NCBI RefSeq assembly: GCF_004210375.1
Contig: NC_134834.1
Span: 91,640,170-91,704,169, forward strand
DNA length: 64,000 nt
Reading direction: 5' to 3'
Source of the DNA: Tachypleus tridentatus
Lineage: Eukaryota > Arthropoda > Merostomata > Xiphosura > Limulidae
The stretch's first letter is position 1. The number at the start of each line of letters is the position of its first letter. Made by a program: the position numbers and the translations under genes. Shown piece by piece: positions 1 to 64,000 of the stretch. The notes below the pieces were generated by a model. The model saw nothing but the letters and a program-made list of their open reading frames with translations, searched no databases and was not told where the DNA came from.

Positions 1-234
1 GCAAACAAATTTAAATACACCCCCTTTAATCTGATTACAAACCTATAATTTGTAACTGCATACATGATATGTAACAATTCCATAAGACATATTCATTATG
101 TTGATTAAGTAAAGTAACTTATTTATCAGGGTCATTCTGAAGTGCTCATAATTATGCTCAAGAAGATATTAAAAAGTGGATGAAATTAGATCAATGAAAA
201 ATACTGAATATATTACTTTAATACATGTACTTAC

Positions 235-389
235 CTCCCATGGGAATAAGTAAGTTTTGGTGTATCTGGTGATATCTTTGATAAAATCTGTTCTGTAACT
301 TCCAAAAAATTTCCAGCACAGCTGGCATACTTTACTAAAATAGTTGTGCCTCTGGATACAACAGAATATAATATAGGCATCTTTGGTAC
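235..389 (-). CDS. VAMP7: VAMP7, first coding exon (partial gene)
   Basis: VAMP7 is a longin-type v-SNARE that drives fusion of late endosomes, lysosomes and secretory lysosomes with target membranes. The minus strand reads ATG at 380-378 and then 48 full codons plus two bases without a stop. It ends at a strong donor (GTAAGT, 234-229). The residues match the N-terminal longin domain of animal VAMP7: RGTTIL at 10-15, GNFLEVTEQIL at 23-33 and KLTYSHG at 42-48, which I judge diagnostic. A plausible acceptor (TTTCATTAG, ending at 390) gives a 9-nt leader before the ATG, so an upstream noncoding exon is likely. The remaining longin, SNARE and membrane-anchor exons would lie left of position 1. 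Seen: open frame and splice sites. Known: the conserved longin start. Inferred: the gene is functional. Confidence 0.9.
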
Positions 390-2978
390 CTAATGAAACT
401 GAGAAATTTGAAAATTACTCAAACACATATATTTTAACACATCTGGTAATATGTTGTTCACGGTGCAACAAACATTTGATGATTTAGTTTTCAGTTGTTT
501 TTCTCAAATACTACCTTATACTTTGCCTTAAATCTGAAAATTCAGGAATGCAGTAACCATTCACTGCAGTCAAATCTCAGTTTATGACCTATGAGGTACA
601 CATACAAATTCTAAGTGAAAGTGAAGAAAAATGTATGACAATATAATATATATAAACTAAATTAAATCTAACACATCCAGTGCCAATTAGGCTATCAGTC
701 ACAATAAAAATAAAGCAGTGATTAAGAAATATTTTGACTTGTTGTTTATTATATATTAAGGACATATAAACAAGTGGTGGTTTGGTTCAAAATGTTAAAA
801 AATTGCTATTAAATTAGATAGTCTATTTTAACCAGTTTCAGTGATGTAATGAATAGCTTGAAAACTTAAAATATGAAGTGAAAAGATAAGTTTAAAATTT
901 AGGAACCCAGATTGAAAATTTCATGCAATTTTGAAGTTTATTTTGTGGAATGAGGGGTAACATCAAAAACCTTTTGTCACCTTATTATTCTACACTCTTA
1001 GTTTAAGTGCATTTCTAAACATTCGTTGGGTAAATATATAGATAAAAACAAATAAATATCATTAACTTTGAAGTTTTAATTGGTTGTTTCGTATTCAAAA
1101 GTAGACTCAATGGACAAAATTTATTCATGCCACATTACTTTATCTAAATTTTTGCAAAACGCAACTGCCTAACTCTTAAAACACACTAGTATTAGAAACT
1201 GCAGTTCAATTAGTATGATGAAAAACCCTAAGATGTTTAAGAAAATCTACACATTTAATATCCATTGAAAAATATGAGAAAATTATAGTTCTAAACTTTT
1301 TGTATACAGCCAAAAAATAACAAAACTTCTGTATACATTAAAGCCAAATGTGTGTTGAGACAACTTAATGTTTAAAGTGCTATCTCTCATTGCTATATGT
1401 ACATAATACTGTGTAATATGTCAAATAAACTGGCAGCTGTTCCTGATGAACATTTACTATTTTCAATAGTATTGATACAAAATATCCAGTTTTTTTTCCT
1501 TTTTTCTAATCCATAAGACTAAATTTAGTAAGTCCCACTTAACACCAGCCCTAGTTGCTGAACTAAATTGAATATACACACACACACACACACATACAAA
1601 CCTTTCTACAGATTGCTGTACAGATTGAATACACCTCCTTCACTAGTAAACTATGTTATTTCATGTCCTAGAACTTCTATATTTCTTGATAAACACCTTA
1701 AAAATATAATGTTAAATTCTTATTTTGTCTGAGTATCAACATTTATTCAAGTTATGATATTTAAACCTAACAGCCTCAAAAAATATAAAAGGGATATAAT
1801 ATTTCACATAATACCTGTCCTAGCTTCTGCTTTAGTTCAAGTATGGAAATGTTATGGGATTCAATCCTACAAGTACAAGCAATATCTAGTTTAATATATA
1901 TATATACTGTAAAATGTAATGTGTTTGCATCATCATTAAAATCTAAATTGTAACTTATAGATACAATTATATCGCTTATCAGAAAAACAAGCTCCAATTC
2001 ATGAGATTTATCTCAATTACTCAAGATGTGTAATAACTACTTAATATTCAACGTGCAAAATGCGATAATTACTAAACTTTCAATTTTTGTAGGGGTGTGA
2101 AGTGTTTCATTCCTAGTCATATCACTTTTAGCTGTAATAGCTTCATACATAGTACTATCATCACTAATATAAGTAGTTATATTTTATATAAGTTGACGAA
2201 ATCTTCGTAACTCTACCAAAACAAAAAAATATCTGAAATTTAGATTTATAACCTAATAATAATACTTTACTTTTAATAAATTGGTATTGTTATTCTTGTA
2301 GCGATTGGAAAAGAACAGTATTATCGCTGTTTAAAGAAAAATTCTTAATTAACAAAAGTCAGTGCACTGGTTACCTTTAAAATCACGTGAACATGACAGT
2401 ACAAGCCGCCTATCGGAGTGTTATAGCTATATTAGGTATTTTCACTCATCTTATTAAATTGTAATAATGTATATATACATATATATGTGTATATTGTACA
2501 GTAGACATTCTAATTTGTCACTTTTGAATTAGCTTTTCGTAGAGTCGCCAGAAAATCAAGACAAACCAGTCTTTACAATTAATGTTCCACAGTAACTTTC
2601 TATCAGCTGTGGTTGCCATTTAACCTATCGACTTACATACTTAAAATCTTGTTAATATAACATACTGAAGATTCTGTATAATTTACTTAGTCATACAACA
2701 TTTATCATGCTGTTCGTTCAAGTATGTCTCTATTATATCTTTGGAGAACAGATTTTAGGAGACAATATTTTTCTTAGTTTTCCAGAATTTTTCTATAATA
2801 ATAGCTAGTTATAAATATACGCATATTTTAATTATTATTTTTAATTATTTTCTATTAAGAAATATATAATATGTCGAGACCTTTAACATTTATTTCTGCT
2901 CCTGTTCGTAAATTAAATTGTTAAATTACTTCTAAGTACAAAGTCTGTAAATAAAAGTTAAATCTCTCACACTTTACG
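390..2978. other. Upstream side of VAMP7; no further gene recognised
   Basis: This AT-rich, single-copy stretch should hold the first intron, noncoding exon 1 and promoter of VAMP7, but I could not place them. A palindromic E-box core (TCACGTGA) lies at 2383-2390. Short open frames here, for example 73 codons at 1997-1776 on the minus strand, show no family features. Confidence 0.5.
1576..1594. repeat. (CA)n microsatellite
   Basis: About nine uninterrupted CA dinucleotides lie inside the AT-rich VAMP7 upstream region. Confidence 0.9.
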
Positions 2979-3108
2979 GCCCGGCATAGCTAGGAAGTTA
3001 AGGTACTCGACTCGTAATCGAATGGTCGCAGGTTCGAATTCTCGTTGCACCAAATATGCTCGCCCTTCCAGCCGTGGAGACGTTATAATGTTACGATCAA
3101 TCCCATGT
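2979..3108 (+). mobile_element. SINE-1 (tRNA-derived), 3'-truncated
   Basis: The head begins GGCCCGGCATAG, has a tRNA-like anticodon loop CTCGTAA and a B-box-like GGTTCGAATTC, and runs into the body motif CGCCCTTCCAGCCGTGG. It stops at about 3108, before the usual body and the AAACAAAC tail. It is the only SINE left of the array and has no sister copy here. Confidence 0.85.
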
Positions 3109-3689
3109 TTGCCGTAAGGAATTTTCTGCATCATTTTTGAACACTGGTTTCAAAATAGCATATTTTGTCTGAGTATATTTCAGTTCGTGTGTTGATCATA
3201 TAAATAATCAAGCACCGCTTATAGTTATTTATATTTACTAGCTTTTGCTTTCCCTTCCATTTTTTCACAATATTTTATGTTCTTCAATTAACGTATGGTT
3301 CACTGGATTATGTTTCAACGCTTTTATGGTTGCATTAAGAGTGATGTACAATATTGAAATGATAGTACTCGAGATTTTGGAACAATCTTGTTATCTGAGT
3401 ATCTGGGTTGTGAAAATTCCCCAACCATTTCAATGCTACATATTCTATCCAAAATGTAAAATCCCTATGGATAATGATGAAAATTACGTCGGGTTCGAAA
3501 AATAGTTAGTAGTTCTTTTTGTATTGTACAGTATATAACTTGCTCTTCGAAAGATGGGAATATTAATGCAAGATCAGTAGTTAAATCTCCTTTTGGTTTA
3601 TTGAACGTTTATAAATAATCAGCATTCTAATAAATTGTATTTGTTTTTTAAAGTTGTGTGGAGGATGAACACAATTATTTTACAAAACA
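3109..3689. other. No feature recognised
   Basis: AT-rich sequence between a SINE and the retroelement remnant. An 86-codon plus-strand open frame at 3245-3505 has no recognisable motif and is not convincing as a gene. Confidence 0.5.
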
Positions 3690-4390
3690 ATAATAATAAA
3701 AACACAGCATAAGAATTCCCCATACTTCATCTGGATTCTTTGATGTTGGTCATTATTGGGCATAGTCAATCATATAGACCTTCCATTCCTATTGTATATA
3801 TGGCTAGGAAAGTCATAAGCTGACGAAGTAGTTCCCATTTTTTGGATTCAGTTTTATGTTATCTTTACTGAAATAATCTAGGAGCTTCCTTTAGATCAAT
3901 TCAGTAAAGATAACATTAAGTAATTAACATTGTTAAAGGTCTTCTCGAGTTCAGCTACATAATTCAAGTAGATTAAAATGGTGTTCCAGGGTAATTTACA
4001 CAGAGACCCCTGTGGTAGCCATTGAATTATAGCAGTTGCATTGCATAATCCTAATAATAACACAACAAATTATCCCAATATATTTCTTGAATTAAAGATG
4101 GTCTTTTTTCTACTTGCTTTACCGATTCACAGTTGATAACATTCTTAAGATCCATTGTTTAGAACCATTTTGATCCAGATAAAGTACCTAAAGTAGAGTC
4201 AATCCATGGCAGTCAGCAGACCTTCTTTGCGACTTTATTCACCTGGAGATAGTCCATACAGAACCTTGTGAATCTACCTATTCTTAGTACGAATAGTAAG
4301 TGATGTCCATGTACTAGTACACCTTGTTTTGTTTTTGCATGGCTTCTATTTCTATAAAAACCTCAACCTGTTTTGAAAATGGAAATTGTC
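3690..4390 (-). pseudogene. Reverse transcriptase remnant (Ty3/gypsy pol)
   Basis: Read on the minus strand, recognisable RT pieces appear in the right order: RFTRFCMDY near 4275-4249, IDSTLGTLSGSKWF near 4190-4150, LGLCNATA near 4055-4030, the catalytic box as YLNYV (3970-3956, where active enzymes carry two aspartates) and FLAIYTIGMEG near 3800-3765. Several stops and frame changes lie between them. The loss of the catalytic aspartates and the stops show a long-dead copy. Confidence 0.8.
3856..3916. repeat. 17-bp perfect inverted repeat (hairpin)
   Basis: ATGTTATCTTTACTGAA at 3856-3872 is the exact reverse complement of 3900-3916, with a 27-bp loop. It lies inside the dead RT sequence and has no obvious function. 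Confidence 0.85.
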
Positions 4391-5397
4391 TGACCAATTA
4401 GCATACTGGAACGCATCTTCAGTAAGGTGCTTACAAAATATCTTGTATAATTGGTCAACTAGAGAAAGTGTTTGTGAACAAGTGATGTAATCTATGGAAC
4501 TGATTAACACAGAACTCCGCAGCTCCAGTTATACAACACTTGTAAGTGAGATAGTGAGCTGCCCTTGTGTGAGAACCTTACATCAACGTTCTACATCTTG
4601 CTTCTGAGGTAATTATTTCTTAAGTTCTTTGATGTGGAAGTACTACCTGTACAGCTCCATATCGTGCAATGTTCCATCTAGACTGGAATTGTATTATATG
4701 TTGTGATGACATTTTTTATTCTTCAGACCCACGAGAGTTCTTCTAATCATTAATCTCAGAAGACATTTTACAGTATTGGTCCTAACACAGCTCAATCACT
4801 AAATATAAGTTTATTGCTATTACATCATGGTATGAACACTTTACTTCATGATGGTACAGTGTCTACTTTTCTTGGAAGTGTAATCTCTGGTGGAGTGATC
4901 GTCAAGTAGTACACAGTAATTTGGTCATATAAAGTAAAGCTACTCGAAGGAAGCCTAGCCTCATATTCGTGTCTTTACATGAAGTTAGATATCAATACGT
5001 AGTCTTCTTCATTGTCAAGTACTTTTTCTGAAAAATTCTCTCTGTTTGCTTTCCAAATTAATTCATCTTTTTTATCATTGCTTGAAACAATTTTCCACTT
5101 TTCATTACTACATTCAGTTTATTTATTATAGCTGTAAGTCAATGCTAATAAACATACTGTAAAGTTTCCTGCTAATAAGCACATGGACTAGATGACTGAT
5201 TTCTTTAAATGATAAACTTCTTATCTTATTTGAGGCAAGTGGAGTATTCTTAGTCGAGGTTTGCTTTATAATGTCAGTTAATTCCTAATTTTCCAATGTC
5301 TGATCAACTATTAGTTGTTTGTTTGATCTGACTGGACTTAAAGACTGATTCTTAGGGTTTTATTTTCTTGTTTCATTACTGAATGTTGATTTTTATA

Positions 5398-6146
5398 GTC
5401 TCGGCTGTAATGGCCACATTTTCCATAATTATAACAATTCCGTTTTACAGCAAACATTTGGAAAGCATCATTATTCCCTACGAGCTATAATATGAGATCC
5501 TAGCAAAATGTCCTTTCAAGTTTTATTTGAAACACTTTTTGTCTTGTGATTTATTTTCTATATTATATGTAACTTACTGTTAGATTAGTCCTTTCAGTTC
5601 TATTATACTATCGTCAACGAGAGTTGAGGTTTCAGTGCTACCCGATCTGATATCTCCATCCAATAATTCTAAATTTATATTTTAACATATCTTTATAGTC
5701 TGAGTTTTGAATACTTTTCGTCAGAAAGCCCTGTTACATACCATTTTAAAAGTGATCAGTATTTGGAGGTATCACACTACCCACGAACACCAAACAAGGT
5801 TAAAATGTAGTTTTTCACACAGACCCACCACTACTACAGTTTTATATTGGAAGTAATTGTTCCAGTTGTGTTGCTTTGCAAATTGAAATTAATTTTGATA
5901 TAACATAGTCAATATATGATGTATGAACCCGTATGTCGTGGAAGCAGTTTTTCTATAGCAGACTTTTGTTGCTTTTTCGTACTGTTGTGAACTGTTGCCT
6001 GGGTCACATAGATAGACAACTTTTACCACTACTGTTTGTTTTCTCTGAGTCTCACCTGTTGCAAATTGCGACAACTCTGTTATCATATCTGGTATATTGA
6101 TTGGTTCTGATTCTAGATGGTCGTAGAGCTCCACTTTCAACCACAA
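5398..6146 (-). pseudogene. gag remnant with degenerate CCHC zinc knuckle
   Basis: An 85-codon minus-strand open frame (6146-5889) is followed by gag-like sequence and, at 5436-5398, by CYNYGKCGHYSRD. This resembles a retroelement CCHC knuckle in which the second and last cysteines are lost. Stops separate the pieces. The gag assignment of the 85-codon part rests on its position upstream of the knuckle rather than on a motif. Confidence 0.6.
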
Positions 6147-7050
6147 TCCTTTGTATCCAAATTATCCGTTCTCATTTCTTATGTGTGTGATGCTAGTGGA
6201 TTTTTTTATCTATTTCTAGTCATTTTCAGTTTAGAAAAATTATATAACTTACTGTATTATTCTTTCATTCTAGTGGTTAAAATATACAATTCAATTAGTG
6301 TCGTGTTAATATATATATAACGAAGGTGAATTAGACGTAAGTATTCAGATTATTAGTAATTTGTTTTTGACAGAAGATGTCACGTAAAAGACATATGTAT
6401 TGCACAGAGAATCTTAACCAGTTATAATTATTTATGGACATTTAGGTTGAGATATATCAGTGTCAAAAACAAATTACGTTTATGATTGATTGTTAAAAAT
6501 TGGCTTTCTTTCGTAAAGCTTTCCACAACTTTGGAAACTAATATATATGTCTTTCAAATCATTTACTGTGTATATCATAAAAGTAAGTTTCAAGTAATGA
6601 TATCTCAGAAAGAAACGTTTATTCTGTGGTGGATATGATTTACGTACATTCATTTTCCATAATGATGGCATTATTATGAGTCTGAATATCATAATTTTAT
6701 AAAATAATATTTAAATTATTCGTCATATTAAAGAGTTACTATGAAGTGTGATAACATATTTCTGGTATTCTACATTTCACTGACTTTTCCATGAAATAGG
6801 TATAACCCACTATGGCCCACAAAATAACAGGAGATTCAATTAAACTCAATTCTCTGGATTTTGGCAGAAATTTAAGCAAAAAAATAAAGTGAGCACAATT
6901 GAAACTAGAGCAATGAAGTATTTTTTATACAATACAAAACAGCAAGTGTGTTAATAGAAGAAAGTGCTATTATGGAATATCTTGGAAATATCCATATCAG
7001 TATAAGAGATTATAATAAATACATTACCATGATGTTATTTCTCTCATGAT
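6147..7050. other. No gene recognised; left border of the array
   Basis: AT-rich sequence between the retroelement and the first array copy. Clear similarity to the other copies begins only near 7050; weak resemblance may reach back to about 6880. The 70-codon minus-strand open frame at 6692-6480 shows no motif. Confidence 0.45.
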
Positions 7051-7057
7051 CACCGCC

Positions 7058-7169
7058 AATGGATCATCAGGACTTGCAACACCAGAAACCGGGTTTTTTA
7101 TACCTGGGGTGAGCAGAGCACAGATAGCCCATTAGATTGCCTTGTGCTTAATTACAAATAAACAAACAA
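7058..7169 (+). mobile_element. SINE-2 fragment (tRNA-Val-like family)
   Basis: Head remnant GACTTGCAACACCAGAAACC is followed by the 3' body GCACAGATAGCCCATT and tail TGTGCTTAATTACAAATAAA. Shared with 21241-21352 and 42810-42924, so it predates the duplications. Confidence 0.75.
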
Positions 7170-9610
7170 TACTTGTGACTCATGTGATACATAGGCCATT
7201 GCCACAATTAGTTATTCCAATAAAAAGCAAAGGATGATGTAATCTCAAGGTTTCACTGTTACTGTAACTCTTTGTCCATATTTACATAATATACTGTACT
7301 TTTCAGTAATTTTTTCCAAGAGAAAGCTCACTTGATATCGTACGTGAATGATCCAAAAAGTCATTCAATAGCTCAGACACTAATGGTCACAATGTCCTTA
7401 AAACCGATTTATCGAATTACTAGCACTCATTCTCATTTAATCTAAAAGTTGATATTCTAGACTTTACATTGACTAATACCAGCCATCTGAACTGTGTAGT
7501 AATCGAGTATTTTATCGAATCTTCTTTAGGTGGTTTCTCAGTGAAACTGATTTTAACAGCTTGGAGAGTAAGATTCACAGTGCCTTTTAAATCCATTAAC
7601 GTTGCAAATAACAAGTCACCATCATTTTGTAATAACCAAACATTTTACCATGAAATACCACTTTATTGTCCAGAGAGCAAGGAATGTCTTTTACTTTCAG
7701 TCATTTAATCTTAAAACAAATGATCGTCATAAATGCTCGTCCAGTAATTGAATCACAATTATATTGATCACGATGCTATTATCTGCATCTTGGCAGCTAT
7801 CTTACACCTTCCCTTCAGGAGATAGCTGAACAGATGCGTCTCTCTCTTTTCGTCATCATATAATTTTAGAGGAGACAAAACAGTTCTTCCACTATCCTCT
7901 GACTTATCAGGTCTCAATATTTTACTCTAGATCTAAGCAGAACAAAAAAGGTTATTCAGTCTTAGCTTGTCAACATGTTAATACCGTAACCCATTATTTG
8001 ATGGACCAAGTTGCTTTCACAGTGTTGCATTTTATATCTTCTTCTTAATACTGTATTATGTGAACCTAGATAGTATTCTGGTATGTGTAGTTTCACATGA
8101 GATGTGGCTAAGAAAACTGTTAAGTTGATTTCATTCTACTTACTATTATTCTGTGTTCTTTTAATGCAGTGGTATCTGATCTGCTCGTGAGAGATATGTC
8201 TGTAATTTGTTTTAAAACCTAGAGAACAGTTTCCTCAAATAATAAGTAAACTAACACCTCAAAGTTTTAAACTCTCTTATGTTTTAATGAGAATGATCAG
8301 TTGTCACCACTTGATTTAAGGTAAACTCAGTATTACATAATAACTAAGTAATATTCAGATTAATTTTCATCATATCGTGAAATAATGACTGTTTCAGTAT
8401 GCTTAAAGCTTTGTATAATGTCTTTCGTTGATTACTTAGTCACAAACTTGAGACAAACCTGATTCATCTTCACAACACGGCATCTATTGATCCCCTATTA
8501 TACTGTAATACTCAAGGAGGAATTAGAGACACAAAGAATACAAAATTGAATTGATGTCAGACAAAATACTTCTTACTTTAACCATAAATGTATTTCATGC
8601 ACCTGTCTTTATATATTAAAATGTACAATAATCAGTGGTGAAGAACTACAATTGGTCATTTAAAAGTTTCCAGTTTATCAGTTTTCAGTCAACCTGAGAT
8701 TTTGCATAATTTATATTAAAATTAAGATGTAAAAAGATTACAGGATTTGATATTAATTAGATATCAAGTACTAATGATTATTTGTAATAATTTTCTAGTG
8801 AGATTCTTTCTTTAAATAGGTTATTGTTATCGGTGGCTTTTAGTGCTAAGCCACACAATGGGTTATCTGCACTTTGTCCACTGCGGAAAATTGAACCCCA
8901 GCATCGTAAGTCTGGAAATTCGTCGCTAACTCCCCGGCCTTAATTTAGTTTTGGGCCAGATAACATGTATATATTAAGTTAAAACTAAGGTGTGTTTTCT
9001 TTGAATTTCTTTTAAAGCTATTCAGAGGATAACTGACCTATACGACCCAAATTTAAAAGTGAAAGACGAGAGGGAAGACAGCTACTGTACGCTACCTACT
9101 GCCTAAACATAGGTGACTGTAATCGGATAGTTGGATTTGATCACAATTGTTATAATTCACACACAGCCTAAAAGTGTGAAGCACAAATCATGGAATCTTG
9201 GATCCACTGGGCCACGTTGGGCCTTACAACTAAAGAGCTTTTATTATGAAAGCTACGTTAAAGGTATGCTTAGTATTTTTTATTCGCAATATAACGAGTG
9301 TTTATATAAGACACTATTTTTAGTAATTTAAACATTATTAATTCATTGTGCAGCTTTGTGCGACATTCAAAAAACAAACAAGCATATCTTATTTCAACAC
9401 TTAAAGCTTTAAGATAACAGATAGGCGTAAAGACAAGATTATTCTGTCCAACTTATTCAAATTGATTTTTAACAGAAAAAAAAGTCGCTTAAAAATCAAA
9501 ACCATTTACTATACGTATTTTGAATAAGGATATGGAATTTGTCCATTTTTCTTGAACACTTGTTAAGAAAATGACCAGTTTTTAAAAATATAACATGACT
9601 TACTCAAATT
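7170..9610. other. Noncoding array sequence, no gene recognised
   Basis: Repeated at 21353-23816, and its start also at 42925-43540. Opposing short open frames (7469-7708 plus, 7614-7420 minus) are disrupted in the other copies and carry no known motif, so I do not call them genes. Confidence 0.5.
8831..8941 (-). mobile_element. SINE-2 copy, reverse orientation
   Basis: Reverse-complement tRNA-like head (CAGCATCGTAAGTCTG region) and body GGGTTATCTGCACTTTGTC. Sister copies: 23032-23137, and a stub at 48567-48605 where copy IV begins inside the element. Confidence 0.65.
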
Positions 9611-9738
9611 AGTGCCCTCGCTAGTACAGCGGTAAATCTATGGATTTACAACGCTAAAATCAAGGGGGTTCGATTCCCCTTGGTGTGCTTAGCAGATAGC
9701 CCGATGAGGCCTTACTATAAGAAAACACACACACGCAC
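9611..9738 (+). mobile_element. SINE-3 (tRNA-derived)
   Basis: Head GCCCTCGCTAGTACAGCGGT, loop GGATTTACAACGCTAAAA, B box GGGTTCGATTCCCC, body AGCAGATAGCCCGATGAGG and tail AAGAAAACACACAC. The head looks like a tRNA-Val(UAC). Sister copies at 23817 and 49249. Confidence 0.85.
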
Positions 9739-9822
9739 ATTATTTAGTTTCTTTAATACATTATTATATAGCTGAAGCAAATGTTTGAAACGATTTCTTT
9801 TTTATTTAAATTGCATAGTTTA

Positions 9823-10098
9823 GTGTGGAAGTTTGAGACCAACTGGTTAGGAAGCTCTACTCGCAATTTAAGGGTCGCAGGTTCGAATCCTCTTCACACC
9901 AAACATGCTTGCCCTTTTACGCTTGGCGTTTTAATGTTTCGGTCGACCCCACTATTCGTTGGTAAAAGAGTAGCCCAAGAGTTGGCGTTGGATGATGATG
10001 ACTAACTGCCCTCCCTCAAGTCTTTTACTGCTCAATTAGGAATGGCTGGCGCAGACAGCTCTCATGTAGCATTGCGCAAAATTCGAAACAAACCTAAC
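9823..10098 (+). mobile_element. SINE-1, near full length
   Basis: Diverged head (GGTTAGGAAGCTCTACTCGC), B box GGTTCGAATCC, body AAAAGAGTAGCCCAAGAGTT and tail ATTCGAAACAAACC. A 74-codon open frame across it is a by-product. Sister copies: 24025 and 49457. Confidence 0.85.
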
Positions 10099-10160
10099 TA
10101 AATTGCGAGTGTTCATTCAGTCGCTATTTGCAAAATTATTTAATTCAGGTTTCATTTGAA

Positions 10161-10253
10161 TTTGTTTGTTTCAAGTTAAGCACAAAATTACACATTAGGC
10201 TATCTGCGCAATGCCAACAACTGATATCAAAACTCGGTTTCTAGTTTTCTAAG
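10161..10253 (-). mobile_element. SINE-2 3' fragment, reverse
   Basis: Reverse-complement tail (TTTGTTTGTTTCAAGTTAAG) and body (GGCTATCTGCGC), cut off within the tRNA head. Sister copies at 24366 and 49796. Confidence 0.6.
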
Positions 10254-10962
10254 TCTTTGGGGGAAGGGGGCATTTCATATGAAGGATATTCACGTGTAGA
10301 ATAGTCTCGTTTTCGACTTTATCGATTACTTTGAACACACTGAACATTAAAACTGTTTCTCAGGCCTTGATCTTAAGAATAGAACGTTCTTTTAATTTAA
10401 GCGTTCTTCCATTTTTCTGACAGTCAATCTGGCAAAAGCGCCCTCACGTGTTGGTCAGTAGGATTCATAGATAGCATGTGACTGTTGAGAAGTTCTGAAT
10501 TCTCAAGAAAGGTCTAAACACATATTGGTAGTGAACTTGTGGAAAAAAAACTTTGATTATGGTGTTTAGTATTTTATTCAAAATTTATGACATCACCACC
10601 TTAGTAATGTTTCTTGATAATGAGTTAAGTTTTAAACAGATTTTATTCTGAATTCACAGGAACTCACGATACGATGTGCACATGACAGGATACATTTCAC
10701 AAAGTTTTCATTGAAGTGAAGTGGAAGAAATTGTTAAAGTGGATGTACACTCTGGTGAAGATTAGCTTATGATAACGACCTACACTATATGGTTGTTGTT
10801 CATGTCAAAAGAAGTTAGAACATGCTAGTGTTGGCGTTTACAGGTGAACTTAATGTTAACATGTTTGTTGTTCGAATATTTTACAAATTTCACTACTTGA
10901 TTTTCATTTTTAAATATTATAAATATGTCATCAACATAGACAGGGTGAATATGTGGTGTGAG

Positions 10963-11040
10963 GTCCGTAAATAGTGTGAAGTCAGTAAATAGTGTGAAGT
11001 CAATAAATTGTGTGAAGTCAGTAAATAGTGTGATGTCAGT
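10963..11040. repeat. 18-bp minisatellite, four units
   Basis: Four tandem 18-bp units (GTCAGTAAATAGTGTGAA and variants) start at 10963, 10981, 10999 and 11017, with a partial fifth. Copy IV at 50590-50605 has only a remnant of one unit. The repeat keeps a minus-strand frame open (TDFTLF repeated), which is coincidental. Confidence 0.9.
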
Positions 11041-12400
11041 AAAACAATCCCTCGACCAACTATTCTCATGAAAGGACATGATACTAAACTCTAATAGACG
11101 GTTCATAATATTCAGCATTGTACTGAAAAACTGAGTGTTTCGTAGAAAAATCCATCAGTTATCTGAAATATTATTTACGTAGTTCGTTAACAAATTCCTG
11201 GTACATCTAGGAAAAAGCTAATGAACAGACATCCAATATGTAGACTGTTTATTGGATGAAATTTTCACTATTTGCTTATCTTAGACACGATAAATTGATC
11301 ATAGTTTGAGATGCAGTGACGTAGCTAGTTCATATTCAACATAGGTTGTAGATTACGAATTAGGAGTGCTTCCTTTTTCAGTATCCATTCACCTTTCCTT
11401 CAGTCTATTATTGTGAAGTGTTCACTGTTTAGTTTTTCTCACACTCATTCATCAGACGGTTGTAAATTTTAGAATTATTTAAAGAGTTGTCATGACTATG
11501 CTCCTTTATTTTACTCCGGCACTGTATTCCAAACTATCAACTCATCGTCCCTGTGTTGGACGAAAAGTAAAAAATCTGTCCATCAAGAAAGTGTCAATAT
11601 CTTCTAAAATAGAAAACATTAATCATACTAACAGTTCCAAAGGAATCCTAGACTTCAACTCGCTTCTCAAAGATTAAGAAAAAGAAATAGGGGAGGGATT
11701 ATGATCCCTTTTCACTTAACATAAATATTTACACTTGAAACGTTTTATTACTTCTGTTACAGTTCTGTCTGTAATGAGATAACAATAATTATTGAAAGTT
11801 TGGCTCATTTTAAGTTTAGCGCAAAGCTATACGAGGGCTATTTGAATTAAATGTGGTCCCAATCAAAGTATATTCAAAGTAACTGGTAAAGCCAAGAGTT
11901 GGCAATGATCGGTGTTGAAAATCTGACTTTCCTATACTTTATCACCTTTAAATTAGGCGAAATTCAAAATAAGCTCAACAAAACTTGTCACTTGTAACTC
12001 AATAACAATAATCTTTATGGGTAAGTTTGGATTCGTGAAAAAACCAACAACAAAACCTTATGTTACTGATAAAAAATAAACAAGAATTAAGAAAACTTCT
12101 AGTTTAAACAATAAGAAATACGCCTGTTTAATTAAACACTGTCATCTTGCTCTCTCAATATTATAAATTGTGTATTCCAGGTGTGGTTATTACTTTATAC
12201 CTCCTTCGACACTTGACTTGAACAATGCCACAACTTCGGCTTTAGGTTACCGGGTAAAATCGCATGTTGTTGTTGTTTTAGTGTAGTTTTGATTTCTAAT
12301 TTCTAACATAGTAACAATAATTAAGAACCGTGAGTTACAGTTATTTCAACATTTAGATTATGATGTCTATACGTCACTTCCTGTCTCGCGCACAACGCTT

Positions 12401-12664
12401 TTGTTTTTACTTTCGCACAAAGCTTTTCGAGAGCTATCTGCACTAGCCGTCCCTAATTTAGCAGTGTAAGACTGGAAGGCAGCTACTCATCACCACCCAC
12501 CGCCAACTCTTGGACTACTCTTTTACCAACAAATATTGGGATGGACCGTCACATTATACGCTCTAACGGCTAGAACGGCGAGCATGTTTGGTGCGACCGG
12601 GATTCGAACCCGCAACCCTCGGATTACGAGTCGAACGCCTTAACACACTTAGCCATGCCGGGCC
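12401..12664 (-). mobile_element. SINE-1, near full length
   Basis: Complete reverse-complement head ending GCCATGCCGGGCC, anticodon-loop region GGATTACGAGTCGAACG, and a full body with tail toward 12401. It lies about 470 bp beyond the 3' end of A1. Sister copy at 53091-53355. Confidence 0.9.
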
Positions 12665-13133
12665 GCGAAAAACGAACCCACACAAACCAGATAAAAGTTG
12701 TAAAAGTAATAATATTGTCGAATATTTCCCCCAGAATAAGAATTCCTGAAAAGGTAAGCGTCTTAATAAATTCAAACAAAATTATACCAACTAGAAATAA
12801 AAATTTATTACTTCAATGCACAGTCCCTGTAATTTTACACATCTTCTGAAAACTCAAAATACAATAAGAGAAGATGCTTTTATAAGAGGTAGTATCTATA
12901 TTTTACTTTATTGTACACTTACTTAGAATTTCTTATGCAAATTATACTGAAGATTTGCATTTCTTTCATATATTTTTAATAGTTGCTCACAAAAATATTT
13001 CAATGCCATTAGCGCTTAAAATGAAAATTAGAAAAAACAAAATCATTATTAATATTTCTAAATATCAAGTGTAGTATATGAAAAATACGCAATTTTATTA
13101 TTGTGAAAATTAATAAATTATACGCACGATTTT

Positions 13134-14090
13134 TTATTTTAAAATGTCTGGCCAGAATTCAGGAATTTCAGTTCCTTTAAATTTCTCAATACATTTTCTT
13201 TTCAGTCGTTCTCTTTGTTTTTGGGTAAAGTGGTTTTTCCAATCACCGACAATACCTTTTCTAACAAAGGTAAATTCCGACTGTGGTTTAAAGTTAATGC
13301 TTTTCATGTACTTAAGAACGTGCTTTAGTCCTTCTGGAATGTTTTCGTTATCTATTTCTTCATCACTATGTACTGATCCAAAGAAGCTCCCAAAGTGTTT
13401 GTTGGTAGATTTCTTCATGTACTCAACAGAAGTCTGACGAATTATGTTCTCCATCATTTGTTCATCCTTCACTAACATGTCTTCGTACTCTTGACCCAGA
13501 AACTTAGCGATTTTTAAAACAGCAGCTCTGGTGTCAGCTTTTATTTTCTCATAGACAAGAAAGAGCACATTAGGATCATTTCTGTGTTCATACCAGGACA
13601 GAAGATGGTCGAAGTAGTCCCCAAATTCAGTTTCGCCGTTGATGAAAATCTCAAAAAAGTCTTCAAATGTTCCATCAGAGTATTGATATACTGGCAATGT
13701 TCTGCTGTGGTGAAAAAGAGAAACGCAGCAGTCGAAGGGATTCCTTGTTACGTAGATGTATTTGGCTTGAAGAGAATAAGGCTGCATATTAAACGGAAGG
13801 TGAGTTTTGATAGCTCCAGGTCGAGGCATTGTTTCTACAATACCAGTTCCTGTAAGTTCCATAAAAGGACTTAGCCTTTGAAACTCTTCAAAACTCTCTG
13901 GTGGTAGCCCTCTTTTTAAAATGTTGATTACAATATGTTGTACCCAAGTTGTTCCACATTTAGGAAAAGTCACAATAAACACATCATTATCCTTTGGTTT
14001 ATAACGGAGAGAATCTCGAAGGCATTTTGGTGAAAACGCTTTGGGAATTATCAGTCCTTCGATTTCTTGGTAGTCGGGACCCTTAGGCAT
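13134..14090 (-). CDS. Cytosolic sulfotransferase A1 (intact)
   Basis: Transfers sulfate from PAPS to a hydroxyl or amine acceptor in the cytosol; the substrate cannot be inferred. The protein has 318 residues, slightly longer than the roughly 295 of vertebrate SULT1, with no signal peptide or membrane segment. The PAPS 5'-phosphosulfate loop is FPKCGTTW (42-49, Lys44). The catalytic His is in KTHLP (His97). The 3'-phosphate site is YVTRNPFDCCVS (113-124, Arg116, Ser124), plus RKGIVGDWK (277-285). The dimer motif region KNHFTQKQRE (285-294) has Gln where KTVE has Val. The frame is a single exon. An AG (14113-14112) after CATTCCT could be a 5'UTR acceptor. AATAAA signals overlap the stop and lie at 13099-13094. 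A2 is its near-identical duplicate. Confidence 0.95.
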   Translation of the reverse strand: MPKGPDYQEIEGLIIPKAFSPKCLRDSLRYKPKDNDVFIVTFPKCGTTWVQHIVINILKRGLPPESFEEFQRLSPFMELTGTGIVETMPRPGAIKTHLPFNMQPYSLQAKYIYVTRNPFDCCVSLFHHSRTLPVYQYSDGTFEDFFEIFINGETEFGDYFDHLLSWYEHRNDPNVLFLVYEKIKADTRAAVLKIAKFLGQEYEDMLVKDEQMMENIIRQTSVEYMKKSTNKHFGSFFGSVHSDEEIDNENIPEGLKHVLKYMKSINFKPQSEFTFVRKGIVGDWKNHFTQKQRERLKRKCIEKFKGTEIPEFWPDILK

Positions 14091-14277
14091 TGTCTTTTAT
14101 TTCGAACGAACCTGAGGAATGCATATTGTATTTTTATTAATAAAGGCAAAACGATCAGAATTTTTTCTGATAAAAATATAATAAAACATTTTTGAAATCG
14201 GTATGTATTCTAGGATTATAAAATTGTTCTTCGTTTTAATGAAGAAACATAATTGTCTGAAATTAAGAACAAAACAA

Positions 14278-14372
14278 CACAATGGGTTATTTGTGCTCTG
14301 TCCGCCGGAAGTATCGAAATCTGGTGCCTAGCGTTGTAAGTTCGTGACTTTCTGCTGTGATACTGGCGGTGG
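14278..14372 (-). mobile_element. SINE-2 fragment, reverse
   Basis: GGGTTATTTGTGCTCTGTCC body and reverse tRNA-like head, starting about 190 bp upstream of the A1 ATG. Sister copy at 54974-55068 upstream of A2. Confidence 0.6.
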
Positions 14373-14550
14373 GGGTAGGGGGAAGATTTTTAAACATTAG
14401 TATTTTAATTATTTCCACGCCTTACATGTTCAATTTTCGACCCATTTACATAACAATAATATCAAGACAAATATTATTTTGCAGCTGAAGCTATTTAATT
14501 TTCGAACTCAAAATGCATTTTCTGTTGAACCACTTATTATTCTGTGGAAC

Positions 14551-14776
14551 TTGTTTGTTTTTTAGCTTGCACAAAGCTACACGAGAGCTATCTGCGCTAG
14601 CCGTCAATATTTTAGCAGTGTGTGAGCAGGGAGGACAAATAGCTAGTTATCACCACCCACCGCCAACTCTTTGGCTACTCTTTTACACGAACTGTCACAT
14701 TATAACACCCTCATGTTTGAATGGGTGAGCATGATTGATGTGACAAGGATTCGAACCCTTGACTACCTGGCCATCT
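14551..14776 (-). mobile_element. SINE-1, reverse
   Basis: Tail TTGTTTGTTTTTTAGC, body CACCACCCACCGCCAACTC and head GATTCGAACCCTTGAC. The sister copies at 26127 and 57203 share a deletion of the middle of the body that this copy does not have, so it keeps the older structure. Confidence 0.85.
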
Positions 14777-14911
14777 GTGAAACTTACTCGATTACTCTTA
14801 ATGGAGATTTGTGCATCAAAGAATAATGCTGACATCTCTTCTTTTGATAATGTATATACGATGTACCATAGCAGTTTATATAATGCCCGTTATTTGGGCT
14901 TTATGCAGTCC

Positions 14912-15155
14912 CAAACTGTTGGGACTCGATTCGTAATTTGAGGGTGGCGGGTTCGAGTCCCTAACACACCAAACTTGCTTGGCCTTTCAGCCGTAGGGGC
15001 ATTGTAATTTGATGGTCAATCCCACTATTCATTGGTAAATTGGCGGTGGGTGTTGATGACTAGCTGTCTTCCATCTAGTCTTACACTGCTAAATTAGGAC
15101 GGCTAACGCAGATAGCCCTGGTTTAGTTTTACGAGAAATTTGAAAACAAACAAAC
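14912..15155 (+). mobile_element. SINE-1
   Basis: Head GACTCGATTCGTAATTTGAG, B box GGGTTCGAGTCCC, tail GAAAACAAACAAAC. It lacks a short piece of the body (AAAGAGTAGCC) present in the sisters at 26433 and 57515. Confidence 0.85.
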
Positions 15156-15199
15156 GCCAGCAATAAAATCTGATCGCAAAGAAATAATTGATTCCTATT

Positions 15200-15325
15200 G
15201 CTGGAATTCCCAGTTTCACTGCGATATATCTGCGGACTTTCAACATTAGAATCCGGGTTTCAACACCCGTGGTTGGCAAAGCACAGATAACCCATTTTGC
15301 ATTTTTGTGTTTAATTACAAACAAC
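15200..15325 (+). mobile_element. SINE-2
   Basis: tRNA-like head with CTGCGGACTTTCAAC loop, B box GGTTTCAACACCCG, tail TGTTTAATTACAAAC. Sisters at 26740 and 57819. Confidence 0.8.
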
Positions 15326-16289
15326 ATCTAACGTGATTACAACAATTAATTAGAACAGACAAAAAAGTTTGAAATTTATTAATCTAGGCTATTGTTTGGG
15401 AAACTTTACGGACTATCTTGTTTATACATAATTATTTTAGAGTCGAGTTTCAGACTGTATTTCAATAACTTAACTAAAAATATATTAGGCCTTACCTTAC
15501 CTTTAACTTTACAGAGAACTTCAATTTCAGTGTTCTTCATACGACGCCTTTTACTCTTATCAACGAGGTCGAACTATCATAAGAACCTGTAAGCATATTT
15601 ATTCAAGATAAATCACATGATTGGCTTTCCTGATTTATTTTACTACTTGGGCGTAGGCGAAAATGCTATATATCAGCCTCTTCAGTTTCAAGATTTCACT
15701 TATCTGTTTCTTTGGCAAGTTTCCAAACGTTCCCCACGTGACAAATTGCTGGGAGAAGCTTTTTTGTTTATTAGTTAATCACGTACAGCAAAGAAAAACA
15801 CATAAAGATATTCCAATTATGGTTTTAATTTTACGTATGCACTCGTCAAATCCTTGGTTGCAACTGATGTTCAAGTTTGTAATTGTTAGTTAAAACGTCA
15901 TTGCAAAGTAAGAGAAACGTAAAATTTCTGCCTGTGATTGTTAAAACAAACGATGCCGTTTCTTTGAGAAATTCTTCGAGTTTCAGCAAACTTATAAAAG
16001 CTAAGATATGTGAACTTGACGAAACAACATATATGTGTGTGTGAACATTTTTCCAAACAACTCTCAGTATTTAGGGATATTGAAACCACAAGTTCTTCCA
16101 TTAAAGAAATTACTTAAGTCAACATGTGATGGTCTGTATTAAAGCCGTCTGTGTTACAGTAGTTTGAAAATGTTTTTCCTGTTTACTTATGAAAGCTTTT
16201 ATTGACCATTTCCACGTCACCAGACACGCTCGTTCTTTAAACCAGTGGGGCATTATCACTTGACACAAAATATCATTTTTCTTTTGAAA
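15326..16289. other. Three-copy array sequence; possible upstream region of gene A
   Basis: Recurs at 26870-27921 and 57946-59280. The minus strand carries a donor-like AAAG/GTAAGGTAAGG at about 15501-15490, 1.4 kb upstream of the A1 ATG, so a noncoding first exon of A could end here; this is inference. Short plus-strand open frames (15392, 15663) are not preserved between copies. Confidence 0.3.
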
Positions 16290-16559
16290 AGTTTGTTTGT
16301 TTGTTTTTGAATTTCACATAAAGCTACTCAAGAACAATCTATGCTAACCGTCCCTAATTTAACAGTGTAAGACAAGAGGGAAGGTAGCTAGTTATCATCA
16401 CCCACCGCCAACTCTTGGACTACTCTTTTACCCTTTACCAGCGAATTGTGCGACTGGCCGTAAAATTATAACGTTCTCACGGCTGAAAGGGCGAGCATGT
16501 TTGGTGCGACCTGGATTCCAACCTGCGACCCTCAGATTACGATTCGCACGTCTTAACAT
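16290..16559 (-). mobile_element. SINE-1, reverse
   Basis: Tail GTTTGTTTGTTTGTTTTTG, full body and degraded head (GATTACGATTCGCACG). Contains a small CCCTTTA duplication in TTTACCCTTTACCAGCG. Sisters at 27922 and 59280. Confidence 0.85.
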
Positions 16560-16892
16560 ATGGGAAGCCTCAAGGTCCTTGAAATAAAACGAGAATATTG
16601 AAAAGACACAAATCGCTTAATTTTATAACTTGAATAACTTCTTCTTTTATCGAGGTAAATTAAGCCGTTACTTAATTAATGCAAATTTTTACGACAGAAA
16701 TTTTGAAACCATTTGAAAGTGTTAGAAAAAATTAAATATTTAATGCTTGTGTGCACTTTCAAAAAAATAAGAAGGAAATTGTTCAAATTGATCATAATTT
16801 ATGGAATTGTGAATTTCAGGCCAATATGAATTTCTTAATATCTACAAATAATATTTGTTCTGTATAAATTAACAGCTTTACACACTTTAGAT

Positions 16893-17033
16893 GGTTCGAC
16901 ATGGCCAGGTGGTTAAGGCACTCGACTCGTACTTTGAGGATGGTGGATTCAAATCCCCATCGCACCAAACATGATCGCCCTTTCAGCCGTAGAGACGTTA
17001 TAAAGTGACGTTATATAGCTGCCTTCCCTCTAG
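16893..17033 (+). mobile_element. SINE-1, truncated by a rearrangement junction
   Basis: Head GGCCAGGTGGTTAAGGCAC and first part of the body, then a jump to CTGCCTTCCCTCTAG. The SINE ends exactly where sulfotransferase sequence begins (17034). Sisters at 28552 and 59909 continue into the 3' flank of gene B instead. Confidence 0.85.
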
Positions 17034-17520
17034 CTGCAGTGCTAAATATTGCCAAGTTTCTAGGTCAGGAAAATTTAGATATGCTTGAAAATGACACTTA
17101 CGTGTTGAAGAAAATATTATATGAAACAAGTGTAGAATACATGAGAAAACACATCAACGAACAGTTTTGTCACAAATAAAATAAAGCAGAAAAACTGAAA
17201 CATCAAAATATACGTGTTCATGAAGCAATAAAGTTACTTCAGGAATATGTTGAAGTTAATGAAGGCACCACAACTAATGGTATGTAACTAGGTTTAAAAG
17301 GAATCTTAATTACATACAATGCTAATTTCATATTGTTTTTTGCTAAACTACATCGTACATTTTAAACTGTAAATCAAGTGTACAAATATATATATTGTAC
17401 ATCAAAATAAAAAACGAGTAATAATATTAATATATCTTCTTTGTTTGTCGTGTGTTGTTGGTTCTCATGCTTTAGTATCAAAAACACGTATAGGGTCACA
17501 TGCATCACGAAGTATGTGCT
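17034..17520 (+). pseudogene. Sulfotransferase pseudogene fragment P0 plus 3' flank
   Basis: 17034-17274 matches gene B from the middle of the frame: GCTAAATATTGCC corresponds to LNIAKFLGQ, followed by NDTYVLKKILYETSVEYM. It has an in-frame stop after CHK and a deleted NGF. Sequence then jumps from KAP directly to the B-type 3' flank (17279-17520 resembles the reverse complement of 30290-30050), so the C-terminal codons with the RKGxxGDW site are gone. The N-terminal half, including the PAPS loop, is absent. Orientation is opposite to B1 and B2 and the same as P1 and P2. Confidence 0.85.
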
Positions 17521-17817
17521 AGTAAAATCTAGGAGTAATTTTGAAAAAAATATTGGAGTGAAAAGAAGGTGACTCAGAGTGCACAGTATGAAAGGATATA
17601 ATTAGGCTTTTACTGCATGATTTACAATAATAAACGAAAAGTAAATTGCATTGAATTGAACAAAAATAAAGTGAAACAGATTTTAATTGAAAAGAACAAT
17701 AACTTCAGAAACTAAAATGCTTATCAAGTTGGCAAAAGAAAACACAAGAAAAATTTGTTGACAAAATTAAGTCTGACAACTTGCACTATATCTTTAACAA
17801 ATATCCACAGGGGTTTT
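17521..17817. other. No feature recognised
   Basis: AT-rich remainder between the P0 flank and the P-type downstream repeat. P1 and P2 lack the corresponding stretch. Confidence 0.4.
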
Positions 17818-19274
17818 TAACACTGAACTGTTTCAAAACCCGCCACAACTCTGAACATTATAAGCCACCTTCAGCAGAGTAGAAAGGGATAGAAAGGTGT
17901 CTTGCAAATAAAGAAAAAGTTACTAAATTTATAATATGGTAAGTGATGTATGATGTAGACATTTTCTGATATACACTACGAGGCCACTAAAAGTTGGAGA
18001 AAACTACAAGAAAGTGACTGATACTTTCAGAAGATAAATTCACTTTTTGTAAAAAAATATTCAACAATGTGAAAAGCAACTTTTAAATATTTTAATTTGC
18101 ACGCTAGAGAGCTGTGGGCCATAAAGATGATGCCAAGATGGAATAGTTAAATTATATAAGTCAAGAAATGTCTATAAATTTTGACTTAAGATCTGGCAAA
18201 GCAAGGACAGATTGAAATAGCAGATTCGGAAAAACATCTGATAGATAGAGAATTGTTTCTAGCTTGGTGAACCAGCCATTGTATGTAGTGAGGTATTTGG
18301 ATCTGTGTTAATTATTACACGGTTACTTTGTACTATTTAATGTATTTTCTATTGGTGTCGTTTGCGCACTTAGGATAAAAAAAGTTACAAGTATTTAACA
18401 GTCCAAAATCATTAAGGAAGAAATAAATAAATTTGTTGTTGTTACGATTATATGATTTATTTTCACCAGAGAATGTGAAAGAACCTGCCATGAAAGAACA
18501 AAGTTACAAAAGTATGCAATAAACAAACTTAATAAATTGAAGTAGGAATAGAAAGTATACATATACAATGTTGCCATACATAAAACTGGATAATCTGATC
18601 TAATTCAAACTTTCAGATTAAAAAAAAATATATTATTATAATCTTTCAAAACAAATCTCTCTTCCTTTATTAATTGTCACTTTATTTGAACTCGCTTCAA
18701 CATTTATGGGGTCACTCAGTTTTATTTCTTCTTTTAGCTAACTTCACATGCTATTTGACACAAATGAGGATGCAAAATTCCTTAGAACATTAATGTTAAG
18801 CAGTAAGGAAATATGATGACAATAGTTGAGTTAGGATGTTTAAACAATTCAAAGAACTAATTGGATCAGTTCTTCTGAATGATAGTGATATTATCACAAT
18901 TTTTGCTTTTATTTTAATCTTGTGTAGAAACGATTTTTTTCGAGCTGCAACAGCTAGAAGTCACAAGAAGAATGTTAGAAATAGAAGAGCCATTCCTGAT
19001 TTTGAAGTGTAATTACATGGAAGACTCATGGAATTTTTTTCAATTTTATTCGATTTTCCTTTGAGGAATTTATCTAATATGCCAGACTTTCATCAAGGTT
19101 ATTCAACAATTTTTCAAAATGAACAGTTTAATTACCACAGTAAAGTTTTAACAACACAATTTGACAGCACTACATAAAGATAAAATCATACATTACTTTA
19201 TTCATAGCATTATAGAAATCACTTTTCAATACAGAAAGAATTATTTTATATTATCTTTAATAAACTGTGTAAAA

Positions 19275-19360
19275 TATGGATTTTGAGAACAATCTTCCAG
19301 TAAGAAATCATAGGCAAAATTTTAATTGGCTTAAAAAGTAAGGTGTCATTTGTAAATATT
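19275..19360 (+). repeat. Direct repeat, first member
   Basis: About 85 bp starting ATGGATTTTGAGAACAATC, repeated at 19827-19905 with roughly 10% differences. The same pair occurs at 40842 and 41396. Confidence 0.8.
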
Positions 19361-19826
19361 ACAGTAAAGTTGTAAATGTGTCTTTTATTAACACTTCAGC
19401 TTTGTTCCAGTCTAATCTGCATTACAACATTCTTAAAAATATTAATGAAATATCCTCTAATGAATTTGTAGTCACTGGCGAGTACTTTTACACAAGTCAT
19501 GCAAGTGAAATTATCCATATCAACAACAAACATTTATTCTTTCCATTTCACTGCATGCAATTTAACTTTTTTTTTTTTATGATAACTCCCTCAATATTGT
19601 TACAACCAGGCCTTTCAGGTTGGCAACAATAATTGTTTTAACAATGCAATGTGATGATTTTGGTCCTGTGGGCAGTCACATATATACACATATATTACTC
19701 CTATGATCATTAATTATACTCAGCAACTCTATGGCTGATTTTGATAATGATGGCATTTTCAACAATATACTGAGACCTGAATAGTGGTAGTGGTAAAACA
19801 AAATTTATTTGTCAGAATTATGCAAA

Positions 19827-19905
19827 TATGGATTTTGAGAACAATCTTCCAATAAATAATCATAGGTAAGTTTTAAATTGGCTTAAAAGTAAGGTGTCAT
19901 GTGTG
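19827..19905 (+). repeat. Direct repeat, second member
   Basis: Second member of the pair, about 550 bp downstream. This member lies inside the highly conserved tract, the first just outside it. Confidence 0.8.
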
Positions 19906-21240
19906 AAAACTAATTATGCCCTGACTCCTATTAATTTTGTTTTGTTTACTGAACTGTTAATTTGAAAAGGTTAATAGGCTAAAACTAATAAGTCTAACAA
20001 CAGTGAAATAAACTGTGTAACTTTATCACTATTATTTGACATACTGTTTTAATTTCTTTGCTAGGTGTTGATGTTTAAAACTGTAACATTAACTGTTTTG
20101 CACTGCATGTAACATCATTTTTCACACCTTTGTATGTTAGCAAGTTCAGCCTGATGAGTTCTAATATTGAACCAAACAGCTTCACTTGCTATGACAAGTT
20201 GTGAAAAGGTTTAAAATGATATTTTACAAATACCCCTGATTTGATATTGATAATAGAGTAATTTTGAAGAATGAGAAAAAAACCTCCTCCGTTCTGGAGA
20301 TTTTATCAACACTGTTAAGCATGTCGTTTTTACTGCTTCACTGGCTTTCAGCATTAAAATAATATTTGTTATGAAAAAGTAAGTGGGAATGGCACTCCTG
20401 TATGTAGCTTATAGCATTCACACATGCATGTTGAACTGATAATATAATGAACACCTTATATAGGCAACAGAGAGAAAGAGCTATATGCATGCAGATCTTT
20501 CAGTAAGAAATAGAAAATTGTATAAACTTATGAGGAAAAGCTGCTGTTTCAACTTCAATTCAACTGTCATGGTTAACAACTCAAAACAGTTGCCTCAGTT
20601 GTCACTACCCCCTTCCACTTCAAACTTGTTTTGCTGCCTATCCACTTTTATATTTCAGTCTAGTTATGAACAAGGCAGTTTAATGTATATCTGTAGGTTT
20701 TCTCAAGAGTTTCTTGAAAGTACTCATGGCTTCATCACCTGTCATGCCAGTATCATTATTTAATTGATATTATTACTGTTCAACACTGAGAGTAAAAACT
20801 TTAAGAAGGAAGATAATAACATATCCATAGGCTGTTGCTAAAAATAACACATTTTTCAAAAGATATTATGGTTCTACAAATGAATATTAACATTTCTGCA
20901 ATATTTTCATTAATGAACAAAGGAAGTGACAATCTAAGGACAATGTTCTAGCAGACTCCAAAAGTTGATATTCCTGCTCATGGTTGAAGTGTAATTGTAT
21001 ATTATTACTATTGTATACATAGAATTTGGCGATCAACATCTTTGTGTACATACCATATTATTAAACTGTGTAAAAGTACAGTACCAAAAGTAATTCACTC
21101 TTCAGTTCATTTTACAACTGATCATGGTGAGCAAATATATTCATCATTAGAATACTGCATTTCTTATAAAAACAAAGAGTATTTGAAATAAAAGAACAGA
21201 ACTGTTTATGTTGTAGCTGACAGTTACTACTTCTCAGATT

Positions 21241-21352
21241 CTGGCTGGACATCCTCTTGGACTTGCAACACAAGAAACTGGGTTTCTCACCTGTGGTGAC
21301 AAGAGCACAGAGCCATTGGATGGCTTTGTGCTTATTTACAAATAAACAAACA
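21241..21352 (+). mobile_element. SINE-2 fragment
   Basis: Same insertion as 7058-7169; it has lost a few bases in the GCACAG(AT)AGCC body. Confidence 0.7.
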
Positions 21353-23816
21353 ATTCTTGTGACTCATGTGATACCTGGGTCATTGCCACAATAGGATAAT
21401 CCAATAAAAAATCAATGGATGATGTAATCTCAAGGTCTCACCTGACTTGCCAGTGGAAAGGATTATTGTCCACATTTACATAGTATACTGTACTTTTCAG
21501 TGATCTTTTCCAAGAGATAGCTTACTTGATGTCGTACGTGAATGATCCAGAAAGTCATTCAGTAGCTCAGACACTTATGGTCACAATGTCCTTTCAGCCT
21601 ATTTATCGAATTACTAGAACTCATCCTCATTTAATCTAACAGTTGATATTCAAGACTTTACATTAACTAATACTAGCCATCTTAACTGTGTAGTAATCGA
21701 GTACTGTTATCGAATCTTCTTTAGGTGGTTTGTCAGTAAAAATTGAGTTTAACAGCTTGGAGAGTAAGATTCATTGTGCCTTTTCAAATCCATTAACGTT
21801 GTAAATAACAAGTCATCCTCATTTTGTAATAAGCAAGCATTTCACCATGAAATACCACTTTATAGTTCAGAGAGCTAGAATGTCTTATGCTTTCAGTCAT
21901 TTAATCTTAAAACAAATGATCGTCATAAATGCTTGCTTAGTTATTGAATCACAATTACATTGATCACAGTGCTATTATCAGGATCTTGGCAACTAGCTTA
22001 CACCTTCCTTTCAGGAGATAGCTAAAGAGATGCGTCTCTGTCTTTCTCGTCATTATATAATTTTAGAAGAGACAAAACAGTTTTTCCACTATCCTGACTT
22101 ATCAGGTCTCAACATTTTACTCTTGATCTAACCAGAACGAATAAGGTTATTCAGTATGAGCTTGTCAACATGTTACTACTGTAACCCATCATTTGATGGA
22201 CCAAGTTGCTTTCATAGTGTTGGTAATGTGGTATGTAAGCATAACATGCATTTTATATCTTCTAATTTATTACTGTATTAAGTGAACCTAGATAGTAATC
22301 TGGTAAGTGAGTAAGAAAACTGTTGATTTAATTCTACTTACTTTTATTCTGTGTTCTTTTAATGCAGTGGCATTAGATCTGCTCGTGAGAGATATGGCTG
22401 TAATTTGTTTTAGAACCTACAGAACAGTTTCCTCAAATAACAGGTAAACTAATACCTCAAAGTTTTAAACTTTCTTATGTTTTATGAGAATGATCAGTTG
22501 TCAACATTTTATTTCAGGTAAATTAAGTATTACATGTTCACAAAGTAATATTCAGATTAATTTTCATCGTATCGTGAAATAAAGTGTTTCAGTATGCTCA
22601 AATCTTTGTATATTGTCTTTCGTTGATTACTTAATTAAACTGGAGGCAAATATGATTCATCTTCACAACACGGCATCTATTGATCCCCTATTATACTGTA
22701 ATACTCAAGCAGGAATTAGAGACACAAAGAATACAAAATTGAATTGATGTCAGACCAAATACTTCTTACTTTAACCATTAATGTATTTCATGGACCTGTC
22801 AATATATAATAAAATGTACAATAATCAGTAGTGAAGAACTACAATTAGTCATTTAAAAGTTTCCAGTTTATTAGTTTTCACTTTACCCCAGATTTTGCAT
22901 AATTTATATCAAAATTAAGATGTAAAAAGATTACAGGATTTGATATCAATTAGATATCAAGTACTAACTATTATTTGTAATAATTTTCTAGTTAGATTCG
23001 TCCTTTAAATAGGTTATTGTTATCGGTGTCTTTTAGTGCTAAGCTGCACAATGTGTTATCTGCACTTTGCCCACTGCGGAAAATTGAACCCCAACATCGT
23101 AAAGTCTGGAAATCTGTCGCTATCTCCCTGGCCTTAATTTAGTTGTGGGCCAGATAACCAATGTATATTAAGTTAAAACTGAGGTTTGTTTTGTTTGAAT
23201 TTCTTTTGAGCAATTCAGGGATAACTGACCTGTACGAACCTAATATAAAAGTGAAAGACGAGAGGGAAGACAGCTACTGTGCGCTACCTACCGCCGATTC
23301 GTAGGTGACTGTAATGGGATAGTGGGATTTGATCACAATTTTCATAATTCACTCACAGCCCAAAAGTGTGAAGCACGAATCATGGAATCTTGGATCCACT
23401 GGGCCACGTTGGGCCTTACAACAAAAGAGCATTTATCATGAAAGGTATGCTTAATATTTTTTATTCGCAATAGAACGAGTGTTTATACAAAACACTATTT
23501 TTAGTAATTTAAATATTATTAATTCATTGTGCAGCTTTGTGCGACATTCAAAAACAAACAAACATATCTTATTCCAGCACCTAAAGCTTTGAGATAATAG
23601 ATTAGCGTAAAAATAAGAATATTATGTGCAACTTATTCAAATTGATTTTCAATAGAAAAAAACAACCGTTTTATAATCAAAACCATTTACTAAACGTATT
23701 TTGAATAAAGATATGGAATTTGGTCATTTTCTTGACACTTGCATAATTTATATTAAAATTAAGATGTAGTAGAAAATGACCAGTTTTCAAAAATATAACA
23801 TGCCTTACTCAAATTA
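21353..23816. other. Noncoding array sequence, no gene recognised
   Basis: Counterpart of 7170-9610, with many small differences and indels that break the open frames seen there. Confidence 0.5.
23032..23137 (-). mobile_element. SINE-2 copy, reverse orientation
   Basis: Same insertion as 8831-8941. Confidence 0.6.
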
Positions 23817-23942
23817 GTGCCCTCGCTAGTACAGCGGTAAATCTATGGATTTACAACGCTAAAATCAAGGGGTTCGATTCCCCTTGGTGTGCTTAGCAGC
23901 TAGCCCGATGAGGCCTTACTATAAGAAAACACACTCACGCAC
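23817..23942 (+). mobile_element. SINE-3
   Basis: Same insertion as 9611-9738; B box GGGTTCGATTCCCC intact. Just upstream, at about 23741-23770, a piece of sequence (GCATAATTTATATTAAAATT) resembling 8703-8722 is inserted, absent in the sisters. Confidence 0.85.
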
Positions 23943-24024
23943 ATTATTTAGTTTCTTTAATACATTATTATATAGCTGACGCAAATGTTTGAAACGCTTT
24001 CTTTTTTATTTAAATTACATAGTT

Positions 24025-24303
24025 TAGTGTGGAAGTTTCAGGCCAACTGGTAAGGAAATTCTACTCGCAATTTAAGTGTCGCAGGTTCGAATTCTCTTCA
24101 CAACAATCATGCTTGCCATTTCAGCCGTAGGGCGTTTTAAATGTCGGTCGGTCCCACTATTCGTTGGTAAAAGAGTAGCCCAAGAGTTGGCGATGGATGA
24201 TGATGACTAACTACCCTCCCTCGAGTCTTTTACCGCTCAATTAAGGATTACTGGCACAGACAGCTCTCATGTAGCTTTGCGCGAATTTCGAAACAAACCT
24301 AAC
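24025..24303 (+). mobile_element. SINE-1
   Basis: Same insertion as 9823-10098, with TAAGGAAATT in place of TTAGGAAGCT in the head. Confidence 0.8.
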
Positions 24304-24365
24304 TAAATTGCGAGTGTTCATTCAGTCGCTATTTGCAAAATTATTTAATTCAGGTTTTATTTGAA

Positions 24366-24450
24366 TTTGTTTGTTTCAAGTTAAGCACAGAACTACACAT
24401 TGGGCTATCTGTGCTCTGCCAACCACTGATATCAAAACTCGGTTTCTAGG
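24366..24450 (-). mobile_element. SINE-2 3' fragment, reverse
   Basis: Same insertion as 10161-10253. Confidence 0.55.
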
Positions 24451-25070
24451 GTTTTAAGTCAGTCTCTAGGGGGAGTGGGCATTTCATTTGAAAGATATGC
24501 ACGCGTAGAATAATCTCGTTTTCGACTTTATCGATTACTTTGAATACACTGAAGATTAAAACTGTTTCTCAGTCCTTGAACTTAAGAATAGAACGTTCCT
24601 TTAATTTAAGCGTTCTTCCATTTTTCTGACAGTCAATCTGGCAAAAGCGTCCTCTCGTGATGGTCAGTAGGATTCGTAGATAGCACGTGACCTTTAAGAA
24701 GGTCTGAATTCTCAAGAAAGGCCTGAACACACACTGGTAGTGAACTTGTGGAAAAAACTTTGATTATGGTGTTTAGTATTTTATTCAAAATTTATGACAT
24801 CACCACCTTAGTAATGTTTCTTGATAATGAGTTAAGTTTTAAACAGATTTTATTCTGAATTCACAGGAACTCACGATACGATGTGCACAAGACAGGATAC
24901 ATTTCACAAAGTTTTCATTGAAGTGAAGTGAAAGAAATTTTTAAAGTGGATGTACACTCTTGTGAAGTTCAGCTTATGATAACGACCTACACTATGAGGT
25001 TGTTGTTTATGTCAAAAGAAGTTTGAACATGCTACTGTTGGCGTCCACAGGTGAACTTAATGTTAACATG

Positions 25071-25104
25071 TTGGCCGCCAACAGTAGCCAACAGTAATGT
25101 TAAC
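25071..25104. other. Deletion junction with templated insert
   Basis: Left of it the sequence follows copy IV to about 50490, right of it from about 56236. The roughly 34 extra bases contain CGCCAACAGTAG (25076-25087), the reverse complement of 25032-25043, then a second CCAACAGTA, then ATGTTAACAT copied from 25060-25069. Gene A is lost here. Confidence 0.8.
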
Positions 25105-25352
25105 ATTACTATAGAAACATTGTGCTATAAAATGACGAAATTTTAAAATTGCCACTGCAATTCTCACAGCGCGTTATATCGGTTTCAATGCAAAACTGGT
25201 AATCACACCAAGTTTTAAAATAAAACCCTTACAATATGATGTTGATCATAAACAATTAAAGGAAGCATTCTGTTAGGTAAAACTTATAATTGGATTCCTG
25301 TCCGATAGTCAGAGGTTAAAGGGATGTTCAAAATGTTATGCTTCGTATATGC

Positions 25353-25480
25353 ACTTCCCTATGGCACAGCGGTGTGCCAGTGGACTTATATCATTAGATA
25401 CCAAGTTTCGACACCTGTGATAGTGCAGAACACAAATCGCCAATTGTGTAGCTTTGTGCTTAATTTCAAACAACAACAAC
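25353..25480 (+). mobile_element. SINE-2
   Basis: Head CTATGGCACAGCGGTGTGCC, loop GGACTTATATCATTAG, tail TGTGCTTAATTTCAAACAAC. Sister at 56486; absent from copy I, where this 2-kb region is missing. Confidence 0.8.
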
Positions 25481-25831
25481 AGTGTGTCCGACAATAAACA
25501 CGTTTTCTGAAAATCAAAGTTCAGCGTTACATAAAAATATAGACGTTATACTTTCTATTGGAATGTCACGTGACCACCCCAGGCTATAGTTTCCATCAAT
25601 TTTTTGTGGGAATAACAGACGGTCATGTCGGTAGCGAACATATTTTCACAAGAGTAACATTATATTTTTAAGTACATAATGTTACATTTGCTCAGTTCGT
25701 CTTCAGGTTAGTGAGGAAAGTTCTTCCTTCTAGATGCGCCGATCTAATCAAGTAATATATTTATTATTGTTTTTGTGATAGCTTCATTTTGATTCATATT
25801 GTGTCCAGTTTCTATTTCTTTAACTTTTCGA

Positions 25832-26106
25832 TTGTTTGTTTTTTAGAATTTCGCACAAAGATACTCGAGGGCTATCTGTGCTAGCCGTCCCTAATTTAGC
25901 AGTGTAAGACTAGAGGGAAGGCAGCTAGTCATCACCACCCACCGCCAACTCTTGGGCTACTCTTTACCAACGAATAGTGGGATTGAGCGTCACATTATAA
26001 CGCCCCCACGGCTGGGAGGGCGAGCATGTTTGGCGCGACTCGGTCGCGAACCCTCGACCCTCAGATTACGAAGCGCACGCCTTAACGCGCTAGGCCATGC
26101 CAGGCC
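25832..26106 (-). mobile_element. SINE-1, GCG-type head
   Basis: Head (reverse) CACGCCTTAACGCGCTAGG and GCATGTTTGGCGCGAC distinguish a subfamily shared with 56870 and 58046. Full body and tail. Confidence 0.9.
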
Positions 26107-26126
26107 CTTTAACTTTCTGTGGAACT

Positions 26127-26298
26127 TGTTTGTTTTTAATTTGCACAAAGCGACACGAGGGCTATCTGCGCTAGCCGTCCCTATTTTAGCACTTTGGCTA
26201 CTCTTTTACACGAACTGTCACACTATAACACCCTCACAGTTGAATGGGTGAGCATGTTTGATGTGACAAAAACTCGAACCCTTGACCACCTGGCCATG
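26127..26298 (-). mobile_element. SINE-1, internally deleted
   Basis: Same insertion as 14551-14776, but the body between TTTTAGCA and CTTTGGCTACTC is missing, as in 57203. Confidence 0.8.
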
Positions 26299-26432
26299 CG
26301 CGAAACTTCCTCGAGTACTCTTAATGGAGATTTGTGCCGCAGATAATAGTGTTGACATCTCTTTTTTGATAACATGTACACGATGCGCCATAGCAGTTTA
26401 TATAATGCCCGTTATTTGGGCTTCATGCAGAC

Positions 26433-26690
26433 CCAAACTATCGGGACTCGATTCGTAATTTGAGGGTGGCGGGTTCGAATTCCTATCACACCAAACATGC
26501 TTGGCCTTTCAGCCGTAGGGGCAATGTAATGTGATGGTCAAACCCATTATTTGTTGGTAAAGGAGTAGCCGAATAATTGGCGGTGGGTGTTGATGACTAG
26601 TTGCCTTCCCTCTAGTCTTACACTGCTAAATTGGGAACGGCTAGTGCAGATAGCCCTCGTTTAGCTTTACGAGAAATTGAAAACAAACAA
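26433..26690 (+). mobile_element. SINE-1
   Basis: Same insertion as 14912 and 57515; complete body and AAACAAACAAA tail. Confidence 0.85.
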
Positions 26691-26739
26691 ATGTCAGTGA
26701 TAAAGTCTGATCGCAAAGAAATAATCGATTCCTATTGCT

Positions 26740-26866
26740 GGACTTCCCAGTGTCACGACGGTAAATCTGCGGACTTATAACGTTAGAATCCAGGTTTCAA
26801 CACCCGTGGTTGGCAAAGCACAGATAACCCATTTTGTATTTTTCTGTTTCATTACAAATAACAACA
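26740..26866 (+). mobile_element. SINE-2
   Basis: Same insertion as 15200 and 57819. Confidence 0.8.
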
Positions 26867-27921
26867 TCTAACGTGATTACAACAATTAGTTACAAAAAGA
26901 GTAAAAGTTTGAAATTTATTTATCTAGACTATTGTTTTGGAAACTTTACGGGCTATCTTTTTTATATATAATTATTTTAGAGTCGAGTTTCAAATTGTAT
27001 TTCAATAACTTAACTAAAATATATTACGCCTTACCGTACCTTTAACTTTACAGAGAACTTCAATTTCAGTGTTCTTCATACGACGCCTTTACTCTTATCA
27101 ACGAGGACGAACTATCATAAGAACCTTTAACCTGACAATTCAAGATAAATCACGTGATTGTCTTTCCTGATTTATTTTACCACTTGGGCATAGACGAAAA
27201 TGACTATATATCAGCCTCTTCAGTTTCAAGATTTCACTTATCTGTTTCTTTGGCAAGTTTCCAAACGTTCCCCACGTAACAAATTACTGGGAAAAGCTTT
27301 GTGTTTATTAGCTAATCACGTACTGCACAAAAAAACACATAAAGATATTCCAGTTATCATTTTATTCTACCTGTGTGCTCGTAAAATACTTGGTAGCAAC
27401 TGATGTTCAGGTTTGTAATTGTTAGTTAAAACGTCATTGCAAAGTAAGAGAATGGTACAATTTTGCCTGTGATTGTTAAAACAAACGATGCCGTTTCTTC
27501 AAGAAATTCTTCGAGTTTCAGCAAACTTATAAAAGCTAAGAAATATGAACTTGACAAAACAACATTTATGTGTGTGTGTGAACATTTTCACAAACAACTC
27601 TCAGTATTGAGGGATATTAAAACCACAAGTTAAAGAAATTACTTAAGACAACATGTGATGGTCTGTATTAAATCCATCTGTGTTACAGTAGTTTGAATTT
27701 TTTTTTTCCTGTTTACTTATGAAAGCTTTTATTGACTAATTACGGATTCTAAAATGGTACACTTAACAATCCATTGACTTTAATATTGGGCTTGGAATGG
27801 CTTGATAATTAGAGTGTTTGACTTTAAATATATGGGTGCAAATCACGTTACCAGACATGCTCGTTCTTTATACCACTGGGGCATTATCACTTGACACACA
27901 ATACCACTTTTCTTTGGAAAA
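26867..27921. other. Three-copy array sequence, no gene recognised
   Basis: Counterpart of 15326-16289. The donor-like GTAAGG nearest the presumed exon is GTACGG here, in the copy that has lost gene A. Confidence 0.4.
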
Positions 27922-28186
27922 GTTTGTTTGTTTGTGTTTTGAATTTCGCACAAAGCTACTCGAGAGCTGTCTGTGCTAGTAGTCCCTAATTTAGCAGTGT
28001 AAGACTAGAGGGAAGGCAGCTGTTCATCACCACCAACCACCAACTCTTGGACTACTCTTTTACCAACGAATAGCGCGACTGACCATAAAATTATAACGCC
28101 CTCACGGCTGAAAGGGCGAGCATATTTTTTGCGACCTGTATTCGAACCTGCGACCCTCAGAATACGATTCGCACGCCTTAATATAT
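27922..28186 (-). mobile_element. SINE-1, reverse
   Basis: Same insertion as 16290 and 59280. Confidence 0.85.
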
Positions 28187-28551
28187 GGGAAGCCTCAAGG
28201 TCCTTGAAATAAGACGAGAATGTTGAAAATACACAAATCGCTTAATTTTATAACTTGAATAACTTCTTTTATCGAAGTAAATAAAGCCGTTACTTAATTA
28301 ATCCAAATTTTTACAACAGAAATTTTGAAACCATTTTAAAGTGTTAGGAAAAAATTAGGTATTTAATGCTTGTGTGCCCTTTCGAAAAAATAAAAAGGAA
28401 ATTGTTCAAATTGATTATAATTTATGAAATCATGAATTTCAGGCCAATATTAATTCCTTAGTATCTTCAGTTGTTATTGTTTTATAATTTCGAATGAGCT
28501 AGTTTGTGGTCATTTGGTCTGTATAAATTAACAGCTTTACACACTGTAGAT

Positions 28552-28715
28552 GGTTCGGAATGGCCAGATGGTTGAGGCACTTGACTCGTAATTTGATGGT
28601 AGCGGATTCATATCCCCATCGCACCAAACATGCTCATCCTTTCAGCCGTAGGGACGTTATATAGTGACGGTTAATTCCACTATTCGTTGGTCTTACACTG
28701 CTAAATTATGGGCAG
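28552..28715 (+). mobile_element. SINE-1, internally deleted
   Basis: Head GGCCAGATGGTTGAGGCAC; the body jumps from ATTCGTTGG to TCTTACACTGC and ends near GGGCAG without a tail. Shared with 59909. Confidence 0.8.
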
Positions 28716-30440
28716 TAATAAAATGTCAGCATCACTTTGTGTCATTGGTAAAACTATTCTGCTTCGAGCTCCTGGTGAGGGAAATTTGTATGTTATCGAA
28801 TACAATACAAGAACTAATTATTCCGCCCATTTAAATTACTTTTTCAACAATAACTAAGATTTGCAATGAAAATAAAAGGTTACTAAAAGGTCTCAAGTGA
28901 ATTACTCACGCATGGAACGTTATATTTAAGAAAATATATAAAGAGGTGCACATGGGAAATTTCTATTTCAACTATATTTCTAAAAATATTATCACAGGTT
29001 AAAAACATGTAACATGTCATAACTTTACTCCAACGTTTATTCTACAATCACGAATTTATCCGTAACCCTGTAAAGTACGACTGTAGCTTTTTAGTCCTTG
29101 TGACAGGTGTCAGTTTTAGGAGTTTCAAACATCATCAAAGTGTTTTGTGGTGTTTTGCTTAACGGTGAGTTTTGAGACAGTTTGCTATCAGGGCTACTGA
29201 GCATATTTGATATACAACAAAATTTTCATTTCTTATCCTCTGTCTTGAATTTGTCAGAAGAGTTGTTTACTGTTTCTCTTTCGCCAAACCGATAAGCAAG
29301 TTTGCTTCTGATGTTATTGTCTTTTTCTAAATTAAAGCCGTGTTTATTCGATTCAGTTTATTAATTTACTCTTCGTTTATTGTTGTAAATCCTGCAATAA
29401 AGACGTTATTAAATATTTTCGTATTGTACATTGTGCATCGTTTCCTCTCCCATCACTTTTTCTAGATGTTTATTTTTGAATTTAGCGCAAAATTACTCGA
29501 GAGCTATTTTAAAGTTCTGAAACTGTAATAAATCCTTTGATCTCTCACAGCGATCATCATCCATTTTAACTTATAGAAAGAATTTCGTGAAATTGAACAA
29601 ATAATCAATACAATAAAAATTACTTGAGTTAAAAATCTTCAGAGACGTTAAGAAATGGAGAATAATTTCATTTTCGCGCGAAGCTACACGAGGGCTATTT
29701 GCGCTAGCCGCCCATAATTTATCAGTTTGAAGAAGCTGGTGGGAAATCAGCTAGTCATCACCACCTAACTACCAACTCTTGGTTCACTCTTTTATCAACG
29801 TCACTTTATAACGCCTGCACGGCTGGGAAAGCGACCATGTTTGGTGCGATCGGGAATAGAACCCGCGATTCTCGGATTACGTGTCGAACGCTTTAACACA
29901 CTTTGCCATGCCGATCCCCTTTTTTTACGTAAATTCCTAGTCATATTATTGTTAGCGAATTTTAATTGAATGTGAGTTCATCATTTTTCAATCAGAACGT
30001 CACACACGTACAATGGATTTCTTTTAAAGAGGTTATATAAGCCAGTGCGACGTGGTGTCATGACTCTCTACCTATTATTGATACCAAAATATAAGAACAT
30101 AAAACACACAACAGAAAAGAAAAATATACTAACATAATTACTCCTTTTTATTTTTATAAAAAATATGTATTTTTGTATGCTTGATTCACAATTTAAAATA
30201 TACGCTGCAGTTTTGCAAAAAGCAATATGAAATTGGCATTATATATAATTAAGGTTCCTTTCAAACCTAGTTACATTTCATTGGCACAATCTAACATTCG
30301 ATAATAATAGCATTTTCAAAACAGAGACATACTAAAATTTCATGAGATCTTGTAATCATATGATAATTGTAAAATGAAGACTCAATATTATAGGATACCA
30401 TAATATTACGGTAACCTGCTACATAATGAATATTTTATAC
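28716..30440. other. 3' flank of gene B
   Basis: Nearly identical to 60074-61782. Holds one SINE-1 and a polyadenylation signal candidate (AATAAA on the minus strand, 30152-30147) about 290 nt after the B1 stop. No other gene recognised. Confidence 0.6.
29670..29919 (-). mobile_element. SINE-1, reverse, diverged
   Basis: TTTCGCGCGAAGCTACACG tail side, weak body (CACCACCTAACTACCAACTC) and head ending GCCATGCCGATCC. Sister at 61041. A smaller tail remnant lies at about 29470-29500. Confidence 0.8.
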
Positions 30441-31427
30441 TTAATTTTCCAGAACGTCATAAAACAATTCTGGCCAAATATTAGGGATATCTGTTCCCTT
30501 TGTCTTTTCATCAAATTTTGCCTTCAAACGTTTTGACTGATCTTTAGAGAAATGATTCTTCCAGTCACCCACAACTCCTTTTCGAATAAAAGGGAATTCT
30601 TTCGGCTGTGGTGCCTTCACACGTTCAACATATTCCTGAAGTAACTTTATTGCTTCATGAACAGGAAAATTTTGATCTTTTTGTGTTTCTTCTTTATTTT
30701 GTTTGTGACAAAACCCATTAAAATGTTTGTTGACGTGATTTCTCATGTATTCTACACTTGTCTGATATAGTATTTTCTTCAACAAGTTAGCGTCATTTTC
30801 AAGCATATCAAAATATTCCTGCCCTAGAAACTTGGCAATATTTAGCACCGTAGCTTCATGATCTGCTTTCATTTCTTCGTAAACAAGGAATAAAACGTTT
30901 GGAAGGTTTCGATGTTCATAAAGTGAAAGAAGATGATCGAAGTAGTCTCCCCAGTCATTTTCTCCATTCAGAAAAATTTCAAAATATTCATCAAAGGTTC
31001 CCTCTGAGAACTGATAGTATGGAAACGTTTTAGTGTGATGGTAAAATGAAACGCAACAATCTTTTGGATTTCGAATAACTAAGATGTATTTTGCTTTCGC
31101 AGAATAAGGTTTTACGTGAAATGGAAGATGCGTTTTGATAGTCCCAGGTCGAAGCATGAGTTCAATACCTTCCTTTCCAAAAAAATCTATTATAGGACAT
31201 CGAAGGTTGTATTCTTTCAGACTTGTCAATGGTTTTCCTTTGGTCAAGATATTGTGCACAATATATTGTGTCCAAGTTGTTCCAGATTTTGGAAATGTCA
31301 GAATAATGATGTCGTCATCTCTTGGCTCGTATTGGATGGCTTCTTCTAAAAATTTGGGGGTAAAGCCTCCGCCAAGTCTGACATTGTTAACATCTTGATA
31401 AGCTGGCATTTTTCTAATTGTGTACAT
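30441..31427 (-). CDS. Cytosolic sulfotransferase B1 (intact)
   Basis: PAPS-dependent sulfotransferase of 328 residues, paralogous to A1. PAPS loop FPKSGTTW (45-52, Lys47); catalytic His100 in KTHLP; 3'-phosphate site YILVIRNPKDCCVS (114-127, Arg119, Ser127); C-terminal RKGVVGDWK (282-290). The dimer region KNHFSKDQSK (290-299) departs from KTVE more than A1 does. No signal peptide or membrane helix. Two starts are possible: Met1, or Met7 (MPAYQ), which aligns with the A1 start; Met1 is used here because it sits just after a likely 3' splice site (CTCTGTTTATAG, AG at 31444-31443). The coding region is one exon. P1 and P2 are inverted dead relatives; B2 is the near-identical duplicate. Confidence 0.95.
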   Translation of the reverse strand: MYTIRKMPAYQDVNNVRLGGGFTPKFLEEAIQYEPRDDDIIILTFPKSGTTWTQYIVHNILTKGKPLTSLKEYNLRCPIIDFFGKEGIELMLRPGTIKTHLPFHVKPYSAKAKYILVIRNPKDCCVSFYHHTKTFPYYQFSEGTFDEYFEIFLNGENDWGDYFDHLLSLYEHRNLPNVLFLVYEEMKADHEATVLNIAKFLGQEYFDMLENDANLLKKILYQTSVEYMRNHVNKHFNGFCHKQNKEETQKDQNFPVHEAIKLLQEYVERVKAPQPKEFPFIRKGVVGDWKNHFSKDQSKRLKAKFDEKTKGTDIPNIWPELFYDVLEN

Positions 31428-31442
31428 GTTGATTGAACCTTT

Positions 31443-31462
31443 CTATAAACAGAGTAAGAAAA
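31443..31462 (-). promoter_or_regulatory. Candidate 5'UTR 3' splice site of B1
   Basis: A pyrimidine-rich TTCTTACTCTGTTTATAG ends 15 nt before the ATG. The same tract occurs upstream of B2. P1 and P2 read CCTGTATTAAG here, keeping the AG but weakening the tract. Not proved without transcripts. Confidence 0.4.
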
Positions 31463-34400
31463 TAATAAGAACATGTAAATCAGCCGATATGAAGTTCCTG
31501 TACAATAACTTATATTTAAACTTCATTTTTACATTGTTTACACGTTTTTAGAAAAGAAATTTCGACAGTGATAATTATTGTACTAAATGGAATTGTAACC
31601 ACCATAAAATGTATTTGGATGCATACATGCGAAGACCAGGTGAGATCTGTTGGGTAAATCGTTATAACCAGTGATATATTAAAATAAAATTTGAGTGAAC
31701 GAACTAGAAGACGTAAAATTTTTATACTTTATATTAATAAAGCTTTAAAAAGAAGTTGACACAATGTGGATGTTTGAGCACACATATGATAATTAGGCCA
31801 CTTATGGACAAAAGGGTACTAGTACGTTCCCTATATAAGAGAATGCAATATAACTATGAAAGGACTAATGTGTGGAAAAATAGGCGTGAGTCACAACTTG
31901 AAAGTTCAACGCATACCTCAAACAGCTGATGAATAAAACGGGTATTCTGATTATTGGATACCAAAACTACGCTTCAAGACTATTGTCAAAACACATAGCC
32001 ATAAAATATAATATGACCGGACCTTGCGACTTAAAGAGCCTTAGAAACCGTCTTAATTTAGTATTCACTCTGTTTTAGTATTTGGAGCAGATTCGGATAT
32101 CTTCAAAACAATGTCTTTTATACTGAACCAGGTCCTTCTTCGTAGGTTTGTCTTCTTTCTAAAATATATTTCGCGATAAAATTTTTGACAAGATACAACT
32201 TTACCCAACACAATTAACTCAACTAAATGTTAAATGTAATTTAACTAAATATTAAGATACAATAAAGGAAGTAATAAAGGTTTATCAATAGACAATAACT
32301 TGTGATTAAAATTGGGAGAGCTATGTAGATTGCTGCTGGAAACTTATTTGTTCAAACTTATAAAAAATGAAATGTCTCATTTTTCTTTCGAATTTCTTTT
32401 GATTAATATAATTTATTACCGCTAACCATGGAAATCTAGTTTTATTGTTTACAGCGCAAAAAGTTGTTGTATTCGACACTTGTCATTACCAGAGCGCATT
32501 TAAACAATTTTGTAACTTTGCACTTCAAAATAAACAATGAAAAACATTATAACTGGTGTAATACAAAATATATTTTACATTATTGTTAATATATTTCTCT
32601 GTCAATAATATTTTACATTGTTGACTTAGTATACACATTTAGAACTAATACATATTTTTTCAAAGTTGACTAAATTTCTTGAGGTATTATGACGATAATG
32701 GTCGAAACTTGGTTAAGAACGAGAGCACCTAGTGATATATTAATACACTCTAAACATTACACGTGTTAGTTTTCCTGTGTGTTTTGTATATAACGGTATG
32801 TAATTATTGTTCGTTTGTTACTGTTCGAAAATTTATTTGACATATCACAAACCTAAACTACGACAAGTACAGATACAGTAGCAATTAAAACGAACGCTGC
32901 TGTTTCGTTATAGTAAGAGAAATCACATATAACATAAACACAGTCTCCAAAATGTAATTAGCAAAACTGACGGATCTTTTCCATACACTCCAAGATTGTG
33001 TCTCTGTACCAAAATAGACGATTTCAGATCTGTTAGCCATATTTCGTAGATAGCCTTCTCTGTCTCCAGTTTTGCTACTTCTGTGAACGTTTCCTTGTGT
33101 GGTTGTGTGAGGGACATTGTCCATAGGACAAAGGGAGCCAATCTGGGGACTATGTTATCGGATCATCGACACAATGTCAAGCGTCAGTGTAGCTGGCCAA
33201 CAAATGGATGAAAATCGAATACTGACTCTCTATTTTGAGGCTCACAAACGGAACACATGGAGATGTATGTATTGAGACCAATGATGTGTGACGAAAACTC
33301 TCATATACGAGCACCACATTTAGCGCGTACCGCTTCTGTCTTGTCGTTAAATTTATAACTCATCACATAGATTTCTGACACCCTAGATAACTAAAGACGA
33401 GAATTTGAATATTGTGAAACGTTTAATGAATAAATCGTATTATTAGACACACGTTTTACTTTAATATTAAATTAAGTTTTCCGAAGAAATTAATCCATTA
33501 CTAAGTTAGTGATAATTTAAGTTTTGTGATCTACAAACAGAGAAACTGTATCATAACATAAAGAGCTCATTACCTTTTAGTTGTAAAAAATATAACTCCG
33601 TCTTCACCTGCTCTCGTCAGTGATCTTGTGATCAATTAGGTAAAGGACGCACTGTATTTATTTTTCTAATAAGCACAAAAGATTAGATTATTTTAAGAAA
33701 TCTCAATAAAAAATAAGTGATATAGAAGACTTTGCTCCCTGTCTTGAGAGTTATTTTACATCCCTCTAACCTTAAGGGAGTTGATAACAATATACTTTGA
33801 CGGACTCTCGCTTTTGTTCGTCTCGTATCAACCTTTCGCACGAATATCTCACGGCACCGATGTGAGCCTGATAAAGTGTACTATTGAGGTTGTACTTTAT
33901 AGAGGTAGCATAAGTATAAGTAAATGATCATTTGCAAATAAAGAGATCTCAATATTATTCACAGTTGGAGATTTCTGTTCAAATTTTAAAGTATGGTCCG
34001 GTTCCAGGTATTTATATATATATATATATATATGTATATGGTTTTAAATTGTTAACTGGTTCTAGGTGTTAATATATGTGCGTCTCGGGTATTATAATCA
34101 AATAAAAGTAATATATGTTAAATAAATTCGGGGTAAGAGCATAAAACTGCGAATTATCTTCAAGTGTTTATAATATATCATTGAAAGTGTGATCAGTTGG
34201 CTAATGTTGAAATATTGTCGAAAGAATTGATTATTTTAGTCAAAGAAAATGAAATGACAGTTTATGTCAATCAGTCTGTTCAAAACCTTAGAAAATAAAA
34301 GTGTTCACTTCTAAAAAAACAGCCATAATTGAAAAAAAGACAAAGTTTACAGATTTTTTGGTGTGGCAAATTTCGTTGTCAAAGTGTTAACAGCTAATAA

Positions 34401-35340
34401 GTATAGTGCATGTAATAATCGAATATATATCTATATTGTTGATGCTGATAAATAAATATAATTTTGAAAATATTGGCTAAACATCATTTAATAAGTGATA
34501 ATCATAATTCAAATCGTATTTCTCTAGATACAAACATGAATAATTTTCAAACTCACAAGCATCGTAACCTAAACCTGGTGTTATGAAAATCTTGTTCCAT
34601 TTCTAACTACAATATTAAAGTGTGCTTTCCAATTTATGTCATTGAAATTGTATGCTATGTTCCAAAGTGGTATGGACACCAACACTGAAATCATCGTGTT
34701 TAGTTTACACCACCAAAACATCACCAAAACTTAATGTGTAATATTAATATGTTTGAAAGTATAATCATAGATAATCTGTCATTGAAACACCAATGCAATG
34801 AGTGGTATTATACAGAATTACAACAACTCCTAAGTAATAATACGTTTATCGGGGTAATTTTGTACAATAAAGCAGCAGGGAAGCTAATTGTTTTCACTAT
34901 CTATAGCAGTGTGCATTCAGTAAGATGCTGATATCAAAGGGCACACAGAAGAGAAGGCTCATTGCCATCTGTACGAAGGGTGACGAGACAGTAAGATTTT
35001 CAATTCACGTATCAAGCAATACAATATAAAAGGTACAAAATAAAGAATGGAAATATCAAGATGCGTAAAAACAAATTCTACCGAAATGAAAAAATGTAGC
35101 TAGTTTTCACTGTGGGCAAGCGGGACTATTAAGCATTCTTTCATATGTGGACCAGTCATCAACTGGAAAGTTCTCTGTGAAAGAGGATCGTGTGCCTTTA
35201 GTTGTGGCAAGAGACATTACAGATATAGCACTTACAAACTTAATTATTAACCATCTGTGATGGTGTTTGAAATAGATGTGTGGTAAAATCCAAGATGTGG
35301 AAGCTCACATCACAGAATAGTAGTCAACAGTATCGTATGT
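31463..35340. other. 5' flank of B1 and unassigned sequence
   Basis: 31463-31800 is the inverted counterpart of 37595-38060 upstream of P1. 31428-32650 recurs at 62772-64000. Beyond that it is single copy here. Overlapping minus-strand open frames at 33141-32885 (72 and 79 codons) have no recognisable motif; one ends in a hydrophobic stretch. I call no gene. Confidence 0.45.
34011..34036. repeat. (TA)n microsatellite
   Basis: A run of about 12 TA dinucleotides followed by GTATATG. Confidence 0.9.
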
Positions 35341-35466
35341 GTACTGCAGAGACCAATCGTACAAACTGGTGTTTACACATTCTTCAAAAACATCATACGT
35401 TCACTATTTGCTGAAGTTCGTTTAAGATGCTTGAGACGCTTCAATTTTTTCGTTCCTTACCAAACA

Positions 35467-35742
35467 TATCCGGCATGGCCAGATGGTTAGGTAGATCGAC
35501 ACGTAATCTGAGGTTCGAGAGTTTAAATCCTAGTCACACCAAACATGCTAGCCCTTTCGGTTGTGGAGGTGTTATAATGTGAGGGAGAAACCCCACTATT
35601 CGTTGGTAAAAGAGTAGTCCAAAAGGTGGATTGTGATAACTAGCCACATTCCCTCTATTTCTTCCGTCAACACTCCTACGTTAGGGAGAGCTAGCGCTGC
35701 TGGTCCTCGTATAGCATTGCGCGAATTTCGAAAACAAACAAA
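35467..35742 (+). mobile_element. SINE-1, near full length
   Basis: Head TCCGGCATGGCCAGATGG, loop CACGTAATC, tail GAAAACAAACAAAC. Its sister at 43661 has lost the middle. Confidence 0.9.
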
Positions 35743-37024
35743 CATTCTCGCAAAGGTCTCTGCAGATTGTAAAATAACAGTAAAGCAACCAGTTCTTTTT
35801 ATTGTACTGAACCAAGTTTAACTTTGGACTTAAATACAAATTTTATCTTGAATTATTATTCTATTAAACAGAATTTTATTAACATGGGACGCGAGTTTGA
35901 CATCACGGTATTTTCAAATGTTTTATGATAAAGCAAAATTATGAGAATTTTGTGCTATGCTACAAGTACATCGTTACATGTGGCGTAAGTAGACCTCTAG
36001 TATCTATTACAGACAACACTTTGTAACGGATACTTGATTATTAACCTTTGGTGCTTTCCTGGTGTAACAGACAGTAACTTCTCTTGCATAACATCTCCAA
36101 ATGTAATCAGATATTTTGTTTTTTTTAACTCTTTGGAAGTATTCCAAAACTAACCAGTAAAGGTCAGTCAGATTCAGATCTGAGATAATCAAGGCAAATC
36201 CAAATATTATATGTCTGTGAACACTGATGAGATATAATGGCTGGTATGATGTGGTGTGTTATAATGCTGAAAGAACTATTGTTTTCCTTACAGAAGTTCA
36301 TTTGTACAGCTAATGTTGGATAATCAATGATGGTCCAATACGTCAAGGCATTAACTGCTCACGTAATAATTATGACTTGACAAAGTTCAAACAGGAATAT
36401 ATATTTAGATTACAATCATGACCTTTACTCGTTGGGATAGCAAAGATATTACACTTATTTTTACACATAAAATATGAGGAAAACAATGAGTAGCGAGGCT
36501 TATCGATTTACACGCTAATGACCAACAGTGTTTAATTCAGGGGATATTCAGAATAAATTTTTCCTCCCTGTGCAAATATGCTCCTCAGAAGTACACTATT
36601 TTCCATTTTGTCAAATATTAATTCTAATTCGTTTTCCCGAGCTACACGTTACCCAACCCTCCTAGCCAGGTGGAAATGTTAAGATCCATCACTGAGAATC
36701 CACCACGCTTTATCTTAATAACTGCACTTGCGGTACCATCAGATTGAAGGCCTTTTTTTTCCACGGCTGTTATGAGCAACTTGAGGACTTCAGTTTATCT
36801 ATGAATTTTTAAGACACACAATATTCTTTATTAGTGACACCCTCTTTGGATCTGCACTTTACTTTCTTCATGTATCGACACACCCTCTTAATTGAACAAT
36901 TTACAATAAATCATTATATACTTTTATCCCTTTAGTTTAGATTCGTACATCTTTGTTTAATTTGAATATTGTTTAACAAGGAGAATCTCATTCTACACGC
37001 TAAGCAGCTTAGGATGTAAGATTT

Positions 37025-37077
37025 TAACTACAAGTAGATAGCCCGATATGGCTTTGCTAAAAAAAGAAAACACAAGA
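37025..37077 (+). mobile_element. SINE-3 3' remnant
   Basis: AGATAGCCCGATATGGC and AAAGAAAACACAAG tail only; sister at 45114-45166. Confidence 0.6.
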
Positions 37078-38096
37078 AAACTCAAGGACACCATATAGTA
37101 AATTTTGCTTCGTAACTGTAGTACTTCATAATACAACATGCATTCTCTTACACTTACTGTATTTTTTCTGTGTCATTCTCTTGGCACATTGCCAAATGGC
37201 TGAAAAGCTTCTAGTAGAATGCATGATTTCATTTCTGTTCAACTTCTTTTTCTTCGAAGCCAGAACTTGTAATGTAACTTTGTATATTTACATGAAAGTT
37301 TATCCTGTCAATGAAGGGAGTTTTCACTTGAACTAGCTGTTGCTATCATTTTTAATATTTTCCCAATTGTAGATATAAATTCATTGGCACACGATTAAGT
37401 AAGTTTTTGTATGTGGTTTACACAAACACATTGGAAGCGTAGTCCTCAATCTCTATGACATAAATATGTATAATAAATACAGTATGTAGACAAAAATAAC
37501 AAGTTAGTTTCTTGAAGGTTCGGCTACAGCTCTCTTTATTAATTTTGAGCTACTTACAAGAAACGATCCAATATAACATTTCTTTCCATTAGTTCCTAAT
37601 TATCATATGTATGCTCAGACATCCACATTCAACTTTTCTTAAAGCTACATATGTTTATTAATATAAAGGACAATAAATGTAACGTCTTCTATTTCGTTCA
37701 CTCAAATTTTATTTTAATACATTACTGGTTATAACGATATACAAAACAGACTTCACCTGGGCTTTGCATGTATGCATCCACATACATTTTATGGTGGTTA
37801 CACTAAAGTTCGTGTATAATAATTTCTTACATAGCACTAACTTTTCTTAAAATCGTGGGTGTAAAATCTGTTGCAGAACTCTTTCTGTGTTCCAATTCCA
37901 TTTAGTACAATAATTTTCACTGTCTAAATTTCTTATCGATCACATTTTTTTATGATTTGAGTGTAAATATTTTGTGAATAAATTTTCTGTTCTTGTGAAT
38001 GACTTAAACCTGTTTTTCGCGGAAATTCCATATTGATTCAGTATAATGTTTTCACTTATTATTTCCTTACCCTGTATTAAGAAAGGTTCAATCAAC

Positions 38097-39065
38097 ATGT
38101 ACACAATTAGGAAAATGCCAGCTTATCAAGATGTTTACAATGTCAGAATTGTCGGAGTCTTTACTCCCAAATATTTAAAAGAAGCCATCCAATGACGACA
38201 TTATTATACTGACATTTCCAAAATCTGTAACAACTTGGACACAATATAGCGCACAATATCTTGCCCAAAGGAAAACCACTGACAAGTCTGGAAGAATACA
38301 ACCTTTCTTGTCCTATAATAGATTTTTTTGAAAAGGAAGGTATTGAACTCATGCCTCGACCTGGGGCTGTGAAAACTCATCTCCCATTTCACGTAAAACT
38401 TTATTCTGCTAAAGCAAAGTACATCATAATTATTCGAAATCCAAAAAATTGTTGCTTTTCATTTTATCATCATACCAAAACGTTTCCACACTATCAGTTC
38501 TCAGAAGGAACTTTTGATGAATATTTTGAAATTTTTCTGAATGGAGAAAATGACTGGGGAGACTACTTCGATCATATTATTTCGCTTTATGAACATCGAA
38601 AATTTCCAAACGTTTTATTCCTTGTTTACGAAGAAATGAAAGCAGACAATCAAGTTACAGTGAAACAATTGCCAAATTTTAGGGCAGGAATATTTTGATA
38701 TGCTTGAAAATGACGCTAATTTGTTGAAGAAAATACTATATCAAACAAGTGTAGAATATATGAGAAAACACATCAACGAACAGTTCAATGGGTTTTGTCA
38801 CAAAGAAAACAAAGAAGAAAAACTGAAACATCAAAATATACGTGTTCATAAAGCAATAAAGTTACTTCAGGAATATGTTAAAGTTGTAAAGGCACCACAG
38901 CCGAAAGAGAACACTTTTATTCAAAAAGGAGTTGTTGGTGACTGGAAGGATCATTTCTCTAAAGATCAGTCAAAACGTTTGAAGGCAAAATTTGATGAAA
39001 AGAAAAAGGGAACACATATCCCTAATATTTGGCCAGAATTGTTTTATGACGTTCTCGAAAATTAG
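38097..39065 (+). pseudogene. Sulfotransferase pseudogene P1 (B-like)
   Basis: Full-length B-like frame in several pieces. A 14-bp deletion after 38192 removes the codons before the PAPS loop and shifts frame. A 2-bp deletion near 38243 follows. The loop itself reads FPKSVTTW (Gly to Val, codon 38227-38229). The frame then stays open from 38261 to about 38650 (KTHLP and RNPKNCCFS recognisable), with two 1-bp losses near 38661-38680. 38700-39065 reads through RKG-equivalent QKGVVGDWK to the same C-terminus as B1. It lies on the plus strand, head to head with B1, 6.7 kb away. Confidence 0.93.
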
Positions 39066-40574
39066 GTATAAATATTTATTATGCAGCTCTTTAACACTGA
39101 ACTGTTTCAAAACCCGCCACAACTCTAAACATAAAAAGCCACCTTCAGCAGAGTAGAAAGGGATAGAAAGGTGTCTTGCAAATAAAGAGAAAGTTACTAA
39201 ATTTATAATATGGTAAGTGATGTATGATGTAGACATTTTCTGATATATACTACGAGGCCACCAAAAGTTGGAGAAAACTACAAGAAAGGGACTGATACTT
39301 TCAGAAGATAAATTCACTTTTTGTAAAAAATATTCAACAATGTTATGAGCTACTTTCTAAATATTTTAATTTGTTAGCTATAGGGAGCTGTGGGCCATAA
39401 CGATGATGGCAAGATGGAATAAATTTTGACTTAAGATCTGGCAAAGCAAGGAAAGATTAAAATAGACGATTCGGGAAACATCAGATAGATAGATAATTGT
39501 TTCTAGCTGGTCAAATGAACCTGCCATTGTGTTTAGTGAGGTATTTGGATCTGTGTGAATTATTACACATTCAGTTACTTTGAACGTATTAAATGTATTT
39601 TATATTGGTGTCGTTTGTACACTTAGCATACAAGTTACAAGTATTTGACAGTGTAAAATCATTAAGGAAGAAATAAAATGATTTGTTGTTGTTACGATGA
39701 TTTACTTTCACCAGAGAATGTTAAAAAACCTGCCATGAAAGAACAAAGTTACAAAAGTATGCTATAAACAAACTTAATAAATTGAAGTAGGGATAGAAAG
39801 TATCCATATACAATGTTGCCATACATAAAACTGGATAATCTGATCGTATTCAAACTTTCAGATTTAAAAATATATATTATTATAATCTTTCATGATAAAT
39901 CTCTCTTCCTTTATTAATTGTCACTAAATTTGAACTTACTTCACTATTTATGGGGTCACTCAGGTTTATTTATTGTTTGAGCTGACATCACATGCTATTT
40001 GACACAAATGATGATGCAAAATTCCTTAGAACATTAGTGTTAAAAAGTAAGGAAATATGATGACAATAGTTGAGTTAGGATGTTTAAACAATTCATAGAA
40101 CTAACTGGATCAGTTCTTCTGAATGATAGTTATATTATCACAATTTTTACTTTTATTTTAATCTTGTGTAGTTTCGATTTTTTCCAGCTGCAACAACTAG
40201 AAGTCATAAGAAGAAAGTTAGAAATTAGAAACCAGTTACAGCATTTTAAAAATCCCACGTCATCTTTAGGCTGTTGTGTTAGCTTCTTTTTATTTGTTGC
40301 CACATTGAATTTATTTTTTGCTTAAGGCTTCTATAATTTATGTATTATACTTACTTAATACTTTTATGTTGGAAATCTGCCTATCAGAATATGACATTGT
40401 TCTGTAGGAAGTTATTCAGTGCTAATTGTATTTATATGTCCACTAACTTATTGTTTACACATTTATGTATTTTTTTTACTTTTCTATTACGTAACTTGCC
40501 CAAGTAATAATAATTAAAAACTTGTGACGTGTGTAAGCATTTTTTACATTCTATGCATCAGATCATCAAGCTGG

Positions 40575-40632
40575 TGTTTTTCATTGTGCAAAGCTATGTG
40601 AGGGCCATCTGCATGAGCCATTCCTGATTTTG
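40575..40632 (-). mobile_element. SINE-1 3' remnant
   Basis: TGCAAAGCTATGTGAGGGCC and GAGCCATTCCTGATTTTG only. A shorter piece survives at about 18990-19015. Confidence 0.5.
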
Positions 40633-40841
40633 AAGTCTAATAACATAGAAGACCAGTGGATTTTTTTCAGTTTCATTTGATTAAATGAACAGTTTAATTA
40701 TTACAGTAAAGTTGTAGCAAAAAAAAATTGACAGCATTACATATAGATAAAAGCATACGTATTTTATTTATAGCATTATAGAAATCACATTTGAACACAG
40801 AGAGAATTATTTTTATATTATCTTTAATAAACTGTATAAAA

Positions 40842-40930
40842 TATGGATTTTGAGAACAATCTTCCAATAAGGAATCATAAGTAAGTTTTTAATTGGCTTA
40901 AAAAAGTGAGGTGTCATGTGTAATTATTAC
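40842..40930 (+). repeat. Direct repeat, first member (P1 block)
   Basis: Counterpart of 19275-19360; paired with 41396-41475. Confidence 0.75.
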
Positions 40931-41395
40931 AGTAAAGTTGTAAATGTGCCTTTTATTTAACACTTCAGTTTTGTTCTAGTCTTATCTGCATTACAACATT
41001 CTTAACAAATATTAATCAAATATTCTTTAATGAATTTGTAGTCACTGGCGAGTACTTTTACACAAGTCATGCAAGTGAAATTATCCATATCAACAACAAA
41101 CATTTATTCTTTCCATTTCACTGCATGCAATTTAACTTTTTTTTTTATGATAACTCCCTCAATATTGTTACAACCAGGCCTTTCAGGTTGGCAACAATAA
41201 TTGTTTTAACAATGCAATGTGATGATTTTGGTCCTGTGGGCAGTCACATATATACACATATATTACTCCTATGATCATTAATTATACTCAGCAACTCTAT
41301 GGCTGATTTTGATAATGATGGCATTTTCAACAATATACTGAGACCTGAATAGTGGTAGTGGTAAAACAAAATTTATTTGTCAGAATTATGCAAAT

Positions 41396-41475
41396 ATGGA
41401 TTTTGAGAACAATCTTCCAATAAATAATCATAGGTAAGTTTTAAATTGGCTTAAAAAGTAAGGTGTCATGTGTGA
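41396..41475 (+). repeat. Direct repeat, second member (P1 block)
   Basis: Counterpart of 19827-19905, inside the conserved tract. Confidence 0.75.
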
Positions 41476-42809
41476 AAACTAATTATGCCCTGACTCCTAT
41501 TAATTTTGTTTTGTTTACTGAACTGTTAATTTGAAAAGGTTAATAGGCTAAAACTAATAAGTCTAACAACAGTGAAATAAACTGTGTAACTTTATCACTA
41601 TTATTTGACATACTGTTTTAATTTCTTTGCTAGGTGTTGATGTTTAAAACTGTAACATTAACTGTTTTGCACTGCATATAACATCATTTTTCACACCTTT
41701 GTATGTTAGCAAGTTCAGCCTGATGAGTTCTAATATTGAACCAAACAGCTTCACTTGCTATGACAAGTTGTGAAAAAGGTTTAAAATGATATTTTACAAA
41801 TACCCCTGATTTGATATTGATAATAGAGTAATTTTGAAGAATGAGAAAAAAACCTCCTCCGTTCTGGAGATTTTATCAGCACTGTTAAGCATGTCGTTTT
41901 TACTGCTTCACTGGCTTTCAGCATTAAAATAATATTTGTTATGAAAAAGTAAGTGGGAATGGCACTCCTGTATGTAGCTTATAGCATTCACACATGCATG
42001 TTGAACTGATAATATAATGAACACCTTATATAGGCAACAGAGAGAAAGAGCTATATGCATGCAGATCTTTCAGTAAGAAATAGAAAATTGTATAAACTTA
42101 TGAGGAAAAGCTGCTGTTTCAACTTCAATTCAACTGTCATGGTTAACAACTCAAAACAGTTGCCTCAGTTGTCACTACCCCCTTCCACTTCAAACTTGTT
42201 TTGCTGCCTATCCACTTTTATATTTCAGTCTAGTTATGAACAAGGCAGTTTAATGTATATCTGTAGGTTTTCTCAAGAGTTTCTTGAAAGTACTCATGGC
42301 TTCATCACCTGTCATGCCAGTATCATTATTTAATTGATATTATTACTGGTCAACACTGAGAGTAAAAACTTTAAGAAGGAAGATAATAACATATCCATAG
42401 GCTGTTGCTAAAAATAACACCTTTTTCAAAAGATATTATGGTTCTACAAATGAATATTAACATTTCTGCAATATTTTCATTAATGAACAAAGGAAGTGAC
42501 AATCTAAGGACAATGTTCTAGCAGACCCAAAAGTTGATATTCCTGCTCATGGTTGCAGTGTAATTGTATATTAATACTATTGCATACACAGATGTGGGCT
42601 ATCAAAATCTTTGTGTACATACCATATTATTAAAATGTGTAAAAGTACAGTACCAAAAGTAATTCACTCTTCAGTTCATTTTACAACTGATCATGGTGAG
42701 CAAATATATTCATCATTAGAATACTGCATTTCTTATAAAAACAAAGAGTATTTGAAATAAAAGAACAGAACTGTTTATGTTGTAGCTAACAGTTACTACT
42801 TCTCAGATT

Positions 42810-42924
42810 CTGGCTGGACATCCTCTTGGACTTGCAACACAAGAAATTGGGTTTCACACCTGTGGTGACAAGAGCACAGATAGCCCATTGGATGGCTTTG
42901 TGCTTATTTACAAATAAACAAACA
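42810..42924 (+). mobile_element. SINE-2 fragment
   Basis: Same insertion as 7058 and 21241; here the AGATAGCCCATT body is intact. Confidence 0.7.
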
Positions 42925-43543
42925 ATTCTTGTGACTCATGTGATACCTAGGTCATTGCCACAATAGGATAATCCAATAAAAAAGCAATAGATGATGTAAT
43001 CTCAAGGTCTCACCTGACTTGCCAGAGGAAAGGATTATTGTCCACATTTACATAGTATACTGTACTTTTCAGTGATCTTTTCCAAGAGATAGCTTACTTG
43101 ATGTCGTACGTGAATGATCCAGAAAGACATTCAATAGCTCAGACACTTATGGTCACAATGTCCTTTCAGCCTATTTATCGAATTACTAGAACTCATCCTC
43201 ATTTAATCTAACAGTTGATATTCAAGACTTTACATTAACTAATACTAGCCATCTTAACTGTGTAGTGATCGAGTACTGTTATCGAATCTTCTTTAGGTGG
43301 TTTCTCAGTGAAACTGATTTTAACAGCTTGGAGAGTAAGATTCATAGTGCCTTTTAAATCCATTAATGTTGCAAATAACAAGTCACCATCATTTTGTAAT
43401 AACCAAACATTTTACCATGAAATACCACTTTATAGTTCAGAGAGCTAGGAATGTCTTATGCTTTCAGTCATTTAATCTTAAAACAAATGATTGTCATAAA
43501 TGCTTGCTTAGTTATTGAATCACAATTACATTGATCACAGTGT
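42812..43543. repeat. Array copy III stub
   Basis: Matches 21241-21970 closely, then switches at TGATCACAGTG/TATTGCAG to sequence matching 35345. Both SULT A and B and everything between are missing from this unit. Confidence 0.8.
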
Positions 43544-43660
43544 ATTGCAGAAACCAATCGTACAAACTGGTGTTTACACATTCTTCAAAAACATCATAAG
43601 CTCACAATACGCTGAAGTTTGTTTGAGATACTTCATATTTTTTCGTTCCTTACCAAAAAG

Positions 43661-43831
43661 GTCCGGCATGGCCAGATGGTTAGCGCGATCGACTCGTAAA
43701 AGAGTAGCCCAAGAGGTGGATTGTGATGACTAGCCACCTTCTCTCTGGTCCTTCCCTCAACACTCCTTAGTTAGGGATAGCTAGCGCAAATAGCCCTCGT
43801 ATAGATTTGCGCGAAATTCGAAAACAAACAA
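43661..43831 (+). mobile_element. SINE-1, internally deleted
   Basis: Head joins directly from GACTCGT to AAAAGAGTAGCCC, removing the B box and half the body that are present in the sister at 35467. Confidence 0.85.
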
Positions 43832-45113
43832 ATTTCCTCGCCAAAGCTCTGTGCAGTGTGTAAAATAACATTGAAGCCAACCAGTTCCTTTTATTGTACT
43901 GAACCAAGTTTCACTTTGAACTTAAATACAATTTTCGTCTTAAATTATTATTCAATTAAACAGCATTTTATTAATAGGGGATGCGAGTTAGATATCACAG
44001 TATTTTCAAATCTTTTATGATAAAACAAAATTATGAGAATATTGTGCTATGCTGCTCGTACTTCGTTACACGTGGCGTGAGGAGACCTCTAGTGCCTATT
44101 ACAAACAACACTTTGTTACGGATACTTCATACTAACATTTAGTGCATTCCTGGTGTAACAAACAGTCACTTCTCTTGCATACCATCACCGAATGTAATCA
44201 GATTTTTTTTTAACTCTTAGGAAGTATTCCAAAACTAACCAGTAAAGGTCAGTCAGATTCAGATCTGAGATAATCAAGGCAAATCCAAATATTATATGTC
44301 TGTGAACACTGATGAGATATAATGGCTGGTATGATGTTGTGTGTTATAATGCTGAAAGAACTGTTGTTTTCCTTTCAGAAGTTCATTTATACAACTAATG
44401 TTGAATAATCAAAGATGGTCCAATAGGTCATGGCATTAATTGCTCACGTAATAATTATGACTTGACAAAATTCAAACAGGAATATATCTTTAGATTACAA
44501 TCATGACCTTTCCTCGTTGGGATAACAAAGATATTACACTTATTTTTACACATAAAATATGAAGAAAACAATGAGTAGCGAGGCTTATCGATTTACACGA
44601 TAATGACCAACAGTGTTTAATTCAGGGGATATTCAGAAGACATTTTTCCTCCCTATGCAAATATCCTCCTCAGAAGTACACTATTTTCCATTTTGTCAAA
44701 TATTAATTCTAATTCGTTTTTCCCGAGCTACACGTAACCCAACCCTCCTAGCCAGGTGGAAATGTCAAAATCCATCACTGAGAATCCATCACGCTTCATC
44801 TTAATAACTGCACTTTCGGTACCATCAGACTGAAGGCCTTATATCCACGGCTGTTATGAGCAGCTTATGGACTTCAGTTTATCCATGAATTTTTAAGACA
44901 CACAAATTCCTTTATAAGTGACACCCTCTTTGGATCTACACTTTACTTTCTTCATGTATCGACACACCGTTTTAATTGAACAGTTTACAATAAATCATGA
45001 TATACTTTTATCCCTTTAGTTTAGATTCGTACATCTTAGTGTAATTTGAATACTGTTTAATTAGGAGAATCTCATTCTTCACGCTAAGCAGCTTAGGATG
45101 TAAGATTTTAACT

Positions 45114-45166
45114 ACAAGTAGATAGCCCGATATGGCTTTGCTAAAAAAAGAAAACACAAGAAAACT
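45114..45166 (+). mobile_element. SINE-3 3' remnant
   Basis: Same remnant as 37025-37077. Confidence 0.55.
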
Positions 45167-46059
45167 CAAGGACACCATTTAGTAAATTTTGCTTCGTAAC
45201 TGTAGTACTTCATAATACAACATGCCTTCTCTTACACTTACTGTATTTTTGCTGTGTCATTCTCTTGGCACATTCCCAAATGGCTGAAAAGCTTTTAGAA
45301 GAATGCATTATTTTTTTTCTGTTCAACTTCTTTTTCTACGAAGCCAGAACTTGTAATGTAAATTTGTATATTTACCTGAAAGTTTATCCTGTCAATGAAG
45401 GGAGTTTTCACTTGAACTAGCTGTTGCTATCATTTTTGGCATTTTCCCAATTGTAGACACAAATTCATTGGCACACGATTAAGTAAGGTTTTGTATGTGG
45501 TTTACACACACATTGGAAGCGTAGTCCTCAATCTCTATGACATAAATATGTATAATAAATACAGTATGTAGACAAAAATAACAAGTTAGTTTCTTAAAGG
45601 TTCGGCTACAGCTCTCTTTATTAATTTTGAGATACTTACAAAAAACTATCCCAATATAACATTTTTGTCCATTAGTTCCTAATTATCATATGTATGCTCA
45701 GACATCCACTTTCAACTTTTCTTAAAGCTACATATGTTTATTAATATAAAGGACAATAAATGTAACGTCTTCTATTTCGTTCTCTCAAATTTTATTTTAA
45801 TATATCACTGGTTATAACGATTTACCCAACAGACCTCACCTGGGCTTCGCATGTATGCATCCACATACATTTTATGGTGGTTACACTAAAGTTCGTGTAT
45901 AATAATTTCTTACATAGCACTAACTTTTCTTAAAATCGGGGGTGTAAAATCTGTTGCAGAACTCTTTCTGTGTTCCAATTCCATTTAGTACAATAATTTT
46001 CACTGTCAAAATTTCTTATCAACCACATTTTTTTATGATTTGAGTGTAAATATTTTGTG

Positions 46060-46455
46060 TCGGAGAGGACTGTTACATACCATTCCCAAAACCAATCAAT
46101 TTTCGGGGTATCACATTTCTTACCATGTAAAAATGTATTTCAAATATAAGTCATTTTACAAGAATTTTATATCAGCTAATTTACATGTTCAAAATAATTT
46201 TTATATGATGTATTCAACTTTCTGTATTTAGTGATGCCTTTCCAGTGGGGTACGCCCCCTACCTTGCACTTTTTCTCCAGCACCAGTTGAATACAATAAC
46301 ATTATCTAACCTCAAGTAAAGAGCCCAACTGCTTAACTAATTGCCTGCAGTTGTGACCTTAATTTGTAAATTAACAACGTTTAGTTGATCCCCAACTAAG
46401 GTCAGAGCTATAGTAACTTGTTCATTCATTGCCTTATTGTTAAAAAATATAATTT
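46060..46455. other. Leader segment retained in P2, missing from P1
   Basis: About 46130-46190 (ATGTAAAAATG through ACATGTTC) matches the 5' flank of B1, so at least this part is ancestral and was lost from P1. A stretch at 46073-46116 (TGTTACATACCATT, GGGGTATCACA) resembles the retroelement remnant at 5730-5775; this may be coincidence. Confidence 0.5.
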
Positions 46456-46570
46456 ATTTTCTGTTCTTGTGAATGACTTAAACCTGTTTGTCGCGGAAAT
46501 TCCATATTGATTCAGTATAATGTTTTCACTTATTATTTCCTTACCCTGTATTAAGAAAGGTTCAATCAAC

Positions 46571-47540
46571 ATGTACACAATTAGGAAAATGCCAGCTTAT
46601 CAAAATGTTAACAATGTCAGAATTGTCGGAGTCTTCACTCCCAAATATTTACAAGAAGCCATCCAATGACGACATCATTATGCTGACATTTCCAAAATCT
46701 GTAACAACTTGGATACAATATAGCGCACAATATCTTGCCCAAAGGAAAACCACTGACAAGTCTGGAAGAATACAACCTTTCTGTCCTATGATAGATTTTT
46801 TTATTAAAAGAAAGGTATTGAATTCATGCCTCGTCCTGGGGCTGTGAAAACTCATCTCTCATTTCACGTAAAACCTTATTCTGCTAAAGCAAAGTACATC
46901 TTAATTATTCGAAATCCAAAAAAAATTGTTGCTTTTCATTTTATCATCATACCAAAACGTTTCCACACTATCAGTTCTCAGAAGGAACCTTTGATGAATA
47001 TTTTGAAATTTTCTGAATGGAGAAAATGACTGGGGAGACTTCTTCGACCATATTATTTCGCTTTAAGAAAATCGAAACCTTCCAAACGTTTTATTCCTTG
47101 TTTACGAAGAAATGAAAGCAGATCATGAAGCTACGGTGCTAACTATTGCCAAGTTTCTAGGGCAGGAATATTTAGATATGCTTGAAAATGACGCTAATTT
47201 GTTGAAGAAAATACTATATCAAACAAGTGTAGAATACATGAGAAAACACGTCAACGAACAGTTCAATGGGTTTTGTCACAAAGAAAACAAAGAAGAAAAA
47301 CTGAAACATCAAAATATACGTGTTCATAAAGCAATAAAGTTACTTCAGGAATATGTTAAAGTTGTGAAGGCACAACAGCAGAAAAAGATCACTTTTATTC
47401 AAAAATGAGTTGGTGACTGAAAGGATTATTTCTCTAAAGATCAGTCAAAACGTTTAAAGGCAAAATTTGATCAAAAGAAAACGGGAATAGATATCCCTAA
47501 TATTTGGCCAGAATTGTTTTATGACTTTCTCGAAAATTAG
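46571..47540 (+). pseudogene. Sulfotransferase pseudogene P2 (B-like)
   Basis: Carries the same 14-bp deletion (after 46666), 2-bp deletion and Gly-to-Val loop change (46701-46703) as P1. It has further private lesions: frameshifting indels near 46801, 46920 and 47010, a stop where YEHR should be (near 47064) and a broken GVVGDW region (47405-47420). Unlike P1 it keeps the AKFLGQEY stretch in frame (47112-47408 is open). Its own decay therefore continued after separation from P1. Confidence 0.93.
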
Positions 47541-48566
47541 GTGTAAATATTTATCATGTAGCTCTTTAACACTGAACTGTTTCAAAACCCGCCACTACTC
47601 TAAACATTATAAGGCACCTTCAGCAGAGTAGAAAGGGATAGAAAGGTGTCTTGCAAATGAATAAAAAGTAACTAAATTTATAATATGGTAAGTGATGTAT
47701 GATGTAGACATTTTCTGATATACACTGAGAGGCTACTGAAAGTTGGAGAAAACTACGGGAAAGTGACTGATACTTTCAGAAGATAAATTCACTTTTTTTT
47801 TTTAAATATTCAACAATGTTATGAGCTACTTTTTAAATATTTCAATTTGTTAGCTAGAGAAAGCTATGGGCCATAACGATGATGGCAAGATGGAATAGTT
47901 AAATTATATGTCAAGAAATGTCTATAAATTTTGACTTGAGATTTGGCAAAGCAAGGAGAGATTAAAAGAGAGGATACGGAAAACATCAGATAGATAGAGA
48001 ATTGTTTCTAGCTGGTCAAATGAACCAGCAATTCTGTTTAGTGAGGTATTTGTATCTGTGTTAATTATTACACAGTTACTTTGTACTGTTAAATATATTT
48101 TATATTGGTGACGTTTGTACACTTAAAATACAAGTTACAAGTATTTAACAGTGTAAAATCATTAAGGAAGAAATACATTAATTTGTTGGTGTTACGATGA
48201 TTTACTTTCACCAGAGAATGTTAAAGAACCTGCCATGAAAGAACAAAGTTACAAAAGTATGCTATAAACAAACTTAACAAATTGAAGTGGGGATAGAAAG
48301 TATACATATACAATGTTGCCATACATAAAACTGGATAATCTGATCTAATTCAAACTTTCAGATTAAAAAAATATTATTATAATCTTTCATGATAAATCTC
48401 TCTTCCTTTATTAATTGTCACTAAATTTGAACTTACTTCACTATTTATGGGGTCACTCAGGTTTAGTTATTGTTTGAGCTAACATCACATGCTATTTGAC
48501 ACAAATGAGGATGCAAAATTCCTTAGAACATTAGTGTTAAGAAGTAAGGTAATATGATGACAATAG

Positions 48567-48605
48567 ATAGCATCCTAACTCCCCGACTTTAATTTAGCTG
48601 TGGGC
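48567..48605 (-). mobile_element. SINE-2 stub cut by the copy III/IV junction
   Basis: Only the part equivalent to 8925-8941 and its flank remains. Confidence 0.4.
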
Positions 48606-49248
48606 CAGATAACAAGTATATATTAAGTTAAAACTTAGGTTTGTTTTGTTTGAATTTATTTTAAATCTTTTCAGATAACTGACCTGTACGACCTAATATA
48701 AAAGTGAAAGACGAGAGGGAAGACAGCTACTGTACGCTACTTACCGACGATTTGTAGGTAACTGTAATCGGACAGTAGGATTTGATCACAATTTTTTATA
48801 ATTCACTCACAGCCCAAAAGTGTGAAGCACGAATCATGGAATCTTGGATCCACTGGGCCATGCTGGGCCTTACAACAAAAGAGCATTTATCATGAAAGGT
48901 ATGCTTAGTATTTTTTATTCGCAATATAACGAGTGTTTATACAAGACACTATTTGTAGTAATTTAAACATTATGATTTCATTGTGCAGCTTTGTGCGACA
49001 TTTGAAAACGAACAAGCATACCTAATTGCAGCACCTAAAGCTTTAAGATAATAGATTAGCGTAAAGATAAGAATATTTTGTCCAACTTATTCAAATTGAT
49101 TTTCAACAGAAAAAAAACAGCCGTTTTATAATCAAAACCATTTACTAAACGTATTTTGAATAAGGATATGGAATCTGTCCATTTTTCTTGAACACTTGTT
49201 AAGTAAATGACCAGTTTTTAAAAATATAACATGCCTTACTCAAATTAC

Positions 49249-49373
49249 TGCCCTCGCTAGAACAGCGGTAAATCTATGGATTTACAACGCTAAAATCAAG
49301 GGGTTCGATTCTCCTTGGTGGGCTCAGCAGATAGCCCGATGTGGCTTTGCTTTCAGAAAACACACACACGCAC
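49249..49373 (+). mobile_element. SINE-3
   Basis: Same insertion as 9611, but with the less diverged body AGATAGCCCGATGTGGCTTT. Confidence 0.85.
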
Positions 49374-49456
49374 ATTATTTAGTTTCTTTAATACATTATT
49401 ATATAGCTGACGCAAATGTTTGAAACGCTTTCTTTTTTATTTAAATTACATAGTTT

Positions 49457-49734
49457 AGTGTGGAAGTTTCAGGCCAACTGGTTAGGAAGCTCTACTCGCA
49501 ATTTAAGTGTCGCAGGTTCGAATTCTCTTCACAACAAACATGCTTGCCCTTTCAGCCGTGGGGCGTTTTAAAGTTACGATCGATCCCACTATTCGTTGGT
49601 AAAAGAGTAGCCCAAGATTTGGCGATGGATGATGATGACTAACTGCCCTCCCTCAAGTCTTTTACTGTTCAATTAGGGATGGCTGGCACAGACAGCTATC
49701 ACGTAGCTTTGCGCGAATTTCGAAACAAGCCTAA
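49457..49734 (+). mobile_element. SINE-1
   Basis: Same insertion as 9823 and 24025. Confidence 0.8.
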
Positions 49735-49795
49735 CTAAATTGTGAGCGTTCATTCAGTACCTATTTGCCTATTATGTAATTCAGATTTCATTTGA

Positions 49796-49881
49796 ATTTG
49801 TTTGTTTCAAGTTAAGCAAAAACTACACATTTGGCTATCTGTGCTCTGTCAACCACTGATATCAAAACTCGGTTTCTAGCG
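49796..49881 (-). mobile_element. SINE-2 3' fragment, reverse
   Basis: Same insertion as 10161 and 24366. Confidence 0.55.
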
Positions 49882-52181
49882 TTCTAAGTCTCTGGGGGGA
49901 TGGTACATTTCATTTGAAGGATATTCACGCGTAGAATAATCTCGTTTTCGACTTTATCGATTACTTTGAATACACTGAAGATTAAAACTGCTTCCATGTC
50001 CTTGAACTTAAGAATAGAATGTTCCTTTAATTTAAGCGTTCTTCCATTTTTCTAACAGTCAATCTGACAAAAGTGCTCTCACGTGTTGGTCAGTAGGATT
50101 CGTAGATAGCACGTGACTGTTGAGAAGTTCTGAATTCTCAAGAAAGGTCTGAATACACAATGGTAGTGAACTTGTGGAACAAACTCTGATTATGGTGTTT
50201 AGTATTTTATTCAAAATTTATGACATCACCACCTTAGTAATGTTTCTTGATAATGAGTTAAGTTTTAAACAGATTTTATTCTGAATTCACAGGAACTCAC
50301 GATACGATGTGCACAAGACAGGATACATTTCACAAAGTTTTCATTGAAGTGAAGTGGAAGAAACTGTTAAAGTGGATGTACACTTTTGTGAAGTTCAGCT
50401 TATAATAACGACCTACACTATGAGGTTGTTGTTTATGTCAAAAGAAGTTTGAACATGCTTCTGTTGGCGTCCACAGGTGAACATAATTTTAACATATCTG
50501 TTGTTCGAATATCTTACAAATTTCACTACTTGATTTTCATTTTTAAACATTATAAATATGTCATCAACATAGCCAGGATAAATATGTGGTGTGAAGAACG
50601 TAAAACAATCCCTTAATCAACTACTCTCATGAAAGGACATGAAGCTAAACTCTAATAGACGGTTCATACAATTCAGCATTGAACTGAAGAACAGAGTGTT
50701 TCGTAGAAAATTCCATCAGTTATCTGAAATATTATTTACCTAGTTCGTTAACAAATTCCTGGTACATCTAGGAAAAAGCTAATGAACAGACATCCAATAT
50801 GTAGACTGTTTATTGGATGAAATTTTCCCTATTTGCTTATCTTAGACACGATAAATTGATCATAGTTTGAGATGCAGTGACGTAGCTAGTTCATATTCAA
50901 CATAGGTTGTAGATTACGAATTAGGAGTGCTTCCTTTTTCAGTATCCATTCACCTTTCCTTCAGTCTATTATTCTGAAGTGTTCACTGTTTGGTTTTTCT
51001 CACACTCATTCATCTGACGGTTGTAAATTTCAGAATTATTTAAAGAGCTGTCATGACTATTCTCCTTTATTTTAGCTCCGGCACTGTATTCCAAACTATC
51101 AACTCATCGTCCCTGTGTTGGACGAAAAGTAAAAAATTTGTCCATCAAGAAAGTGTAAATATCTTCTAAAATAAACAATATTACTCATACTAACAGTTGA
51201 AAAGGAATCCTAAACTTCAACTCGCTTCTCAAAGATTAATATCTCGTACATATATTCACCAAGTCCAAGAAAAGAAATAAAGAAGGGATTATGATCCCTT
51301 TCACTTAACATAAATAGTAACACTAGAAACATTTTATTACTTCTGTTACAGTTCTGTCCGTCATTAGATAACAATGGACAAACAAGATTTTCTTTTAGCT
51401 CGAATTTAAGTTTACTTATAACGATTCAACCCAGAAAATGAACCACACCATCTAAAATATAACAGCAACCATAAACCATTGAAAGTTTAAACCTTTTCAT
51501 GAAATACGTTATTTTTTAAAAACGTCTAATGTAACCATTTTCAATTAAGAAACCACAAACCACTGAAACTGCAAACCTTTTCAGTGAATATGTTATTTCT
51601 TCACCACGTCGAAGATAACCGTTTTCAGTCAAGAACAATTCAGCAAAATCAGTTTCAAGACTGGGCAATAAACATCTCCATGAAACTTGAAATTTTCACA
51701 ATTATCCGAAAAATCAAAGTTGTCGTTCACTGATAATTATTAAAAGGTATTAAAAATTATTTTAAATTTCGCGCAAAACTACACGAGGGCTATTTGAATT
51801 AAATGTGATCCCAATCAAAATGATATTCAAAGTAACTGGTAAAGCCAAGAATGAGAAGACGTGTTTAAAAATTATTTAATCCTTTAAATAAAACCTAGAT
51901 TGATGAAACAGTTATTGAAACGTTATTTGTAATTTAATTTATTGTACTTTTCCCAATTGGTTTGCAGATTGAAGAAGTTTGTGAACTTTTAAAATGTAAA
52001 TTTACATACTCATCAAAAGAGGAAACAAATAATATTGACATGATATTGTTGTGAAGCATCTGAAATCTACTTTACATGCTGAAAACTATTTTTACTTAAT
52101 TATCCAGCCAGTACTAGACTACGTAACGTTTACGCGTAAAATAACCATTCAAACATGAGCCAAAACTTCAAAGATACACGC
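49882..52181. other. Noncoding array sequence, no gene recognised
   Basis: Counterpart of 10254-11890, with about 360 extra bases near 51390-51760. 51480-51625 holds two related stretches (CTTTTCATGAAATACGTTAT and CTTTTCAGTGAATATGTTAT). A SINE-1 tail remnant lies at 51762-51797. Confidence 0.45.
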
Positions 52182-52406
52182 CAGGATACACGAAGAATAT
52201 CTGCGCTAGTCGTCAATAATTTAGCAGTTTAAAACTGGAGGGAAGGTAGCTAGTCATCACCACCAACTACTCTTTTACCAACAAATAGTTGGAATGACCC
52301 TCTCATTATAACGCCTCCATGGCTGAAAGGACGCACGTTTTGGGAGACGAACTCGCGACCCTCGAATTAGGAGTCGAATGCCTTAACCACCTGACCATAC
52401 CGGGCC
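52182..52406 (-). mobile_element. SINE-1, reverse
   Basis: ACACGAAGAATATCTGCGC to CATACCGGGCC. Lies in a stretch of about 700 bp missing from copy I at 11890. Confidence 0.85.
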
Positions 52407-52435
52407 TCAATATTTTGTACACTAACACTTTAGTT

Positions 52436-52590
52436 TGTCACTGGTATTTAGGATCCTTAATACGCAATTTTGCGTGTCGCTGGTTCGAAAATCTTTCAAC
52501 GAACCAATTCATCCTTGTAACTATGGGAGCGTTTATGTGACCATCAATTTCACTATTCATTGGTAAAATAGTGATCCAAGAGTTGGCAAT
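52436..52590 (+). mobile_element. SINE-1 fragment
   Basis: Diverged head TACGCAATTTTGCGTGTCGC, B-box GGTTCGAAAATC and body to GATCCAAGAGTTGG. The tail end also survives in copy I at about 11893, so copy I lost the preceding part. Confidence 0.7.
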
Positions 52591-53090
52591 GATCGGTGTT
52601 GAAAATCTGACTTTCCTATACTTTATCACCTTTGAATTTGGCGAAATTCAAAATAAGCTCAACAAAACTTGTCACTTGTAACTCAATAACAATAATCTTT
52701 ATGGGTAAGTTTGGATTCGAGAAAAAACCAACAACAAAACCTTATGTTACTGATAAAAACTGAACAAGAATTAATAAAACGTCTAGTTTAAACAATAAGA
52801 AATACGCCTCTTTAATTAAACACTGTCGTCTTGTTCTCTCAATATTTCGATATTATAAATTGAGATTCCAGGTGTGGTTTTCACTTTATACCTTCTTCGA
52901 CTCTTGACTCAAACAATGCCACTACTTCGTCTTCAGGTTACCGTGTGAAATCGCATGTTGTTGTTGCTGTTTTGTAGTTTTGATTTCCTATTTCTAATAC
53001 AGTAACAATAATTAAGAAACGTTACAGTTATTTAAATATATAGATTATGATGTCTATACATCTCTTCCTGTCTAGCGAACAACGCTTTTA

Positions 53091-53355
53091 TTGTGAATTT
53101 CGCACAAAGCTACACGAGAGCTGTCTACGCTAGTGTCCCTAATTTAGCAGTGTAAGACTAGAGGGAAGGCAGCTACTTATCACCACCCACCGCCAACTCT
53201 TGGATTACTCTTTTACCAACGAATAGTAGGATGGACCATCATATTATACGCCCTAATGGCTGGGAGGGCCAGCATATTTGGTGCTACCGGGATTCGAACC
53301 CGCGACCCTCAAATTACGAGTCGAACGCCTTAACTCACTTGGCCATGACGAACCG
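53091..53355 (-). mobile_element. SINE-1, near full length
   Basis: Same insertion as 12401-12664, downstream of A2. Confidence 0.9.
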
Positions 53356-53823
53356 CGAACAACGCACCCACACAAACAGGATAAAAGTTGTAAAAATAAT
53401 AATATTGTCGAATATTTCCCTCAGAATAAGAATTACAGAAAATGTAAGCGTCTTAATAAATTCAAACAAAATTATACCAACTAGAAATAAAAATTTATTA
53501 TTTCAATGCACAGTCCCTGTAATTTTACACATCTTCTGAAAACTCAAAATACAATAAGAGAAGATGCTTTTATTAGAGGCAGTATCTATATTTTACTTTT
53601 TTATACACTAACTTAGAATTTCTTATGCAAATTATACTGAAGACTTGCATTTCTTTCATATATTTTTAATAGTTGCTCACAAAAATATTTCAAAGCCGTT
53701 AGCTCTTAAAATGAAAATTAGAAAAAACAAAATCATTATTAATATTTCTAAATATCAAGTATAGTATATGAAAAATACGCAATTTTATTATTGTGAAAAT
53801 TAATACATTATACGCACGATTTT

Positions 53824-54781
53824 TTATTTTAAAATGTCTGGCCAGAATTCAGGAATTTCAGTTCCTTTAAATTTCTCAATACATTTTCTTTTCAGTCGTT
53901 CTCTTTGTTTTTGGGTAAAGTGATTTTTCCAATCACCGACAATACCTTTTCTAACAAAGGTAAATTCCGACTGTGGTTTAAAGTTAATGCTTTTCATGTA
54001 CCTAAGAACGTGCTTTAGTCCTTCTGGAATGTTTTCGTTATCTATCTCTTCATCACTATGTACTGATCCAAAAAAGCTCCCAAAGTGTTTGTTGGTAGAT
54101 TTCTTCATGTACTCAACAGAAGTCTGACGAATTATGTTCTCCATCATTTGTTCATCCTTCACTAACATGTCTTCGTACTCTTGACCCAGAAACTTAGCGA
54201 TTTTTAAAACAGCAGCTCTGGTGTCAGCTTTTATTTTCTCATAGACAAGAAAGAGCACATTAGAATCATTTCTATGTTCATACCAGGACAGAAGATGGTC
54301 GAAGTAGTCCCCAAATTCAGTTTCGCCGTTGATGAAAATCTCAAAAAAGTCTTCAAATGTTCCATCAGAGTATTGATATATTGGCAATGTTCTGCTGTGG
54401 TGAAAAAGAGAAACGCAGCAGTCGAAGGGATTCCTTGTTACGTAGATGTATTTGGCTTGAAGAGAATAAGGCTGCATATTAAACGGAAGGTGAGTTTTGA
54501 TAGCTCCAGGTCGAGGCATTGTTTCTACAATACCAGTTCCTGTAAGTTCCATAAAAGGACTTAGCCTTTGAAACTCTTCAAAACTCTCTGGTGGTAGCCC
54601 TCTTTTTTAAAATGTTGATTACAATATGTTGTACCCAAGTTGTTCCACATTTAGGAAAAGTCACAATAAACACATCATTATCCTTTGGTTTATAACGGAG
54701 AGAATCTCGAAGGCATTTTGGTGAAAACGCTTTGGGAATTATCAGTCCTTCGACTTCTTGGTAGTCGGGACCCTTAGGCAT
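53824..54781 (-). CDS. Sulfotransferase A2 (near-identical to A1, one frameshift)
   Basis: Same 318-residue design as A1 with four substitutions visible (Ile10Val, Val134Ile, Pro173Ser, Lys260Arg). As given, a T-run of six (54603-54608) instead of the five in A1 (13913-13917) adds one base and breaks the frame after ILK near residue 59. The downstream part, including KTHLP, the RNPFD site and RKGIVGDWK, stays open from 54552. The single homopolymer change may be a sequencing error; otherwise this is a very recent pseudogene. The acceptor-like AG and AATAAA signals of A1 are preserved. Confidence 0.88.
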
Positions 54782-54973
54782 TGTCTTTTATTTCGAACGA
54801 ACCTGAGGAATGCATATTGTATTTTTATTAATAAAGGCAAAACCACCAGAATTATTTGTAATAAAAATATAATAAAACATTTTTTTTTGAAATCGGTATG
54901 TATTCTATGATTATAAAATTGTTCTTCGTCTTAATGAAGAAACATAATTGTCTGAAATTAAGAACAAAACAAC

Positions 54974-55068
54974 ACAATGGGCTATTTGTGCTCTGTCCGC
55001 CGGAAGTATCGAAATCTGGTGTCTAGCGTTGTAAGTTCATGACTTTCCGCTGTGATACTGGCGGTGGG
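54974..55068 (-). mobile_element. SINE-2 fragment, reverse
   Basis: Same insertion as 14278. Confidence 0.6.
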
Positions 55069-55221
55069 GGAAGATATATAAATATTAGCATTTTAATTAT
55101 TTCAGTTCCTTAGATATTCTATTCTCGACCCAGTTACATGACAATAATATCAAGACAAATATTATTTTGCAGCTGAAGATATTTAATTGAAGTAATTGTG
55201 TTTTTTCATCGTTAAACTTAA

Positions 55222-55275
55222 ACATGAGCGCAGATAGCCCTCGAGTAACTTTGCTCTAATTTCAAAAACAACCGT
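55222..55275 (+). mobile_element. SINE-1 3' end fragment
   Basis: GCGCAGATAGCCCTCGAGTA followed by the tail; no head. Part of the segment missing from copy I. Confidence 0.6.
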
Positions 55276-55320
55276 AAAATGGAGTAAATGAAAAAATATC
55301 ATAATAACATGTATTTGACT

Positions 55321-55575
55321 GTTTTGTTTTGAACTTCTCGTGAAGCTAGCTTCACTCGGACTATCTCCACAAGCCGACACTGGTGTGGAATTGCAAGACT
55401 ACAGGGAAGGTAGGTAGTCATCACTACCCACCGCCAGCTCTTGTGCTACTTTTTCATCGACGAATAGTGGTATTGATTGTTACTTTACAACGACTCCACA
55501 GCTGATAGAGCGAACATATTTGTTCGCGACCTCCAGTTTTCTAGTCGAGTGCCTCAACAACATGGCCGTGTCGGA
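55321..55575 (-). mobile_element. SINE-1, reverse, old copy
   Basis: Strongly diverged body (CATCACTACCCACCGCCAGC) and head ending CATGGCCGTGTCGG. Only in copy IV. Confidence 0.8.
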
Positions 55576-56485
55576 ACGAATCTATCTGAAGAATTTTAAC
55601 GTCGTAAACTCGTACAACAATCGTATTATTAAAAAAAACTAAAAAAAAACGTACATCGTAAGAAAGTAAGATAAATTTAAAATCTTAACAGATCCAAGCT
55701 ATATAATAAAATAAGAAGAAAAATTGAAAGATAATTAAAATACGCTCATTTATGAGAGAACGGTGGCTTAAGTGTAAACACTAAGCTTGTGTTTAACCCT
55801 AATTTCAATGAAAAAGTACTGCCAGTCCATAAACTCGTCAAAGACGTCGTTTACCGTTCGTTCTCAAAGCATTAATTTGTTCCACGTTATTTAGTATTGA
55901 TAACCATTCGAATAATAGAAATCAACGTTGTTCTTTGCTGATAATAAATTATTCGATTCCAGGACTAACGTTAGCGAGAGATTACTTACCTTAAAATAAT
56001 AATACCGACTACTGATCACGTTTAAAGTTTACTTTAGATTTAGTTTCATTATAAATCTCAAACTTCCCTCCTTCCTCATACACTTACGCGCGAAAAAAAA
56101 CAGATTCAAACACATATACAAAGTTAAACTGGAGTTAAAACCGTTTAATCCTTAAAAGATGCTATTAAGATTCCATAAGATATTTTGAAAAGACGTGAAA
56201 AGGTAAATAAATAATTTGTAAGTAGGTGGCGTTAAAATTACTATGGAAACATTGTGCTATAAAATAACGAAATTTGAAAATTGCCACTGTAATTCTCATA
56301 GCGCGTTATATCGGTTTTAATGCAAACTGGTAATCACACCAAATTTTAAAATAAAACCCATACAATATGATGTTGATCATAAACAATTGAAGGAAGCATT
56401 CTGGTAGGTAAAACTTATAATTGGATTACTGTCCGATAGTCAGAGGATAAAGGGATGTTCATAAATGTTATGCTTCGTATGTGCA
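55576..56485. other. Segment present only in copy IV; no gene recognised
   Basis: AT-rich, with poly-A runs near 55631-55650. No open frame or motif of note. Lies between A2 and the point (56236) where similarity to copy II resumes. Confidence 0.5.
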
Positions 56486-56609
56486 GTTCCCTGTGGCACA
56501 GCGGTGTGCCAGCGGACTTATACCATTAGATTCCAAGTTTCGACACCTGTGATAGTGCAGAACACATCGCCAATTGTGTAGCTTTGTGCTTAATTTCAAA
56601 CAAGAACAA
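56486..56609 (+). mobile_element. SINE-2
   Basis: Same insertion as 25353. Just after it, about 25500-25640 of copy II has no counterpart here. Confidence 0.75.
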
Positions 56610-56869
56610 CAGTGTATCCGACAATAAACAAGTTTTCTGAAATTCAGTAATGTGGGTCGCGAAGATATTTTCACAAGAGTAACATTATATTTTTAGGTAC
56701 ATAATGATACATTTGTTCAGTTCGTCTTCAGGTTAGTGAGGAAAGTTCTTCCTTCTAGATGCGCCGGTCAAATCAAGTAAGATATTTATTATTGTTTTTG
56801 TGAGAGGACTAAAGGCTGCTTCATTTTGATTCATATTGTGTCCAGTTTCTATTTCTTTAACTTTTCGAT

Positions 56870-57144
56870 TGTTTGTTTTTTGGAATTTCGCACAAAGCTA
56901 CTCGAGGACTATCTGTTATAGCCGTCCCTAATTTAGCAGTGTAAGACTAGAGGGAAGGCAGCTAGTTATCACCACCCACCGCCAACTCTTGGGCTACTCT
57001 TTTACCAACGAATAGTGGGATTGACCGCCACTTTATAACGCCCTCACGGCTGGGAGGGAGAGCATGTTTGGCGCGATTCGGGCGCAAACCCGCGACACTC
57101 AGATCACGAAGCGCACGCCTTAACGCGCTAGACCATGCAGGCCC
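56870..57144 (-). mobile_element. SINE-1, GCG-type head
   Basis: Same insertion as 25832. Confidence 0.88.
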
Positions 57145-57202
57145 TTTAACTTTTCGAACTCAAAATGCATTTTCGATAGAACCACTTATTATTCTGTGGA
57201 AC

Positions 57203-57376
57203 TTGTTTGTTTTTTAATTTGCACAAAGCGACACGAGGGCTATCTGCGCTAGCCGTCCTTATTTTAGCACTTTGGCTACTCTTTTACACGAACTGTCACA
57301 TTATAACACCCTCACGGTTGAATGGGTGAGCATGTTTGATGTGACAAAGACTCGAACCCTTGATCACCTGGCCATT
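57203..57376 (-). mobile_element. SINE-1, internally deleted
   Basis: Same insertion and same internal deletion as 26127, linking copies II and IV to the exclusion of copy I. Confidence 0.8.
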
Positions 57377-57514
57377 CCCGATATTTCCTCGAGTACTCTT
57401 GATGGAGATTTGCGCCGCAGATAATAATGTCGACATCTCTTCTTTTGATAACATGTATACGATGCACCATAGCAGTTTATATAATGCCCGTTATTTGGGC
57501 TTCATGCAGTCCCA

Positions 57515-57770
57515 AACTGTCGGGACTCGATTCGTAATTTGAGAGTGGCGGGTTCGAATTCCTATTACACCAAAAATGCTTGGCCTTTCAGCCGTAGGGG
57601 CAATGTAATGTGATGGTCAATCCAACTATTTGTTGGTAAAAGAGTAGCCAAATAATTGGCGGTGGGTGTTGATGACTAGCTGCCTTCCCTCTAGTCTTAC
57701 ACTGTTAAATTAGGAACGGCTAGTGCAGATAGCCCTCGTTTAGCTTAACGAGAAATTGAAAACAAACAAA
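57515..57770 (+). mobile_element. SINE-1
   Basis: Same insertion as 14912 and 26433. Confidence 0.85.
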
Positions 57771-57818
57771 TTTCAATAATAAACTCTGATCGCAAAGTGA
57801 TAATCGATTCCTATTGCT

Positions 57819-57945
57819 GGACTTCCCAGTGTCACGACGGTATATCTGCGGACTTATAACGTTAGAATCCAGGTTTCAACACCCGTGGTTGGCAAAGCAC
57901 AGATAACCCATTTTGTATTTTTCTGTTTCATTACAAATAACAACA
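57819..57945 (+). mobile_element. SINE-2
   Basis: Same insertion as 15200 and 26740. Confidence 0.8.
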
Positions 57946-58045
57946 TCTAACGTGATTACAACAATTAGTTACAAAAACAGTAAAAGTTTGAAATTTATTT
58001 TTCTAGACTAGTGTTTTGGAAACTTTACGGGCTATGTTTTTTATA

Positions 58046-58310
58046 GGCCCGGCATGGCCTAGCGCGTAAAGCGTGCGACTCATAATCCGCGGGTTCGCGC
58101 CCGCGTCGCGCTAAACATGCTTGCCCTCCCAGACGTGGGGGTGTATAAGTGACGGTCAATCCCACTATTCGTTGGTAAAAGAGTAGCCCAAGAGTTGGCG
58201 GTGGGTGGTGATAACTAGCTGCCTTCCCTCTAGTCTTACACTGCTAAATTAGGGACAGCTAGCATAGATAGCCCTCGAGTAGCTTTGTGCGAAATTCCCA
58301 AACAAAATCT
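58046..58310 (+). mobile_element. Young SINE-1 insertion with target site duplication
   Basis: Full element from GGCCCGGCATGGCC to CCCAAACAAAAT, GCG-type head with an intact B box (GGGTTCGCGCCC). The 9-bp TTTTTTATA lies on both sides (58037-58045 and 58311-58319). Copies I (about 15420) and II (about 26955) have the uninterrupted target. Confidence 0.95.
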
Positions 58311-59279
58311 TTTTTTATAGATAATTATTTTAGAGTCGAGTTTCAAATTGTATTTCAATAACTTAACTAAAAATATATTAGGCCTTACCTTACCTTTAAC
58401 TTTACAGAGAACTTCAATTTCAGTGTTCTTCATACGACGCCTTTTACTCTTATCAACGAGGTCGAACTATCATAAGAACCTGTAAGCATGTTTATTCAAG
58501 ATAAATCACGTGATTGTCTTTCCTGATTTATTTTACCACTTGGGCATAGACGAAAATGACTATATATCAGCCTCTTCAGTTTCAAGATTTCACTTATCTG
58601 TTTCTTTGGCAAGTTTCCAAACGTTACCCACGTAAAAAATTTACTTGGAAAAGCTTTGTGTTTATTAGCTAATCAGGTACTGCACAAAAAACACATAAAG
58701 ATATTCCAGTTATCGTTTTTTATTCTACATGTGTGCTCGTCAAATCCTTGGTAGCAACTGATGTTCAGGTTTGTAATTGTTAGTTAAAACGTCATTGCAA
58801 AGTAAGAGAATGGTACAATTTTTGCCTGTGATTGTTAAAACAAACGATGCCGTTTCTTTAAGAAATTCTTCGAGTTTCAGCAAACTTATAAAAGCTAAGA
58901 TATATGAACTTGACAAAACAACATTTATGTGTGTGTGTGAACATTTTCACAAACAACTCTCAGTATTGAGGGATATTAAAACCACAAGTTAAAGAAATTA
59001 CTTAAGACAACATGTGATGGTCTGTATTAAATCCATCTGTGTTACAGTAGTTTGAATTTTTTTTCCTGTTTACTTATGAAAGCTTTTATTGACTAATTAC
59101 GGATTCTAAAATGGTACACTTAACAATTCATTGACTTTAATATTGGGCTTGGAATGGCTTGATAATTAGAGTGTTTGACTTTAAATATATGGGTGCCAAT
59201 CACGTTACTAGACATGCTCGTTCTTTATACCACTGGGGCATTATCACTTGACACACAATACCACTTTTCTTTGGAAAAG

Positions 59280-59540
59280 TTTGTTTGTTTGTGTTTTGAA
59301 TTTCGCACAAAGCTACTCGAGAGCTGTCTGTGCTAGTAGTCCCTAATTTAGCAGTGTAAGACTAGAGGGAAGGCAGCTAGTCATCACCACCAACCACCAA
59401 CTCTTGGACTACTCTTTTACCAACGAATAGCGCGACTGACCATAAAATTATAACGCTTTCACGGCTGAAAGGGCGAGCATATTTGTTGCGACCTGTATTC
59501 GAACCTGCGACCCTCAGAATACGATTCGCACGCCTTAATA
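59280..59540 (-). mobile_element. SINE-1, reverse
   Basis: Same insertion as 16290 and 27922. Confidence 0.85.
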
Positions 59541-59908
59541 TATGGGAAGCCTCAAGGTCCTTGAAATAAGACGAGAATGTTGAAAATACACAAATCGCTT
59601 AATTTTATAACTTGAATAACTTCTTTTATCGAAGTAAATAAAGCCGTTACTTAATTAATCCAAATATTTACAACAGAAATTTTGAAACCATTTTAAAGTG
59701 TTAGGAAAAAATTAGGTATTTAATGCTTGTGTGCCCTTTCGAAAAAATAAAAAGGAAATGGTTCATATTGATTATAATTTATGAAATCATGAATTTCAGG
59801 CCAATATTAATTCCTTAGTATCTTCAGTTCTTATTGTTTTTATAATTTCGAATGAGCTAGTTTGTGGTCATTTGGTCTGTATAAATTAACAGCTTTACAC
59901 ACTGTAGA

Positions 59909-60073
59909 TGGTTCGGAATGGCCAGATGGTTGAGGCACTTGACTCGTAATTTGATGGTAGCGGATTCATATCCCCATCGCACCAAACATGCTCATCCTTT
60001 CAGCCGTAGGGACGTTATATAGTGACGATTAATTCCACTATTCGTTGGTCTTACACTGCTGAATTATGGGCAG
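59909..60073 (+). mobile_element. SINE-1, internally deleted
   Basis: Same insertion and deletion as 28552. Confidence 0.8.
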
Positions 60074-61782
60074 TAATAAAATGTCAGCATCACTTTGTGT
60101 CATTGATTAAACTATTCTGCTTCGAGCTCCTGGTGAGGAAAATTTGTATGTTATCGAATACAATACAAGAACTAATTATACCGCCCATTTAAATTACTTT
60201 TTCAACAATAACTAAGGTTTGCAATGAAAAGTAAAAGGTTACTAAAAGGTCTCAAGTGAATTACTCACGCATGGAACGTTATATTTAAGAAAATATATAA
60301 AGAGGTGCACATGGGAAATTTCTATTTCAACTATATTTCTACAAATATTATCACAGGTTAAAAACATGTAACATGTCATAACTTTACTCCAACGTTTATT
60401 GCTACAATCACGAATTTATCCGTAACCCTGTAAAGTACGACTGTAGCTTTTTTAGTCCTTGTGACAGGTGTCAGTTTTAGGAGTTTCAAACATCATCAAA
60501 TTTATCAAAGTGTTTTGTGGTGTTTATCTTAACTGTGAGTTTTGAGACAGTTTGCTATCAGGGCTACTGAGCATATTTGATATACAACAAAATTTTCATT
60601 TCTTATCCTCTGTCTTAAATTTATCAGAAGAGTTGTTTACTGTTTCTCTTTCGCCAAACCGATAAGCAAGTTTGCTTCTGAAGTTATTGTTTTTTCTAAA
60701 TTAAAGCCGTGTTTATTCGATTCAGTTTATTAATTTACTCTTCGTTTATTGTTGTAAATCCTGCAATAAAGACGTTATTAAATATTTTAGTATTGTACAT
60801 TGTGCATCGTTTCCTCTCCCATCACTTTTTCTAGATGTTTATTTTTGGACTTAGCGCAAAACTACTCGAGGGCTATTTTAAAATTCTGAAACTGTAATAA
60901 ACCCTTTGATCTCTCACAGCGAGCATCATCCATTTTAACTTATAGAAAGAATTTCGTGAAATTGAACAAATAATCAATACAGTAAAAAGTTACTTGAGTT
61001 AAAAAATCTTCAGAGACGTTAAGAAATGGAGAATAATTTGATTTTCGCGCGAAGCTACACGAAGGCTATTTTCGCTAGCCGCCCATAATTTATCAGTTTG
61101 AAGAAGCTGGTGGGAAATCAGCTAGTCATCACCACCTAACTGCTAACTCTTGGTTCACTTTTTTACCAACGTCACTTTATAACGCCTCCACGGCTGGGAA
61201 AGCGACCAAGTTTGGTGCGATCGGGACTAGAACCCGCGATCCTCGGATTACGTATTGAACGCTTTAACACACTTTGCCATGCCGGTCCCCTTTTTTTACG
61301 TAAATTCTTAGTCATATTATTGTTAGCGAATTTTAATTGAATGTGAGTTCATCATTTTTCAATCAGAACCTCACAAACGTACAATGGATTTCTTTTAAAT
61401 AGGTTATATATCTTATATATTGATACCAAAATATAAAAACATAAAACACACAACAGACAAGAAAAATATACTAACATAATTACTCCTTTTTATTTTTATA
61501 AAAAATATGTATTTTTGTATGCTTGATTCACAATTTAAAATCTACGCTGCAGTTTAGCAAAAAGCAATATGAAATTGGCATTATATGTAATTAAGGATCC
61601 TTTCAAACCTAGTTACATTTCATTGGCACAATCTAACATTCGATAATAATAGCATTTTCAAAACAGAGACATACTAAAATTTCATGAGATCTTGTAATCA
61701 TATGATAATTGTAAAATGAAGACTCAATATTATAGCATACCATAATATTACGGTAACCTGCTACATAATGAATATTTTATAC
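60074..61782. other. 3' flank of B2
   Basis: Counterpart of 28716-30440. Near 61395-61415 it lacks about 45 bp (GCCAGTGCGACGTGG region) present at 30040-30080. No other gene recognised. Confidence 0.55.
61041..61289 (-). mobile_element. SINE-1, reverse, diverged
   Basis: Same insertion as 29670. Confidence 0.8.
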
Positions 61783-62771
61783 TTAATTTTCCAGAACGTC
61801 ATAAAACAATTCTGGCCAAATATTAGGGATATCTGTTCCCTTTGTCTTTTCATCAAATTTTGCCTTCAAACGTTTTGACTGATCTTTAGAGAAATGATTC
61901 TTCCAGTCACCCACAACTCCTTTTCGAATAAAAAGGGAATTCTTTCGGCTGTGGTGCCTTCACACGTTCAACATATTCCTGAAGTAACTTTATTGCTTCA
62001 TGAACAGGAAAATTTTGATCTTTTTGTGTTTCTTCTTTATTTTGTTTGTGACAAAACCCATTAAAATGTTTGTTGACGTGATTTCTCATGTATTCTACAC
62101 TTGTCTGATATAGTATTTTCTTCAACAAGTTAGCGTCATTTTCAAGCATATCTAAATATTCCTGCCCTAGAAACTTGGCAATATTTAGCACTGCAGCTTC
62201 ATGATTTGCTTTCATTTCTTCGTAAACAAGGAATAAAACGTTTGGAAGGTTTCGATGTTCATAAAGTGAAAGAAGATGATCGAAGTAGTCTCCCCCAGTC
62301 ATTTTCTCCATTCAGAAAAATTTCAAAATATTCATCAAAGGTTCCCTCTGAGAACTGATAGTTTGGAAACGTTTTAGTGTGATGGTAAAATGAAACGCAA
62401 CAATCTTTTGGATTTCGAATAACTAAGATGTATTTTGCTTTCGCAGAATAAGGTTTTACGTGAAATGGAAGATGCGTTTTGATAGTCCCAGGTCGAAGCA
62501 TGAGTTCAATACCTTCCTTTCCAAAAAAATCTATTATAGGACATCGAAGGTTGTATTCTTTCAGACTTGTCAATGGTTTTCCTTTGGTCAAGATATTGTG
62601 CACAATATATTGTGTCCAAGTTGTTCCAGATTTTGGAAATGTCAGAATAATGATGTCGTCATCTCTTGGCTCGTATTGGATGGCTTCTTCTAAAAATTTG
62701 GGGGTAAAGCCTCCGCCAAGTCTGACATTGTTAACATCTTGATAAGCTGGCATTTTTCTAATTGTGTACAT
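61783..62771 (-). CDS. Sulfotransferase B2 (near-identical to B1, two frameshifts)
   Basis: Same design as B1. The PAPS loop, KTHLP and RNPKDCCVS are intact in the first open part (62771-62259) and the middle in the second (62311-61907). Two +1 homopolymer changes break it: C5 at 62292-62296 (C4 in B1) near residue 160, and A5 at 61930-61934 (A4 in B1) just before the C-terminal RKGVVGDW site. Visible substitutions from B1 are Tyr137Asn, Asp189Asn, Thr193Ala and Phe206Leu. Both shifts may be consensus errors. The upstream splice-like tract of B1 is preserved. Confidence 0.88.
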
Positions 62772-64000
62772 GTTGATTGAACCTTTCTATAAACAGAGTA
62801 AGGAAATAATAAGAACATGTAAATCAGCCGATATAAAGTTCCTGTACAATAACTTATATTTAGACTTCATTTTTACATTGTTTACACGTTTTTAGATAAG
62901 AAATTTCGACAGTGATAATTATTGTACTAAATGGAATTGTAACCACTATAAAATGTATTTGGATGCATACATGCGAAGACCAGGTGAGATCTGTTGGGTA
63001 AATCGTTATAACCAGTGATATATTAAAATAAAATTTGAGTGAACGAACTAGAAGACGTAAAATTTTTATACTTTATATTAATAAAGCTTTAAAAAGAAGT
63101 TGACACAATGTGGATGTTTGAGCACACATATGATAATTAGGCCACTTATGGACAAAAAGGGTACTAGTACGTTCCCTATATAAGAGAATGCAATATAACT
63201 ATGAAAGGACTAATGTGTGGAAAAATAGGCGTGAGTCACAACTTGAAAGTTCAACGCATACCTCAAACAGCTGATGAATAAAACGGGTATTCTGATTATT
63301 GGATACCAAAACTACGCTTCAAGACTATTGTCAAAACACATAGCCATAAAATATAATATGACCGGACCTTGCGACTTAAAGAGCCTTAGAAACCGTCTTA
63401 ATTTAGTATTCACTCTGTTTTAGTATTTGGAGCAGATTCGGATATCTTCAAAACAATGTCTTTTATACTGAACCAGGTCCTTCTTCGTAGGTTTGTCTTC
63501 TTTCTAAAATATATTTCGCGATAAAATTTTTGACAAGATACAACTTTACCCAACACAATTAACTCAACTAAATGTTAAATGTAATTTAACTAAATATTAA
63601 GATACAATAAAGGAAGTAATAAAGGTTTATCAATAGACAATAACTTGTGATTAAAATTGGGAGAGCTATGTAGATTGCTGCTGGAAACTTATTTGTTCAA
63701 ACTTATAAAAAATGAAATGTCTCATTTTTCTTTCGAATTTCTTTTGATTAATATAATTTATTACCGCTAACCATGGAAATCTAGTTTTATTGTTTACAGC
63801 GCAAAAAGTTGTTGTATTCGACACTTGTCATTACCAGAGCGCATTTAAACAATTTTGTAACTTTGCACTTCAAAATAAACAATGAAAAACATTATAACTG
63901 GTGTAATACAAAATATATTTTACATTATTGTTAATATAATTCTCTGTCAATAATATTTTACATTGTTGACTTAGTATACACATTTAGAACTAATACATAT
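62772..64000. other. 5' flank of B2
   Basis: Nearly identical to 31428-32650. Contains the CTATATAAG-like motif near 63177 also seen near 31832. The window ends within the duplication. Confidence 0.6.

Follow-up and report, generated by a model that had tools for sequence, protein, structure and literature searches.

The window, i.e. the whole stretch of 64,000 nucleotides of Tachypleus tridentatus DNA analysed here, contains from position 7070 on a head-to-tail row of four incomplete repeat units, composed of blocks that follow one another in the order a - gene A(-) - c - gene B(-) - P(+) - D - E (Table 1). The sequence-only reading that preceded our analysis described the row as a decaying tandem array of four incomplete copies of a two-gene sulfotransferase locus with an inverted pseudogene, in which each copy had lost a different part. 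The layout was borne out by a comparison of the window and its flanks with themselves, run as self-BLAST on assembled contigs, which revealed long collinear direct repeats far beyond chance (within the window, the longest spans 5.7 kb with 97.4% identity), and by the presence of PF00685 in both A and B; the losses could be mapped unit by unit. The count of four holds for the window, but the array runs past its edge: the flanking sequence contains the end of u4 and a further unit, u5, which makes five units in 86.5 kb (7070-93531), and the array both starts and ends on a unit boundary. Scans of the window against Rfam (gathering threshold) and for tRNAs gave no match, and a 29-base core of the SINE had no counterpart in either viral or prokaryote contigs.

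Table 1. Features of the array, in window coordinates
Feature	Position	Strand	Description
u1	7070-21258		a 7070-11786, gene A1, c 14540-17010, P remnant, D 17816-18986, E 19117-21258
u2	21259-42827		a 21259-25072, c, gene B2, P2, D, E
u3	42828-48566		reduced: start of a to 43546, P upstream region 43696-46059, P3, D
u4	48575-74138		a 48575-51375, gene A4, c 56231-60027, gene B4; window edge at 64000
u5	74139-93531		outside the window; gene A absent, gene B5 present
Gene A1	13134-14090	-	intact, single-exon, 318 aa; PF00685 E 1.6e-58; PDB 3bfx (SULT1C2) E 1.2e-44
Gene B2	30441-31427	-	intact, single-exon, 328 aa; PF00685 E 2.4e-52; PDB 8xgz E 5.7e-42
Gene A4	53824-54781	-	coding region near-identical to A1; one single-base homopolymer insertion
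Gene B4	61783-62771	-	near-identical to B2; two single-base homopolymer insertions
P remnant in u1	17032-17272	+	followed by inverted B-like 3' flank 17276-17771, absent in u2-u5
P2 in u2	38055-39087	+	B-like copy in inverted orientation, frameshifted and with deletions
5' flank of P2	37585-37937		inverted match to the B upstream region (pieces within 31469-31813)
P3 in u3	46529-47562	+	
SINE-containing insertion in u4	58036-58309		274 bp; absent from u1 and u2

Units, boundaries and losses

The best-preserved unit is u4, which measures 25.6 kb and lacks the first ~1.86 kb of block a; with this piece added and the insertions subtracted it agrees with the 26 kb proposed from the sequence alone, and the ancestral unit is ~26-27 kb long. 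A comparison of the contexts of the boundaries at 7070, 21259, 42828, 74139 and 93532 showed that the E|a junction is identical at all three of its occurrences in the row and that the letters GGA are present at both outer ends of the array. The unit boundaries therefore fit one founding duplication.

Gene B and most of P are gone from u1, while gene A has been lost twice, by two different deletions, from u2 (junction at ~25072-25099) and from u5. Simple SINE-SINE recombination was considered as the cause of the loss in u5 but not adopted, as the SINE copies in which the breakpoint lies on either side are out of register with each other. The BLAST pieces that flank the SINE insertion in u4 have 9 bp in common in u2, a pattern that fits a target-site duplication. 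Divergence between units of the row is uneven and amounts to ~1.5-10% in ungapped columns.

Sulfotransferase genes and the inverted pseudogene

PF00685 (Sulfotransfer_1) covers most of the A1 and B2 proteins, in two matched stretches each. A1 and B2, which were aligned with 3bfx and 8xgz, each contain all four segments that we take to be involved in PAPS binding and catalysis, namely PKxGTTW, KTHLPF, RNPxD and RKGxxGDWKNHF; the last of these takes the form RK[GA]xxGDWK or RKGxxGDWK, with varying ends, in seven intact relatives. As judged from these sequences, A and B, which are 53% identical to each other, are full-length single-exon cytosolic-type sulfotransferases. Their family membership suggests that the intact genes would make PAPS-dependent enzymes sulfating small molecules (xenobiotics, phenols, steroids or other signals), and makes the label "detoxification-type" plausible. 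Sulfotransferase matches are numerous in the T. tridentatus genome and the strongest of them are mostly single-exon; the word "sulfotransferase" has no match in the main text of the horseshoe crab genome papers searched, including PMC7210998.

P is present in all units and its copies have lesions in common, such as the deletions of 14 bp and 2 bp found in both P2 and P3. Retroposition was ruled out as its origin, because P carries the inverted upstream sequence of B and, in u1, also the inverted B-like 3' flank. P is an old pseudogene, an inverted duplicate of B that predates the array.

Mosaic similarity between units

When units are compared, the coding region of gene A shows higher similarity than its flanks, and this holds for synonymous sites too: between A1 and A4 there are 4 synonymous changes per 191 sites, compared to 59 per 885 sites in the adjacent flank (binomial p 0.004, with tract edges picked post hoc and a deficit that rests on 4 changes). 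There are tracts more alike than their surroundings for which protein constraint is not the explanation. The longest run common to u1 and u2 in block E spans 46 polymorphic sites (permutation p 0.0005, with an even mutation rate assumed), and 16 of the 31 permutation tests of pairs fell below 0.05, uncorrected and with uneven mutation rates disregarded. Trees of individual blocks grouped u2 with u5 in the left part of c (100% of 200 bootstraps), u2 with u4 in its right part (95%), and u1 with u2 against u4 with u5 in E (98%). Since these trees conflict with good support, we infer that conversion or recombination rewrites the copies, which appear partly homogenised, although uneven mutation rate or, in part, unequal crossing-over could also be the source of the mosaic similarity. 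The same conflict bears on the earlier expectation that junctions, shared lesions and the presence of the SINE would give a relative order of events: the junctions are usable, but together with the lesions they yield no single simple order.

A second contig and the reality of the array

A second, 56,263-bp contig similar to the array lies between two 500-N gaps at C10:96.72-96.78 Mb, 5 Mb from the locus in the window. It is 98.96% identical to the window over 38.7 kb, including 2.2 kb to the left of the array, with 0.74% substitutions, and contains u1 and u2 in tandem, followed by an additional u2-like unit (u2b). In the assembled contigs, u2b differs by 0.33% from u2 of the window and by 0.68% from u2 of its own contig.

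Such a gap-bounded contig looks like a misplaced other haplotype, and duplicate heterozygous contigs have been reported in the paper on the sister species (PMC7210998), so one may ask if the tandem copies themselves are alternative haplotypes or misjoined contigs, with a single unit per chromosome, as the sequence-only reading had itself considered. However, there is no N run in 184 kb around the window, and the units of the row, with their own deletions and inconsistent offsets, are more divergent than the two contigs from each other. Besides, the second contig has u1 and u2 in tandem independently, which speaks against one unit per chromosome and leaves an assembly artefact highly improbable.

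The second contig is most likely the other haplotype. It might instead represent a true inverted segmental duplication, i.e. two loci per genome, given its anchoring in the scaffold and its extra unit, which sets it apart from a plain copy; moreover, the k-mer estimate of the T. tridentatus genome size given in PMC7011531 (2.22 Gb, compared to 2.17 Gb for the assembly) indicates that the assembly is not obviously inflated, and for this reason we dropped its larger size as proof of haplotigs. On the other hand, other assemblies of the species are reported at 1.72 and 1.94 Gb (PMC7815833, Table 1) and 2.06 Gb (PMC7011531), the second copy coincides exactly with a single small contig flanked by two gaps, its neighbouring sequence lacks, on both sides, any match to the window region longer than 300 bp, and the substitution level resembles the 0.8% heterozygosity given for Carcinoscorpius (PMC7210998). 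We consider two loci improbable.

Turnover or decay

We propose that the array is very probably a tandem segmental duplication undergoing birth-and-death turnover, with founding duplication, crossing-over and conversion, and not simple decay. One ancestral segment, with the single-exon genes A and B plus P, a duplicate of B in inverted orientation that had already begun to diverge, would have been duplicated in tandem; unequal crossing-over between the repeats would then have generated further units, and ectopic gene conversion would have replaced stretches of one unit by those of another. The mix expected of a birth-and-death family is found in these five homologous units at one locus: A1, B2 and B5 are intact and full-length, P is broken, and A and B have been lost from different units.

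If the locus were simply decaying, its function would be lost copy by copy, with no maintenance. The broken P in all units, the two deletions of A, the loss of B from u1, the reduction of u3 and the frameshifts in A4 and B4, which could be true nulls, agree with such a scenario, but the three intact genes and the dN/dS between A and B of 0.087 (with dS saturated) speak against it. The frameshifts themselves are all single-base homopolymer insertions, and when the two contigs are compared over the 14 kb at positions 14895-28894, 30 single-base indels stand against 17 substitutions, which suggests errors in the consensus. In particular, the GGGG run that is one base longer in B4 is one base shorter in the second contig, as for a badly called run. 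Nonetheless, the two B copies of the second contig have this one-base deletion in common, which is what one expects of a real lesion, and the counterpart of A1 there has two one-base deletions. Seven of the eight relatives sampled elsewhere in the genome are intact, so consensus errors are not everywhere, and the ratio of indels to substitutions within the window contig, 41 to 288, is not unusual. Since the frameshifts of A4 and B4 may reflect either errors in the consensus or true lesions, they are weak evidence of decay. The term "decaying" is appropriate for P and for the repeated deletion of gene A, but not for an array with intact genes, partly homogenised copies and an extra unit on the second contig; simple decay is unlikely. 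A bolder and rather unlikely possibility is a live array, polymorphic in copy number, in which conversion and selection hold the coding regions of A and B near-uniform while the surrounding units crumble, and in which swaps of trimmed units would let the crab tune the dosage of a sulfotransferase family that is lineage-specific and largely intronless.

Within 86 kb, growth, trimming and overwriting of a tandem gene locus can be read from the founder breakpoints, two independent losses of gene A, uneven similarity, and an inverted duplicate that predates the array. For this assembly, it also calls for caution, as apparent frameshift lesions may reflect errors in the consensus, and apparent second loci may be haplotypes left unmerged.

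Comparison with known systems

A and B share with cytosolic sulfotransferases (SULT1/SULT2-like; PF00685) the full-length domain and the four motif segments. They differ from vertebrate SULT genes, which are not known to be single-exon. Clusters of P450, GST and UGT detoxification genes are birth-and-death multigene families with gene conversion, and the array resembles them in that it is built of tandem units, combines intact members with dead ones, has undergone independent losses and shows mosaic similarity; we found no qualitative difference between them. The array is a genuine birth-and-death tandem cluster and a clear case of gene-family turnover, of an already known and ordinary kind. 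Among horseshoe crabs, it represents local expansion of the same kind as the lineage-specific tandem gene clusters described in PMC7210998; compared with the clusters as presented there, it displays history at the level of units, an inverted pseudogene and mosaic similarity.

Organization and extent of the array

The window (C10:91640170-91704169 in a genome of 2,167,478,450 bases and 205 contigs) was compared with itself and with added flanks of 40 kb on the left and 80 kb on the right (184 kb in total, free of N runs). In the self-comparison, long direct repeats extend from 7070 to the right edge, and to the left of 7070 nothing is listed but SINE matches at 2968-3106 and a single small inverted repeat; the four units in a row proposed by the sequence-only reading are thereby borne out (u1-u4). 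Because the fetched flank carries the remainder of u4 and then a further unit, u5, up to the array end found by flank comparison, there are five units, spanning 86.5 kb (positions beyond 64000 continue the window numbering). The order within a unit is block a, gene A (minus strand), block c, gene B (minus), pseudogene P (plus), blocks D and E; the array comprises two copies of A, three of B and five of P, one of the latter being a remnant. Since u4 has 25.6 kb even with part of a missing, the earlier estimate of about 26 kb for the ancestral unit was a good one. In u4, an 84-base unit lies in two tandem copies between a and gene A (51467-51635).

Units of the tandem array in window coordinates
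Unit	Position	Remark
u1	7070-21258	
u2	21259-42827	
u3	42828-48566	
u4	48575-74138	past window edge at 64000; best preserved; lacks ~1.86 kb at start of a
u5	74139-93531	outside window; array end

Genes A and B and their relatives in the genome

The A copy of u1 (A1) and the B copy of u2 (B2) are single open frames from start to stop, of 318 aa (PF00685, E 1.6e-58) and 328 aa (E 2.4e-52), and their top-scoring solved chains are SULT1C2 3bfx (E 1.2e-44) and 8xgz (E 5.7e-42), respectively. In a tree of 10 proteins, which left out A4, B4, P, the copies on a second contig (see below) and one broken relative, A is sister to a gene on C1 (67% identity, support 0.99), and B branches deep, with 52-58% identity to the others. 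Of eight related loci fetched from elsewhere in the genome, seven carry a single open frame, 321-345 codons long between stops, and the eighth is broken. PF00685 has at least 147 matches genome-wide, pieces being counted separately. Single-exon genes prevail among the strongest of these, as 24 of the 33 matches above 150 bits have a stop-free frame 300 or more codons long; among the weaker ones are families split into several pieces, apparently with multiple exons. Further clusters, mixing intact and broken frames, lie at C2:8.61-8.78 Mb, C5:16.65-16.70 Mb and C5:44.07-44.47 Mb. At C1:92.85-92.98 Mb, matches repeat at a fixed offset of ~113.75 kb (92851892/92965642, 92862434/92976208), being either another duplication or another unmerged haplotype.

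Origin and reduction of the units

P is an inverted, B-like sequence (88-90% identity to B), and its upstream region also matches that of B in inverted orientation. It looks older than the array. Deletions of 14 bp and 2 bp are common to P2 and P3 (in an alignment without P4 and P5), stops are present in both P4 and P5, and B2 differs from P2-P5 by dS 0.14-0.19 and dN 0.074-0.081. u1 stands apart, because only there is the P remnant followed by a B-like 3' flank of ~500 bp in inverted orientation, which is missing from u2-u5, where a common P|D junction is found. Ahead of P, u3 and u5 carry a 391-bp segment that u2 and u4 lack.

The E|a boundary is identical at 21259, 42828 and 74139, and GGA occurs at both outer ends of the array, from 7070 onward and immediately before 93532. 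The pattern is consistent with a single founding duplication in tandem, at a 3-bp microhomology, probably followed by unequal crossing-over. Two distinct deletions removed gene A. In u2, a is left at the equivalent of 10865 in u1 and resumed at that of 56231 in u4, with ~26 bp between; in u5, it is left at the equivalent of 10047 in u1 and resumed at that of 26493 in u2, both breakpoints being within SINE copies, but out of register. Two further junctions mark the reduction of u3, and u4 has a SINE missing from u1 and u2.

A ~260-bp SINE, whose head we take to be tRNA-like, is abundant (~20 window copies, e.g. 12399-12643, 25832-26106 and 59285-59538); of 47 matches listed when the leftmost 7 kb of the window were searched against the genome, 43 trace to a partial copy at 2967-3109. 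Open frames at ~5750-9730 of stretch L009 and in L019/L020 (window 132854-137085), with several diverged copies around the array, resemble those of a non-LTR retrotransposon. A 1.8-kb element occurs in two copies 91% alike (L016:1207-2980 and L019:2811-4573), one with what we take to be a mariner-like transposase frame. A 57-base tandem repeat of more than 20 copies, with several frames open, occupies L009:471-1776 (C10:91600640-91601945). The coagulogen family PF02035, presumably confined to horseshoe crabs, is matched 19 times in this genome and not at all in 14 control genomes (those named being bacteria); three exons match coagulogen 1aoc of the PDB over 51, 48 and 42 residues, two of them departing from it in their first residues and nowhere else.

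Mosaic similarity between units

Identity is uneven along the units. Between A1 and A4 it is 98-100% across the coding sequence and 88-90% in some flanking parts, and u1 and u2 are 99.6-100% identical over ~1.2 kb of E. Gene A has 4 synonymous changes in 191 sites versus 59 in 885 in the adjoining flanks (binomial p 0.004, with tract edges picked after inspection), and the longest run that u1 and u2 have in common within E spans 46 polymorphic sites (permutation p 0.0005). Of 31 pair tests for shared runs, made over five blocks of which some overlap, 16 gave p below 0.05 without correction and the other 15 did not. The block trees conflict with one another; all seven blocks run are reported.

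Groupings of units in block trees (Pup, stretch upstream of P; support from 200 bootstraps)
Block	Grouping	Support
c-left	u2,u5	100
c-right	u2,u4	95
Pup	u3,u5 split from u2,u4	100
P	u3,u5 split from u2,u4	100
D	u2,u4	96
E	u1,u2 split from u4,u5	98
a	u4,u5	90

We read this mosaic as probable ectopic conversion or recombination; an uneven mutation rate may also lie behind it.

The second contig and the frameshifts

The gene B search also matched C10:96.72-96.77 Mb, in reversed order. This second array takes up the whole of a 56,263-base contig with a 500-N gap on either side; 38.7 kb of the contig correspond to window 4895-43546 reversed (98.96%), including 2.2 kb to the left of the array. No other long copy of the left 7 kb was found among the 40 candidates scored, of 3728, in the genome search. 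The contigs differ by 286 substitutions in 38,590 columns (0.74%), a divergence resembling the heterozygosity of 0.8% given for Carcinoscorpius in the available text of PMC7210998, and we interpret the second contig as the other haplotype, put in the wrong place during scaffolding. An argument to the contrary is the assembly size of 2.17 Gb, near the k-mer estimate of 2.22 Gb in the available text of PMC7011531, which is tempered by the smaller sizes reported for further assemblies (1.72 and 1.94 Gb, PMC7815833, likewise as available; 2.06 Gb). Beyond the match, the contig continues into another u2-like unit, u2b, which appears to be a distinct unit, since it differs by 0.33% from u2 of the window and by 0.68% from u2 of its own contig.

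Single-base homopolymer insertions are seen in A4 (one) and B4 (two). On the second contig, the counterpart of A1 has two single-base deletions and the B copies have one and three single-base indels. Consensus error may explain the A4 and B4 frameshifts: over the 14 kb of 14895-28894 the contigs differ by 17 substitutions and 30 single-base indels. Such a ratio is unusual and suggests a consensus error rate of roughly one per kb in each sequence (the whole overlap has 85 such indels to its 286 substitutions). However, the private changes of u2, u4 and u5 in the window contig, 288 substitutions and 41 single-base indels, stand in an unremarkable ratio, seven of eight sampled relatives elsewhere are intact, and a deletion common to both second-contig B copies, in a GGGG run where B4 has an extra base, acts as a real lesion would. 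The frameshifts should not serve as proof of decay.

Relation to known systems

No such locus was found in the titles and abstract openings of the sulfotransferase papers listed for chelicerates, horseshoe crabs, spiders and intronless genes, nor the word 'sulfotransferase' in the main text, as available, of the horseshoe crab genome papers searched, where a supplementary listing is possible. The history of the units makes good material for teaching and testing. The locus is a real and well-resolved tandem array in which sulfotransferase genes undergo birth-and-death turnover; arrays of this kind are already known.
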